Notes under the pieces: model-generated
What the model was told of the DNA's origin: nothing
The model's input: only the letters and a program-made list of their open reading frames with translations
Databases searched by the model: none
In this document: positions 1-64,000 of the stretch, in pieces
Position numbering within the stretch: the stretch's first letter is position 1
Layout of the letters: every line of letters begins with the position of its first letter
NCBI GenBank assembly: GCA_947034885.2
Contig: OZ019759.1
Coordinates: 5,334,501-5,398,500, forward strand
Origin: Thuidium tamariscinum
Lineage: Eukaryota > Streptophyta > Bryopsida > Hypnales > Thuidiaceae
Direction of reading: 5' to 3'
DNA length: 64,000 nt
Made by a program: the position numbers and the translations under genes

Positions 1-1132
1 ATGTTCTCCAACTCGCCCTACACCATGACATACGTTCGCCCCATTTCTGAAGATGCAGCGGAAGTAAACTCCCCTGCACCTGCAGACTTCAGCTTCGTGT
101 CTCCACTTGACATGCCGGAACAAAGGCAAGACAGGGGGCAATTTAGCGGCCAACAAGTTAGCAATGATGCAGGGGTGGAGGGCATCGATGAGTATGGAAC
201 AAATACGTTCCAAGTGCATTCGTGGATGGCCACTCCGGCTTTCTTACCTGATGTACCAATTCGGACTGAGGGTACTCAAGGCGACCCCATGGACACACAG
301 GGCGACCCAAGCGAATGTAGGCGTCATTCGGAGCCTCGGAATCAGCCTCAGGAGTCTCAGACCGTACTGCCTCCGTTTCAACCGGTGAACTTGGACGACG
401 AGTTTGACGACAACACGGAATTCGACCAATTCCTTCGTCAAGATAGAGTTCAGCGTCGAAGGAGAGGTTCGCGAAGTGTTCTCGACGAGGACGTGGAGAT
501 GCAGCCTCTGGAGCCAGAGGCAGCTCCACCGATGGAGGTGGAGAATGTGGTTGACACCAGGCCTCCAACGGTGGAGGCAGAACAAGGTAGGGGAGAAAAC
601 GCGGTTCAAATGGAGGACCCCATTCTGAACGCGGAGGAGGAGACCACAGAAGAAGTGGCAAGACCCCCGCCCGTGATCCACGAGCTGAGCAGTGACTCCT
701 CCGATGAGGAAGACCTCAACAAGCCCCACGAATCGGATGACGACGACGAAGACATGGATGCGCCTCCCAAGGTGAAGGAGATGAAGCCTCTTCTTGCACC
801 AGATGGCACAGTCGTCAAAGCGCGTGATGGCAAAGTCATCAAGATCGAGAAGGGGTACTGGAAGGAACAGGAGGACCTCAGGGCGAGGAGGGACGAGGCG
901 GCCCAGACGAAGAAAGCCCTGGCAGAAGCGAAGGCCCAGAGCGCTGCTTCGCAGCAGAAGATGGAGAAGTTGGAGGCAAGGCTGTCCCAAATTACGGCCA
1001 TTCTGGAGTCCCAGAATATGTTCTCCCAACTGGCTCCGTTCTCTCAACAGTCTGGTGCAAGTCAGGAGGCGCCAGCGGGTCCATCTGTCCTCCCGGCCCC
1101 AGTCAGGTCGCGCAGCAGGAGAGCCAGATCCC

Positions 1133-1153
1133 TTATCGTCGACTCGACGATAA
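1133..1153. promoter_or_regulatory. Copy-1 palindrome, site 1 (perfect, 10-bp arms)
   Basis: Half-site TTATCGTCGA, one spacer C, then its exact reverse complement. It lies in coding sequence and reads YRRLDD in the frame that matches copy 2, where the homologous palindrome (32721-32737) reads LRLED. Binding by the encoded protein is inference. Confidence 0.75.
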
Positions 1154-1313
1154 CGTGGACACCGTGGCCATTGCAGAGGTGCAAGCAGCGTCCTCCATTC
1201 CGCTCTCTGACCCACCCAGGCACGTCTCTCCGGATCCTGCAACGTTTGAGGTCGTCATCCCAGAGACGAAGGATCTCGCATCTCTGGACTCCGAAGTCCC
1301 TACTACGGAGGAG

Positions 1314-1332
1314 TATCGTCGACTCGACGATA
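1314..1332. promoter_or_regulatory. Copy-1 palindrome, site 2 (perfect, 9-bp arms)
   Basis: Half-site TATCGTCGA, spacer C, exact reverse complement. It is in the same reading frame as site 1 (YRRLDD), 181 bp downstream. Copy 2 keeps only the left half at the matching place (32899-32909). Confidence 0.75.
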
Positions 1333-1731
1333 GAACTGAGGCAGAGGCGGGTCCGTCGCGTGTGGTGGCACAGGGAAATGACAATATTGAAGTGCCACCA
1401 TGTGTGATGTCGGAACAGGATTTGGTGCAACCCGAGACAGAATCCCACAGACAGGAAGATCTCGTGGATTATGAGGATGACAAGATTGTGGGTGCTGGAG
1501 ACGAAGTGGCCGACGACGCGACTCAGGTACTCGATTCGAATCCCTACAAGTTTGATTGAGTCTGAACAACTTGAGGTCCTTTCTATCTAATCAAAGGGAA
1601 ATGGAAAATTGTAATTGTGTTGGACTCTCACTTCTGTTCATGATTCATGATAGGGTGGTGTCGCCTCATCTTGAATCCGTGGCGCTGACGGAGAACCCGT
1701 CTGTGGCCGAAGTTTCTATAGTACAGTGTAG

Positions 1732-1747
1732 CTTAGTCGCGACTAAG
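1732..1747. promoter_or_regulatory. Perfect 16-bp palindrome CTTAGTCGCGACTAAG
   Basis: Even-length palindrome without a spacer base, inside the copy-1 intron, 8 bp before a TCGACTCGA site. Its sequence differs from the other families but it keeps an inner TCG/CGA. It is flanked by TGTA-like bases on both sides. Confidence 0.5.
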
Positions 1748-1754
1748 TGTACAG

Positions 1755-1773
1755 TTTTGTCGACTCGACGAAA
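1755..1773. promoter_or_regulatory. Copy-1 palindrome, site 3 (intron, one mismatch)
   Basis: TTTTGTCGA, spacer C, TCGACGAAA: one mismatched pair in 9-bp arms. It has the copy-1 core with altered outer arms and lies in the intron before the FCP1-like exon. Confidence 0.55.
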
Positions 1774-2044
1774 AGAAAATTTTGTAGTATGTACTTTATA
1801 ACATGTGCAAATAAAGTATTCGGATGTTCTTAAAAATTCAAGTGTGGACTAGTCTAATTGTACATTTTCTTGATGCCCAGCTTCCAAAAAATGTTAGCGT
1901 GCACCGCCCGATCCCAATGAAAGCTTTTCCTAACGAGGGACACCAGTCGATAAGTGGATTTCAATGCAAGTCTCCACTTCCTGGCTCTCCCGATTCTGCA
2001 TTTCAACAGGTAACTCCATCTCATTGTTGTTTTGCTTTCGTCAG

Positions 2045-2872
2045 GTAGAGACGGAGGAGCGGAGAGAGGTCGTGCCGAGGAACATGCCACCGTTAGTCCC
2101 TCCACCGCGAGGAAAATGGCTGAACATTGTCTTGGACTTGAACGGGGTGCTCTGCCAAAGCATGCAGAAGTGCTACGGGGACAAACTGAAGTCCCACAAC
2201 GTCGAAGACAATGTTCTGTGCCATAGGAACCCGACCAGCATCGGGTCCAAGTTCGTGTTCGCCCGGCAGAATGTCGGTGAGTTCTTGCGGCAGCTGTGGG
2301 AGATCGCGGACAGGGTGGTCGTGTGGACCACCATGCTCAAGAAGAATGCCGAACCCATCGCGGCGCACTTGTTCCATGGTTGCAAGGCCCCCTACGATAT
2401 ACTAGGGCAGGAGCAGTGCACCAAGATAGAAACGGCTCCGGGAAAATTCTTTCACCATGGGGGGAAAAAACTCTTCATGAAAGTCTTGGAGGACAGCCTC
2501 TTCCCCATCAACGATGGGAACAGGCCGTTCTACATGCACGAAACCATTCTCATTGACAATACTCCCGCGAAGGGTATCTGCAATGCGAATGGCAACTCCA
2601 TTTTCCTAGAGTCTTGGAGTCACGCCAAGCGTAGGGACGACGTGCTCATGGGAGAGCTCCTCCCATGGTTGCGGCGTCTGCATGAGCATTGCCCTGAAGG
2701 CGAACTCATGGAGTACGTGGAGGACAACCGGATCGGCTTAGAGCCGCTCAATCACGATAACCCGTACTTCAAAGAAGTGGTCAAGGGCATGAAAGAGTCC
2801 GCGAAGGTCATGGGGGCGCGCTACGCCGTTTGCACCGGGAAAATCATTTGTCCACGAAATCGTAAAAAATAG
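2045..2872 (+). CDS. Copy 1: FCP1/TIM50-like HAD domain exon
   Basis: The exon opens after a 3' splice site and encodes an NLI-interacting-factor / FCP1-homology HAD domain. HAD motif I is at residues about 29-35 as LDLNGVL, near residue 95 is VVWTTM like the FCP1 motif II region, and near residue 172 is ILIDNTPAKG, the conserved DNSP-type motif of FCP/SCP/TIM50 proteins. A Trp/Leu-rich end follows (PWLRRL). Active members have DxDx(T/V) in motif I. Here the second Asp is Asn (DLNG), which should weaken or abolish phosphatase chemistry; plant HAD proteins with DLNG are known to me, so this may be a binding module. The frame stays open to TAG at 2870, but a weak donor AAG/GTCATG at 2806 would join in phase 0 to the tail exon at 3119. 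Homologous exons are at 33905 and 63660. Confidence 0.7.
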   Translation, partial: VETEERREVVPRNMPPLVPPPRGKWLNIVLDLNGVLCQSMQKCYGDKLKSHNVEDNVLCHRNPTSIGSKFVFARQNVGEFLRQLWEIADRVVVWTTMLKKNAEPIAAHLFHGCKAPYDILGQEQCTKIETAPGKFFHHGGKKLFMKVLEDSLFPINDGNRPFYMHETILIDNTPAKGICNANGNSIFLESWSHAKRRDDVLMGELLPWLRRLHEHCPEGELMEYVEDNRIGLEPLNHDNPYFKEVVKGMKESAKVMGARYAVCTGKIICPRNRKK

Positions 2873-3118
2873 GCGTGGCATAGGGCTCCAGTGACAAATT
2901 GTAGGACTGCGTGTTGTGTGAAACTTGTGTACCATACATTATTTTGTAAATACTATTTTCCATTTCGGCTCATAACTTCTCTAAGTCTTTGTTTGTTTTC
3001 TTAGAGCAAGGATTCTTGTTGTCTGCCTTGCACTTCCGAAAATTGTATTCGTTGCATGTCTGCTTCTACAGTCTGCGTGTGCATTTCTCTGCGTGAAAAT
3101 GTCTTCTTCTTGCACCAG

Positions 3119-3715
3119 GTAGACTTACAGGATCCCTCTCGCAAGCCGACGAAAAAACAGCAACTCGCGAGGAGTCTGCTTTCGGGGTCCGAGAAACCCC
3201 GTTCCGATGGGGGGGACTCTTGTGGAGGGAGTGGATGGTCGGCTCCCTCATCCAAACCGTATTTGCTGCGGTCCGCCGCGGACGCGGCCTCCGCGGCTAT
3301 AGACTTCTCCAAGGGAGATGTCGAGGACGGCGTCGTCAACAGCCCGCCAAGCCGCGGATGGTCCAAGTCGCGCACTTGCTCTCCGTCTCCACTGAAGCTG
3401 ACATCGTCGACTCGAGGGGGGTCCATCTCTCCCACTTCGCGCGCGCAAGGTGGGACCAGCAGGAAGCTGGAGCTACTCGACGGGGATGAAGGCACTCATC
3501 CTCGGGTCGACGATGTCGTGGCAGGCGCGTCGGATGCGCTACGTCTCCAGGTCGCTGCTCCGACCTTTTCGGCCTCCGTTGCGGACCACCGTCAGATCCC
3601 CCATGATCCAATGCTTACTCCTCGCCCTTTACCTCGACTCGAAGATAATCGACCGCGACGTGCCATGTCCGCGGGGGCTCGTCGGCTGCCCTCGTCGGAC
3701 AGCCTCTTTCGTTAG
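3119..3715 (+). CDS. Copy 1: conserved Ser/Arg-rich tail exon
   Basis: The exon opens after CACCAG/GTAGAC. It shares with copy 2 (to 35531) the block RSAADAASAAIDFSKGDVED and then GVVNSPPS, a Ser/Pro/Arg-rich stretch and the closing SSDSLF / ASESLF just before the stop. The middle part diverges strongly between copies. I do not recognise a domain. Low-complexity Ser-Pro content suggests a disordered, possibly phosphorylated tail. Palindrome-like sequences at 3403-3415, 3497-3515 and 3628-3648 lie within it. Confidence 0.6.
   Translation, partial: VDLQDPSRKPTKKQQLARSLLSGSEKPRSDGGDSCGGSGWSAPSSKPYLLRSAADAASAAIDFSKGDVEDGVVNSPPSRGWSKSRTCSPSPLKLTSSTRGGSISPTSRAQGGTSRKLELLDGDEGTHPRVDDVVAGASDALRLQVAAPTFSASVADHRQIPHDPMLTPRPLPRLEDNRPRRAMSAGARRLPSSDSLFR
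3403..3415. promoter_or_regulatory. Copy-1-type left half-site with core
   Basis: ATCGTCGACTCGA: left arm and core of the copy-1 palindrome, right arm lost. Copy 2 has a related but more decayed sequence at the same codons (35222-35236). Confidence 0.35.
3497..3515. promoter_or_regulatory. Decayed copy-1-type palindrome
   Basis: CATCCTCGG, spacer G, TCGACGATG: 7 of 9 arm positions pair and the right half fits the copy-1 half-site. It lies in coding sequence where both copies have PR(V/C)DD. Confidence 0.35.
3628..3648. promoter_or_regulatory. Mixed palindrome: copy-2-type right arm in copy 1
   Basis: TTTACCTCGA, spacer C, TCGAAGATAA. The right half is the copy-2 half-site exactly; the left half matches at 7 of 10 positions. 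It reads RLED, as the copy-2 linker palindrome does. Confidence 0.4.
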
Positions 3716-3742
3716 AGGGTTCTCAGAGATCATCAGCACTCG

Positions 3743-4003
3743 ATGAGCTCAAAATCTGTTGGACACCTTGACATGTACAAAGACAATGTAATTATATCAA
3801 AATTGAAACCGCCCATTGGAGGATCAAAATCACTTTCTGCTTCGGATCATGCCACAAGCAAGAGCACACAAAAGCGGAAGCATAATATTTCGAGCAACGT
3901 GAAGTCCTGGGATAACCAGGACGGTAAGAGTGGGCCTCCGTATCCTTCTCGACGCGAGGATATCTTGAGAGCACTCGCGAAAAGCTCAAGTCATGGAAAA
4001 TAG
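3743..4003 (+). other. Conserved downstream segment with YPSRREDI (copy 1)
   Basis: An 86-codon open stretch after the SSDSLF stop. Its end (PPYPSRREDILRALAK) matches a 41-codon ORF at the same relative place in copy 2 (35716-35841, PLYPSRREDIFCALTK). Conservation of protein sequence past the stop suggests an alternative last exon or a read-through/short downstream ORF. No known domain. Confidence 0.45.
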
Positions 4004-4546
4004 CAAATGAGGAAAGGGACATGGTACATTTTTCGAAGCCCTCGAAGCTTCTGAGTTCTCATTACTATAAATAGAAAGGCCATATATAGAACTCATACAC
4101 TCAAAGTAGTAAAGAGTCACATGTATAGTGAGGCTCTTCGTTTGTTCATTTTTGAAGATAGAATAAATGCAGACCGCACCTTGTGTATTGAGGCTTCATC
4201 TCATTCTCTATATTGTAAAAAGATGGCCCTTGTTTCCGACTAAGTTATTGGCTGTTCTGTTGTGCCTTCTTCATGTAAACTTTCACTTGTTCACCCTAAA
4301 TCCTTCAACACTCCAATTAATCTTGAATGCTTGATTATTATCGTAGAATTCAACAACTCTTCCATCAATGGAGCTTTTGCGCCCTATTTCAAAAGTCTCA
4401 TAATGGTCATTTTGTCTCAATACAATGAATAAGGCCTTAGACCCTATAAGAGAGAAATTGTAGTAAGACCCATAATGCAATAAATAAACATTCACAAATG
4501 AAAACTCTTTACACATCCCCTAAACGCTAAAATTCTTCAAACTATA
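4004..4546. other. Non-coding interval, nothing recognised
   Basis: AT-rich sequence between the copy-1 tail and the broken MULE-like gene. No convincing coding or structured feature. Confidence 0.4.
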
Positions 4547-5148
4547 TCAAGCTCTAAAGGCCAACCTTGGCTTTGAACAAAAGCTCAATGCTTCCTGTTC
4601 AAGTGTAGTGCATCCCCATTGGGGATATCGAAAGTGCCAAAAGGCAAGCCACAACTCCAATTCATGCAACGCATCCTCTGAGGCTACACCAGATGACAGC
4701 CACCAAGATCGAATGGCCAAGTATCGTGTTTCAGCTTCCTCCATTGTCTTGGACTCTCTGTATTGTTGGCATAGACGAGTATTGTCACAGTCCGAAAATA
4801 TCATGTAAGTAAAATACAGAGATAGTTTATAGAATAGTTCAAATTTTCGAAATTTTTAGGTTTTAGATATGGGAAAGAAGACATTTAGAGTCTTTCACAT
4901 CCCAAGATCCGTCCAATCGGATTGACCAAGGGTAGTTTCCGGGTCGGATGCCCTTAGTGTCCGGAACGGATCCATCCGAAAGATGAAGCGGATCCTAGGC
5001 GGATAAGGTGCGATCCGGATCAAATCCGAACTAGTTCCGGATGGACGGCACCTACAAGTCTACGCCGCCGACCTACGGAAACTAGCGTAACGGCTCGGGA
5101 ACGTCGCGCCGTTCCAATGAGAACAGGGAATGTAGGGTACCAACTGGT

Positions 5149-5156
5149 ATATAAAC
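5149..5156 (+). promoter_or_regulatory. TATA-like box of element C
   Basis: TATATAAA about 180 bp before the ATG of the gag-like frame at 5329; consistent with an element promoter. Spacing only. Confidence 0.35.
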
Positions 5157-5328
5157 CACTCCGCCCCACTTCATTTTCCCTTTTCGATTTGGCAAATCGA
5201 GGTACGTTTGTGTGCAGGTTTTGGAGTGCGTATAGAGAGAGAAAGAGTGGTGAGCAGTAGAGATCGGTTCTGGGTTTAGTTCAGGGTCGGTGCCGACTGC
5301 ACCGACAGGTTCCGACTCGGGCGGAGAG

Positions 5329-7230
5329 ATGGCGAGCTCCTCCAATCCGAAACGGATGGTGGTGACTGCCAAGGCGATTTTGCCACTCATCCCTTCCGAT
5401 CCGCAGCATCAGAAGGAGCTAGAGGATGATTTAGTCTTCCTAGGGTGTGAGGGTCTGATCCAGCGCCCATGGAGAGTAAAGAGTGACGGGATGGTGCAGA
5501 AACTCCTCATGGGAGTTCCGAATCAGTACTAGCTCACAGTAAGGGGTAGACCGGGTTCCTGGTCACCGGAAGTCTGGGTGGAAGTTTATGGGTTTGATAA
5601 AACCAGATTAGGTATGGCTCCCCGGACGGACAAGTTTGGCGTCTCAAGGTTCCGAAATCCGCTCCACCCGAAGGACGGATATTCGGTTCCGGATTGCACG
5701 AATGACCGGCATAGGCGGATGTTGGAATTCCTGATTCCCATCCTCTATCCGGAAAAGCCTACCCGTGTCACCGTGATAGTAGCAAACACCATTTTCGGAT
5801 GTTTTGAGAAGCGGATAGTCAACTAGAGCCTAGTCCTCTAGTATATAGTCAATCGGCTAGCCAAACATGTTGGGCAGGACAAGACCAGCCCTATCACCAC
5901 CTACTTGTTTCATCTGTACCATCACAATGACGTACTGAGCGGACCGGAAATCCTCTCCTATGAGACCGGAGTTCAGATCCTGAAGTACGGCTTGACTGGA
6001 GAGTTGGACAAGGATTTGGAGGATCTGGAGGACGAACAAATGGATGAAGAGCCTTAGGAGCAGAAGCCGGCCAGCCAACCGGAACGGAAAGCGAAACGAA
6101 AGAAAGCAACGACGCCGGATAAGAAGGGAAATCCAGACCCGGATCCACCTAGATCGACTCCAGGTACGAAGAAGAAGGATCACTTCAACATCATCATCCG
6201 ACATGCCATGATGGCGTATGCGGACAGCCTCAGTCATCAGGGAATCCTCAAGTAGATCTCCGTCAAGTTGGGCGGAGTGAAGATTGAGGACATTCCGGAA
6301 GCCCTAGACCATCTTCTGACTCAGGAGGTGTTACGGAAGAAGGACAAGGAGATCCGGAAGTGGGAGGACAAAGCCCGGATCCAGATGGATCGAGTCCGGC
6401 AGGCGGAAGAGGAGCGAAACGGGCTACAAAGCACAGTGAACTGGCTGGAAAGCGACCTTAGTGTTGCCAACGGCAAGGTGAGCGAGGCTACCACCCTGGT
6501 CCACAACCTACAAGGGTTGGTGGCCCAACTAGCGGAAGCAGTGGTGAGGGCCCAACTATTTTGTGCCCGGTTGATGAAAGAGGGGCACATCACCGAATCA
6601 AAGCTCCTCACCATCTTGGTGTATTACCAGGCCAAGATAGAGGGGGTGCTGAAGGAGATGAGGGCCTTGGTTAGGTCCTTCAATCCGGAAATAGGAGAGG
6701 GTCTTCCGAACCTGCTCAACCAATAGGTTTACACTCACTTCAGCCCCGGAGCACAAGGACAAATGTCAACGGATCGGAAACTCCTAGGTGACACGCCCGT
6801 CATGAAGACTCTCGGCGAACTCGGATCGGATTCGAAGACGGCCGGATCGTCAACAACCTCGACGGGTCCGCCCGAGAAGAAGACGGCGCCCTGACTTGAC
6901 CTAGAGATTCGGATGAAGGCCCTACCAAATCCGGCCAGGGAGAATCCGGCGAGGGAGGATCCGGACAAGTTCGCCCACATGAAGGAATCGGACAAGGTTC
7001 CGCACAACACACCGATCATCCTGGATGACTCGGACAAGGAAGACAATCCGCCCACCATCTTCCGCAGCAAAATTGGGGAGCCGAGTGGATTCCAGGGAAT
7101 AGAGCAGTCGGAAAGCTCAGAGGCGGAGTCGGCAGACCCGTTCCGCCACCAAGAAGACTCCACCCGCCAAGGCAGCGACGCGGAGGAGTTCAATTCCGCC
7201 CGTGGGTACTACATCGAAGCGGGCGCGTAA
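5329..7230 (+). pseudogene. Gag-like protein of element C, several stops
   Basis: One frame with repeated stops (for example 5530, 5824, 6056). Its start aligns with the intact protein of element A: DPQHQKELEDDL for DAQDKLELEEDL, LGCEGLIQRPW for MGCEGFMARPW, and the block RHRRMLEF ... VTVIVANTIFG for RHRRLLQF ... ITVTIANTIFG. A coiled-coil rich middle (about 6268-6726) and an acidic tail follow. The N-terminal domain resembles the plant gag-like 'putative plant transposon protein' domain. Inactive copy. Confidence 0.6.
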
Positions 7231-9455
7231 ATAGGACAGAGGAGAGTAGTTAGATAGTTTTTGAGATATTGAACGGAAGTTTCCGGAACGGACTTCCCGG
7301 ATGTGGGCCCCGATCTGAAACTTTAGGAGCAATTGGCCGGACCTTTCCGGATAATCCGGTTGGGCTCCGATTGGTTGTTTCGGATTTTCTTTTGCCTTGT
7401 TGGCATTTCGTTTCTGTTTTTAGGCTTTGACTTTCGTTTTGATTTGGGCTTTTAAGGGGCAGGCAAGTTAGTTGGCCTGTCATTCCGTCCTAGTGCATAT
7501 TCATGTATTTCATTCTTTTCTTTAATCTAAGTCGGCAGGTGGACATTCCAGCTCTGAACTTTGTGTTTGGTTTTCTCTTGGTGTGTTTGTTTGGGGTGTT
7601 GAGAGATAAGAAGGACGGGTGAGGAGGAATCCGGATTCTTAGGCAACTGAGATTTGAACTAAGTGACCAACTTCCGAGAGCTAGGGTCTTGATTCATGAG
7701 TTTGAACGCAGAGCCTTTAATTTGCCGGAACGGTGATCCGATGTGAGTCCAGGAGTGACGCGGAGGAGGTTCCGAAACCATAGGGGTGGATCCGTGCGGA
7801 GTTAAGCAGCTGCCATAAGAAAGTTTCCGCCCATCGGAAGGTCTACTAACCACTAAGTCGATCCGCGGAACTAGGGAAGTACATCCTTTTGGGCTTGGAT
7901 GTCTTTAGATCTGATGTTGTAGTAAGGGTAAGTGAAGTAGTCTTGAGTGACCTGCTAATCGGATTGGCTCAGATCCATTCGGAAAGTTGTGAGGATCCGG
8001 ATCTGCCCCTACTACAAAACCGGATATATTTGGGTGTCTTTGTGTGTTTTGTGTATTTTGTTTGAGGGAAGAGAGTGTGAGGTTTATGAGTGGTAAGTCC
8101 CTACCCCTCTAAAGATCAAGAGAAGACCCCTTGAGGGTAAAACATGGGTATCTAAAACCGAAAATCGAAGTGACGGAACCGGAATCTGGATTGGGACGGA
8201 TCCGGATGGAAGTGAAATCCGGATCCGGGAAAGGGATCCGAAAATATTTGGGACACGGATCCGGAGAGAGGTGACAGATCCGGAAGAGGAATCCGGGAAC
8301 CAAGTGGTATTCTGGATTGGGAGTAGTAACTTGGATGTTTTTGAGTTGGGAAACCTAGAAACCGGAAAACGCAACTATTAGTAACGTCTGGAATCTCCTG
8401 GGACGATATTCCGTGTCATATTATCACGTTTGGGTGTGATAAAGGTGCTTTCTGCTAGACTGCGCATACGACAAGTATGTTGGTGCTGCAAATCTGATTT
8501 AATGAGTTTTGTGTATGTCGATGCATTGAAGTACTCCAATGCAAAAGACATGTACATTCATGATTTACCATCTCAGTCTTGGAGTTTCCTGAGCCGTATA
8601 TGATACAAACGGCATTCCAATTGGCTTGAGCACTATCAGCCATAAAGCCCTTAAAGTTTGGACTTTCCACGCCATTGCGTTTCATGACATCGTTTAATAA
8701 CCTCCACATAATGCACTGCACTTCTGTGTCTTCAGATTGCATATCACAAACCACAATTGTCATGACCTTTCTGCATCCTGTGTCATACATGTGGCAAGCC
8801 ATCGTTTTCCAATTCTGAACGCGCTTCACGTGGTCAAACATAAGCCACGCATTCTCCAAATCTCCTCCGGGTTGCATGCGCTTCACAAGACCCACTCCAC
8901 TACCAGGCCCTTCTACCAACATCTTAAACAAATATACTTTATCCTTCCCTTGCCCAGGAAAAACACTATCATGAATATATTCAAACTTTAGATTTCGTTT
9001 CATATTCATAATGCTATCTATCATCCCACCCTTTCCAGTGCTACGAAATGAAGAAATAGTATTCCGGATGTTCGGGGAACTTAGTTTTTGAAACTTGTCC
9101 ATTACATCCTCTAGTATCTTCCCTTGCAGCATTTGTTTTGGCCCATCCTCGTTATGTATCAAATGGTTTTCTAAAAACTGCTTACTAGTTGCTAGTGCAA
9201 TGGACGAGTTAGTGGCAGTTGGGGTTTTTGAGACCTCGCCAGCAATTAGCTCTGTGATAGTGTCTAAGGACTCTCTATATATTTCAAATGCTACAAGATG
9301 CAAGTGGTTCCCTAAATGTATGCATGCCCTTGTTAAGGCATTAGTATCACTAAAAGCATAATATATTCTAGCATCACATGCACTAATGCAATGTGGTGGA
9401 ATCTTACAAATCTTACAAAGTGTGAGTGCTTCTAACTCCACCCTTGAGCTAAAAG

Positions 9456-12400
9456 TTTATCACACGGGTCCTGTGTCTAATTGAGTTTTCTCTCTAATTG
9501 GGTGTTCAAAGAGAGCCTTCTAAGCAATGAACTCTTTTAGTCACGTCTTTTTAAGTGTAAATTTTTCTATCCGATTTGTTGTTACTCCAAGCTTTCGTGG
9601 TAGATATTCCTAAGTCTATTTCGGTGTCTAACTAATATTTCCTATTCTAATCTACTTGTCAAATGAAATCGTACCTAATCCTAATTCCAAGCGTTTGGTA
9701 AAAAGAAACTTAGTAACAAAACAATGAGAATAAAAATCAAATGGGATCGATTTACCTCCTCTGCGTAAATCTCCATAGTACTGTTGTCAAACATCATCAT
9801 GTGAAGATATTCTCCCATGACCTCGCCATCAAAATCATCCCGGCTCCCCATCTAATCCATAGTAATTCTCACGTTGTTGGTCAATTAAATCTATCCTGGT
9901 TGAAAAGAAACTAAAGGTTATGTAGCACTAATTTAATTGCGTAATTCTTTTATTCCTAATTTCCCGATAATTAGAAAATACTGCAATTTAACTTAGTCTA
10001 CCTATTTGGTCAAATCCTTAGCAAATACTTTATTCAAATGGAATTTAATGGTTAGTTAGTTTTAGTTTTTCTTTTGGTTCTAAATTAATATTCTAAATTC
10101 AAGTTAATTCAAGTTGAAATTAATTATTTTGAATCGAAAATTATTATCAAATCTTTTCAAATCTAATTAATTTTTGAATTTGCATTATTACCCTAAAGAA
10201 ATTAGTTGTCAATTTGTCCTTTCCCTTTTGTCTTATTAAAATATTTTAAATCAAAAACTATCATCAAATCTTTTCAAATCTAACTAATTTTTGAATTTGC
10301 GTTAATTCTAAAAAAATTGGTTGTCAATTTGTTTGTTTCCTTTTTGGCTTATTAGGCCTAATAAAACAAAACCAACAAAATCCAAACCTTCTAAGAATCT
10401 AATTAATAACTAACTACCAAAGAATGTAGAACATTCCTAAAGAACAAGAATAAAACTCAATAGTAGGATTCCTTTGAAATAGCTATTTAATACCAAAGGT
10501 CAATTCCTATGGAATAAAGAACCTTATTCAATAGTAATATTCCTTGGATATTAATTTTATAATGTTAATACCTTACGTTTTGCAATCCCCGAGCCTTAAT
10601 CTTTCCACAAGTCTAGTTTTCTTCTTCAATTAGTTTTGTTGCAAGGTTTTGTGAGAGAGACGGCAGCTATGGAGTTTGAGCTTTGATGTTTTGGTGAGAG
10701 ATGTTGAAACTCTAAGATTTAGATTTTTAAAATAAAATCAAAGAAATGTGGGTGTGGCGCCAATTACCAACCCGTGATTTTGTCAAAAAATCAAATTTTG
10801 TGTTTCAAAAATCTCACTTGTGTGTGTGAGTTGAGGTTCAGCTCACTGATGTGGCTCCGATCAGTCCTTACGAACTCTGATCTACCCGGCTGCTGGCTTT
10901 GTCCGCCCGTCCACAGTTCTGTCCGGCCACGTTGGTTCTGGTCCGCCCTTGGCCCTCTCCGACCCCAGGCTCAGTTCGGCCGCTGTTGGCTCTGGTCCGG
11001 CCCAAAACTAATTTGGATTTGGATTAAGTGTGTTTTTGAATTTTTTATTCTAACACCTTAACCCCAAGACTAGAATATGCGGCAATTCTTAATGGGGAGT
11101 GGGGGAGAAATCCCACTTTGTAATTGATCCTTTGAACCCCCAATTCAAGGTTTCTTAGGATAATAAATTTGGAAAATTATTGATTCAAAGCTTCGCCGTG
11201 AGAGTGTTGAATAGTATTTTAAGAGTTTTATTTGCAAAAGGAGGTACACATGACAGTGTTTAAACCGAACTTTGGCACTCAATGCTCAAAATTTCCGTGA
11301 ATTAGTGACAAAGAAAGTGTTGAGGCCTTGCCTCTTGAGTATAGGTGACAAAGGAATAGAAATTGAAGGGGCCCTAAGCCTTCAAAATTTAAAGAACTAA
11401 ACACAAAACAAGACTTGGCCAAAAATCTTTGGTTAAAGCGGTGCCCTGACCATGTTGGTGGCACAAGTAATAGAAGAACACAGTATCAATGCGAGAAATA
11501 AGGGTACTGGCAACCTCGAGGGGGGCCCTTATATACCCGTGGCTAGGCCCCTCTCGGTAATTGCCAATGAAAACACTTTGTTACTTCTTATCCTAAACTA
11601 CCCTAATGTAATTCCAAAATAATACTTGTTTAATGGTGGAAATTTCTAAAAACATCCCCATTTGGCTAATGAAATCTTGGCCAAATCAAATCCAAGATCT
11701 TAACCCAAGATATTTTGGAATTAACTCTAATTTACGTAGATATTTTGCAAATCAACCAAAAGTCATTTTGAAAATTGTCTTTCCTTAGCCCAAAGATGGC
11801 TTTTTACACAAGAAAGAGATCTTGACCAAATCCAATCTTTGATTTCCAAGAGATATTTCCAAAATCACTTCTAATTAACCGCAATTAACGATTAAAAAGT
11901 CAAACTAAGAGCTGACCCTCTCTATCTTTTAGGGAACAACTTGAAACGGAAAACCGTCTGTGCCATTGTCTTTAGAAGACCCCAATTAGCCTATGGGATC
12001 CCTTACCCCTCATTCCTAGGCTGTTTGCGTGCCCAAATTGGAATTACGGTAACTCCAATTAAAAGTCAAAAATCTAACTTTTAGGATTTGCACATTTTGA
12101 TGAATCTGTCATACCGAGGTCGTTAGGAATGTCTGTGAGGGTAAGGAATGACTCCTTATTTGCGACAATCGGACATCATTCGCTCCTGATACATCGGTCA
12201 ACCCGCCGCCAAATTGTAATTTCTATTGAAATTCGATGTCAATGCCGGTTTTGATAGTTGGGAATGTCGGAATGTCTTCAAACTTGACTGGGCGCTTATT
12301 AAGCATACCAAAACCTATCCTAATTTTTTTTTGGTGAGATTTTACCGCATCATACGTAATTTCTAGGAATTTACGAACAATTCTATGTGCAGTTGACTTC

Positions 12401-13087
12401 CCATGGAGTCAACGTGGAATTTCGGAAAAATCCGAAATAAATTGGGTAACATCTAAGGCACTTCTAGATTCTTAGTGTAAGTTCTACGCGACCTTGCACT
12501 AGTCTAATTTTAGTAATTTGGAATTACTTTGCCCCATTGGACAATTTAATTCCCAATGCTCGGGAATCTTGGTCAATTGTTTAATTCTTGTTCGCTCCTG
12601 GCATGCTCCTACCATTGGAACACCTTTCTGTAGTCTTTAATTTGCAATCCTCCATCTTTCATCTTGTGAAACTCCAATTCTTCAAGTCATTTGTAATTGT
12701 TTACCTTTAAATTCAATTTGTTCCAAAATTGAATTTAAGCCTTGGTAAATCTTCTAGGCTCGTAGTAGACTGTTTTGGCTTAGTCAATATGTCATGTGCA
12801 TCCTTAAAAGGTTGATTTTGCACAAACAGACACTAGGACTGACTAACTCTCAATTCCTCAATTCTCTCGGAACTACTAAATCTTCACACAAACTTACTTT
12901 GGAGACTTAGAATGATTCAAATTCCTAGGATTAGGAATTTCCCACCTTCTAAGTTGGTTTTCCACCATTTTGGCATAGACTGACACCAAAGCTCCTTCAA
13001 CACTCTTTTTATGTCCTTTTCTTGTATATTATAGCTAATTTTCGCTATTAAATCGCAAAAAATGAACCCAGAGTCCTGAGTGCCATC
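9456..13087. mobile_element. Unclassified AT-rich insertion in the MULE-like gene
   Basis: This 3.6-kb block interrupts a reading frame that resumes on its other side. It contains no ORF with a recognisable domain. Inside are a TGGCGCC primer-binding-like start at 10755, a TATA-like TTATATAC near 11530, a GC-rich patch at 10850-11010 and a 117-bp tandem duplication (10146-10380). Its ends could be TG...CA but I see no clean target duplication. It may be a decayed LTR-type element; orientation unresolved. Confidence 0.4.
10146..10380. repeat. Two-copy tandem duplication, period about 117 bp
   Basis: The phrase ATCAAATCTTTTCAAATCTA occurs at 10146 and again at 10263 followed by similar sequence for about 100 bp. 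AT-rich, non-coding. Confidence 0.6.
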
Positions 13088-14117
13088 TCGAGGGCTCAGA
13101 CAAAGGGCCGGCACCAATATAGAAGGGGACAAAAGTATAACCACACCACTCCGTCTCATTGCGCTTAGATGATCTCTTGAAGTAGTTACAGTCAAAGTTG
13201 TTACATACCAAATGGCCTGCGCAAGAAGATTTCCTAAACTTCAGACCATCTTCGCTGTGGATGTTGGATGTCATGGTTCGACACCATGCATGACCATCAT
13301 ATCGTTTGTCCATGCCTTGAAGGTTGCCAGCAACAGATATAGAAGATGAAGGATGAAGAGAAGGCAACTCGAACACCACGTCTCCATTGAAGTCTGGAGG
13401 AAGATACTAAACTTTTTCATGTACAATTGAATCATAGTCTATTGTAGCAATTTCGTTTCTAGATCCACGAACAGAGGATAGCTTGCGAAGGTAACTAACG
13501 ATAGTAGCTGGCGTTGAACTTCTTGGACAAGTTGGCGGGCGAGAGAAAGAAGATACAGCAGGACTACTAGTTGGTGTGCTATATGGAGAAGAAGATGGCT
13601 TGAACACAGCGTCTGAAACTCCATGAAGATGCGTTTCTTGTAAATATGGTTGGCTAGGGGACTCTCCTTTTGACTCACTAGATAAATCGATAATAGGAGA
13701 AACAAATTCCTGCTTAACACGTATAAGTGGAACAGGTGTTCTAGCAAGATCAATGTGCTCACGTTGATTGGAGTTTTGAATATCACGCTAAGCAAGTGGC
13801 ATGTTGACAGTAGAATAGTCCGATTGCTGAGGAATGACATCATTGGAGGTATCCATTAAAAGTGAGGACAAGTCATAAGCTCCATAGCGTCCTACAGGAA
13901 GGTGCCAAACATGGCCATCATCGACAACTAACTTGAGAATATGAATAGACTCCTTCAGATGTCTAGAATCAGACATGACCTCTTCTTCAACATAAATACT
14001 AGACTGAACAAACCCAAATCTAACATGAAGGAGATGTGCAGATAAAACAACAAACCCTCCTTCTCCAAAAGGAAGGACTAAAGGTATCTCATGGCCATCC
14101 GCTCGAATAGAAGCCAT

Positions 14118-15215
14118 TGACGCTCAATCTAGAGTAAGTTAAAATTGAAAATAGATGATGCAAACTAGGTAAACCTCGAACACCGAATGATTCAAGTAAT
14201 AACAATAGATTAATTTGAGGACAAGAAATAGTCTTGCACATGAGGAAGATATTATGAGGAGCCGCTAGGGTTTGGAATTCTGTCAAGATATAGTGTAGTC
14301 AGTAACCAAATATTTAGTATGTTTCAGGTAGCCGCCTAGATCTTTCTGAAGGATATGCATTCATTATGGGAGTAAGAGTCATTATCAAATGACAAAGGAT
14401 AATTTGAAAACCAATGACCATATCATTCCTAAAATCGTCGTAGATTCTATAAGATTATTTTATATGTGCAATCCAAATCTTATCACCTTTAATGAGGTGG
14501 ACATCAGCTTCTCACTTATCCAATAAAGACTACCAACCATTACGTTCTTTCATCTAAGACTAAAAAAATTCAAATAACCTTTAAAAAAATAATAAAGATC
14601 CATTGGATCATTCTTAATAATTATGTGTCCATTAAATCATGTCTTAGTAGTGACGATGAATAGAGAAGTAACTTCCCTAATGTATGCCCTGGTCATTCCA
14701 ATATGATATAAATAATGTATTAGATATACTAGAATCCTACTTTCAGTACAAGGAAATTGTAGTATGTGAGAATCAATCTCATGCTAGCATCACAGGAGAT
14801 ATGTGAGGGCAGTCCTTCGATCATAGTCAACAGGACGAGGAAGAGGATGAGGAAACTTTTTTTTCTTCGCACAAAGAGTTATGGTGCTCCCGACAGAGAG
14901 CTTTTAGTGTCTCATGGAGTAGAAGCACAAACTTGGTAGGGAATGCTAGCATTTTGAAGGAAGTCAAAGATGACCGAGGAAAGGACGTAGTGAAGGAGAT
15001 TGTAGAGACGCTACATTTGTGTGAAAACAAAACAATAAGCCCATTTACTCCTACAGCTGTCTTACTATTCTATAAGTAAATCATCTCAATAGGAAACATC
15101 TTTACTATTATTTCCTATTTCTAAGGATGATTCATTAGATAGGGAGTAGGGTAGGAGAAACAAAGTTTATTTAGGGAATAGCATATGGGGAAAGAAAAAT
15201 GCGACTTATGATCTG
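14118..15215. other. Non-coding interval, nothing recognised
   Basis: Sequence upstream of the MULE-like gene; would contain its promoter. Only short unsupported ORFs. Confidence 0.4.
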
Positions 15216-15220
15216 CTAGG

Positions 15221-18200
15221 TGTTGTAGCACAGGAAAGCACAATTCCTTCTCTAAGGCGTTAGAATGAACTAAATTAGCCTTAAAGTGACTCGTGTATCG
15301 TTCCCAAAGGATTTGGTCGAAAGTTGATGAAAGACTGGAATACGTTAGTGGTTACCACAACAAAACCCAATCAAAAGACTAATCCGGTCCTGGTCTCAAA
15401 GATTCCTATGATTTACCTTGGACCTGATACTAGATCAATCCTTTGACTTCAGAGAATTATATATTTGTTTATACCAGCATATTTATTGTTTTCTTACTTA
15501 TTCTTAGTAGATATGGGGCCAGAGACCGAATACTAAGAGTTGGTCTAGTCCCTAGATTAGTAACCAGATGTAAGTTTTACCTCGGTATCAAGAGGGGTCT
15601 GCTTGTTTGGGTGTTTAGGAAGGAAGCTTACTCCTACCCTTCAAGTTTTAAAGTGTCAGAAGTTCCACTTATAAGGAAAAATAAACTATTACTAAAACTA
15701 GACCAAAATACCTCACAACTGGACCAAGACTAATCCGGCCCAGCAGGTCACGCAAGCACTCCTGCCTAATCCTAACAAATGCTACAACAACAGATTACCC
15801 AGTTAGTCTAAGTCCTGGTAGAATAAGGGCAGTAGCTTATGCAAGAGAGCTGAATTTCCTCACTAGTCCTTCTTTCTTCTGAAGAGACCGGATCACCATT
15901 CAGTTGGCATTTAGCCGGGTGCTTCCCGATCTCAAACCCAGACTCTACAAGTGTCTATCTCTATCGAGTACTCCCTAGACCTGTTCCGGAAAACATTGTG
16001 GGATCTTACACAAATTCCCTATCAAAACCGAATTCACTTTAAGTCTAAAGACCGGATAAACTGAACATCCGGGCACACACTTATCCACACAAGGCTGCAA
16101 TCCTAACCGTCACCATAAGACTTTGACAGGGTCCCATGCACACAGTCCACTTCAGAGTGAATTAGAAAGACTCTGACTTGTATTTGCAACACAAAAACTT
16201 GTCAAAGTAAGATAACGTAATGCGCGCCCGGATTCAATTACAAACCGGGTTTAAATACTAAACTACAAGCAAACCTAAAAGTGCAAATGGAATCAACACT
16301 AGCCACAAAGAATGCCACGTGACATTCCTCTACAACTTGGGTGGGTTGACTTCCACAAAACTCCAAAAATACCAACAAAATAGGATCTCAGATCCTACAA
16401 ATCTGGATCCGGTCTAAGTTCAAAACTCCTAACCTAAATATATCCTGCTTTGGCTAAAGATTAGCCGCCTTCCTATCTACCTGGTGTCAATGCTTCCCTA
16501 CTTCCTCGCCCGCTTGATAGGCGAGGTACCCTTCCGGGTTGGCTGCTTCTTCGGAGACCGATACATCTTGACTAGCTTGGGTTTCGGCTTGGTCTTACCC
16601 CGCGCCTTGGCCTTGGTCTTCCTGGTCTCCGCCAGTGCTTGGTCTGCGTTCGAGTACTGGTCCGACTCATCACCAGAGTCGGTCTCCTCCTCCGAGTCCT
16701 CATCTTCCTCTTCTGACTCCTCTTCCTCCTCTTCAACCCGGGCCTTCCGCTTCACCGTGGGCATCTCTGTGGTCTTCTTCTTGAACCCGGTGATGGGCGG
16801 ATGGTGCACTGCCTTGCTTTGCGGGGTTTGCTCTCCCACTCTCTCGACAATCCGGACTGGTCCCTTACTTGGTGACCCGGATCCAGATCCGGTCTTCAAT
16901 ATTGGGCGGACCTGCACCGTCGTCTTCCCTTCCCCACCGGTCTTCGGTTGTGTGATGACCGTGGGTGATGACTTGCTTGGAGACTCATCAATCAAGTTAA
17001 TGAACTTGGTCTTCTCTCTTGGTGGTGATGTTCCCCGGACAATCTCCCGCAACACGCTTGGCTCTGGTTTCGGCTCCTTGGTCTTCTCGGGCTCAGAAAC
17101 CCTGGGTTCTTCACTCTTGGTCTGTTGAACGGGTTCCTCCGCCACGGCTTCAGACCTTGTCTCCTCTTCTTTTGCTGGCTCGGACACGCTAGCCTCCATC
17201 TCGACTACAGCTGGTGGTGGTTGTATCTTCGGCTGCTCCACCTCCACGTTCTGCTCTTCTGGTCTTGGGACCGGAGCAGAGCTAGCCTGGACCTCCGTGA
17301 CTACTGCTCGCCACTTCTCCAGCGCTACTTCCATCTTCTTGTTGTAGGCCACCAGAGTTGTGAGCATCTGAGGACCTACCATCTTGCTTGCCTCCAACAC
17401 CCTTTTGTTGAATAGCATGGCCTTGTTGACGACCTCGCCCGGATGTGTGATGAACTCCCGGATTTCTCCGAGAGTGTTCCAGGCTTGCGTGGAGAGGTGT
17501 CTCTCTTCGTCCAACTCCTCTTGGATGTGATGAAGCTCCCTCTTCAGGGCTGAGACTTGGTTCGTTAGCCGGAGTACTTCTTCCCTGTCTCGGCTCTCGT
17601 GTGCCTCCCGAATCAACTCTCCCAACACCTCCATGATTTTGGAAGGTGGAATAGAGCCTAGGGCGCGGCACACCTCCTGCAACATCCGTCTTTCCTCCAA
17701 TTGGTGTCTTCTAAAGTCGTCCAGGTCCCGGATGATCCTCATCAAGGGATCCTGTTCCCAGACCGGATCCGCTCTTTGGGTCTCTCCTGTCACCACAGGG
17801 GCTTCCAGTGGCAGGCTACCCTCTCCTACCTCTGGTTCTTCCTTCCTCTCCTGCTGTCCCTCTTGCTGCTCATCCTGACCCTCTTCCTTTGAGATTCCCT
17901 CATCCGGGATGTTCTCAGCTTCCGGGTCCGCAATCTCATATTCTATCACGGCAGCTCCTACCTCGTAAGCCTCTCTCTCTTTCTCCCTCAGGAGGTCTAA
18001 CGAGTGGTACAAGTGAAACATGAATGGTGAAATGGGGGAGGATTTTGACTTCCCAATCCCATTCACCATTCGGACCATGTGGTCCCGCATTACTAACCCC
18101 CAATCTATCTTCCGGTCTCCCGATAGCGCACCAAAAATGGTGTTGGCTATGGTGACCGTAATCCTACTTGGCCTATCTGGGTTCAAGATGGCCATTATGA

Positions 18201-19145
18201 ATTGAAGTAACCTCCTGTGTCTCTCCGAGGTGCATTCCGCCACCGTGAATCCATCCTTGGGGTTGGTGGGTCTCCGGAACTTACCCTGGTGAAACTTGTC
18301 CGTCCGGGTGGCCGTCGCATCTCCGCCTTGTTCAAACGCATACACCTTGTGCCACATCGCCGTGTTCCACTCCCTTGGCAGCGCCCGGACCGTCCCCTTC
18401 CATTCGTTGGTCTGGCCGCTCAGCAACTCTTCCACCATCTCCTCGTCCTTCAGATTCCATGGACGAGCCATAAACCCCTCGCAGCCCATTTGCCTGAGGT
18501 CTTCCTCCAATTCCAGCTTATCTTGTGCATCCGTAGGCACGACCGGATTGACATTCCGGAAGGCTAGAATTAGCCCCTCCTTGTACCTCACTTGCCATCG
18601 CTCGCTCTACGCTTACACTATCTAGGCGCGGTCCAACTTGATTGAACCCTCCGTGCTCAAGAATCTCTCAGCAGGTTTCGTGCTACTCACTCAAGTCTGC
18701 GCCAGACCGGATTGACAGACCTTCTATCCCTTTTCTCTCTCTGTAGACCGAATACGCTCTCTCTCTTGCCGGAAGACCCTTTCTCGATTTGTGTGCAAGA
18801 AAGTGGCAGGACCTGGCTTTGCCCTCCTGGTCTTATACTTTCCCCCCAGCATTAATTACTGACCGTTAGGTTTAAACTAGTCTGGTCACGTGGGAGAGTT
18901 CCCGACGATCCCTAGGCTCGGTAGCCACTCATTGCCTATCCGGTCTCAATCGCTAGGTGGGCTGGATCCGAGTTTCCTTACTCCGTCCCTTAGCGTAGTT
19001 TTCTGTTTCCGGTCTGCAATTTTCCGGTTTCCGGTCTTGGTCCTAATTGTGTGTCAAACTAAGGAAAAAAAAATGGGGATTGAATAGATCCCTTTTTCCC
19101 GTATTTTGTTTAAGAACCTATTCGGGTGAATTCTAGGTTGCCACA
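15221..19145 (-). mobile_element. Gag-only element A, TG...CA ends, 5-bp TSD candidate
   Basis: On the minus strand it begins TGTGGCAACC and ends CTACAACA. The plus-strand flank CTAGG is present on both sides (15216-15220 and 19146-19150), a candidate 5-bp target duplication. Length about 3.9 kb. The 5' and 3' ends are not copies of each other, so no LTR pair is visible, and there is no protease, RT, RNase H or integrase frame. It carries one intact gag-like ORF and is the youngest-looking of the three related copies. Confidence 0.65.
16498..18591 (-). CDS. Intact 697-aa gag-like protein of element A
   Basis: Single uninterrupted frame. Residues 1-230 form a globular domain with the blocks DKLELEEDLRQMGCEGF, WNLKDEEMVEELL, RHRRLLQFIMAILNPDRPS, ITVTIANTIFGAL and a DWGLVMRDHM segment. 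These resemble in layout the plant gag-like/'Transposase_32' type domain of retroelements (inference). Residues about 300-420 are a predicted coiled coil. The rest is acidic and Pro-rich, with a Glu/Asp run (VEEEEEESEEEDEDSEEE) and a basic Lys/Arg end (KARGKTKPKPK, PIKRARK) that could bind nucleic acid. No zinc knuckle and no pol. Homologues with many stops are at 24800-26908 and 5329-7230. Confidence 0.7.
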   Translation of the reverse strand: MRYKEGLILAFRNVNPVVPTDAQDKLELEEDLRQMGCEGFMARPWNLKDEEMVEELLSGQTNEWKGTVRALPREWNTAMWHKVYAFEQGGDATATRTDKFHQGKFRRPTNPKDGFTVAECTSERHRRLLQFIMAILNPDRPSRITVTIANTIFGALSGDRKIDWGLVMRDHMVRMVNGIGKSKSSPISPFMFHLYHSLDLLREKEREAYEVGAAVIEYEIADPEAENIPDEGISKEEGQDEQQEGQQERKEEPEVGEGSLPLEAPVVTGETQRADPVWEQDPLMRIIRDLDDFRRHQLEERRMLQEVCRALGSIPPSKIMEVLGELIREAHESRDREEVLRLTNQVSALKRELHHIQEELDEERHLSTQAWNTLGEIREFITHPGEVVNKAMLFNKRVLEASKMVGPQMLTTLVAYNKKMEVALEKWRAVVTEVQASSAPVPRPEEQNVEVEQPKIQPPPAVVEMEASVSEPAKEEETRSEAVAEEPVQQTKSEEPRVSEPEKTKEPKPEPSVLREIVRGTSPPREKTKFINLIDESPSKSSPTVITQPKTGGEGKTTVQVRPILKTGSGSGSPSKGPVRIVERVGEQTPQSKAVHHPPITGFKKKTTEMPTVKRKARVEEEEEESEEEDEDSEEETDSGDESDQYSNADQALAETRKTKAKARGKTKPKPKLVKMYRSPKKQPTRKGTSPIKRARK

Positions 19146-19150
19146 CTAGG

Positions 19151-20375
19151 CACTAAGTTCTCTCCCTCAACGCTTATCTTGCACTTTCTCTATTTTAGAG
19201 TGTTGTACGTAGATCATTGTCTCCATGACTAGAGGTCACATTATTGAGTCATCAATCCAGTAGCAATTGCATGAACTCTTCGCTAGAATTTTCCAATCAA
19301 ACTATACTCAATTAGTTTGTCTTCATAAAGTTCAAAATACTTAAATTAGTAATCCTTGCAACAAAACATATTCCAAAATTGCTTAGCATGTCTTACCTCC
19401 CTATGGCAGAGGTAGAGAGCTTAGTTTGTTTATGAAACAACTATATTTAAAGGGGAACTAGATTAAATGTCCCTCCTCTCTCTGAATTCCTAGTAAATTA
19501 AATAATGTTTCAAGTGATATGTACTAATTTGGGATAATTGTAAATTGAACCTAAACACGTCTAAAATTAGAACTTCGACAAAGAATGGATTTGCAACTCA
19601 ATCGTGCTGCTTCATTTCATTGACAATTATTCCATTCCTTTCAACATATCCCTAATTGCATTCTATAGGTCATGACTCAATTCTGGTGGTGGTGGGTGAT
19701 TTCTATTCTATTAGCTTGCACTCATTGTTGTACTCAGGTTGCGTCTCCCTGGTAATTTGGCCCTACAGCCCTACCCCCGGGAACTATGTCTTATTATCCA
19801 TGAAGTCATCTCCAATTTAGGGTCTTTGTTGCATCTCATCTTCGCCTACGTATGCCCCTCCACGTTTATCTCATCCCTGCCATGGAATGATTATCTTCTT
19901 TTGTCTCAAACCCACCCACCTCCCTTTTCGTCTCATCTCTGTGACTCGTCTCTCGACCTGCGATCTTCTGTTTTTCGTGTGTGTCATCGAGCTACACAGT
20001 TCAAGGCTTTTCTTTCCTCACCTGGCGTCCCGGTTGCTCTACCAACGGGCATTTTCTGAGACATCTGGTGTCACTCTCGCCCTCATTTGAGCTCTTTGCT
20101 TTTTCACCTGTAATAGCCTCCGACGGATATAATTTGTAATGTCCTCTTCCGTTGTGGGATTTCTGAATTCTAGTTTTGGCCTTGTCTTCTTCAATGCTGT
20201 AAAGCACCATTTCTAGACTATCTCACATTGCCTTGTGGTAGTCACTAGTGGTCTCAAACTGGAGCAGAGGAAAAGGTGCATAGAACCTGTCATCTCGTGA
20301 CTTCCTAGAAACTCTAAAAGTGACTTCTTGAAGTACTAATCGTCTTCTTATCTTGCGTATCAGGGAAGCTTTTCT
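19151..20375. other. Non-coding interval upstream of gene 4
   Basis: No supported gene. Likely holds the promoter of gene 4 and possibly 5' untranslated sequence from about 19.7 kb. Confidence 0.35.
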
Positions 20376-20492
20376 ATGGGGAAGCGATGGCTTACCAGAA
20401 GCACAACATCTGCCGGCCAAGGCAGCGAGGGAGATGGAAGCGGGAGTGAAGACTGTGGCCGCAAACCAGAGCTTGCGGCGAAAGCTACACAG

Positions 20493-22748
20493 GTAGAATC
20501 ATCGGAACTTGCAACCGAAGCTTCGACGGCTATGGTGACAATCGCGTCTGATCATGCGGCCGGGGTTCCAGCGGCTATGGCGTCAGAGCTTGTGACCGAC
20601 ACTCAGGAGAAAGGAGCTCCCTCGTGGTAGGAGGTTTGATTTTTCTGAGGATTTTGTCATTTGAGTGTTATATGGAGGTAGGGTTTGGGGTTTCGGTTGC
20701 TCATACATTAGATTCGTGGTTTGCCATGTTATAGCCGGAACCTTGTCTTGGTGCCAAGGGACGCAGTGGGAAGCACCCCCGCTGACCAAACGGATTGTGA
20801 GTGTACATTTTTTTTCTTGGTATGATTCAAGGCTTCGGTTGGCAGGGCCATCCCGGAGCCTTACCTCGGCGCCGAGGGACGCGGTGGGAAGCACCCCTGC
20901 TGACCAAACAGATTGTGATTGTACATTTGTTTTTTGATATGATTCCGCATTCGGCTGGCAGGGCCATCCCGAAGCCTTGCCTCGGCGCCGAGGGACGCGG
21001 TGGGAAGCACCCCCGCTGACCAAATGGATTTTGATTGTGAATTTTTTTTCTTGGTATGATTCAAGGCTTCGGTTGGCAGGGCCATCCCGGAGCCTTACCT
21101 CGGCGCCGAGGAACGCGGTGGGAAGCACCCCTGCTGACCAAACAGATTGTGATTGTACATTTGTTTTTTGATATGATTCCGCATTCGGCTGGCAGGGCCA
21201 TCCCGAAGCCTTGCCTCGGCGCCGAGGGACACGGTGGGAAGCACCCTCGCTGACCAAATGGATTTTGATTGTGAATTTTTTTTCTTGGTATGATTCAAGG
21301 CTTCGGCTGGCAGGGCCATCCCGGAGCCTTACCTCGGCGCCAAGGGACGCGGTGGGAAGCACCCCTGCTGACCAAACAGATTGTGATTGTACATTTGTTT
21401 TTTGATATGATTCCGCATTCGGCTGGCAGGGCCATCCCGAAGCCTTGCCTCGGCGCCGAGGGACACGGTGGGAAGCACCCCCGCTGACCAAATGGATTTT
21501 GATTGTGAATTTTTTTTCTTGGTATGATTCAAGGCTTCAGCTGGCAGGGCCATCCCGGAGCCTTACCTCGGCGCCAAGGGACGCGGTGGGAAGCACCCCT
21601 GCTGACCAAACAGATTGTGATTGTACATTTGTTTTTTGATATGATTCCGCATTCGGTTGGCAGGGCCATCCCGAAGCCTTGCCTCGGCGCCGAGGGACGC
21701 GGTGGGAAGCACCCCCGCTGACCAAACGGATTGTGAGTGTATATTTTTTTTTGATATGATTCTGCATTCGGTTGGCAGGGCCATCCTGAAGCCTTGCCTC
21801 GGCGCCGAGGGACGCGGTGGGAAGCACCCCCGCTGACCAAACGGATTGTGAGTGTATATTTCTTTTTTGATATGATTCCGCATTCCGGCTACCAGGGCCA
21901 TCCCAGAGCCTTGCCTTAGTGCCGAGGGACAGGGTGGGCTATTACCCCGCTGCCGAATCGCAATGTCATCGTATAATTTTGTTATTGGTATTGTTCCGGA
22001 ATTCTTACTCCTTGATCTGCCATGGCAATCCCGAATCCTAGTCTCGGCGCCAAGGGATTCGGTAGACTCTGCCCCACTGCTCAATCTCAGTATCATCATA
22101 TAGTTATTGGCTCAGTATGTTTCCATGATTTTAACTCATTGATCCCCTCTCTCGGCGCCAAGGGATGTGGTGGACTTATGTTATTTTTGAATCTAGATAG
22201 CTAAGTCTTGTGTTCCTTACACCACTTGTGAATTTCAGTGTTGACGTTGATCTTAGTACTATGTTGGAAATTTGATTTCTTGATCAACTATGTGATTTTT
22301 AGATCCATGTCTCGGCACCAAGGGACGGGATGCGCTCCGAAGATCTTGACACCGCTGCTCAATCCAGAATGGTACAGCAAAATGATTTTGTAGTATCGTA
22401 TGTTGATATTCATTTCCTAATCATCGTTTGAATTAACGGAACCTAGTCATGGCGCCAAAGGTAGGCCTGAATTCATCACGTCCTCACAGAGTTTCCAGAT
22501 ATTCAATGTCAACGTGCTCTCCCTTACTGGCTTTCTTCATAAATGTCAAGATGAAGCTATCGTAGTCTCGGTGCCGAGGGTACGATAAAATTCATTCAAT
22601 TGTGATATTTTAGGAGTAGAATTGTTTCTGAAGAGTGTATGTTTATTTAGTCTCGGCGCCGAGGGTTATGAAGAGCATATGATTCTATGACCTATACATC
22701 TAAGCCGAGACCATATCCTTCTGATAATTTTCTTTGCTTTGTGTGTAG
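20493..22748 (+). other. First intron of gene 4 (holds the palindrome array)
   Basis: Donor CACAG/GTAGAA and acceptor GTGTGTAG/ACC join exons 1 and 2 in phase 0. An alternative donor at 20626 would break the frame. Confidence 0.5.
20747..22664. repeat. 117-bp repeat array carrying the CCTCGGCGCCGAGG palindrome
   Basis: About ten regular units of 115-118 bp from 20747 to about 21927, then more divergent units 90-140 bp apart to 22664. Alternating 116/118 spacing shows a dimeric 234-bp higher-order unit. Each unit has one palindrome CCTCGGCGCCGAGG or a close variant, at 20864, 20980, 21098, 21214, 21332, 21448, 21566, 21682, 21797, 21914, 22042, 22150, 22310, 22448, 22566 and 22651, plus a weaker one at 20747. 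In the divergent right part the sequence around the palindrome has changed a lot, while the palindrome itself, followed by GG, is still recognisable. This is what selection on a binding site would leave. Long minus-strand ORFs here (for example 20583-22099) are artefacts of the repeat. Confidence 0.85.
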
Positions 22749-24251
22749 ACCCCAGTGCTTGTGCCACCTCCCTCGCAGACTCTAAAGAATGAGAGAGTTG
22801 TTGGCTCGGGACTTCAGGAGGCAAAGGGGAGCCTAGCTGAAGTTGAAATGGACTTTTCAAACCAAAATGTCATTGAGGATGCACTCCGAAAATCACAAAA
22901 AGTGAATTCCATTGGTACAATTGCAAATTTGAGAATGAAGCCTCATTCGATCTCGCGACTCATGATTCCATTGTGTCGAATGGCTGTGATGCCAATGGTT
23001 AGGCCAGCCTTGCAATGTGATCTTACTAAACTAGAAAATGATTTTGTAACTGGTTATAGAGATGGATCAGTTGTCTTTTATGTATCAATTACCAATGAGC
23101 AAGGTGAGGAAGAACAATTCTCAGATGCTGAGAAACAATCTTGGGGTCCTTTGTGGAATTCTCAAAATGACATCTTCAATGCCATTTTGGATGGAATCAA
23201 GGAATTGCGACATCTTCAAAATGCAAAGTTTTTTGTTTGTGATGGTAACCACCGGCTTCTGGCTTGGAGCTCGTATATTTCAAAGTACTAGAGTGATAAC
23301 ATTGACTGGCATTGGTTTGTGGACTCAATCATTCTTGAGACCAAAGGCAGAATTGGTACTGTGATGCACGCTATGCACGACATCAACAAGTAATGATCTT
23401 GACCTTTTTTTTATAGTGTATTTTGGTTAGTTTTTTCCTTACATTTATTGAATTGTCTGATAGTTTTATTTCTTTCATTTCAGGCAAACTGAGAACTTGT
23501 TCATCAAGACGAGTTTGGTTCACACACTCTATTGTGTTCGAAAATATGGAGTACTGCCACTGGATATGATCTCAAAACACCTAAGCCCATTTGAAATGGC
23601 ACAATGCAAACAGAATTTGAGGAAAACTTGGTACTCCATGTCCATCGAAGTTTTCACATCATTTATATTTCAGGTATAGCCTCAACTTAATCTTTTGAGG
23701 TTTAAACTTTCTTTTTGATTCATGAGCCTGTTTGAGTTATTTTTCAATTCTAAGTCTGAGTGATTGTGCACAATGTGCAGTATGAGATTTTCGTGGCAAT
23801 TGATATAGCGGCACGCATATACAAGGAAGAAACACCAAAGGATGAACAATCCCGTGAAGGGATATGTGAGGCAATGAAGATTGGTAGTAAGGAGAAAACT
23901 TCAAAACTGACCCAGAAATTGGAAAAGCTTGTTGCGGTGGCAAACCTTGCCCTTGGTGTTGAGTGGCTCCAAGAGGTATGTATATCATTCATTTCCATTT
24001 TCTTCTTTATTTCATTCCATTGAATCATTTTAATTTTTTTTTTTGTAGATTGAACGCCATTAAAGTTCCAACATTACTCCCGAGATGACCCTCGAAAAGC
24101 TTTAGTTGATTGCAACATGCAATGTGAAGCTAGAGCAGAAGGTGAAGTGCTTATGATGGTGGAACTCCTCGGTTCAAACTAGAGAAGCACGACGTTTTCC
24201 AATGAAGCTTGTTGGAGAAAACAAGTTAAAGTCATTCCTTGCAAAGGCGTA

Positions 24252-27200
24252 TGTGGCAACCTAGAAATCACCTAAGTAGGTTTCTAAACAAAATATGGGA
24301 AAAAGGTATCTATTCAATCCCCATTTTTTTTTTGTTTTAGTAGTCTAACATACAATTAGGTCTAAGACCGGAAACCGGAAAACCACAGACCGAAAATAGA
24401 AAAACTGCGTTAAGGGACAAAGTAAGAATCCGGACACGGCCAACCTAGCGACCGAGACCGGATAGGCAATGAGTGGCTACCGAGTCTAGGGATCGTCGGG
24501 AACTCTCCCACGTGACCAGGAACGTTTAAACTTAATGGTCAGTAATTAATGTTGGGGAAAAAGTATAAGACCAGAGAGTAGGGCCAAGTCTTGCCACTTT
24601 CTTGCACACAAATCAAGAAAGGGGTCTTCTGACAGAGAGAGAGGATCCGGTCTACATAGAGAGAAGAGTGAGAAACAATTTGTCAATCCGGTCTGGTGCA
24701 GACTTGAGTGACCATCCTTAGAATTGTGGTGAGATTATTGAGTGCGGTTAGGTCAATCAAGTTGGACCTCGTCTAGTTAGCGCAATCAAGAAGCGAACGA
24801 TGGCGAGTGAAGTGCAGGAGGATGTGATTCTAGCCTTCCGGAATGTCAATCCGGTCGTGCCCTCGAATACACAAGATAAGCTGGAGCTGGAGGAAGACCT
24901 CAAGCAGATGGGGTGCGAGGGATTTCTGGTTTGTCCGTGGAACCTCAAGGACGAGAAGATGGTGGTGGAGTTGCTGGACGACGAGACCAACGAGTGAAAG
25001 GGGACGGTCCTGGCGCTACCTAGAGAGTGGAATGCGACAATGTGGTGCAAGGTGTACGTGTTCAAGCAAGGTGGAGATGCGGCGGCCTCTTGGACGGATG
25101 AATTCCAACTGGGTAAGTTTCGGAGACCCACAAACCTGAAGGATGGCTTCACGGTGACGGAGTGCATCTCGCTTAGACACCGGAGGTTGCTTCAATTTAT
25201 GATGGCAATCCTTAACCCGGATAGGCCAAGTAGGATCACAGTCACCATAGCCAATACCATTTTTGGTGCACTATCGAAAGACCGGAAGATAGATTGGGGG
25301 TTAGTGATGCGGGACCAAATGTTTAAGATGGTGAATGGGATTGGAAAGTCAAAACCCTCCTCCATTTCACCATTCCTATTTCACTTGTACCACTCGTTAG
25401 ACCTCTTAAGGGAGAATGAGAGAGAGGCCTACGAGGTGGGGGCGGCCATGATTGAGTACAACATAGAGAATCCGGAGGCGGATAAGGACCAGGATGATGA
25501 TATCTCAGAGGGAGAAGGTCAGGATGAGCAGCAGGGGGAACTCCAGGAGAGAAACGAGGAACCAGAGGTAGGGGGAGATAGCCTACCATTGGAAAACCCT
25601 GTAGTTATAGTGGGGACCCAATGAGCAGATCCGGTCTGGGACTAGGACCCCTTGATGAGGATCATTCAGAATTTAGATGACTTCAGGAGGCACCACCTAG
25701 AAGAGAGGAAGGTGTTGCAAGGGTTGTGTAGAGCCTTGGGCAATGTTCTGCCCTCCAAAGTCATGGAGAACTTGGGGGAGTTGATCCGGGAGGTGCATGA
25801 GGGTCGGGACAAGGGAGAAGTGACCCGGCTAACTAATCAGGTCTCAGCCCTGAAGAAGGAGCTTCACCAAAAGCAAGAGGAGCTGGACGAGGAGAAGCGG
25901 CTCTCCACTCAGGCCTGGAACACTCTCGGAGAAATCCGGGAGTTTATTACTCATCCGGGCGAGGTCGTCAACAAGGCCATGCTCTTCGACCGGAAGGTGT
26001 TGGAGGTAGGGAAGATGGTAGGCCCCCAGTTGCTCACAACGTTGGTGGCTTACAATAAGGAGATGGAGGCGGCACTGGAGAAGTAGCGAGCAGTCGTCAC
26101 CAAGGTCCAGGCGAGCCCCATTCCAGTCTTGAGACCGGAAGAGCAGAAGATGGATGAGGAGCAACCGAAGACGTAGCCTCCACCAGCCATAGTCGCGGAG
26201 GAAGCCGTAGTGACCGAGCCTACGAGGGAGGAAGAAAGGAGGTCCGAGATAGTGATGGAGGAACCCGTTCAATGGACCAGGAATGAAGAACCTAAGGCAT
26301 TGGAGCCCGAGAGGTCTAAGGGACCGGAACCGGAGCCATGTGTGCTACGGGAGGTTGCCAGAGGGACTTCGCCGCTACGGAGGGAGACCAAGTTCATAGA
26401 CTTAGTCGGCGAGTCCCCAAGCAAGTCGTCACCAACGGTGATTGTGCAACAGAAGACTAGGGAGGTGGTGAAGATGGCGGTTCAGGTCCGCCCAATACTG
26501 AAGACCGGATCTGGATCCGGATCGCTAAGCAAGGGCCCAGTCCGGATTGTCGAGAGAGTGGAGGAGCTGACTCTACAACGTAAGACAGTCCACCATCCGC
26601 CCATCACTGAATTGCTCAAGAGGAAGAACATGGAGACATCGACGGTGAAGCAGAAGGCCCGGGTAGAAGAGGAGGACGATGAGTCAATAGAGGACGATGA
26701 GGGCTCGGAGGAGGAGACCGACTCCGATGATGAGTCGAACCAGTACTCTGACGCGGACTAGGCATTGGCGGAGACAAAGAAGAGTCGGGCCAAGGCACGG
26801 GGTAAGGCCAAGCCAAGACCCAAGCCAGTGAAGATGTACCGGTCTCCGGGCGGGAAGAAGCAGCCAACCTGGAAGGGAGCCTCACCTATCAAGCAGCTGA
26901 GGAAGTAGATGAGCATTAGTTTCCGGTAGGTAGGAAAGGCGGCTAACCTTTAGCCAAAGCAGGATATAATTAGAATAGAAGTTTTGAACTTAGACCGGAT
27001 CCGGATTTTTAGGATCTAAGATCCTATTTTGTTGGTATTTTTGGAGTTTTGTGGAAGTCAACCCGCCCAAGTTGTGAAGGAATGTCACGTGGCATTCTCT
27101 GGGGTTGGTGTTGATTCCACCTGCACTTTTAAGTTATACTCGTAGTTTAGTATTTTAACCCGGTTTGTAATTGAATCCGGGCGCGCATTATGTTATCTTA

Positions 27201-28311
27201 CTTTCACAAGTTTTTGTATTGCAAATACAAGTCAGAGCCTTTCTGATTCACTTTGAAGTGGACTGTGTACGTTGGACCTTGTCAAAGTCTTGTCGCGACA
27301 GTTAGGATTGCAGCCTTGTGTGGATGAGTGTGTGTCCAGATGCCTAGTTTATCCGGTCTCTGGACTTAAAGTGAACTCGCTTTTGATAGGGAATTTGTGT
27401 GGGATCTCATAGTGTGTTCCAGAACAGGTCTAGGGAGTACTTAGTAGAGATAGATACTCGTAAAGTATGGGTTTGAGATCGGGAGCGTCCGGCCAAATGC
27501 CAACTGAAAGGTGATTTGGTCTCTTTAGAGGAAAGAAGGACTAGTGAGGAATCCAGCTCTCTTACGCAAGCTACCGCCCTTGTTCTGCCAGGACTTAGAC
27601 TAACTTGGTAATCTATCATTGTAGTATTTGTTAGGAATAGGCAGGAGTGCTTGCGTGACCTGCTGGACCGGATCAGTTCCGGTCTAGTTGTGAAGTATTC
27701 TGGTCTGATTAGGATTAGTTCATTTTTCTTTACAGTGGAACTTCTGACACTTTAAAACTTGAAGGGCAGGAGTAAGCTTCCTTCCTAAAACGCCCAAAAG
27801 AGCAGACCCCTCTTGTTATAGAGGTTAAACCTACACTTGGTTACTTATTTAGGGACCACACCAGAATCTTAGTTTGCGGTCTCCATTCCCATATTCAGAA
27901 AGAGTAAGTAAGAAAACTCTAAATATGATAGTATAAGTGGAGAGGAAACTCTCTGCAGTCAGAGGATTGATCGCATTTACGGTCCAAAGTAAATTCTAGG
28001 AAAATCTTAGACCGGGACCGGATCATTCTTTGCTTGGGTTTTGTTGTGGTAACCACTAACGTATTCCGGTCTTTCGTAAACTTCCGACCAAATCCTTTGG
28101 GAACGATACACGAGTCACTTTAAGGTTAACTTAGTACATTCTAACACCTTAAAGAAGGAATTGTGCTTTCTTGTGCTACAACACTAAGAAACCTAGAAAT
28201 CGGAAAACGCAATTAATAGTCACGTCTAGAATCTCCTGGGACGATATTCCGTGTCATATAATCACGTTTGGGTGTGATGAAGGTGCTTTCTGCTAGACTA
28301 TGCATATGACA
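24252..28311 (+). mobile_element. Gag-only element B (inactive), inserted in gene 4
   Basis: Begins TGTGGCAACC like element A. Homology to A runs to CTACAACA (28183). A further 128 bases, ending GACA at 28311, match the end of element C. No clear 5-bp target duplication, so the right boundary is uncertain. The element lies head-to-head with element A on the other side of gene 4, so the two form an inverted pair about 5.1 kb apart. Confidence 0.6.
24800..26908 (+). pseudogene. Gag-like protein of element B, six in-frame stops
   Basis: One frame from ATG 24800 to TAG 26906, aligned end to end with the intact protein of element A. Stops fall where A has Trp, Gln or Arg codons: 24995 (A: NEWKG), about 25622 and 25643, 26084 (A: LEKWRA), about 26174, and 26759 (A: NADQAL). 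All are single C-to-T or G-to-A transitions from CAG, CGA or TGG. This is the signature of deamination of methylated cytosine in a silenced element. Confidence 0.7.
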
Positions 28312-28390
28312 GTAACCACCATCGGAATACAAAACAAGAAAGATTAATTCAATAGATTGTAAATTTTCTAAACTGACCAATTCATATCAT

Positions 28391-28411
28391 TTATCTTCGA
28401 TTCAAATATAA
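28391..28411. promoter_or_regulatory. Copy-2 palindrome upstream of the copy-2 ATG
   Basis: TTATCTTCGA, spacer T, TCAAATATAA: exact copy-2 left half-site, right arm with two changes. It lies 49 bp before the proposed start. Copy 3 has its own palindrome 35 bp before its ATG (58718-58738). Confidence 0.55.
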
Positions 28412-28459
28412 GGGATTGACGTGGACTCGATCTCTGCAGAGTCTCAGTGTCAAGACAAT

Positions 28460-29871
28460 ATGGATAGTTATGAGTACGCTACTACGAAGGACCATCTGGA
28501 GCCATTTATAAATCCATTTTTGGACAAGCCTTTATTCGAAGAAATGGAAGAAACTTAGGGGGAGCTTTGGCAATTCAAGGAACACATTGCGACTTGGAGC
28601 TTCGGCGTAAACAAATGGAAAGACTTTGTGTACTTGCGCTAGCGTGTCCAAGGAAGAGACACTTATCTTCCATGGAATATGAACGAGAAAGTGACTATCA
28701 TTGAAGAGCACCATAAAGATTATGTTGTGACAATGTTGTGGGAAGTGGATGATCAAGGAAAACCCGGTGTGCACAATCACTCAATTGTGATCGATGTCAA
28801 TGCTTACCATGGGAAATTCGACCTCAACAATCTCATGACCTTCCTTGAGGGTTCACTCATGCAATCCCTTAATGATGAGTTTGATAAAGTAGGATATCTT
28901 CCTTGGAAGAACAGTTCCGGAAAGTCTACTGCCAATCAACTTCGGCATATTTGGCAAGCCCTTGATCACTACGCAGTCCGAAATGTGGAAAAAATTCCGG
29001 CAGTTGGAGGTTCCTCACAAACACACAAGCCTACTGATATGACAAAGAGACCAGTTTCTGTTGCGGCTGGGGCGAGGACACAAGAGAAGAGACCCGCAAG
29101 GACACGTTCTGAACCTCAAAAGTCTGCATCGAGACGAGCTGCAGCTAGTGAAACTAGTCGAGAAAGGCGCAAGTCAACACATCCTTCTTCATCAGTTGCT
29201 GGAGGAAACTCTGGCTCAGGACTTACAACAGTTGAGGCAAGTAAATTAGAAAAAGACGCACCTATGGAGGAACACGAGAAGTTTGAGCTGATCCAAAGAA
29301 ATTTCTGGGTAGAGCATGAGTCATGTTTCCTCTTTGAGATGGATCCAAAGAGTGTTTCCATCATGGAGTGCGAAGTAGCTCGAGATGAGTTTATCATTCG
29401 AACTTTGTAAAGGGATATTAAATAGACACCGTGAAGAAAGAGCTTGTCCAAATCATCGATGTCAAGCAGCGTCAAAAAGTTTGTCTCACACTTGTTGACA
29501 AAAACAAGAACTTGTTGAAGAAGAAACCTCGAACATGGGACGAGATTAAGGGCGGCAATTTCATGATTATTAATGGGCAACACTCCATAATGGCTTCAAA
29601 AGAGCTTCAAGAGGCAGGATGCGGAGATGACAAGAAATTATTGCTTCAAACATGGGACGCTTACATTGTCTGGACTCGAGATGCAACAAAGCTCACAAAT
29701 ATTTCCAGATTCTACAACTGTACCAACCACTTGGATCACGCTCAGCCCACATGGGGCAATCAAATTATCAGTTGTAGGAACATATGGATCTCCTGCAAGC
29801 GGCCCACAGATGATGAGAATGAAGCCGTTGCCCGGAACAACAAATCCGTGTACAACCTCACTGATTATCAG
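28460..29871 (+). pseudogene. Copy 2, exon 1: N-terminal and ParB/DGQHR-like domain
   Basis: ATG at 28460 is in frame with the long open stretch 28679-29410. An N-terminal globular part aligns loosely with copy 3 (GKFDLNNLMTFLEGSLMQSL for IPFYINNFLHSL). A Ser/Arg/Lys-rich linker follows. The ParB-like domain reads FMIINGQHSIMASKEL, then DAYIVWTRD, then ISRFYNCTNHL, each matching copy 3 (YIMNGQHSVSASKL, DCYIVWSNS, ISAYYNRVNHF). NGQH replaces the DGQHR box. Stops at about 28557, 28640, 29408 and 29420, and a frameshift near 29410-29430, show that this copy is damaged. The exon ends CAG/GTTAGT in phase 0. What the N-terminal domain does is unknown. Confidence 0.6.
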
Positions 29872-30039
29872 GTTAGTAAAGTTGAACCCATTGATTGACA
29901 TTGAATTTCTTATTTGCATCTTAACTAAATTTTATTACCACTTTAGAAGCACTGTTTTTCTTATCTTTGACTCGAAGATAGAAGAGTCATATAGTTCTTT
30001 GAACTCCATTTTTAACGTAGTATTTTTCCTTTGAAACAG
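29872..30039 (+). other. Copy 2, intron 1
   Basis: GTTAGT ... GAAACAG, phase 0, same position as copy 3 intron 1 (60210-60356). Both contain the palindrome of their own copy. Confidence 0.65.
29962..29980. promoter_or_regulatory. Copy-2 palindrome in intron 1
   Basis: TATCTTTGA, spacer C, TCGAAGATA: one mismatch in 9-bp arms. Equivalent to the copy-3 sites at 60218 and 60295. Confidence 0.7.
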
Positions 30040-31384
30040 AAATTTGCAGAGCTCATTGTGAAGCGCTTTCAAAATATTAATGCAGAGAGGGATGGGGTCT
30101 CAATTAGAGGTCCATCGGACTTGAAGAATGAAGTCCAAATCATTACTCTACCAAATGATATCTTTGCCTATTGGGAGCGGTTTCTAACAATGTATGCGGA
30201 TGGTGAGTTGATAGACCCTTATACCTTGGAACAATACAGGGAGTCAAAAACTTTCAACAAAGCCAAAACCGCATTGAAGAGGGAATTCTTTTGGCATTTC
30301 GGGCACTTCACAGATCATGACTTCAAAGTGTTCGTCGTTCATTTGCTTAGGGAGACTCCAAATCGGAAAGTGTCCTACCCAAAAGTCTCGGTTGGTCGTC
30401 CAAAAATGTTAATTGTAGACAATATGACAAGTACTGACTAGGTAGATCATCACAAACGGAAGAAGATTATCCTTCAAGATATAATGGACATCAAGCCCAG
30501 CTTCTCCTTCTTTGATGATGGTGGAGATGTTAACCAAGATGCATGGTCAAACTGGAAGTTGCGACACCGATTCACATCAAGTGCTTGGGGATTTCTTGAT
30601 GTCGCATCCAAAGGCAGATTACTTCAAGCGACGACTACAAAATGAAGCGTGGACAAAGTAGGCTAAGGATCTATCTAAAAAATTCCCAGAAGTTTGGCAC
30701 ATCTTCACTCATTTTGTGAAGAAGAAATATCAGCTGTCTCCTCCATCAAGAGGAGTTCAAGTTTGTGGGATTGACGTTGCAGCAAGTGCTTTTGTCACCA
30801 GCACTCAGTACCGTTACCACAATCGTGAGGTCAATCTGGCAGTTTTGGACACCAGGCAGATTCCAAGATCAAAGCCAACCGAGACCAAGGCAGCGATAGA
30901 TCCTTTTTTGGACTTCTTGACCAGCAAGTTGGAGTCTAAAATGAACGTTCCGAATGTGTGGCTATTCATTCTGAGTGGGAAGGAAGATGTCAGAGCCGTT
31001 AAGAAGTTAGCGGATCTAAAGATGAAAGAGTTTGACTTTGTGCCATCCAAATATGTGCCTTCTAAGTCTGAGAGACTCAATAATGTCACTAACCGATCAG
31101 CGGCCGCAACAGTTGATGTGCCACTTCTCTTCCTCTTCAAAAATGGGAATGTCTTTGCCTTATCTGTGCGTGAGTTTGTGAAGAATTACTATGAGGTTCC
31201 TCGAGAGCTTCCACAAGAAAAGCAATACTACTTTAACTTCAAGTGGAACATAGAGGCAAAGTGGCGAGTAGACACCACTAAACTCCGAATGGAGTTCTAC
31301 TTCGATATACTCCAAGATTTTGCGAGGCCCGGAGAAAATGTCCTTAGTATATATTGTGGGAGCAAATTCCTATTGGCGTCCAAG
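30040..31384 (+). pseudogene. Copy 2, exon 2: methyltransferase-like domain
   Basis: Aligns with exon 2 of copy 3: GELIDPYTLEQYRES for GELIDPDTLLKFKV, EFFWHFGHF for EFFKWLGNL, then VSYPKVSV for LQYPKVTV. The second half has the layout of a beta-class N6/N4 amino-methyltransferase. In the motif IV position (normally DPPY) is GIDVAA (about 30760-30780). Later come a strand like VWLFILSG, a PLLFLFKNG segment, and before the intron IEFYFDILQDF-like helix then NVLSIYCGSKFLLASK in place of the usual D-x-F-x-GSG. The catalytic and AdoMet-contact residues are changed, so activity is unlikely. Stops at about 30438 and 30643 and a frame change precede 30716. Confidence 0.55.
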
Positions 31385-31597
31385 GTAAATCAATTCTTAT
31401 GGCTTATATTTTCGACTCGGAGATACTAATTAGGAACTTAGAATGTGCTCATGATGTTCTTGGTTTGGCTGATACTCATCAAGTCCCTATATCAGTTAGA
31501 AAAATGGTTTTAAAAATTAATAGTCATTGAAGCTTTGTTTGAGCAATTTCTAGGTGCAAGAATTCTATTTCTCATTACCTGAAATTTTGGATGACAG
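31385..31597 (+). other. Copy 2, intron 2
   Basis: AAG/GTAAAT ... GACAG/ATG, phase 0, equivalent to copy 3 intron 2 (61710-61893). It splits the methyltransferase-like motif I between GSKFLLASK and MFGAYYYGF. Confidence 0.65.
31407..31425. promoter_or_regulatory. Copy-2 palindrome in intron 2
   Basis: TATTTTCGA, spacer C, TCGGAGATA: two mismatches in 9-bp arms. Equivalent to copy-3 sites 61719 and 61809. Confidence 0.6.
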
Positions 31598-32720
31598 ATG
31601 TTTGGAGCATATTACTACGGATTTGTGGATTGAGAGAATGATAAAGGATATTGAAAAATTGCTATTCTTGCGGATAAAATGGACATGAATGACTATTTGT
31701 TTGCCAATTCTCCATATTCTATTGATTGCGTTCGCCCACCTAGTCGAAGTCCAGTAGTTGTGAATTCAACTTCACCGGCTTCTACTACAATGACATTAGA
31801 GTTGCCACCGCATGCCAACAAGTAGGGGAACGCTCAACAAGAGAGCGGGCGTCAACAACCAAGCGCAGACCCTGGCATTGATGGAATTGATGAGTTTGGA
31901 ACCAACACATTTCAAATTCATGGGTGGATGGCAACTCCAGTAGTCCATGCTAATCCTATACCCACTGATTCAACAGAGAATGTTGCTCCTGCAATTATTT
32001 CCCCCGTGTCACAATCAACTGACATTGACAAAGAAGAAGAGACGGATGATGAGTGGGAGAAGTCACAACAGCAACATGGGTCCTCTCAAATAGAAGAGGA
32101 CGTCCTGGAGCCACAACCTTCGGAGGCCCCTCTCGGTGAGAAAGATGATGCACAAGAAGACATCGAAATTGTTCAAGAAACGCAGCCTCCGGCTCCTGGA
32201 TCCAAAAATCTAGAAGATGTTGTTATTCTCAGTGATGACGAGCCTATTGACCATCCGCGCGAATCAGATGATGATTTAGACGCAAATGTTCCTCCCAAGG
32301 TGGTGGAACTAAAACCTATCATTGCTCCGTTGGGTGTCACTGTGAAAGTGGAGAAGGGATGGTGGGCTATGGATGAAGAGAGGCACTGAAAACGCAAAGC
32401 TCGGGAAGACAAGAGAATTGCTGAGCAAGAGGAGCAGGTAAGAAAAGACCGCGAGAAAGACGAAAGACTTGCTCAAGCCATTGCAAGCTCGCAAGTTGCC
32501 CAAAAGAAGCTGGCGAAGGTTGAGAAGGAATCCGAAGCCAAGTACTCTAAACTCAGCAGTGAGGTGCAACAGCTCATGGCACTTGTGCAGGCAACTCGGT
32601 CGACACAAACAACAAATAGTCCTGCTCTTCCTTCGCACGTTATGCAAGAAAGTCCTCCCATTTGCTCAATTCCTCCTCCAGTTGTGGAGGAAGTTCAGCG
32701 TGGGGCAATTGTCTCTCCAC

Positions 32721-32737
32721 ATCTTCGACTCGAAGAT
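32721..32737. promoter_or_regulatory. Copy-2 palindrome in the linker (perfect, 8-bp arms)
   Basis: ATCTTCGA, spacer C, TCGAAGAT, exact. Coding (LRLED), same frame and place as copy-1 site 1 (YRRLDD). Confidence 0.75.
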
Positions 32738-32898
32738 CCGGTGAGTGCCATCCCTCTCATGCATGCTGAATTAGGTTCATCCTTGCTGGGTTCGCCAACG
32801 CCAAGTGCACAATGTTCTGATCAGCTAATGTTTGACGGCGTCGAAACGCTTTCTCACACTCACGTGGAGGTGAGTAGAGAACAAAAATTGGATCAAGG

Positions 32899-32909
32899 TT
32901 ATCTTCGAG
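32899..32909. promoter_or_regulatory. Copy-2 half-site in the linker
   Basis: TTATCTTCGA plus spacer; the right arm has decayed. It occupies the codons of copy-1 site 2 (YLRV against YRRL). Confidence 0.5.
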
Positions 32910-33020
32910 TCCACAGTACCCTTGGCAGAGGAGTTTGTTCTCCTCACGTGGGTGTAGAGCAGCAAGTTATTCATCGTTCGCGCGGCAATTTCGATGAGGA
33001 GATGGTAGACTATGAGGTAA

Positions 33021-33269
33021 TACTAGAAGAAAAACGCAAAAATCCCTATTCATTTCAACAAAACACATTAGCAAGATTGTGTTGAGACTGCATTGCTGAA
33101 AATGCAGAAAAATGCTGAAAACGTAGAAAAAACGTAGAAAAAACGCAGAAAAACATAGAAAACTCGTTTTTTTGTGTTTTCTTGCGTTTTTTCCACGTTT
33201 TCAGCAACGTAGTCTCAACACAATCTTGCTAATGTGTTTTGTTGAAATAAACAAGGATTTCTTCTAGTG
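33021..33269. mobile_element. CACTA-type MITE inserted in copy 2 exon 3
   Basis: About 249 bp with long inverted repeats. The right end reads CTTCTAGTG, that is CACTAGAAG inverted; the left end TACTAGAAG has one change. Inner arms such as AACACATTAGCAAGATTGTG are repeated in reverse complement. The centre is A-rich on one side and T-rich on the other, so the whole element folds into a hairpin. It interrupts the coding frame of copy 2. Confidence 0.75.
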
Positions 33270-33369
33270 CAAGCGAGGAAAGTGACATCGACACGACAGA
33301 AGTTGGGGTTGAGTCTACAGAGGTGGTTATGGAGACTGAAGTGCAAACGGTAGCAACTGAGTCTGCTCA

Positions 33370-33904
33370 GGTACATTCAACGGATCCTTATAGTTTTGAG
33401 TGACGCATTCAATGAAGTGTGGGGTTTTGGAAAGAACACAATTTTCTTTCGTATCTGGGGGACTTTGTTGTTCGATGCGTGCAATCTCTTATTCGTATTC
33501 CTGCTGCTTCGCAGGACGGCGTGTCTAATCGTTAAGTAGTCGGTGATGATGTGGATGCCGTCCACGACTAACATGATTGTAGTTTAATATGCGTTAGTTG
33601 GTCATATGAAAGACCTTTGCCAATACAACAATTTTGAGTGTAATTTCTAATTTGTGTAAATAAAATATACGCGATTTTGGTATACAAAGAATGGACTCCG
33701 CTCTAATTGCACTGTCACTGCTCTTGTCTTTTTTTACTCAGCTTGAAAATGACAAAAGCATGTGCTGTCCGGTGCGTTTCAAAGCTGACTCTGACGGCAG
33801 TTTACAGTCCTTTAAAAGGTTGAAATGCATTCAACCAGTGTATTGCTTACCCACACCTGCGTTCAACCAGGTAAATTTTTTCTTTGTTGTTTCATGTTGA
33901 TCAG
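33370..33904 (+). other. Copy 2, intron before the FCP1-like exon
   Basis: CAG/GTACATT ... GTTGATCAG/GTAGGG, phase 0. No palindrome of the copy-2 type is visible here, unlike copy 1. Confidence 0.65.
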
Positions 33905-34666
33905 GTAGGGTCGAAGGGACGGGGAGAGATCGTGCCGAGGGAGGTGACGCATGTTCCATCCGGGTCACGGAGGAAGTGGCTCAACATTGTCTTTAACTTG
34001 AATGGTATTTTGTGCAAATGCGAGCATAAAACAAATAGCTCAAAAATAAAAACATACAGGCTCAAAGAGAATGTTTTGTGCCACAAGGTGCCCATAGTCA
34101 TCAGGTCAAAGGCAGTCTTTGCCAGACAGAACGTAGGAGAGTTCCTCAGGGAGGTATCCAAATTCGCGGGTAGGATGTTGGTGTGGACCTCGATGTGTAA
34201 GCACAATGCTGAACCCATCGCGGGATACATTTTCAGCAAGTCTGTGCCCCCCTTCGATGTCCTCCCTCAGGAGTAGTGCAAGAAAATAGAGGTCACCAAG
34301 GGAAATTTTCTTTCCCGTGGTGAAGTGCCCACGCTCCTAAAGGTCTTGTCGGACCAACTCTTCTCCAATCCTAGTGGAGATGGGTCCTTCACTCCTGATA
34401 ATACCCTTCTCATTGACGACACTCCAAAAAAGAGTGTCTACAATGAGAGAGGGAATGTAATTTTCCTAGACCCATGGAACCATGGACAAAGAAGGGACTA
34501 CTTCCTCATGGAGAAGCTGTTGCCTTGGCTCCATTGTCTGGATACTGAATGTCGCCGAGGAGGGTTGCGAGAGTTTGTCGAGGCAAACCGCATAGGAAAA
34601 GCCCCGCTGGAGGCTAATAGTTATTTCGTGAAAGATATTTTACACAGAATGAAGGAATCCGCTTAA
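33905..34666 (+). pseudogene. Copy 2: FCP1/TIM50-like HAD exon with TAG and lost nucleophile
   Basis: Homologous to 2045-2872: KWLNIVFNLNGILC for KWLNIVLDLNGVLC, VFARQNVGEFLR shared, MLVWTSMCKHNAEPIA for VVWTTMLKKNAEPIA, and LLIDDTPKKS for ILIDNTPAKG. HAD motif I is NLNG: even the nucleophile Asp is replaced by Asn, so no phosphatase activity is expected. An in-frame TAG lies at 34274-34276. It ends MKESA then TAA, where copy 1 has MKESAK and a possible donor. Confidence 0.7.
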
Positions 34667-34953
34667 AACCTTTGTACCCGTTTTGAGCTCTGTGGGCTTG
34701 GTTTAGTCATAGAGCCACCTCGACGTAGTCTTAGGCAGACCTAGTGTCTCATGTTTTTAGATTCTTTCAACTTCTGTTTACTACATTCAATTGTACATAA
34801 ACTTATGAACATGGGTTTTCAACCATGCTTGCTGCATTCTTGCCAATTCATGTATTGCATTTTAAACTCTATCCACTATTATATTGCACTTCTATGAGAT
34901 AAAAATGATTGGTTATTGTTTGTTGAAATCCTTGAAATTCTTTGTCTTACAAG

Positions 34954-35531
34954 TTGTTGTCAAAGAATTTTATGAAAATAAGCTTACGAGGAATCTGTTG
35001 TACGGATCTTACAAGTCGCTCTCAGTGACCTCCGATTCAATTGGAGGGAGTTGTGAAACGGTCCCTGTGTCCAAACCGTGCATGATGCGTTCTGCTGCAG
35101 ATGCAGCGGCGGCGGCAATTGACTTCTCCAAGGGGGATGTCGAAGACGGTGTTGTGAATAGTCCTCCAAGTCAAGGGCGTGCAAGAACGTCTATCTCTTC
35201 TCCATCGCCCATTAAACAACCATCTTCAAGTCGAGGTCGCTCCTACTCTCTTTCTCCATCTAAAGAGGCGGGGACCAATCGGAGGCTAAATTTGACTTCC
35301 ATGGACGGTGACACTTATCCTCGATGTGATGATGATGAATTGAAGTCTATGCTGAAGGTTGTTTTGGATGTGTATGTCCCGCTCTTGCCCATTGTAGAAG
35401 GCATTCAAATGATGGAGGCACACTTCGATAAGTGTCATACTAGGAAGGTACCTTGTATCGAAGGGAAGCGATCAAAGCCTGCAAACTCTGTTGGATCCCG
35501 GCGGATACTTGCTTCTGAAAGCCTTTTTTGA
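34954..35531 (+). pseudogene. Copy 2: Ser/Arg-rich tail exon
   Basis: Shares RSAADAAAAAIDFSKGDVED and GVVNSPPS with copy 1 and ends ASESLF before TGA. The start is a guess (an AG near 34953); the proposed join is not in a clean phase. It contains a decayed palindrome at 35222-35236 in the codons of the copy-1 site at 3403. The parent gene is broken upstream. Confidence 0.5.
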
Positions 35532-35715
35532 CAACGGATTCTTAGGGATATGCAACACTCCTCTTGTACTAAGTCAACTGGGTCAAGACGTTCGTATATA
35601 GATATTGTTAATATGCCCTTCTCCAAGATGCCTCGAGGCTGCAAATCATTCTTAGCCTCGGCCCTCGGATGTCTGTCCTAGTACCCGAAATGTCAAAGAA
35701 GGGGCATCTTAGAGC

Positions 35716-35841
35716 ATGACATCGTATAGTAAAAACGAGCCGTTGTATCCATCTCGACGTGAGGATATTTTTTGTGCGCTTACAAAGCTTAAAGCATTGG
35801 AGGTCCCGAAGAGCACCTATGCAACAAATACTGATAATTAG
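35716..35841 (+). other. Copy 2: downstream segment with YPSRREDI
   Basis: 41-codon ORF (ATG to TAG) whose PLYPSRREDIFCALTK matches the same downstream segment in copy 1 (3743-4003). Possible alternative last exon. Confidence 0.4.
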
Positions 35842-36470
35842 GCTTCTTGGATAAACCCTAAGACAATTAGATTCGAGGTTTTGATGAATATTAAATGGAC
35901 AAACATATTATATTTAGAAAAATAGAGTGTTTCATATACAGTGAGCCTCTTTGCTTGTCCACTTACGAAATTTAGAGTTGTAGTAATTCAAATATCATTC
36001 ACTCTAAGTGAGGACATGAGTAATTGAGAGAAGCTTCGCTTCATTGTAATTCACTTTTTGATCAAAGTTGGCATATAGAATGTAAAAATTTACTACTTCT
36101 CTTTTGGCCTTGCACTTTGTCACATTGTTTGATTCACAAAGTTATTTCTCGTACTTTTACAAAGTCATAGAACCAATCTATCTAGAGTAGTCTAGTCTTC
36201 CTTGTAACCCAAACTTAAATTATCTTAGATTTCAACAACTATGAAATGCAAGTCCTCTTTCATATACTTCTTCAAAGTCTCAAAATGACCATTTTGTCTC
36301 ATTTTAACGAATAAGGCCTTTGAGGTTTTTTTGTTTGCGGGCAGTAATGGATTCTCTACTATCAAAGAAACTTCGAAGTTGTTTATTTCACTTAATTTTC
36401 AATATTTTTGTAAAAAAATAAAACCCTAGGATGTAGATTGATTATTACAACATTACAACCATTCACTAGA
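35842..36470. other. Non-coding interval, nothing recognised
   Basis: AT-rich 3' flank of copy 2 without a supported gene or repeat. Confidence 0.4.
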
Positions 36471-36473
36471 AGA

Positions 36474-36773
36474 AAACCGCATTGGACTACCCAAAATCTG
36501 CGTTTAATTCCTCCAAAACTGCATTAGATTCAACAAAAAACTGTTATATGGTTTTTATTGAAAACCATGTTGAAAATGCAAAGAATTCTGTTACAATATA
36601 GGGAAACCCAAAATCTATGTTGGATTCAATGATTTCTATGTTTCTCTTGGTTTTCACTATGTTTTTAACATGGTTTTCAACAGAAACCATATGACGTTTT
36701 TTGTTGAATCTAACGCAATTTTGGAGGAATTAAATGCAGATTTTGGGCAATCCAATGTGATTTTTTTCTAGTG
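36474..36773. mobile_element. CACTA-type MITE with ATT target duplication
   Basis: Starts CACTAGAAGAAAACCGCATT and ends with CTAGTG; internal arms (for example TGGTTTTCAA against TTGAAAACCA) are inverted. The 3-bp target duplication ATT flanks it (36471-36473, 36774-36776), the duplication size of CACTA elements. Same terminal motif as the MITE in copy 2, so one family moved more than once here. Confidence 0.8.
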
Positions 36774-36776
36774 ATT

Positions 36777-37456
36777 GGGATTGTCATTTTTTAATTCTAT
36801 AATTAAATTCTTAACAATTTAGTATTATGAATCATTCTTTACTTCTTTTTACATACTATTTTTTTCCTATATGTTGTACAATTCCAAATGACATGAAATT
36901 TTTTGAGCATATCTCCATCTTGTTTAGGAAACTGAATTCAAAGAGGCACCACCATTTTCAACATTTTTTTCTTGAGAAGTGAGCTTGTGAAGTGTAGCTG
37001 CCCGATTTTTTGCAGGATTGAAAAAATGGTTTAGGTGAATTTGAATGCTTATATCTTTTGATCCACATGGTGGAATTTTCTGAAATTTTTACCACATGTT
37101 TTTTAGACATTATACTACAAGATCCTATGGTTACATGTGTCAAAAATTGTTTTTATCAAGAAAATTGGTAGTTGTACTAGAAATGGCAGTTTTCGAGCGT
37201 TTTTGGTGAATACAGAGTCATGGAACTTTAGGGGTTAATCTTTTCTTCGATTCCCATTCGTGAAACTACAATCTCTTAGGCGCACATTTAAACATTCATA
37301 TTGCATTTGATGTCCAATACTCCGATTTTCCAAAGATGTTGTACCATTCATGAAAGACAAAAACAAACCTTGTTTATTAAAGTCTTCCTCAACAACAAAT
37401 GATAATCACCTAGTCTTGGTATATATGAGCATCTAAAGCCCTAAGCTTACATCCCT
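36777..37456. other. Non-coding interval, nothing recognised
   Basis: AT-rich sequence 3' of the hAT relic on the minus strand. No TIR found by eye. Confidence 0.35.
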
Positions 37457-38530
37457 TCAATTAGAAGGACAATAATCATCATCTCCTTTCACCTCTACCC
37501 CACTACTCTCGCATCCTCGTCTATATCCTACGTCTTCATCGCTCGATGTGTTCTCCATACCATCTGATGAAGATCCTGCACCTTCTACTTGCTTACATCT
37601 CTTTGCTTTCCTTCGCTTGATTGGCTTCTTGTATTCCTCTTTTATTATCAATATGGCTTTGGTAGTCTCTTCCCTAGAACTTAGACATGCAACCGGTTTC
37701 ATTTTCCTCTTCGCAACAGATAGGCATGCATGAAGGGGGGTTCTACCTGCATTCAATTTCTTCACTGGTGAAACCGCAAAAGGCTGCATAGGTCTTTTTT
37801 TATTACCTTCATTACCTACTTTGACCTCTAATTTCACTGCTTGGGGACCCCCATAAATGATTATGTTTGTGGCCTTCGAAGATTGCAGTGGAGAGGCTGC
37901 TGATTTCAGATTGCATCGTGGCGGTGCGGTGCGCAAAGCTAGTTTACGTTTCATCTGTGCCAATGTCACATCTCCATCATCATCGGTGGATGATAATACA
38001 GTGGCAGTAAATTCGATGCAAGGCTGCTTTGCCTTGCCAACATTAACAAGCCGATGTCCGAGCCCTAAGCTCCTTGAACCGTTTGGAATTTGGCTACTAG
38101 TTCCAAATATGGCACATGGTGCACTGCTCCGAGGTGGTTTAGGGGAATCTTGCATGAGCTCTTTTCTACATTTGAGTGTATTGCCAAAGCTTGGACTCTC
38201 GGCCTCTACTACACGTTCAGTACCATTTTCCTTTACTGCAATTGGATTGTCGGTACCCGTCATGGATTCACCATTGTTCTTGCTTCCGAGCGCCTTCCTA
38301 GAATGCACATTTGTATTGATTGGGACCTCTTCATTGTCCGTACAACACCTTTCTCCATCATTTTCTTCATCATTATCCTTTTCTTGAACCCCTCTTGTGG
38401 ATGGAGATTGACAAATACGAATGCCTTCATCCATGCCACCATCCCCACCATCGGGAAGTGTTGTCCCATCCGCCTCCGCTATCTTTACAAAAGCGTCCTC
38501 CTTCTGCGATAGAATACATTCGCTATTCAA
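37457..38530 (-). CDS. 357-codon hypothetical ORF adjoining the hAT relic
   Basis: Open frame, starting at a non-ATG codon and overlapping the end of the hAT frame by 4 bases at a T-run (GGTTTTTGAA). A single-base slip there would fuse the two, so this may be a C-terminal extension of the transposase rather than a gene. Composition is acidic at the N-end and rich in Lys/Arg, with a basic cluster KKPIKRRKAKRCKQ that looks like a nuclear localisation signal. No domain recognised. Confidence 0.4.
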   Translation of the reverse strand: MNSECILSQKEDAFVKIAEADGTTLPDGGDGGMDEGIRICQSPSTRGVQEKDNDEENDGERCCTDNEEVPINTNVHSRKALGSKNNGESMTGTDNPIAVKENGTERVVEAESPSFGNTLKCRKELMQDSPKPPRSSAPCAIFGTSSQIPNGSRSLGLGHRLVNVGKAKQPCIEFTATVLSSTDDDGDVTLAQMKRKLALRTAPPRCNLKSAASPLQSSKATNIIIYGGPQAVKLEVKVGNEGNKKRPMQPFAVSPVKKLNAGRTPLHACLSVAKRKMKPVACLSSREETTKAILIIKEEYKKPIKRRKAKRCKQVEGAGSSSDGMENTSSDEDVGYRRGCESSGVEVKGDDDYCPSN

Positions 38531-40806
38531 AAACCCGGATCCATCCAGTCATCCACGAATCTTGCTATATGAGGTTCATCTTCACCGTACCCATCATTCT
38601 CTTCATCGGATTGAAAGTCATAGATGCTTGTATTATTGCCTCTCCACCCACCATTCGTTGAATTAGGACTATGGTACGTTTCGTCATGCAAATTGTCCAT
38701 GTTGTTGTCCTCGTCATCTTCATCTAATTGGTCAAGTGGATGAGGTCCATCATCAATGTCTTTCGCATCGCTTCCCGCATCGGAGGACTCGTAGTCCACA
38801 TTGTCTCTGTACCATTTCTTTTCATCCTTGTTCTTCGATGCGCCCACAATTTTTGAATTAGTGTACACATACACCAAGTCTGCTGCCCGGGTTGTTGCCA
38901 ATTTGTTCCGAGATTTGTTGTGAACATAAGAGTAGCTACTCCAATTTTGTTCGCATGCAGATGATGACACTAGTTGGGCCAAAATCCTCTTGGCAATGGG
39001 AGCAATTAGCTTTCCACATGCACCTTCAAAATCCCACCAAGCATGGGCAGACAACATTTGTTCTTGTGGCTCCAACATGTTGTTGAATGGAGGTTCCCTA
39101 TGGCGGAAGGCTACAAATTCCTTCACCACCTTCGCGTACTCTTTGCGGTCATATATCTTCATTATAACCTTCTTGCATCTCTCTGTTGCATTTTAATTGT
39201 CGGCTAGTTCTTTGTCGTGGAGAAGATACGGGTTCAAAAGAGCGCCTGCATAATGGAGGTATGTCTCCCCCATCTGTCGTCGTTTTACGAAGGACTCCTC
39301 CAGTGGTATTGCTCGGTCAAGGTCCAAACAAAAAGGCGTTCTTCGTAGACCAAACACATGTTTTTCTAGATTCCGCATAATATGCAATACCTTCTCCATG
39401 CACGATGCCTTTGCATCCAAATCATGTAGACCGAATACAACTGGGGCAGTCACTTCCCGCACATTGGTCAACTGGTCCCAGAAATGCTCATCCACAATTG
39501 TATTATACACGTTCCTTGACTACGATCGTGATTTGCCTTTGTCTCTATCATCCAAGGTGTTCACGTACGCCACCCATTGTGGATCCACTACACTCTGCTT
39601 CAACGCATCCTCCACTTCCAATAAGCGGTCAATCATAATGAAATAAGAAGCAAACCTTGTTTCCAACGGCTTCAACAAACTGAACCTCGTCTTGTACTTC
39701 CGAAATATGGCAAGTGGCATGTGCCTCTTCCTGAAGAATTTGACAATGGCCTCGGCAACCTTCACATAATCTTTGATCCATGGTTGCTTTGTCCAATCCT
39801 TAAGCAACAAGTTCAAGGCATGCACCACGCATCCTTAAAAATATATGTGTGGATATTTATGGGACACCAAATTCCATGCTGCAGGTTTTGTATTGGTATT
39901 ATCCGCAGTCACTTGCACTACATTCTTGGAGCCCACTTGCTCTATGAATTCTTCCAAGATAGAAGCCACATACGGTACTGACTTCTTCTATCCACTCGTA
40001 TCCACCGATCCAAGGAATTGTTCACCTGTTGAAAATATGAGCATTGCATTTATTAATGGACGGTTCGTCACCGAGTTCCATCCATCAAAGGACAGTGTTG
40101 CTCCAAACTTCCTCACACTGTCTTCAATCCTCTGAAGCAACTTCGTTTGAATATCTGACTTCGCTTGTTGAAGCAATTTATGTCGCAGATCATTGTACAA
40201 TGGAGGAGTATAGGACTTTTTAAACTCAACCGTCAACTTCACCGCTTCCCTAAAGGCTGGATTCCGAGCTACTGAAAATGGTATATTTGCTGAATAAAAA
40301 AAATGGGCCAACGCTGCATGTAATTTGCGTCTGTTGGCTTCATCAAAGCCATCGACTAGCCTACTCTGCGTTGTAGGCCTACTGCTTGATGCCCTCGAAG
40401 TATGCCGATTACCAGCTGATTCCATATTTGGAGTTATTTGCGAACCCACAACGACCACTTCTTCCGGTGTGGTGCATGAATCTTCTTACGTAGAACACGG
40501 CGTGCCCCTATCATTTAAAAGATTGCTTGTGGACATTGGCATGTCGTTGCCATCCGTTCCGTCCGCAATAGGTCTTTTTGGAAACAGCCCTTTGCAATTA
40601 ACAAATAAGGATTTTGTTCTAGATGTCAACTGCGAGCATAAGCCAATTCCCCTATCACGATGTCCTGTAGGGCCTTCGTATCCCAAGTGGCTCAACATAT
40701 GGCTACTTTTTTCACACTTGCAAGCTTTGCATTGTATTTTGTTCGTTTTTGGGATCATGTACCAAGTGGTGAAATCCTTGCTCATATTGAATTTTTTTTC
40801 CTTCAA
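38527..40806 (-). pseudogene. hAT-family transposase relic (DUF659 and dimerisation domain)
   Basis: Read from 40806 downward. An N-terminal Cys/His segment (IQCKACKCEKSS ... HLGYEG) resembles a BED-type finger. Next is FGATLSFDGWNSVTNRPLIN, the DUF659 signature with catalytic SFDGW, then VTADNTNT and GCVVHALNLLLKDW. The C-terminal part has the hAT dimerisation motif (SSSACEQNWSSYSYVHNKSR) and an acidic end. In-frame stops near 39985, 39835, 39515 and 39190, and a break at 40460-40485, inactivate it. Terminal repeats and an 8-bp duplication were not located. Confidence 0.75.
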
Positions 40807-42128
40807 TTGTAATTGGTAACGTTTGCACTATATTGTAAAAAACATGATATTCATTAATTTGGTAGATGGAGGACCTACCAAAATAATATCTTCCATTTGC
40901 AAGCCCATAATATTATGCAGACTGTAGGTTTGTATGAAATTTAGGTTGAACAAATCTCATTTCATTAGTTAGAAATTGTAATTTCCATTAAAATGATAGT
41001 ATAAAGTACAAAAAACAGATAAACCCTGATCATTCATTTCCAAATATGCACTGTTTCATACAAACTTTTCTCCAATGTATAGTATTATGTGTCTATTCAT
41101 ATGGAAATCTCTTCACTTAATAGTCACCCTATTGAATTAGGGTACATTGCGAGAAGTGCATTAAGAGACTGATAGTTGTGTGATTCGAGGTCCGGGTTCG
41201 ATTCCTGTTGACCTCCATCTCATTAAGCCGTGGGCGCTACCCTGATATTGAGCTAGAGTAAAGGTGTACTTAGAACTCACACAAATTTTTTTGTATGTAT
41301 TTAACTTAAGATGAATATGCTTAAGTATGATAAATGTGTTCTAAAAATTTTAACTGACAGTAACAATGATGTGAAAAGACTTAAATAGTTTACAAACAAC
41401 AAGTGCTAAACAACTAATTTTATTAATGATTGCGAGTGAAACTATATATTTCTTCAGAATTTCCAGAACTATGCTCCAAAACCTATAATAGTAGTATAGA
41501 AAATACCTATCATCATTATTTGAAAATAATTGAAACAAATACCTTAAATATTCTAAGAAAATTTCTTAGTATGGAAATTTTTTGCTAAGGCCATACAAAA
41601 GACCTCTTTCAAGATCCAAACTTCATATCAATAGAACCAATAGTATGCACTAGCATTTATATAATACCCAAAGCTATTATACTAGGTTGTAAAAAACAAT
41701 TACTACAAAATGAAATTGAGTCTAGGACTTCGTTTACTACAAAAACATTAAAAAAAACATATACCATCCTCACTTCTCTACTACTTAACCTACATCTTAT
41801 AAATGATTAAAATGATTTAATAATGATCATTACATTTTGAGATACAGTACTCTTCATATAAAGAAACCAAGTACCTCTTACAATTCACCAAGTTCTACAA
41901 AGAATTAGACATATGAAATCTTTACCAACCGATAGAATTTGACTAAGAAAAAAAATTGAAAAAGCTCTTACCTTCATAAAATTGGCATGGAGAACTATTA
42001 GGAATTTGTAGAGTCAACCTAGAATATTTACATTTATAACAAAGCCACAGGAACCGTAAAGCAAACAAAAATTTCCTGAAATAGTGGCCACAAATAATTT
42101 TAACTTAGTACACGATAGGTCGTAGCCG
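40807..42128. other. AT-rich interval with a SINE-like patch
   Basis: No gene seen. Contains the tRNA-like patch listed at 41147-41280. Confidence 0.4.
41147..41280 (+). repeat. tRNA-derived SINE-like sequence
   Basis: Exact pol III B-box GGTTCGATTCC at 41195-41205, with an A-box-like TTGCGAGAAGTG about 48 bases upstream. No tRNA cloverleaf can be drawn, so a SINE head is more likely than a tRNA gene. The 3' limit is a guess. Confidence 0.35.
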
Positions 42129-42149
42129 TTTAGGTGAAGTCAACCTAAA
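42129..42149. promoter_or_regulatory. Copy-3-type palindrome near the DUF7869-like gene (degenerate)
   Basis: TTTAGGTGAA, spacer G, TCAACCTAAA: outer arms match, core altered. Confidence 0.5.
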
Positions 42150-42300
42150 CCAGACAAATGAACAAACACATACTACTCAAGCGGAATGCCTTCATCGAAC
42201 CTTCTCTCTCTACTCTCAGAACAAAACTCCCCTAAATTAAATACTTAAGACAAAAATGAAGGCGGCGTGAAAAGTTGAAGGACTAATATTGCATTTGAAA

Positions 42301-42321
42301 TTTAGGTCGACTCAAACTAAA
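42301..42321. promoter_or_regulatory. Copy-3-type palindrome (two mismatches)
   Basis: TTTAGGTCGA, spacer C, TCAAACTAAA. Confidence 0.55.
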
Positions 42322-42683
42322 TTACATCCACCTCTGTAAACAATTTTCTTAGAACTACCATTTCAATAAACTAAATCAGAAGTGCACCCTTGAAATAAAT
42401 AATAGAATGTGCGCACCAATTGATGAATTAAATCCAGAAACAACTTCCTCAACAAATATTAAAATATTGAATGCTGGATGGAGAGGAAGTCTTAGAAAGA
42501 AAAGGACTTTTTTATGATGAAGAAATCCTATTTTCAGACAGAGGATCCTTGAAAGACATATATGTAGGAAAATCAAAGTAGTGTATAGATTGACTTATGG
42601 ATTAAATGCAAATGCAAAACATGATCCAAACTTCATGAAAAATCAACCCTACCGTGAATGATATAAGTAAACGGAATTTCCAT

Positions 42684-42704
42684 TTCAGGTCGACTCGACC
42701 TGAA
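42684..42704. promoter_or_regulatory. Copy-3-type palindrome (perfect, 10-bp arms)
   Basis: TTCAGGTCGA, spacer C, exact reverse complement. Downstream of the minus-strand DUF7869-like ORF. Confidence 0.75.
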
Positions 42705-42745
42705 TTGATTCTTTCTCTGAATGAAGGAACCTATAAAACTACTAG

Positions 42746-42764
42746 TTAGGTCAACTCAACCTAA
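42746..42764. promoter_or_regulatory. Copy-3-type palindrome (core changed)
   Basis: TTAGGTCAA, spacer C, TCAACCTAA; 52 bp from the previous site centre to centre plus 9. Confidence 0.5.
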
Positions 42765-43143
42765 ACTGCATTCCGTAACAGAAAAAATAATTGTGTATAA
42801 GAAACACCAAATGCATTCCTAGAAACAATTTCAACAACAATTAAAAGATATTCAATTACAAATAAATGATTGACTTTACTATATAGTTTATAGAATTGGA
42901 AATTCTAAAAATATATAAAAAATAAAAAATTTATTATAAGAATATAGAATATTCAAAGCACACTACCCAGTGCCTTTCGCAATGGTCAAACACAAACTGA
43001 TATGCAAATAAAGACTACTTACAGCATAAACAAATCAAACGCAAATCCAATCCAAACCGTCTGCTGCAATTCTAATATTTCACTACACACATGATCCAAC
43101 TTCAACATTCACATATGTAGCCGGTCTTCAAAACCTCAACCAC

Positions 43144-45981
43144 TTAGTTATATGCTTCAAGGCTCCGGTTTATGACTTCAATTTGAGTAGCCGGGATCTT
43201 CAACAAGCATTGGCGGGTATCTTTCTTGATTTGGGACTTCCATGCAGTCATCAAAGAATTCGTATGCTCCCAAATTGGTGGATCGTTGATATCCACCTTC
43301 CAACGTAAACCTCTTGCACTATCCCAACCAGTATAGTAGTCATGCACATTTTGGTCTCTCGATGTTGGACGAAAGTATTGGATGAGCACACAATTTGGGT
43401 GCTCCGGGTTGCAATTCGGATTAGACAATGCCCTTACAATCCAAATTGGTCGTGTGTCACCATCTGCAGGACGAACAACTACAAAATAACCTTCGTAAAG
43501 ATCACGACCAACCCTGAATGATGGTTGTGGGCGACCTTGTAGAGGCCCAACATAGGCGTCATCTTCCCCAAACTCTTCACGATCTTCACCATCTTCTTCA
43601 AATTGATCAGCTTCAATGGCTTCAACTTGAGTACTTGGCCAAAAATCATCCTTCAAAACCATTGAGGCATTCATTGGTTCCTGCAAAGCATTCCTCACAT
43701 CACGCCAATAGTGTACCAAATGCTCGTATCGTCTCCGACACTCTCCTGTGACGTCCGCATTACACAAATTCTCCCAATGCTTTACAAAGCCACCTAGTCC
43801 TTTTTCAATGTCTTCTATTCCTCTCATTGGTTTAGGAAGAACAGGCAATGGTGTTCCCCGAGGCCACAAACTTCTACCCTCAACATCCTCCTTCCACAAT
43901 TTGATACCTCCAGCACCATCTCCTAACCATTCAAGATCGGTGCAAAGCAATTTGTACTTCATGACTGGAACCCCATTTGAATCTAAGTAAAACTTTACTT
44001 GCTGCGGCTTTGTATGTCCAACAAGGGTCTCATCACCATCAACAAATGCACCAGCTATGAACCCCTTGAAGTCTGGAACCTCTTCAATGAGGTGAGGAAT
44101 AGTTGGAATGGACTCCACATCCATGAACGACTTCATTAGCGCCGGAACTGTTGGAAAGTTCTCCTTCTTCAACAGCATGCTCCATCTCCCAAACAACGCA
44201 TCGATGTCATCGTGTGTATGCCCAATGATCATGAAGTTCACGTACACTTCTCGAAAAATCTTATTAGCCACGAGAAGAGACCAAAAACAAAAGACATATC
44301 GATTCTTGTTATCTCCAGTAGCATTGTCCATTTGCACATTTAAAATCGGCGGCAACGGTGATCCAAAAACAAAGGTTTGTGGTGGTGGCGGTAGAGATGC
44401 CTCACATATTTCTGCACCCTTTAATACCTTCTGAAATAAATTCGTGGACCCAGACCCCACAAACAACATCCTTGAGGAGGACTTCGGTGGTTCCTCAAGA
44501 TCTCGTAACAACCTTGCCATTGAACCAATGGTATAATTGGAATCATGAGGAAAAATATCAAGGCCATAATGGGCATAACGAACATCACCATGACCATGGG
44601 CAATCATGCCCGTCACAGAAATTGGCAACTTCATTAGGCCATCAGTCTCCTTGCTCTTGTGTGAAAACACAGGACAAGCCGTCTTGGCATGGTCCATCTT
44701 GTCATGCATGATTGTGAGGCACTCATGAGGATAATTGTGAGAGTGGTAGCGATTGGCATAGTAGTACTCTCTGTGAGCGCGAGCAATTGCTAAATGCTTG
44801 TCCAACCTCCTTGACCATTTCAAGGCACTAACTGACCCTGCTAGAGCACTCTTTCTCAACTCTTGTAATTGATCACAAGTGGTGCAGCGTGCAAAATTGT
44901 CTCCAGGTTTCTTCACTTCGAACTCAGAGAACTTCTTTGCTCTTATCTTGCTCAAGTTAGAAATTGAGATGCCCCTTAGACCAAACGCTGCGTTTGTGTC
45001 ATTGATGGCTTTCATTTGCCCCTTCCATTGAAAGGTGGAGGGCAAAATCATGGAAACAACCTTCTCCCCAAACTTGGTACTTCGCGTCTTATGAGGCATG
45101 TGATCCGCTTCCTTGTCCAATATACATTTCAAAGTTGCAGCAGCTTGTTCAGTGTGTTGCCTTGGTTTCAACAACCCCAAGTTCCCGTGGTCTCGTGCTT
45201 CTCTTTTGTCATTCGCAAATCTTTGATAGCGGTAGAATGTAGCCTCTGAGACACCTGAAATGAGCATCCATGCCCGCATACAGACACTGATCCCTTCCAC
45301 CACCACCATCTTCCTCCCACTTGAATCCAGGTGTACAGATCTATGAACGTCTGTCTTCATATGCGCCCTAAATTTAAATGTCGATCGCTGGTACATCCGC
45401 TCTCGAAACGCACGGATCTTCTCCCTCGGAAACGGTTGTATACAATTCCTTGTGCAACAGATCTTGCTTGAGATCGCGTTAATTGAATCTTGGGTGAGCA
45501 ACTCCTTTGCTTTCAAACCAGTGTCACGAGGCGGATTCCGAATGACACTCGTGTATGGCCGCGCAGATGTCATCGACGGCGGGTTCAAAATGTTTGCTTG
45601 AAGACGATTAAAATTGTCGCGAGCCTCGTGGTCTCGCAAACTGGCCCCACGACAATGGACATAGTCAATAGGCCATGCCATCAATGAATAGACACAATCC
45701 TGGGGTATGTCTTCTTCGGAATGCGTTTTCGAGATATGCACTGCAACATGTGTGTCACCAAGTGGACCGTTGGCACCCAGCACAAGGTCCGAGTTCACGC
45801 TATGACAAGTGCCTTCTCCAACAAGAGTTCCCTGAATGTTGTAAAGAGTAACACACATCGTGTTCCACAGTCGACGAGGAAGCCCTTCACACTCTGGAAT
45901 GCCAACGTTCATTCCTTCGAGGACTTGGAATTCATCGTCAGATGAATCCATGAAATTATCAGGAGTACTCGAAGAACCCAT
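43144..45981 (-). CDS. Intact 945-aa DUF7869-like protein
   Basis: The longest clean reading frame here, without introns or stops. Residues about 150-290 hold a Cys-rich and basic region (ISSKICCTRNCIQPF, then HLDSSGRKMVVVEGISVC and MRAWMLISGV) typical of the family. A C-x2-C (RCTTCDQL) is near 365, then a His-rich part (HSHNYPHECLTIMHDKMDH). Near 545-600 is the signature LNVQMDNATGDNKNRYVF, YVNFMIIGHTHDDIDALFGR. These two blocks have the look of a DDE/RNase H-like core, so the family may derive from a transposase (inference). The C-terminus has an acidic stretch and a conserved HP-NC block. From memory, such genes are common in mosses, lycophytes and charophytes. Copy-3-type palindromes flank both ends. 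Confidence 0.65.
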   Translation of the reverse strand: MGSSSTPDNFMDSSDDEFQVLEGMNVGIPECEGLPRRLWNTMCVTLYNIQGTLVGEGTCHSVNSDLVLGANGPLGDTHVAVHISKTHSEEDIPQDCVYSLMAWPIDYVHCRGASLRDHEARDNFNRLQANILNPPSMTSARPYTSVIRNPPRDTGLKAKELLTQDSINAISSKICCTRNCIQPFPREKIRAFRERMYQRSTFKFRAHMKTDVHRSVHLDSSGRKMVVVEGISVCMRAWMLISGVSEATFYRYQRFANDKREARDHGNLGLLKPRQHTEQAAATLKCILDKEADHMPHKTRSTKFGEKVVSMILPSTFQWKGQMKAINDTNAAFGLRGISISNLSKIRAKKFSEFEVKKPGDNFARCTTCDQLQELRKSALAGSVSALKWSRRLDKHLAIARAHREYYYANRYHSHNYPHECLTIMHDKMDHAKTACPVFSHKSKETDGLMKLPISVTGMIAHGHGDVRYAHYGLDIFPHDSNYTIGSMARLLRDLEEPPKSSSRMLFVGSGSTNLFQKVLKGAEICEASLPPPPQTFVFGSPLPPILNVQMDNATGDNKNRYVFCFWSLLVANKIFREVYVNFMIIGHTHDDIDALFGRWSMLLKKENFPTVPALMKSFMDVESIPTIPHLIEEVPDFKGFIAGAFVDGDETLVGHTKPQQVKFYLDSNGVPVMKYKLLCTDLEWLGDGAGGIKLWKEDVEGRSLWPRGTPLPVLPKPMRGIEDIEKGLGGFVKHWENLCNADVTGECRRRYEHLVHYWRDVRNALQEPMNASMVLKDDFWPSTQVEAIEADQFEEDGEDREEFGEDDAYVGPLQGRPQPSFRVGRDLYEGYFVVVRPADGDTRPIWIVRALSNPNCNPEHPNCVLIQYFRPTSRDQNVHDYYTGWDSARGLRWKVDINDPPIWEHTNSLMTAWKSQIKKDTRQCLLKIPATQIEVINRSLEAYN

Positions 45982-46048
45982 GTTCCTGTTTTCAAAAAGA
46001 ATATTAATATGTCAGCTAAGGTATCAGCATAAAACATAGAGAAGACAG

Positions 46049-46069
46049 ATCAGGTCGAGTCAACCTAAT
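46049..46069. promoter_or_regulatory. Copy-3-type palindrome upstream of the DUF7869-like gene (one arm changed)
   Basis: ATCAGGTCGA, spacer G, TCAACCTAAT, 68 bp before the ATG of the minus-strand gene. Confidence 0.55.
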
Positions 46070-46143
46070 TATACAAATAGGTATATTTGAAACTGATTCT
46101 TATCGTAAATTATAAAATATATATAGAGAAAATATTGTCATTA

Positions 46144-46170
46144 CCATTTAGGTCGAATCGACCTAAATGG
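46144..46170. promoter_or_regulatory. Copy-3-type palindrome (perfect, 13-bp arms)
   Basis: CCATTTAGGTCGA, spacer A, exact reverse complement: 27 bp in all. It lies in the likely promoter region of the DUF7869-like gene. Confidence 0.85.
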
Positions 46171-46324
46171 GCCAGTCTTAAAATTGTATCATCCATGACA
46201 ATTCTCTGATCGAAATTATTTTACATCTTGCTCTGTGACATGGCCTTTCCTTCTTGATCCGAGATCAATATTTTCAATTAAGCATTCATGTCATCAATTT
46301 ATGAATGTCAGTAAAGGTTACCAT

Positions 46325-46345
46325 TTTATGTCGAGTCGACCTAAT
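46325..46345. promoter_or_regulatory. Copy-3-type palindrome (two mismatches)
   Basis: TTTATGTCGA, spacer G, TCGACCTAAT. Confidence 0.6.
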
Positions 46346-46467
46346 TTGTCATTCAGCATTATTTTATGCCAAGTAATTCATTACAATAAAGAATTCAATC
46401 CAAGGTAACCTAGAAAAGTATTCGTCTCTGTACTCTGTTCATGTACATGTAACGGAGGGTGTTACGT

Positions 46468-46488
46468 TTCAGGTCGACCGGACCTAAA
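46468..46488. promoter_or_regulatory. Copy-3-type palindrome (core changed)
   Basis: TTCAGGTCGA, spacer C, CGGACCTAAA. Confidence 0.5.
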
Positions 46489-49400
46489 CTGTTCCGCAAT
46501 TTACAGAAAAAGAAGCCAAGAAACTCTACTTCCATCACTCCGGGTTTTCCGGCGAAGTATTAGGAAAATTCTGTACTGCGTTTGAAATTCACACAAAGAA
46601 ATGAAACAGATGATTGTGCTTCGCAATACTGGATATTTGCACTCACAACGCTAATACCAACATTCAATAGGAAAACATAGCTGTCGAACATTCTAAGTGT
46701 ATAACAGCTTCAACAAGTGACAGCCTTAAGCATGAACTCAGTACAACACCCTAAAGGAACCTACGGAATAGTTCATTCCATACCCAAGATGGCAAGAGTT
46801 TCCTCCGCGAACTGAGAACAACAAACACTACAGCGTGCGCTGCAAATGGCCTTCGAAATACAACAGTGACTGAACGCTGAACGCTCAAAGAACAACCGCG
46901 CGCGAACAAGTGAGTACGGAAATCATCAGAAGAAGATACTGAAAATGAAAATGGCAGAACCCCCCAGAATCGATGGCGCTTGCGAGATGACGACGGGTTG
47001 ATGCGCGGGAAGGCCGACGGCGGGAATTGCAACAGCGAAGTTTGAATTAGGAAGTATCCAGGACACTTTCTCGGCCACTACATTGAAGTTGGTTGACTTA
47101 AGAACTATAATTCCGAAAACGACAGGAGCAGCAGGTGGCATCCAATGGAGAGTCGTAAAGTAAAGTTATTTACTTTTTTTTAAGCACAACCAGCGTGTCG
47201 CAAGCGTGAAGGGGAAAGGTTCGGTGGCTATTTAATGGTAATTGTCCATGTTTCAAAAAAAAGGTTTTTCGATACTTCCCTGATAAGGATCAGAGTAGAT
47301 TCTAATTTCCATTCATCAAAATCATACTTAAAGTTTGGAAATAAGTATACAGATCAATGTAGAATAACTGAGACGTTGAAGCTATCCAGTGACCAGTGCT
47401 TCTTTCAAGTTGCAATACGGAGAACCAAAAGAACTGTGCTCAGTTTTAAACGTGAATCAAAATACACTATCATCACGTAATGAATCACAATAAGTAACAA
47501 TAGCTAACATCTTTTGAAGGTAAGAGAATCATAGACTATCTCTGAAGGTATAACGACCGTAATTTTCCATTCAGCCTATAGGTCATGATATCGATAACTT
47601 CGATTGAACCTGTTGTAACTAATTTTGCCAAGGATCCGGTATGGTGAAAAACAAAACCACCCGGAGTGTGTTTTAACCATCCCTATAAAGTTCAAAACTG
47701 ATCGCACACTGGCAATTTTTCTACTCGCAGACCCAAAGTGCAACTGCCCCGTCCGTTTTCCAGGGCAGGAAGAACCAGACCGACCCCACCGAAAGCATGT
47801 CGGGAGTATTTCAACAATTTTGAAAAAGCAGAAACAGTAGAGAACACACCAAATCAATCCTGCACAGCATTGCAGAAAAGGCAGGTCCTAGCACTCTGAA
47901 GACAAATTGAAGCATCATATGCCCTTAGTTGTAGTGTGAAGGATTTTGAAAAGAGTTTTTTGTCGAAAGGTGGTATTCCTCACCTGTACCCTTGCCAACC
48001 AGCTAACCATTAGTTTGCCACTTGGCGTGCACGAGGTGTCTTAAGAATACCACTACTTGTAATCGTAAAATCACAAGATAAAAAAAGTCCAATCAATCAT
48101 ACAACTAGCACCATAAATCATGAAGCAGTAACAAAAAGGATGTTTCTGTTTTGCCAAGGCGTAATACAAAACCTGGTGGCCACTTCTCTGGGATCCAAGC
48201 ACCATTGTCGAGCAATCTAAGGTTAACTTGATCCTACGTAAAATCGATCCGAAGCATCCCGCAAAAAAAAAATTTTACTGCTCCGTTTGTCACAGACCTC
48301 TGCGAATAAATCACTCCGCAAACCAGGCCGTTTTCGTCTCGATACAGGCAGGCAGGTCCAGCTGCAATCATGCAGCCCGTCAAGCGCCAGTCTGTGTACT
48401 TTTCTGACTTTGGAGTAAAGGCACTGGGCCGAAAGACGCCGTCACTTTTTTAATCCTTTTAATTTTGGCGTCTTACCAAGCAGGTATGCAGAGGTATCCT
48501 TGCTGTCAGGAAGTATAAGCTCCAGACGTTCCATATTTGAGGGTGTAATCACGTCTTTACTACGTCAGTATGAGGAAAAGTTATATATCTAGTATCTTGT
48601 ATCATTGTGGAAAAATCATATATGAAGAATCCCAATATTTGGAAAGTCTCATAAGTACTAAAGTATTTGAGCTCTATGTTGTGTAGTTATAGCGTATCAG
48701 AATAAGAGTATACAGGTATAAGAAGAATCTCTCTCAAATACCTTGTTTATAATCTCTTGAAAAAGCGGTAGACTTATACAAAGCATTAAGAATTTAACAA
48801 GAAATATAAATCTAAAAAAAAATAAAAAAAAGATTCGGTAGCTTTTTCCGGGTCCCTCCACAAAGTTATTACGTGGGGTGGTTTTTTTAATTTTTTTTTG
48901 AAATGAAGAAGCTATCCATTGCATTTAATAGAGTTCTGATTTACTATCACTTCTTGAAATAGATCTAGTTGAAATTCAACCTCGCTCAGCCTTATCATTT
49001 TTTACTAGATGCGCAAGAAAAACGAAAAGGCCCTAGTTCGGGCCTTGATCACCCCTACATTCATCACCCCCTAGCTAATTTGCGGTCTTCGGTCGCAAAT
49101 ATGAATTCAAAATTTGCAAGACAAAATTGTGTGAAAAACAAAAAAATGTTGCATTTTATCCAAGTGGCCGTGCGAGGGGGTCTGTTCTCCCTTCCCTTGA
49201 AATATTGGGTATGAACATCATGCTGCGCTACATTCCCTCCATTTTGTAAGGAAAATTGGGATATGTGATATCATTGGGGGTTTACGAAACCCGGATTGAC
49301 AGTGGTAAGAAGGGCTCATTAGTTAGGGTTTGGGATTTGGGTTCAGAAGTTTTTTTCAGTTCTTTACTTTCGGAACAAAAGGAGGAACCAATTTTTTCCA

Positions 49401-50523
49401 GAAACCTAAACTACAACGATCAAACCCCAAAAAGTAGGTAGTGAAGAAAACAGAGCTAGAAAAGAAAAGTAAACAAAAACATACACTAAAAATATAAGTA
49501 CGAGGGCGTTGCTCCCTCCACATAAAGGAAGGCCCGATTCTAGAGGCAAATATTGGCAACTCAAACCACATACAACTGAATTTGGTCAATATGGAATACC
49601 ATCATGTGGGCATTTGTAAGCGCAACAATGATACAGTTGAGAGTTTCAAGAATCGGTGCAATCATTGCATATGCAGTTGGAACAAAATAAATTGTACCTT
49701 CACTATATTGTCTTCTCACTTGAATCTGGAAAAACAAAACATTTTAAAATTTCTTTAAAAAAATTTCCAAGTTGAATTTCAATTTCATACTTGCATCATT
49801 CAAATTCTCCACGAAGTAAAGCAAAAAGGATATTTTGGGACTTTCTTGGAAAACATGGAGAACCCTCAAATGCCATGAAATTCACACCTTCGGTAGACTG
49901 GAGTTAAGTAGAGCTGGTATAAATTGAAAGCCGACAGTATATTGATATTTGAATTATTCATAAAGTACACTAAACTGGGGATTAAACCCATGAACTTTTA
50001 AAAAAAACAGTTTCATTTAAAAAAGTCAAAATAAAAGTGGGTATGAAACGTATTTTTCCATGAAAATGGTGCCTAAAAAAGTTTGGTTCTACTTCTATAG
50101 GCATGTGACATAAGTATCTTGCTAAAAAGTTTGACGCTTCAACTGTAGTTGCCTTTTTAACTTTCAAAAAAGTCATGCCCGAAGTGGGGTGCACTTTAAA
50201 AATAACTCAATTAGGTACTGAAAATCTTAGAATGTTCAAGTCATGTGCATTTCTAAATTTTATGGTTTAAGCAACAATTTAATTGTCTTACCTATGTATC
50301 ATATTATTAATTTTGATGATTGAAATCATGGCCTTACATCCTGATTTCATGATGACATTGTGTGATTTTTCTATTTTCCTTGGCTTTGCTTCTTAAATTT
50401 TTTATAATTTTGGCTTTTTTCTGTTTAGAAACAAAGCATTACCATATTCTTCTTTTAGCTAGAACCTTTTATTAATTTAAATTGTGCTTGTTAGAATAAA
50501 TTAGCTTCATATATATTTCAAAA
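46489..50523. other. Non-coding interval upstream of the DUF7869-like gene
   Basis: Short ORFs only, none with a recognisable domain. 46.7-47.2 kb has higher GC and may be a promoter or 5' untranslated region. I see no copy-3-type palindrome between 46.5 and 58.2 kb. Confidence 0.4.
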
Positions 50524-53500
50524 TAGCGTGTCCCTTAATTGTGCAATTTGTATATGAAAAACAAAAACTCACCGCACTGCCATTTTTTGTCCAAAAAATC
50601 AAAACCCCTCAAATGTCATGAATTCCACGTCAAATAATGTCCCAAAAACTATGAGAAAGTCGTAAAGTCTTAGGACACTCATTTCAAACACTAATTTCCA
50701 TACCATGTCCCTTAATTACGCAATTGGTATGTGGAAAACAAAAATTCATTGCCCTGCCATTTGTTGTCCCAAAAATAAAAAACCCTCAAATGTCATGAAT
50801 TCCACGTCAAATGATGTCCAAAAAAATATGAGGAAGTTGTGAAGTCCTAGGACACTCATTTCAAACACTAATTTCAATAGCATGTCCCTTAATTGTGCAA
50901 TTTGTATATGAAAAACAAAAACTCACCGCACTGCCATTTTTTGTCCAAAAAATAAAAAACCCTCAAATGTCATGAATTCCACGTCAAATAATGTCCCAAA
51001 AACTATGAGAAAGTTGTGAAGTCTTAGGACACTCATTTCAAACACTAATTTCCATACCATGTCCCTTAATTACGCAATTGGTATGTGGAAAACAAAAATT
51101 CATTGCCCTGCCATTTGTTGTCCCAAAAATAAAAAACCCTCAAATGTCATGAATTCCACGTCAAATGATGTCCAAAAAAATATGAGGAAGTTGTGAAGTC
51201 CTAGGACACTCATTTCAAACACTAATTTCAATAGCATGTCCCTTAATTGTGCAATTTGTATATGAAAAACAAAAACTCACCGCACTGCCATTTTTTGTCC
51301 AAAAAATAAAAAACCCTCAAATGTCATGAATTCCACGTCAAATAATGTCCCAAAAACTATGAGAAAGTCGTAAAGTCTTAGGACACTCATTTCAAACACT
51401 AATTTCAATAGCATGTCCCTTAATTACGCAATTGGTATGTGGAAAACAAAAATTCATTGCCCTGCCATTTGTTGTCCCAAAAATAAAAAACCCTCAAATG
51501 TCATGAATTCCACGTCAAATGATGTCCAAAAAAATATGAGGAAGTTGTGAAGTCCTAGGACACTCATTTCAAACACTAATTTCAATAGCATGTCCCTTAA
51601 TTGCGCAATTGGTATATGGAAAACAAAAATTCACGCATTGCCATTTTTTGCCCGAAAAATCAAAACCCCTCAAATGTCATGAATTTCACGTCAAATGATG
51701 TCCACAAAAATATGGGAAAGTTGTGAAGTCCTAGGACACTCATTTCAAACACTAATTTCAATAGCATGTCCCTTAATTACGCAATTGGTATATGGAAAAC
51801 AAAAATTCACGCATTGCCATTTTTTGCCCGAAAAATCAAAACCCCTCAAATGTCATGAATTTCACATCAAATGATGTCCAAAAAAATATGGGAGAGTTGT
51901 AAAGTCCTAGGACACTCATTTCAAACACTAATTTCAATACCATGTCCCTTAATTGCGCAATTTGTATATGAAAAACAAAAACTCACCGCACTGCCATTTG
52001 TTGTCCAAAAAATCAAAACCCCTCAAATGTCATGAATTTCACGTCAAATGATGTCCAAAAAAATATGGGAAAGTTGTAAAGTCCTAGAACACTCATTTCA
52101 AACACTAATTTCAATACCATGTCCCTTAATTGCGCAATTGGTATATGGAAAACAAAAATTCACGCACTGCCATTTTTTGCCCGAAAAATCAAAACCCCTC
52201 AAATGTCATGAATTTCACATCAAATGATGTCCAAAAAAAATATGGGAGAGTTGTAAAGTCCTAGGACACTCATTTCAAACACTAATTTCAATACCATGTC
52301 CCTTAATTACGCAATTGGTATATGGAAAACAAAAATTCACGCACTACCATTTTTTGCCCAAAAAATCAAAACCCCTCAAATGTCATGAATTTCACATCAA
52401 ATGATGTCCAAAAAAATATGGGAGAGTTGTAAAGTCCTAGGACACTCATTTCAAACACTAATTTCAATACCATGTCCCTTAATTGCGCAATTTGTATATG
52501 AAAAACAAAAACTCACCGCACTGCCATTTGTTGTCCAAAAAATCAAAACCCCTCAAATGTCATGAATTTCACGTCAAATGATGTCCAAAAAAATATGGGA
52601 AAGTTGTAAAGTCCTAGAACACTCATTTCAAACACTAATTTCAATACCATGTCCCTTAATTGCGCAATTGGTATATGGAAAACAAAAATTCACGCACTGC
52701 CATTTTTTGCCCGAAAAATCAAAACCCCTCAAATGTCATGAATTTCACATCAAATGATGTCCAAAAAAAATATGGGAGAGTTGTAAAGTCCTAGGACACT
52801 CATTTCAAACACTAATTTCAATACCATGTCCCTTAATTACGCAATTGGTATATGGAAAACAAAAATTCACGCACTACCATTTTTTGCCCAAAAAATCAAA
52901 ACCCCTCAAATGTCATGAATTTCACATCAAATGATGTCCAAAAAAATATGGGAGAGTTGTAAAGTCCTAGGACACTCATTTCAAACACTAATTTCAATAC
53001 CATGTCCCTTAATTGCGCAATTTGTATATGAAAAACAAAAACTCACCGCACTGCCATTTGTTGTCCAAAAAATCAAAACCCCTCAAATGTCATGAATTTC
53101 ACGTCAAATGATGTCCAAAAAAATATGGGAAAGTTGTAAAGTCCTAGAACACTCATTTCAAACACTAATTTCAATACCATGTCCCTTAATTGCGCAATTG
53201 GTATATGGAAAACAAAAATTCACGCACTGCCATTTTTTGCCCGAAAAATCAAAACCCCTCAAATGTCATGAATTTCACATCAAATGATGTCCAAAAAAAA
53301 TATGGGAGAGTTGTAAAGTCCTAGGACACTCATTTCAAACACTAATTTCAATACCATGTCCCTTAATTACGCAATTGGTATATGGAAAACAAAAATTCAC
53401 GCACTACCATTTTTTGCCCAAAAAATCAAAACCCCTCAAATGTCATGAATTTCACATCAAATGATGTCCAAAAAAATATGGGAAAGTTGTAAAGTCCTAG

Positions 53501-53675
53501 GACACTCATTTCAAACACTAATTTCAATACCATGTCCCTTAATTACGCAATTGGTATATGGAAAACAAAAATTCATCGCACTGCCATTTTTTGTCCAAAT
53601 AATCAAAACTCCTTGAATGTCATGAATTCCACGTCAAGTGATGTCCACAAAAATTTGAGGAAGTCGTAAAGTCCT
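50524..53675. repeat. 177-bp satellite, 18 units, trimeric higher-order repeat
   Basis: Units begin near CATGTCCCTTAATT at 50524, 50704, 50881, 51058, 51235, 51412, 51589, 51765, 51941, 52118, 52295, 52471, 52648, 52825, 53001, 53178, 53355 and 53531. From 51941 to 53531 the period is 530 bp: three units (177+177+176) repeated three times almost unchanged. The left part looks like a dimer of 354 bp. Every unit has the AT-rich palindrome AATTGCGCAATT or its TACG variant. Monomer length is in the range of plant centromeric satellites, but the array is short. Confidence 0.9.
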
Positions 53676-53715
53676 AGGAAATATTTAGAAATGACGAAAG
53701 AAAGAATACAATTGT

Positions 53716-54023
53716 GGCCAATTTCTTTAAAATGGCGGTATTCCAAATGCCATTTTTCAGACTACGCAGTCTAAACTGAAAATTGATATCTAAGATGGGT
53801 ATAGATTTTCAAACATCTATGACATATATAGATTTTCAAAATCTATGATATATTTAGATTTCAGATCACATGGTCTGAAACATCTTGGATAGGTATGGAT
53901 TTCAAAAATCTACAACACGCATAGATTTCAAAAATCTATGACAGATGTAGATTTCAGACCGCGCAGTTTGAACTATCAAAAGTGTCAAATTAATGGAATA
54001 TCGCCATTTTAACGAAATTTGCC
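53716..54023. mobile_element. MITE-like element with about 30-bp inverted ends
   Basis: Left end GGCCAATTTCTTTAAAATGG and right end, inverted, GGCAAATTTCGTTAAAATGG; similarity goes on into GCGGTATTCC / GCGATATTCC. Flanks ACAATTGT and ATAATTAT match at 6 of 8 positions, a possible old 8-bp duplication. The inside has several short hairpins (AGATTTTCAAAATCT) and inverted TTTCAGAC/GTCTGAAA blocks. Confidence 0.6.
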
Positions 54024-56700
54024 ATAATTATCTACAATTCCCGAGAAGATAGTTTATCTAATCATACCTTCTGCAATATTCATTATTAGCACTGATCATG
54101 TCTCACTCATATGAAGTTGCCTCATTACAGAAGTGTGAAGAGTACAAAAGCATTACTTCTCTTCTTTATAACTATAAGTAAATGGAATCATATCGCCGAA
54201 ATGTAGTCCATCATTACGTCAGTAGTTGTCATGCTCATTATGGTATTAACTAATAATCATAGACGATATTTATGTTGCCTTGTTTTCATATTCAAAAGGT
54301 TTAAATGTCATCATACTATGGTTAAGATTTTAGGCTATTTTGGGTAACCCAATGCTTTATATTTTCCATGTCCACCTTTTTATTCTAGGAATATAAAAGA
54401 TTTCTAATTTTTTTTTTACAATCAGAAAAAAAAGCTACACAATGCCACAAAATCACTTAATATCCAATGATTGTCATTAATTGCAAAGACACAGACATTC
54501 TAATACTCTCATGTATAAGTCGTCAAAATATTAGAAGGTCATGAAAAAATATTGTCTTATGAGAATTTCTCATTTCATGTCATCAAACATCCTAATTCCT
54601 TCCGCTTACAAAACGGTAAAAAATGGAGTCGCTTTTATTTAATCTTAATTTGCATACACACCAAAATAAACAATTTCAATTTCTTTTTAGGCACTGAAGG
54701 CCAAGTTAACATAAATAAAATGAAATCTCAGACTCAACTTATTTAAAAAGTACAATTCAAAGACTGTACTATGAAATACATAAAAGCATTCCTACCACAA
54801 GGTACCCTTATTTTTTGAGGTTAAGTTTGCAAAGGCCAATAAATGTAATGAACATCCAACACGTGCCTCATTAATTAATTTTAATTGCGTAAGTTTTGAA
54901 TTGTACAGATATTTCTTGTCAAGTAATTTACGTGAATGATATTACATTTGTGGCTTTGCGTTTTTTAGAAGGACATGGTTGCATTGCCCTTTTCTTTCCA
55001 AAATGTACGGATTGAACAATTGCATTTTATAAAATGGAAATTGTCATGGAACAAGAATGCCCCATGACAATCCAACCTCTACCTATTTTTTTCCTCTTTC
55101 AATACAACAATCCTGTAATTATATTTTTTAATTAAGTGTTGATGCATTTCTAAATGATTTTGATGGTGTGGTCGTACAAAGTGGATATTAGGTGTCGATT
55201 CGTTAGTCATTTAGTGAAGCTCGCATCATTTTCTTTTGGTAGGCTTTAGGGTCCAAAATATTGCTCTACAATAGGGTTACTTGAGGATTTATAAGAAGTT
55301 GTATTATATAAAAATTTTGTGTGTGTCAATGAGGGCATTTATGAGGAGGTTTATTTGGAGTTCTGTCATAAGATTGAAACAAAAAAAGGTTTGCAATTCT
55401 TTTCATCATCTTTCTCTTTATGATTGTACAAAACAATTAGTGCACTTGTACAAGTTTGTTTTGAAAAGTTCAACGCCCTATGTTTTACAATGTTTTTCCT
55501 ATATGAATGATACTAGAAGGAAAAGCTGCCTAGACATTGTAAATTTGGACTTTCTTTAATATCACCCTAATTGCAATGAATACACTAATTCTCTAATATC
55601 ACCCTTTGTATAAAGTGATATCAGAAAGGTAATTTGTGAATTGCTACTCTATTCCTATAAATAATATCTACCTGTGTGAAAATACAATTTCTATATATGT
55701 ATGATTGAAAATACTTTTATAAAATATTGAAAATAATAATTTTAAAGACTTATTGAAACTGTTATTGTGCATTCTATTCAAATATATCAAAATTTTACCA
55801 CTATGTGTTATAACATGAATGCGTAGCATAGCAAGCACCAACCCCTAGTATTAATGATAGCATTTGTGATATTACAAAGGGAATTATGATTTCAGTAGTA
55901 CGATGGTTGTTTAAAATATTAGAAAGGGTTTTTAATACAATTTAAATTCAAATATATATATGATTTAAGTAGGTATGTAATTGAATTATTTATATGATGA
56001 TTCCTATTGTTCATTGAAGAAATTATCATTGTTTTATCATGTACCTCATTTGCTATTAAAGTACATTTGAAATTTTTTTGTAGGACTAATAATTTTATAT
56101 GAATTGAATGTTTCCTAGGCAATGACTTCAACATTGAAAGCCTGAAATTTATTATAACATAGAACACATTGTAATTGGTGGAACTAATTCTGTTACACTA
56201 TTGAAAACTAAAGCAATAATAAAACTTAGTAGATGATGATTTAGTATTTTTTACATAACTTAATATACATCTACTTTGAGAGAAGGTAAAATATATTGGA
56301 AAAAGTAGAGATGTAATTTATACTTGAAATCTTATCTTGAAGTAATGCATGAAGAGGATCATAGAATTTGCTTGATATTTGATTTGGCTTTTGAAGACTA
56401 CAACTTTTTAGAAAACAATTCGTGCGGAAGATACATTTTTAATGATTTATGGTTATTGTTTACATACTTTTTGAAGTGGCCTCATAGAATTTTTGGAAAT
56501 ACAAACAAATGAAACATATAATTTGTCAAAAACATTTGTTTAGTTCACAAGGTATGTTATAGTGGTTTTCGAATGTCATTGCTCTCAATGCATTTCTTAT
56601 GATTTTGAAAGTAGACTACTTTGATACGAGGGTTCGAAGACTTCCAGGAAGAAAATGTTTTGTCGCCAATTGGTTTCTAGATAGTGTGTTTGAAGTAATT
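54024..56700. other. AT-rich non-coding interval, nothing recognised
   Basis: Only short, low-complexity ORFs. Confidence 0.4.
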
Positions 56701-57171
56701 TAAGGAAGTCGAATGTTGTGGAAAAAATTATAGTGAGTGAAGAAACCAAAATAATTCCAACTCAATCCGCGGCTTTAGGTCCATGGGCACGGGTACAGGT
56801 GATTCGCGCGAAAAAGGGAGCTTAATTCCGTGAATGCGGAAAGCCAACCTGACCGCTTTCCCGCATTCTAGGGTTTTGTTTTTTCTGTTGTTGTCACGCT
56901 CCCCGTGAACTTCGTGCGCTTGCCTGTTTCCCTGGCTTTCTTGCGCTTTCTGAGGTTTGGAAGTTATAGTTTTGACGCCGTGCCTGTGCGCTCCTTCCTG
57001 TTGGATTCTTGGAGCGGGGAGACTGATCTCGTGGTGATTCCTGTGTTGTTCGTGGCTTGCGGTGCGTGGCGTGCGGTGGAAGCGGATTTCGTAGTCAAGT
57101 GGTGAGTTTCTATTTTTGTTATTGCTTGCATTCCCATTGTTTCTTTCCTTCGTTATGCAGTACACCCTTGC

Positions 57172-57189
57172 TTTTAGGGTTTAGGGTTG
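57172..57189 (+). promoter_or_regulatory. Telo-box in the upstream region of copy 3
   Basis: TTTTAGGGTTTAGGGTTG: two plant telomere-type repeats. Telo-boxes are frequent in plant promoters and 5' untranslated regions. 56.8-57.6 kb also has higher GC and a CTAGGGTTTTG near 56870, so transcription of copy 3 may start here. Confidence 0.4.
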
Positions 57190-58234
57190 AAATTTGAGCT
57201 TCAACAATGCATGAGCTGTTGAATGGATGATCGGAAGGCAAATGTGAGCTCTAAGAGTGCTTTTTGTTTCTTAGCTTTTGAAAGTGTGATTCGAATTTGC
57301 ATTTTTTCAAACGGAGGGTTTCTGTGCGTTTTGAGCTCAATTTGGCTCGCATCTGTCGTTGTGTTAGTCGGAAGCCATGCGCCTTTGACAACATTCCAAC
57401 AGGAGGGGTACCGATTGAAGCATTTGCGTCTGGTGGAAGCTGGCACCGATCTGTAGTCGAGGTTAGTATTTCTTCATTCTTGGGTTTCAGGTTGATGCGC
57501 AGTGGGGGAATGTTTTGTGTGTTAGTGGTTTAGGGTTCTTCCACCTGATGCACAGCGTCCTCCCGTCCTGCACTTGCATGTGCATTTTCTCCTCCTCCAG
57601 CCCTGGCAGATTGGCCTTCAACACGTTCTCGGTAGGAGTCTCCTTCCAAGCCACGTCTCAGGGTGTCCGATCTTGCTATATAGAGTTGTAATTGGGGTTC
57701 AGTTTGTGCATAACAGGTTATTGTGTTTGAGATTAGTTCTGTGTGTACAGCATATTGGAGGAGAGATTGATGTGTGTTGCATAGTGTTGAAGGTCTGAGT
57801 TTACAGTTTGATGCTTTTAATTTGGTATTCGTTTGTGAGTCATGAGTGATGTGTTTGCAATTCACTGTTGTAGTGAGTCAGAGTTGAATGTGAATCAGAT
57901 GCGCTTGAAGTGGCTCAGGGATTGTGGGAGGAAAGTTTCTGTTGTACATTGAGACTTTCAATGTGAAAGTGTCTTAAACTTCTCAGAAGTGTGAGGTGAA
58001 TTTTTTGTTTCGTGAAATTGTTCGTTTTTGACTTTGTATCTTTTATATTTGTGCACTTGGCAATGTCTAATGAACACGAAACACATCGTCTGGCGCAGGT
58101 GTAGGAAGCAGAAGGATTGACATTGCAATTTGTAGTACTGTGGAGGCCACGAAGTACACACATTCACCAAGTAAGCAACATTCGCAGTTCCCAGAAAAAA
58201 ACCAAGCACAATTCTTCCTTGCAGTGACAGTCAG
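57190..58234. other. Presumed promoter/5' region of copy 3
   Basis: No ORF supported. Moderate GC with T-rich runs, as expected for untranslated exons and introns. Confidence 0.3.
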
Positions 58235-58276
58235 ATTAGGTCGATGTCAGATTAGGTCGATGTCAAATTAGGTCGA
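58235..58276. repeat. Three tandem copy-3 half-sites, 16-bp period
   Basis: ATTAGGTCGA at 58235-58244, 58251-58260 and 58267-58276, separated by TGTCAG/TGTCAA. All point the same way: half-sites in direct repeat instead of a palindrome. Confidence 0.8.
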
Positions 58277-58353
58277 TCCCGGTTGAGATCGACTGTGGCA
58301 TGTGTTCGAAGTCTCCAAGATGGCAAGATGGCGTAGCCAAATACACCAGCACA

Positions 58354-58382
58354 TCACTTTAGGTCGAGTCGACCTAAAGTGA
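58354..58382. promoter_or_regulatory. Copy-3 palindrome (perfect, 14-bp arms)
   Basis: TCACTTTAGGTCGA, spacer G, exact reverse complement: 29 bp, the longest in the window. Upstream of copy 3. Confidence 0.9.
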
Positions 58383-58560
58383 CAGTTAGCTATCCATATA
58401 TGTATTTGGATGACAGTGGTAGTTCCTTTCATTAGAAGACGAATAAGCAAGATCCACGCGCAGAATAAACACAATAAAATGAACAAACTATAACTGTTCT
58501 CCTACAAATTGAACGTCGATTCAGAAGGACCAGTGAATTGCAACATCACAGAATCGACAT

Positions 58561-58581
58561 TTCAGGTCGAGTCGACCTAAA
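58561..58581. promoter_or_regulatory. Copy-3 palindrome upstream (one mismatch)
   Basis: TTCAGGTCGA, spacer G, TCGACCTAAA. Confidence 0.75.
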
Positions 58582-58717
58582 GTGTTCAATCAAGGATCAT
58601 TTTTACGCATACAAGCAGACTGAAAGGATCAAACGAAATAAACTAAATCCTATATGATCAATGGAAGAAAACCTTAAAACAGAAAAACTCTGCTGATGAG
58701 AAGAACGTCTGTGCTGT

Positions 58718-58738
58718 TTTAGATCGACTCGACCTAAA
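58718..58738. promoter_or_regulatory. Copy-3 palindrome just before the ATG (one mismatch)
   Basis: TTTAGATCGA, spacer C, TCGACCTAAA; ends 35 bp before the ATG at 58773, as in copy 2. Confidence 0.75.
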
Positions 58739-58772
58739 TGGACTAATTGAAAATGGTGGATTTGTTAACAGG

Positions 58773-60209
58773 ATGGAAGAGCAAGTTCCGAAGCTCGAAC
58801 AATTTTTTAAGTGGCTGAACATTGCAGCTGCCGCCGCCGACGGAGATGACTTTAGCAACGAAGGAGAGTTCTGGGAACTGAAGGATCCCGAAGTCGTTGA
58901 ATCCTCGTCACTCATGCTGATCCCCATGACACACAAATATTTCTTCTGTCGAAAATACAAAGATCAGCTACCATTCTACCCAATCTCATACAAAGAAAAA
59001 ATAAAGGAGGTTTCCCCCGATCTTGGAACAATGATAAAGATCCATTGTGTTACCGCACAGATTAGGAAAAAGAATGAAGAACAATATCATTTCACGTTGG
59101 TGATTGACTCTCTGAAGATTCCGTTTTACATCAACAACTTCCTCCACAGTCTCGACAACTCACCTTACAGTGGTGAAATTGCAGAATTAGAGAAGAAGGT
59201 GGACGCTGGGTACTGGAAGACCAAGAAAAGAGCTCAAGTCAGCGGCAAAAATCTTTGTGACCGACTGAGGCAGCTCTTTGTTGATTTCGTCGTCTTGAAG
59301 GGGAAGATCGACCTGAAGAAGAGCCAGACAGCAGCACGATCTGTCTCCCACGACTCGCCAAGTTTTATTGAGGATCAGAGCTCTCAGGGAACACCAGGTA
59401 CCCAACAAAGTCGTGGCACCAGACGAAGTGTTCAAACTGGAACACCTCCGACGAGGGCGAGAAAGAGTAATCTCGCTTCAACCTCTGCTCAGAAGACCCC
59501 CGAGGATGATGAAAGCGATCCCCAGGCTCCTGACATCAGTTTCGCGTCCGCTGTGACTGATGTGCCTTCTGCACATGACCCTAAGCGCAAGGTCGACTAC
59601 AAGGAGTCCACAGAGGCATATAAAAACTATTGGGCCTGCTGTAGTGATGCATATATTTTCGAAATTGACCAGAAGAAGAAGTTGCCGATCGAGAACCTTC
59701 TTGCTGCGCCAGCTGACATGAATATCCGAAGCCACGAGCAGCGGCTTGTCGAGGATATGTTTCACTTCTTGATGCACATGCTAGATAAGACTAGCAAACA
59801 GACTCTGTGTGTCATGCCAAAGGACCATTCGGAGAAGCTGAAGAAGGAGGATTGGGAAACACTAAGGCAGGGAAAGTTCTACATTATGAACGGGCAACAC
59901 AGTGTGTCGGCAAGTAAATTGATGGTCGAGAGAAATGTGGATGAGGCCATCTTGAAGTATTTTCGTGAATGGGACTGCTACATTGTTTGGTCTAACAGCA
60001 ATGAAGTCCTGAGGACCATCTCGGCTTACTACAACCGTGTCAATCACTTTGTAGCTCTAAAGCCCTCCTGGTCTACGAACATTCTTGGTGCAAGAACCTG
60101 CTGGATTAACATGGGGAGTCCACGAAATCCAAAGGATGGTGCACCCGTCGGCAGTGCGTCAGTTGCTCGTTGAAATGCTGACGCGAAGAAAAATGCCGTG
60201 AAGTTTAAG
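58773..60209 (+). pseudogene. Copy 3, exon 1: N-terminal and ParB/DGQHR-like domain
   Basis: Best-preserved N-terminal exon: ATG 58773, 466 codons open, one TGA (60171-60173), then 12 more codons to AAG/GTACGT in phase 0. Residues 1-190 form a globular domain (contains EEQVPKLEQFFKWL, KIPFYINNFLHSL) that I do not recognise. Residues 195-265 are a Ser/Thr/Arg-rich linker. Residues about 285-440 are ParB-like: AYIFEIDQKKKLPIENLLAA like the ParB-box start, FYIMNGQHSVSASKL at about 369-383 for the DGxHR box, DCYIVW and ISAYYNRVNHF. In bacteria and phages a ParB-like domain is often fused to a DNA methyltransferase in this order, which supports the reading of exon 2. Confidence 0.65.
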
Positions 60210-60217
60210 GTACGTTC

Positions 60218-60240
60218 ATTTAGGTCGACTCGACCTGAAT
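60218..60240. promoter_or_regulatory. Copy-3 palindrome in intron 1, first
   Basis: ATTTAGGTCGA, spacer C, TCGACCTGAAT: one mismatch in 11-bp arms. Confidence 0.8.
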
Positions 60241-60294
60241 ACTTTATTTTTATTTCATCAACAAATTGTGAACATATTCAATAACATCATAGTT

Positions 60295-60317
60295 ATTTAG
60301 GTCGATTCGACCTAAAT
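60295..60317. promoter_or_regulatory. Copy-3 palindrome in intron 1, second (perfect, 11-bp arms)
   Basis: ATTTAGGTCGA, spacer T, exact reverse complement. Confidence 0.85.
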
Positions 60318-60356
60318 TGTATATCAAACTAATAATCAATCTTTTTCTTCAAACAG

Positions 60357-61709
60357 GAATTCGTGAAAGCAATGAATGTCCGCTTCGCGATGTTGGACGT
60401 CATAAAATCCTAGAAGACATCAAGGGGGAAAGATGGAAATGAAAAACTCAAAACAACGAACAAGTTGAAGATCATTACGGCACCGGATGATGTCTATGAC
60501 CTCTGGAGCGAGGTAATTTCTAGTGCTGCGCATGGGGAGCTGATTGACCCAGACACTCTGCTAAAATTCAAGGTCAAGCCAGGGTGGAAGTCTGAGAATG
60601 GGAACCTTACACACGAGTTCTTCAAGTGGTTGGGTAATCTTTCATTCGAGGACTTGAAGAAGCTTGCGCAGCATATTCTTCACATAAATCCGAAGAGGAT
60701 GAACCTGCAGTACCCGAAGGTAACTGTGAAGATGATAACTTCAGTGCTTGAAAGTTGCTACACGGCGAAGGACTGGGTTGAGCGGCGCAAGAGGAAGTAC
60801 TTGGTTAAAAGGGAGCTCCACCTCATAGATCCATCCTTGGGATTGCTTAATGTGTTCAATAATTTGAACGTGGAGAAATGGAGGGAGTTCAAGACCAGTC
60901 GCTCCATAACCAGCGCCACGATGAATGTACTTCTGGAGAAACCGGGTGAAGATTATTGGAAGGATGCCAAGCAGACCCGATCCAAGAATAAGACAGCAGA
61001 GGAGTTGTCTCCATACGCCGCTCAGTTTTTCAAGACCTTCCTTGAGCGTCGCAACAATTTCGTGAAGCCACAAACTGTAGCGCATTATAGAACCTATGAG
61101 ATCGAGATGGACAAGCACCACGAATGGCCTACTGGTACTTGGCGGCCGGAGACGGTGAAAGGCATGGATTTTGGAGTGATAGACTTCCGCTATACTCTAG
61201 TGGTCCTGAATAAAGGAAAGTGCACACCGCTTCAGCCTTATTTTGCCGCAGTGATGGCCTCTTTCCAGAAGATGAAGAAGCCTTCTCTTGAGGAAATCCC
61301 GAGCTGGCTCTTCATCTGCGCACATTTTGTTGAGCAGACCCAAGTGCTGACCTTCATTCATCAGAATCCTGTCTTGAAAGAGTACAGGATGGACAGCGCT
61401 GAGTACTGGCCAGCGAAGAATGAGAGAATGGGAGACTACTCCTCGAATAATAGCAAGGTAGTAGAGAACATTTACCTCATTTTTCTTCAAGACAAGTCCA
61501 GAGTGGACTGGCAATTGCCGAACAAGACATACCGGGCACCTGAAACAGACATCTTGAACAAGCCCCGGATGTACAACGAGATTGCGTTTAGGATTCACAA
61601 TACAGAACTCCGCATTGAGTTCTATGTGAATATCCTTTGGCGATTTGCACTCGGATCACTGAATGTTCTATCTGTGTTCGGGGGAGCAAAATTAACTTGT
61701 GCTCCCATG
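60357..61709 (+). pseudogene. Copy 3, exon 2: methyltransferase-like domain
   Basis: One TAG (60411-60413), then open to ATG/GTATGT (61709). The first 240 residues match copy 2 but no known domain. From about residue 265 the order is that of beta-class N6/N4 DNA methyltransferases: WRPETVKGMDFGVIDFRYTL at the motif IV position (DFRY instead of DPPY); a strand SWLFICAHF; NPVLKEYRMDSAEYWPAKN with the Trp of the target-side segment; NSKVVENIYLIFLQDK; then IEFYVNILWRFALGSLNVLS and VFGGAKLT in place of the motif I D-x-F-x-GSG. Catalytic and cofactor residues differ from active enzymes, so a binding-only pseudoenzyme is the likely role, if any. Confidence 0.55.
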
Positions 61710-61718
61710 GTATGTTGT

Positions 61719-61739
61719 TTTAGGTCGACCCGACCTAAA
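61719..61739. promoter_or_regulatory. Copy-3 palindrome in intron 2, first (one mismatch)
   Basis: TTTAGGTCGA, spacer C, CCGACCTAAA; starts 9 bp after the donor. Confidence 0.8.
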
Positions 61740-61808
61740 TGTCCTTGAAATTTCCCTGCTTCGGTACTCGTTTAATGATTTGTTTGAATTCATTTTGATG
61801 AGTTTTGT

Positions 61809-61829
61809 TTTAGGTCGACTCGACCTAAG
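61809..61829. promoter_or_regulatory. Copy-3 palindrome in intron 2, second (one mismatch)
   Basis: TTTAGGTCGA, spacer C, TCGACCTAAG. Confidence 0.8.
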
Positions 61830-61893
61830 TAGATAACGATTCCAACCCTTGGTGAACTAATTTTCTTTTTTGCACATTATTTCCAATCTGCAG

Positions 61894-63009
61894 ATGCTGA
61901 GCAAAAGAGTCTTTGCTATTGGGACATCCGATGAGTCTGAACACTGGACTGAAATCGTTGAGGTGGGCAAATCGCTTGACAAAGACGACTTTCTTCCGAA
62001 GGGTTATTTTGTGGATGAGGAGCTTCATCTACAGAAGCCACCATTCTCTTCGACACCCTCTTCATCCCAACGTCGGGCACCGTCATCAAGGGGGAAGAAA
62101 GCTGAAGTCGAGGTGGAAGAATTGTCGGATGATGGAGGCAACTCCGAGGAGGAGATGGATGTCACGGACCCTCTTCCCCTGAATGAGGAGCACTGCACAC
62201 CTGTGCATCTTTCTCAGAGTGTTCGCGAATCATCCGCGTCATCTGGACAGCCCCTTGATGTACAACCAGTAAGCACTCCCGCCGACGCAAGGGTACAGAA
62301 GAAAAGGAGAAGGGATGACGATGACGACGAAGAAGAAGAAGATATGCGAGTGCAATTGGAAAAGATCAGGGAGTCGCGGAAGAAAGAACGCGCTCAGAAT
62401 CTTGCTCTCCATGCCGAGCATGGTGAGCGGCTTGATGAAATCAAGAATTTGTTGTTTGCGCAGAATGCAGACACTCAAGCGACGTTGGCGGCCATCGTCA
62501 ACCACTTGCAAGGCGTCACACCAATTAGCTCCGTTCTACCACTGCAAGGTGCATCACCCTTGATGATCCAAGGTTCCGGTTTCGGGTCATTCGGTTCGTT
62601 CCTGAATTTGGGATCAGGACTCCCTTGACCAGGATCCTCGTCGGCGGCTCCCCAAGTTCTGATGCCAGCACCTGCCGATTTAGCGCCACCTGTACCAACG
62701 GCATCAGCTTCTACTCCCGTCGAAGCATCTGTACTGCCCTCGGCCGCTGAGGCATGCATTGGAAGTGAAACTGTGTGAAGACAGTGCGAGTAGTCTCCCC
62801 TTCCTCTTGAACATCCTGAGGTGGCAGTTCCGCAGCCAGTCATGAACGTTGACATCGTTGAAGTGAACGTCGTTCAAATGGACGTTGACGAGGACGTGGT
62901 GGTTGCAACTCCGGCGGAATACATCATGGAGAGCGTAGTCCCTGCTGAGATTGACGACGCGTCTGCTGTGCCGGATAACTCCGCTGTAGGTGCAGGTGCC
63001 TCCGGTTGA
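61894..63009 (+). pseudogene. Copy 3, exon 3: end of MTase-like domain, acidic linker, coiled coil
   Basis: Starts MLSKRVFAIGTSD, the partner of copy 2 MFGAYYYGFVD. Then SLDKDDFLPKGYF, an acidic Ser-rich linker, a basic-acidic patch KKRRRDDDDDEEEEDM, and a predicted coiled coil (VQLEKIRESRKKERAQNLAL). Stops: TGA 62626, TGA 62776, TAG 62791, TGA 63007, all in the same frame, with sensible protein between (VDIVEVNVVQMDVDEDVVV). The linker is not alignable with copies 1 and 2 beyond composition, and has no coding palindrome; the palindromes are in introns instead. Confidence 0.55.
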
Positions 63010-63032
63010 ACTTCTGATGTTCTGCATGGCGT

Positions 63033-63053
63033 TTTAGGTCGGCTCGACCTAAT
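63033..63053. promoter_or_regulatory. Copy-3 palindrome in intron 3 (two mismatches)
   Basis: TTTAGGTCGG, spacer C, TCGACCTAAT. Confidence 0.65.
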
Positions 63054-63249
63054 GTGTATCATAGCTTTCACGTAGTAATAGGAATATAGGAATCGGACTT
63101 TTTTGGTTATACGGATCTCCAATGTGGAAAAAACCATCAGGATCTTCATTTTGATTTTTGATAATCAACTTCTGTATTATATCACTCATTTTAAGTAAAA
63201 GTCTCATACGGCATTCTCATGTTCAATTTTGACCACCTTTTCATGGCAG

Positions 63250-63494
63250 GCACTGTGAATGTCGTGAGTGTCCCATGTGGCATTGATTCTGAAATTCCAA
63301 AGGGCATCACTGCAAATGTCATAGCGCCTATTATAGTGGACTCCGAGCCATCCGCGAGTGAAGATAATCTAGCTCTTCCCGATGAGATTGCTCGTTCTAG
63401 CGTTGAACTTCCTAAGGCCACAACAATGGAATTGGAGATTCTAAACCCTGTTGTCTTGGAAGATGGGAATATCATAACGGATCCTCCTGTTGAG
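63250..63494 (+). CDS. Copy 3, exon 4: acidic segment before the FCP1-like domain
   Basis: Acceptor TCATGGCAG; open frame rich in Glu, Val and Pro (for example IAPIIVDSEPSASED); donor TTGAG/GTTAGT in phase 0, the place where copies 1 and 2 end their linker exon. The upstream acceptor is uncertain by one base of phase. Confidence 0.5.
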
Positions 63495-63659
63495 GTTAGT
63501 GATGTGAATGCATGATTTGTATTTTACTTTGCAAATGGCTTCTGTGGTCTTTTGACATTTATTTTGATGATTTCTGGGTTTGACGGGGTTTTAAGTAGAG
63601 AAGTCATTCAAGGGTGCTGGTTTAGTGACTAGCATTCTCTCTCTTCGTTTTGATAGCAG

Positions 63660-64000
63660 GGATCGGATCCTACATGTTCTCGGGGGGAATCGTCGGAGGG
63701 TGTTCCGGTCCCATTGAGTTCCAGGTTGGCGGATAGGTGGCTTCACGTCGTCCTAGACCTGAATGGGATTCTCTGTGTCACCGAGGATGCAAAGTCCAAG
63801 GGTTTTTCGAAGTCTCTTCGTGACTCTAGGCAGCCACATTCAGCAACCATACCCGCGCTTGTGGGTCCGAAATTAGTTTATGTCCGTCCACACTGCGCGG
63901 AGTTCTTGCGGCAATTATCACTATTTGCGTACGTCTCAGTGTGGAGCTCGATGAAAAAGCCCACTGTTGAAGAAATTTGCATTTTCCTCTTCAACGGGCT
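63660..64000 (+). CDS. Copy 3: FCP1/TIM50-like HAD exon, cut by the window end
   Basis: Opens after GATAGCAG in phase 0. WLHVVLDLNGILC matches KWLNIVLDLNGVLC of copy 1; LVYVRPHCAEFLRQL matches FVFARQNVGEFLRQL; YVSVWSSMKK matches VVWTTMLKK. Motif I again has DLNG: nucleophile Asp kept, second Asp replaced by Asn. No stop in the 113 codons visible. Confidence 0.7.

Follow-up and report, generated by a model that had tools for sequence, protein, structure and literature searches.

Candidate family-specific palindromic sites accompany ParB-like genes of giant DNA transposons in the moss Thuidium tamariscinum

The window analysed here is a 64-kb stretch (C11:5334501-5398500) of the 363-Mb, 19-contig assembly of Thuidium tamariscinum, and its features are collected in Table 1. 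A sequence-only reading had described three gene copies in it, which are in fact portions of transposable elements; we keep the designations copies 1 to 3. Copy 3 belongs to a giant transposable element, one terminus of which was mapped and which also carries a divergent DUF7869 gene. In the protein specified by its ParB-like gene, a ParB/Noc-like domain precedes a methyltransferase-like fold devoid of catalytic motifs, after which come a coiled-coil region and an NIF phosphatase domain, a ParB-like domain and an N4C/N6A-type methyltransferase fold both being present in one protein; the domain folds are those shown by predicted models. In the ParB-like domain, NGQ is invariant and is followed by H and S in at least 90% of 31 rows, a segment that we set beside the CTP-binding motif of bacterial ParB. 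The catalytic motifs for methyl transfer, of the DPPY and FxGxG types, are absent from all 41 aligned exon 2 rows; at the expected motif place, 40 of the 41 rows carry a (V/I)D(F/L)R-type segment, and, with some of the 41 incomplete, 30 have an SxFxGxK-type segment. The helical region of exon 2, which matched no solved fold, may read the arm of the palindromic sites described below.

Table 1. Features of the window, with positions counted from its first base
Feature	Position	Strand	Basis or remark
Copy 1 TCG-type sites (1133, 1313), in frame in ORF 828-1559	1133..1333	.	core and consensus scans
Copy 1 NIF phosphatase domain	1934..2869	+	PF03031, E 4.4e-12
Copy 2 TCT-type site, 5' leader	28391..28411	.	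consensus scan
Copy 2 ParB-like exon, clade B, two frames (28547-29407, 29422-29895)	28547..29895	+	
Copy 2 TCT-type site past exon 1	29961..29981	.	consensus scan
Copy 2 methyltransferase-like exon in two open frames, ending with site 31406	30016..31426	+	
Copy 2 coiled-coil frame, with in-frame sites 32719 and 32899 inside	32390..33082	+	
Copy 2 NIF phosphatase domain, two frames	33875..34663	+	similarity to copy 1
Left terminus of copy 3 element, terminal inverted repeat AACATgATATTCATTAATTTG	40841..40861	+	genome matches start there
Copy 3 AGG-type site cluster (42129, 42301, 42684, 42745), 3' of DUF7869 gene	42129..42765	.	consensus scan
DUF7869 protein gene, single 955-aa open frame, candidate transposase	43147..46011	-	Pfam PF25273, E 8.4e-42
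Copy 3 AGG-type site cluster (46049, 46147, 46325, 46468), 5' of DUF7869 gene	46049..46488	.	consensus scan
177-bp tandem array, between the DUF7869 and ParB-like genes	50469..53700	.	sequence scan
Tandem half-sites TTAGGTCGA, 16-bp period	58236..58276	+	sequence scan
Copy 3 AGG-type 5' site cluster (58358, 58561, 58718)	58358..58738	.	5' of assumed start codon 58773
Copy 3 exon 1: N-terminal region, disordered linker, ParB/Noc-like domain	58773..60209	+	assumed start; donor GT judged by eye
Copy 3 intron 1 (147 bp), sites 60219 and 60296	60210..60356	+	GT..AG bounds, homology on both sides
Copy 3 exon 2: helical region, beta-class DNA methyltransferase-like fold without catalytic motifs	60357..61709	+	
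Copy 3 intron 2 (183 bp), sites 61719 and 61809	61710..61892	+	
Copy 3 exon 3: end of methyltransferase-like fold, acidic/coiled-coil region	61893..62628	+	open frame, position as in L001/L002
Copy 3 AGG-type site in next noncoding stretch past exon 3	63033..63053	.	consensus scan
Copy 3 NIF (NLI interacting factor-like phosphatase) domain, continuing past the window	63657..63998	+	PF03031, E 3.2e-8

The left terminus of the copy 3 element is the one mapped, the right end lying outside the window: 39 non-self genome matches (40 scored) begin at window positions 40832-40841, mostly at 40841, with identities of 75-100%. Its 21-bp end has 316 matches in the genome with up to three mismatches, against 78 for a control, and the first 100 of these listed include 14 neighbouring pairs facing inward 20-39 kb apart, one facing outward and one in same-strand (tandem) orientation; a listed clade A ParB copy lies inside two of the 14 inward-facing pairs. 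The ParB-like gene is accompanied by terminal inverted repeats and, on the opposite strand, by a divergently oriented DUF7869 gene for a candidate transposase. Among the best 48 of 948 DUF7869 candidates, which were scored, a correctly placed listed terminus lies 0.7-2.7 kb away in 26, and a clade A ParB copy lies within 20 kb in 32 (about two of 48 at random positions on the same contigs), divergently oriented in 32 of 32; a clade B copy lies within 20 kb of one. Since the two genes are 8.4-15.8 kb apart in the 32 linked copies, the 177-bp tandem array probably belongs to the element.

The ParB-like exon of copy 1 lies outside the window and probably corresponds to a clade B match at C11:5331284-5332714, which ends 1.8 kb before window base 1 (5334501). 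In copy 2, the frame 34277-34663 of the phosphatase domain reaches E 0.0016 with PF03031, below the curated cut-off. Exon 1 of copy 3 contains a single in-frame stop at 60171; across the listed copies, in-frame stops comprise 218 TAG, 47 TGA and 37 TAA, and CAG is just slightly commoner than CAA in 19 intact frames. The TAG excess fits the decay of CHG-methylated copies, and the elements are probably silenced targets, although TGG codons can likewise yield TAG.

The candidate sites consist of the half-site TTnnnnTCGA mirrored about one base to give a 21-bp palindrome with the core TCGANTCGA. The exact core occurs at 16 places in the window against 0.68 expected by Markov simulation, and comparison with the three 21-bp consensus sites yields 20 matches with up to three mismatches (0.05 expected) and 29 with up to six (7.2 expected). 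The palindromes noticed in the sequence-only reading thus stand, albeit hosted by transposable elements instead of plain gene copies, and so do the differing arms: TTATCG in copy 1, TTATCT in copy 2 and TTTAGG in copy 3. The core TCGA-N-TCGA, which had been ascribed to every site, is exact at the 16 places, whereas four copy 2 sites (28391, 29961, 31406 and 32899, leaving 32719 as the sole exact core of that copy) and seven copy 3 sites (42129, 42301, 42745, 46049, 46468, 61719 and 63033) have at least one core mismatch. The counts also needed revision. Of the five to six sites assigned to copy 1, those at 1133 and 1313 are clean TTATCG palindromes, 1754 and 3496 are weak and 3407 has the core only, with the mixed site at 3628 confirmed; for copy 3 the count rises from nine to 16, eight of them at the ParB-like gene and eight around the DUF7869 gene. 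The arms divide by the dinucleotide AG or TC (p4p5). TTATCG and TTATCT are no clean pair, their last base being loose in clade B, and copies 1 and 2 form one loose class, not separate arm classes.

The relationship between arm and protein was examined across the genome, which contains at least 92 matches to the copy 3 ParB exon and at least 89 to a clade B relative. In the 30 best matches per clade, each taken with 1.5 kb on either side and with copy 3 included as L012, a site finder blind to the arm returned 274 sites, 1-7 per locus stretch. In every one of the 30 clade A loci the prevailing p4p5 is AG, and in every one of the 30 clade B loci it is TC; at the level of half-sites, AG accounts for 287 of 296 in clade A loci and TC for 249 of 252 in clade B loci, six of the clade A exceptions being both halves of three exonic chance palindromes. 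The following base, p6, is mostly G in each of the 30 loci of clade A, while in clade B it is predominantly T at 21 loci, A at seven and C at two; AGC half-sites are also found in the AGG loci L027, L028, L033 and L035 and in L005-L009. In a ParB tree of 95 rows, the two clades split at 100% SH-aLRT. Over the 39 labelled rows that remain after removal of odd reads and duplicates, the AG/TC class requires one change against a shuffled mean of 13.2, and the finer arm class seven against 21.6 (four AG/TC changes over 43 rows when three odd reads are retained), loci of one subfamily being not independent and linked genes and sites having a partly common phylogeny in any case. This tree places the AG/TC switch at one deep point. 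Accordingly, the proposal that arm type follows the phylogeny of the ParB domain was borne out, and the palindromes, far from being evenly spread regardless of gene copy, have an arm class that tracks the ParB clade.

Although the ParB exon makes up 84,000 of the 264,000 bases of the 60 loci, only three of the 274 sites fall inside it, all three with aberrant arms, and among 21 representatives the count is one of 85. All 16 copy 3 sites are outside the DUF7869 frame and outside the ParB (assumed start), methyltransferase and coiled-coil exons, and the 147-bp and 183-bp introns contain two apiece; the exception to noncoding placement is provided by copies 1 and 2, in which certain sites are in frame within the coiled-coil exon. 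Location in leaders, introns and gene flanks is what one might expect if a host transcription factor bound the palindromes as ordinary promoter or enhancer elements of transposon genes. We consider this very unlikely, because AGG, AGC, TCT, TCC and TCG palindromes are all present in one genome and p4-p5 in the loci analysed is near-uniform per locus and tied to the ParB clade, an element-wise difference that would be unexpected for a host factor.

The same assortment is evident from the positions of individual sites, tabulated for the first 100 listed places per pattern on contigs other than C11. Within clade A, a near group (at least 69% identical to copy 3 ParB) can be distinguished from a far group (at most 45%). 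The nearest listed ParB copy belongs to the near group for 70 of the 78 listed AGG sites, to the far group for none and to clade B for four, with no listed copy within 20 kb for the remaining four; of the 46 listed AGC sites, 27 are nearest a far-group copy and 19 are without a listed copy within 20 kb; and of the 49 listed TCT sites, 27 are nearest clade B, one is nearest a far clade A copy and 21 are without a listed copy within 20 kb. By comparison, 99% of random positions on C1-C3 have no listed ParB copy within 20 kb. The near:far ratio among listed sites is thus 70:0 for AGG versus 0:27 for AGC. Far-group DUF7869 proteins are still 77-82% identical to that of copy 3, which implies little change in the partner compared with that in ParB and arm. 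Among 29 multi-site clusters (on C1, and on C2 up to ~36 Mb), AGG and AGC are mixed in none and AG with TC types in two, against a shuffled mean of 22.7; these two probably arise from abutting or nested elements. In nine more of the 29, TCC is mixed only with TCT or TCG, indicating that the last arm base is no strict family mark in clade B.

These data also bear on the possibility that the palindromes are binding sites of the DUF7869 transposase, used for transposition, with the ParB-like gene merely a passenger. Half of the copy 3 sites (8 of 16) flank the DUF7869 gene, the linkage to clade A ParB in 32 of the 48 scored DUF7869 copies (best 48 of 948) would be compatible with it, and the arm assorts with DUF7869 as well: among sites no more than 5 kb from a listed DUF7869 start, 20 AGC sites are at copies of at most 82% identity and none at copies of at least 88%, the corresponding numbers for AGG being 0 and 27. 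Transposase sites are typically subterminal, however, whereas the first palindrome of copy 3 is 1.3 kb inward of the mapped terminus and others lie in introns of the ParB-like gene. Furthermore, the core is common to clade B, yet no listed DUF7869 start lies 5 kb or less from any of the 49 listed TCT sites (among the best 48 of 948 candidates scored), and the DUF7869 protein itself is little altered across the arm switch. We therefore regard a transposase-binding role as unlikely.

Relatives of the gene were also recovered from another source. Out of 15 candidates from a profile scan of genome contigs with the ParB alignment, three stretches were confirmed, and a single cyanobacterial MAG contains all three; exon-like structure and the closest relatives of L001-L003 suggest that these contigs are plant contamination. 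L001 and L002 carry the core with the arm TTCAGC at eight sites each, and L003 with TTATCC at five; counting the palindromes in which nine or more of the 10 pairs match gives eight (one coreless), eight and four, respectively, against 0.19, 0.26 and 0.20 expected. A translated palindrome is present within the last 80 residues of 41 of 147 database proteins, a few of which come from L001-L003 themselves (shuffled mean 4.4, maximum 11), because prokaryote-style gene calls overrun the splice donor. In 14 chosen pairs, aligned site bases are 90.4% identical (1146/1268) compared with 81.9% (8873/10831) for the flanks, and site identity exceeds flank identity in 12 of the 14 comparisons. This conservation counts against simple co-descent, whereby palindromes would have multiplied by duplication or gene conversion within each lineage without present function, as do the recurrence of the core in both clades and in the contigs from the other source, and the sharing of one arm type by both half-sites and by dispersed sites. 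The uniform arm type over all sites of a locus (1-7 in the 60 loci) argues in the same direction. Gene and sites are linked, and site positions are common to copies within a subfamily, as co-descent predicts; we nevertheless find it highly improbable as the whole explanation.

Taken together, these observations make it likely, in our view, that giant DNA transposons encode their own recognition protein, which binds family-specific palindromes. We infer that the ParB-like protein is the binder: the core tracks the ParB family across two clades and both sources, it is ParB that differs between the two sides of the arm switch, and changes of DNA preference between related proteins are known from the ParB/Noc family (PMC7383237). 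The recognition protein would combine, in this order, the ParB/Noc-like domain, a dead methyltransferase fold, a coiled coil and an NIF phosphatase domain, and would sit as a symmetric dimer on 21-bp palindromes dispersed mainly in noncoding DNA of its own element, namely, leaders, introns and both flanks of the DUF7869 gene. The core would be read by every family member and the arm family-specifically, with protein and arm switching together between families; one trans-acting factor per family would read all of that family's dispersed sites, since the arms could otherwise hardly change together. The dead methyltransferase fold might be a reader or a decoy, and the phosphatase perhaps acts on transcription. 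With less confidence, we suggest that binding may keep element genes open against host methylation and silencing, or control transcription. A more elaborate version, in which the palindromes are loading points from which the ParB-like protein spreads along the element or clamps it, labelling the element as self and sparing its genes from silencing, is possible, if on the doubtful side; several protein-site pairs, with AGG, AGC and TCT/TCC/TCG arms, would then coexist in one genome with little cross-recognition, and DNA recognition by a bacterial fold would have radiated naturally.

The sites of the bacterial ParB-parS and Noc-NBS systems are palindromic, and the moss system resembles them in its ParB/Noc fold and in having related proteins that would differ in DNA preference. 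It differs from ParB-parS in residing in plant transposons instead of a partition locus, in its invariant segment NGQ(HS) and in the number of sites, up to 16 in copy 3. The kind of protein is already in print: ParB-like and DNA methyltransferase accessory proteins occur in transposons of brown, green and red algae, such as Sola1-1_Ec32 of Ectocarpus, and, according to that source, may bind and epigenetically modify their own transposon (PMC12477816). Likened to them by description, the moss protein is without catalytic motifs in 41 of 41 rows, has an NIF phosphatase domain downstream and DUF7869 as partner gene, and comes with candidate cognate sites identified here; in the main text of PMC12477816, no word containing 'palindrom' occurs. 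Our literature search, with most subscription journals outside its range, returned no report that describes the sites, a case in a plant or the co-variation. What is new, then, is a set of concrete candidate sites in a plant and a specificity code of about four base positions, testable by gel shift.

The earlier statement that no such plant system had been described overlooked VANDAL/VANC of Arabidopsis, in which VANC attaches to motifs in noncoding DNA of the VANDAL family that encodes it, with loss of methylation as the result (PMC5735166). The parallels with that account are an element-encoded protein, short motifs in the noncoding regions of its own family, and related proteins with different motifs, that is, protein-motif co-evolution; family-specific motifs are likewise present in the noncoding parts of the encoding moss elements, except for the coiled-coil exon of copies 1 and 2. 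VANC motifs, as described there, are 8-9 bp long, in one orientation and often tandem, whereas the moss sites are 21-bp palindromes with a common core (PMC5735166). The likeness to VANC is one of description, the frames scanned having no Pfam match to VANC or to a Mutator-type transposase. If the proposal is true, a single genome with dozens of diverged copies of the protein and no fewer than four arm types would offer material for learning how ParB-type preference changes, and the protein-site pairs could serve as orthogonal DNA-labelling tools. The best reading is that the ParB-like protein would work like Arabidopsis VANC, as an element-encoded self-recognition protein, and would represent a second, independent solution of this kind, derived from a bacterial partition protein.

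The ParB-like gene copies of the T. tamariscinum assembly are unevenly distributed, with 42 of the 83 clade A copies listed and 38 of the 89 clade B copies listed residing on C11, the contig containing the window. C11 accounts for 17.5 Mb of the 363 Mb assembly, and its share of the listed copies is ~9–10 times its share of the genome; this contig is possibly a sex chromosome or another non-recombining chromosome. Among the ParB exon copies listed from the same assembly, most in-frame stops are TAG (218 of 302), which is compatible with the decay of CHG-methylated DNA.

Within the window, the giant transposon carrying gene copy 3 starts directly at the end of a hAT-type element (see the table below). 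The two related frames, mostly 70%–80% identical, are probably retroelement remains. The additional frame resembling ParB by eye yielded no match in the Pfam scan and was absent from the window frames resembling the ParB-like gene family in the frame similarity comparison.

Further features of the window (window coordinates)
Position	Feature	Details
16498–18606	Frame related to 24550–26905, perhaps gag-like	Opposite orientation to 24550–26905
22749–23291	Extra frame, ParB-like by eye	FFVCDGNHRLLAWS
24550–26905	Frame related to 16498–18606, perhaps gag-like	Opposite orientation to 16498–18606
36321–40840	hAT-type element, separate, multi-copy	Dimer_Tnp_hAT, DUF659

Three contigs with plant-like transposons (L001–L003) are deposited under the cyanobacterial AVDCRST_MAG81, a probable contamination of a public genome. 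In four clade B loci (L063, L066, L068 and L070), the last arm base of the candidate binding palindromes frequently differs between the half-sites, A versus C or G, and the fourth core base is frequently other than A. This pattern looks as if the palindromes were read by a heterodimer or a relaxed reader.
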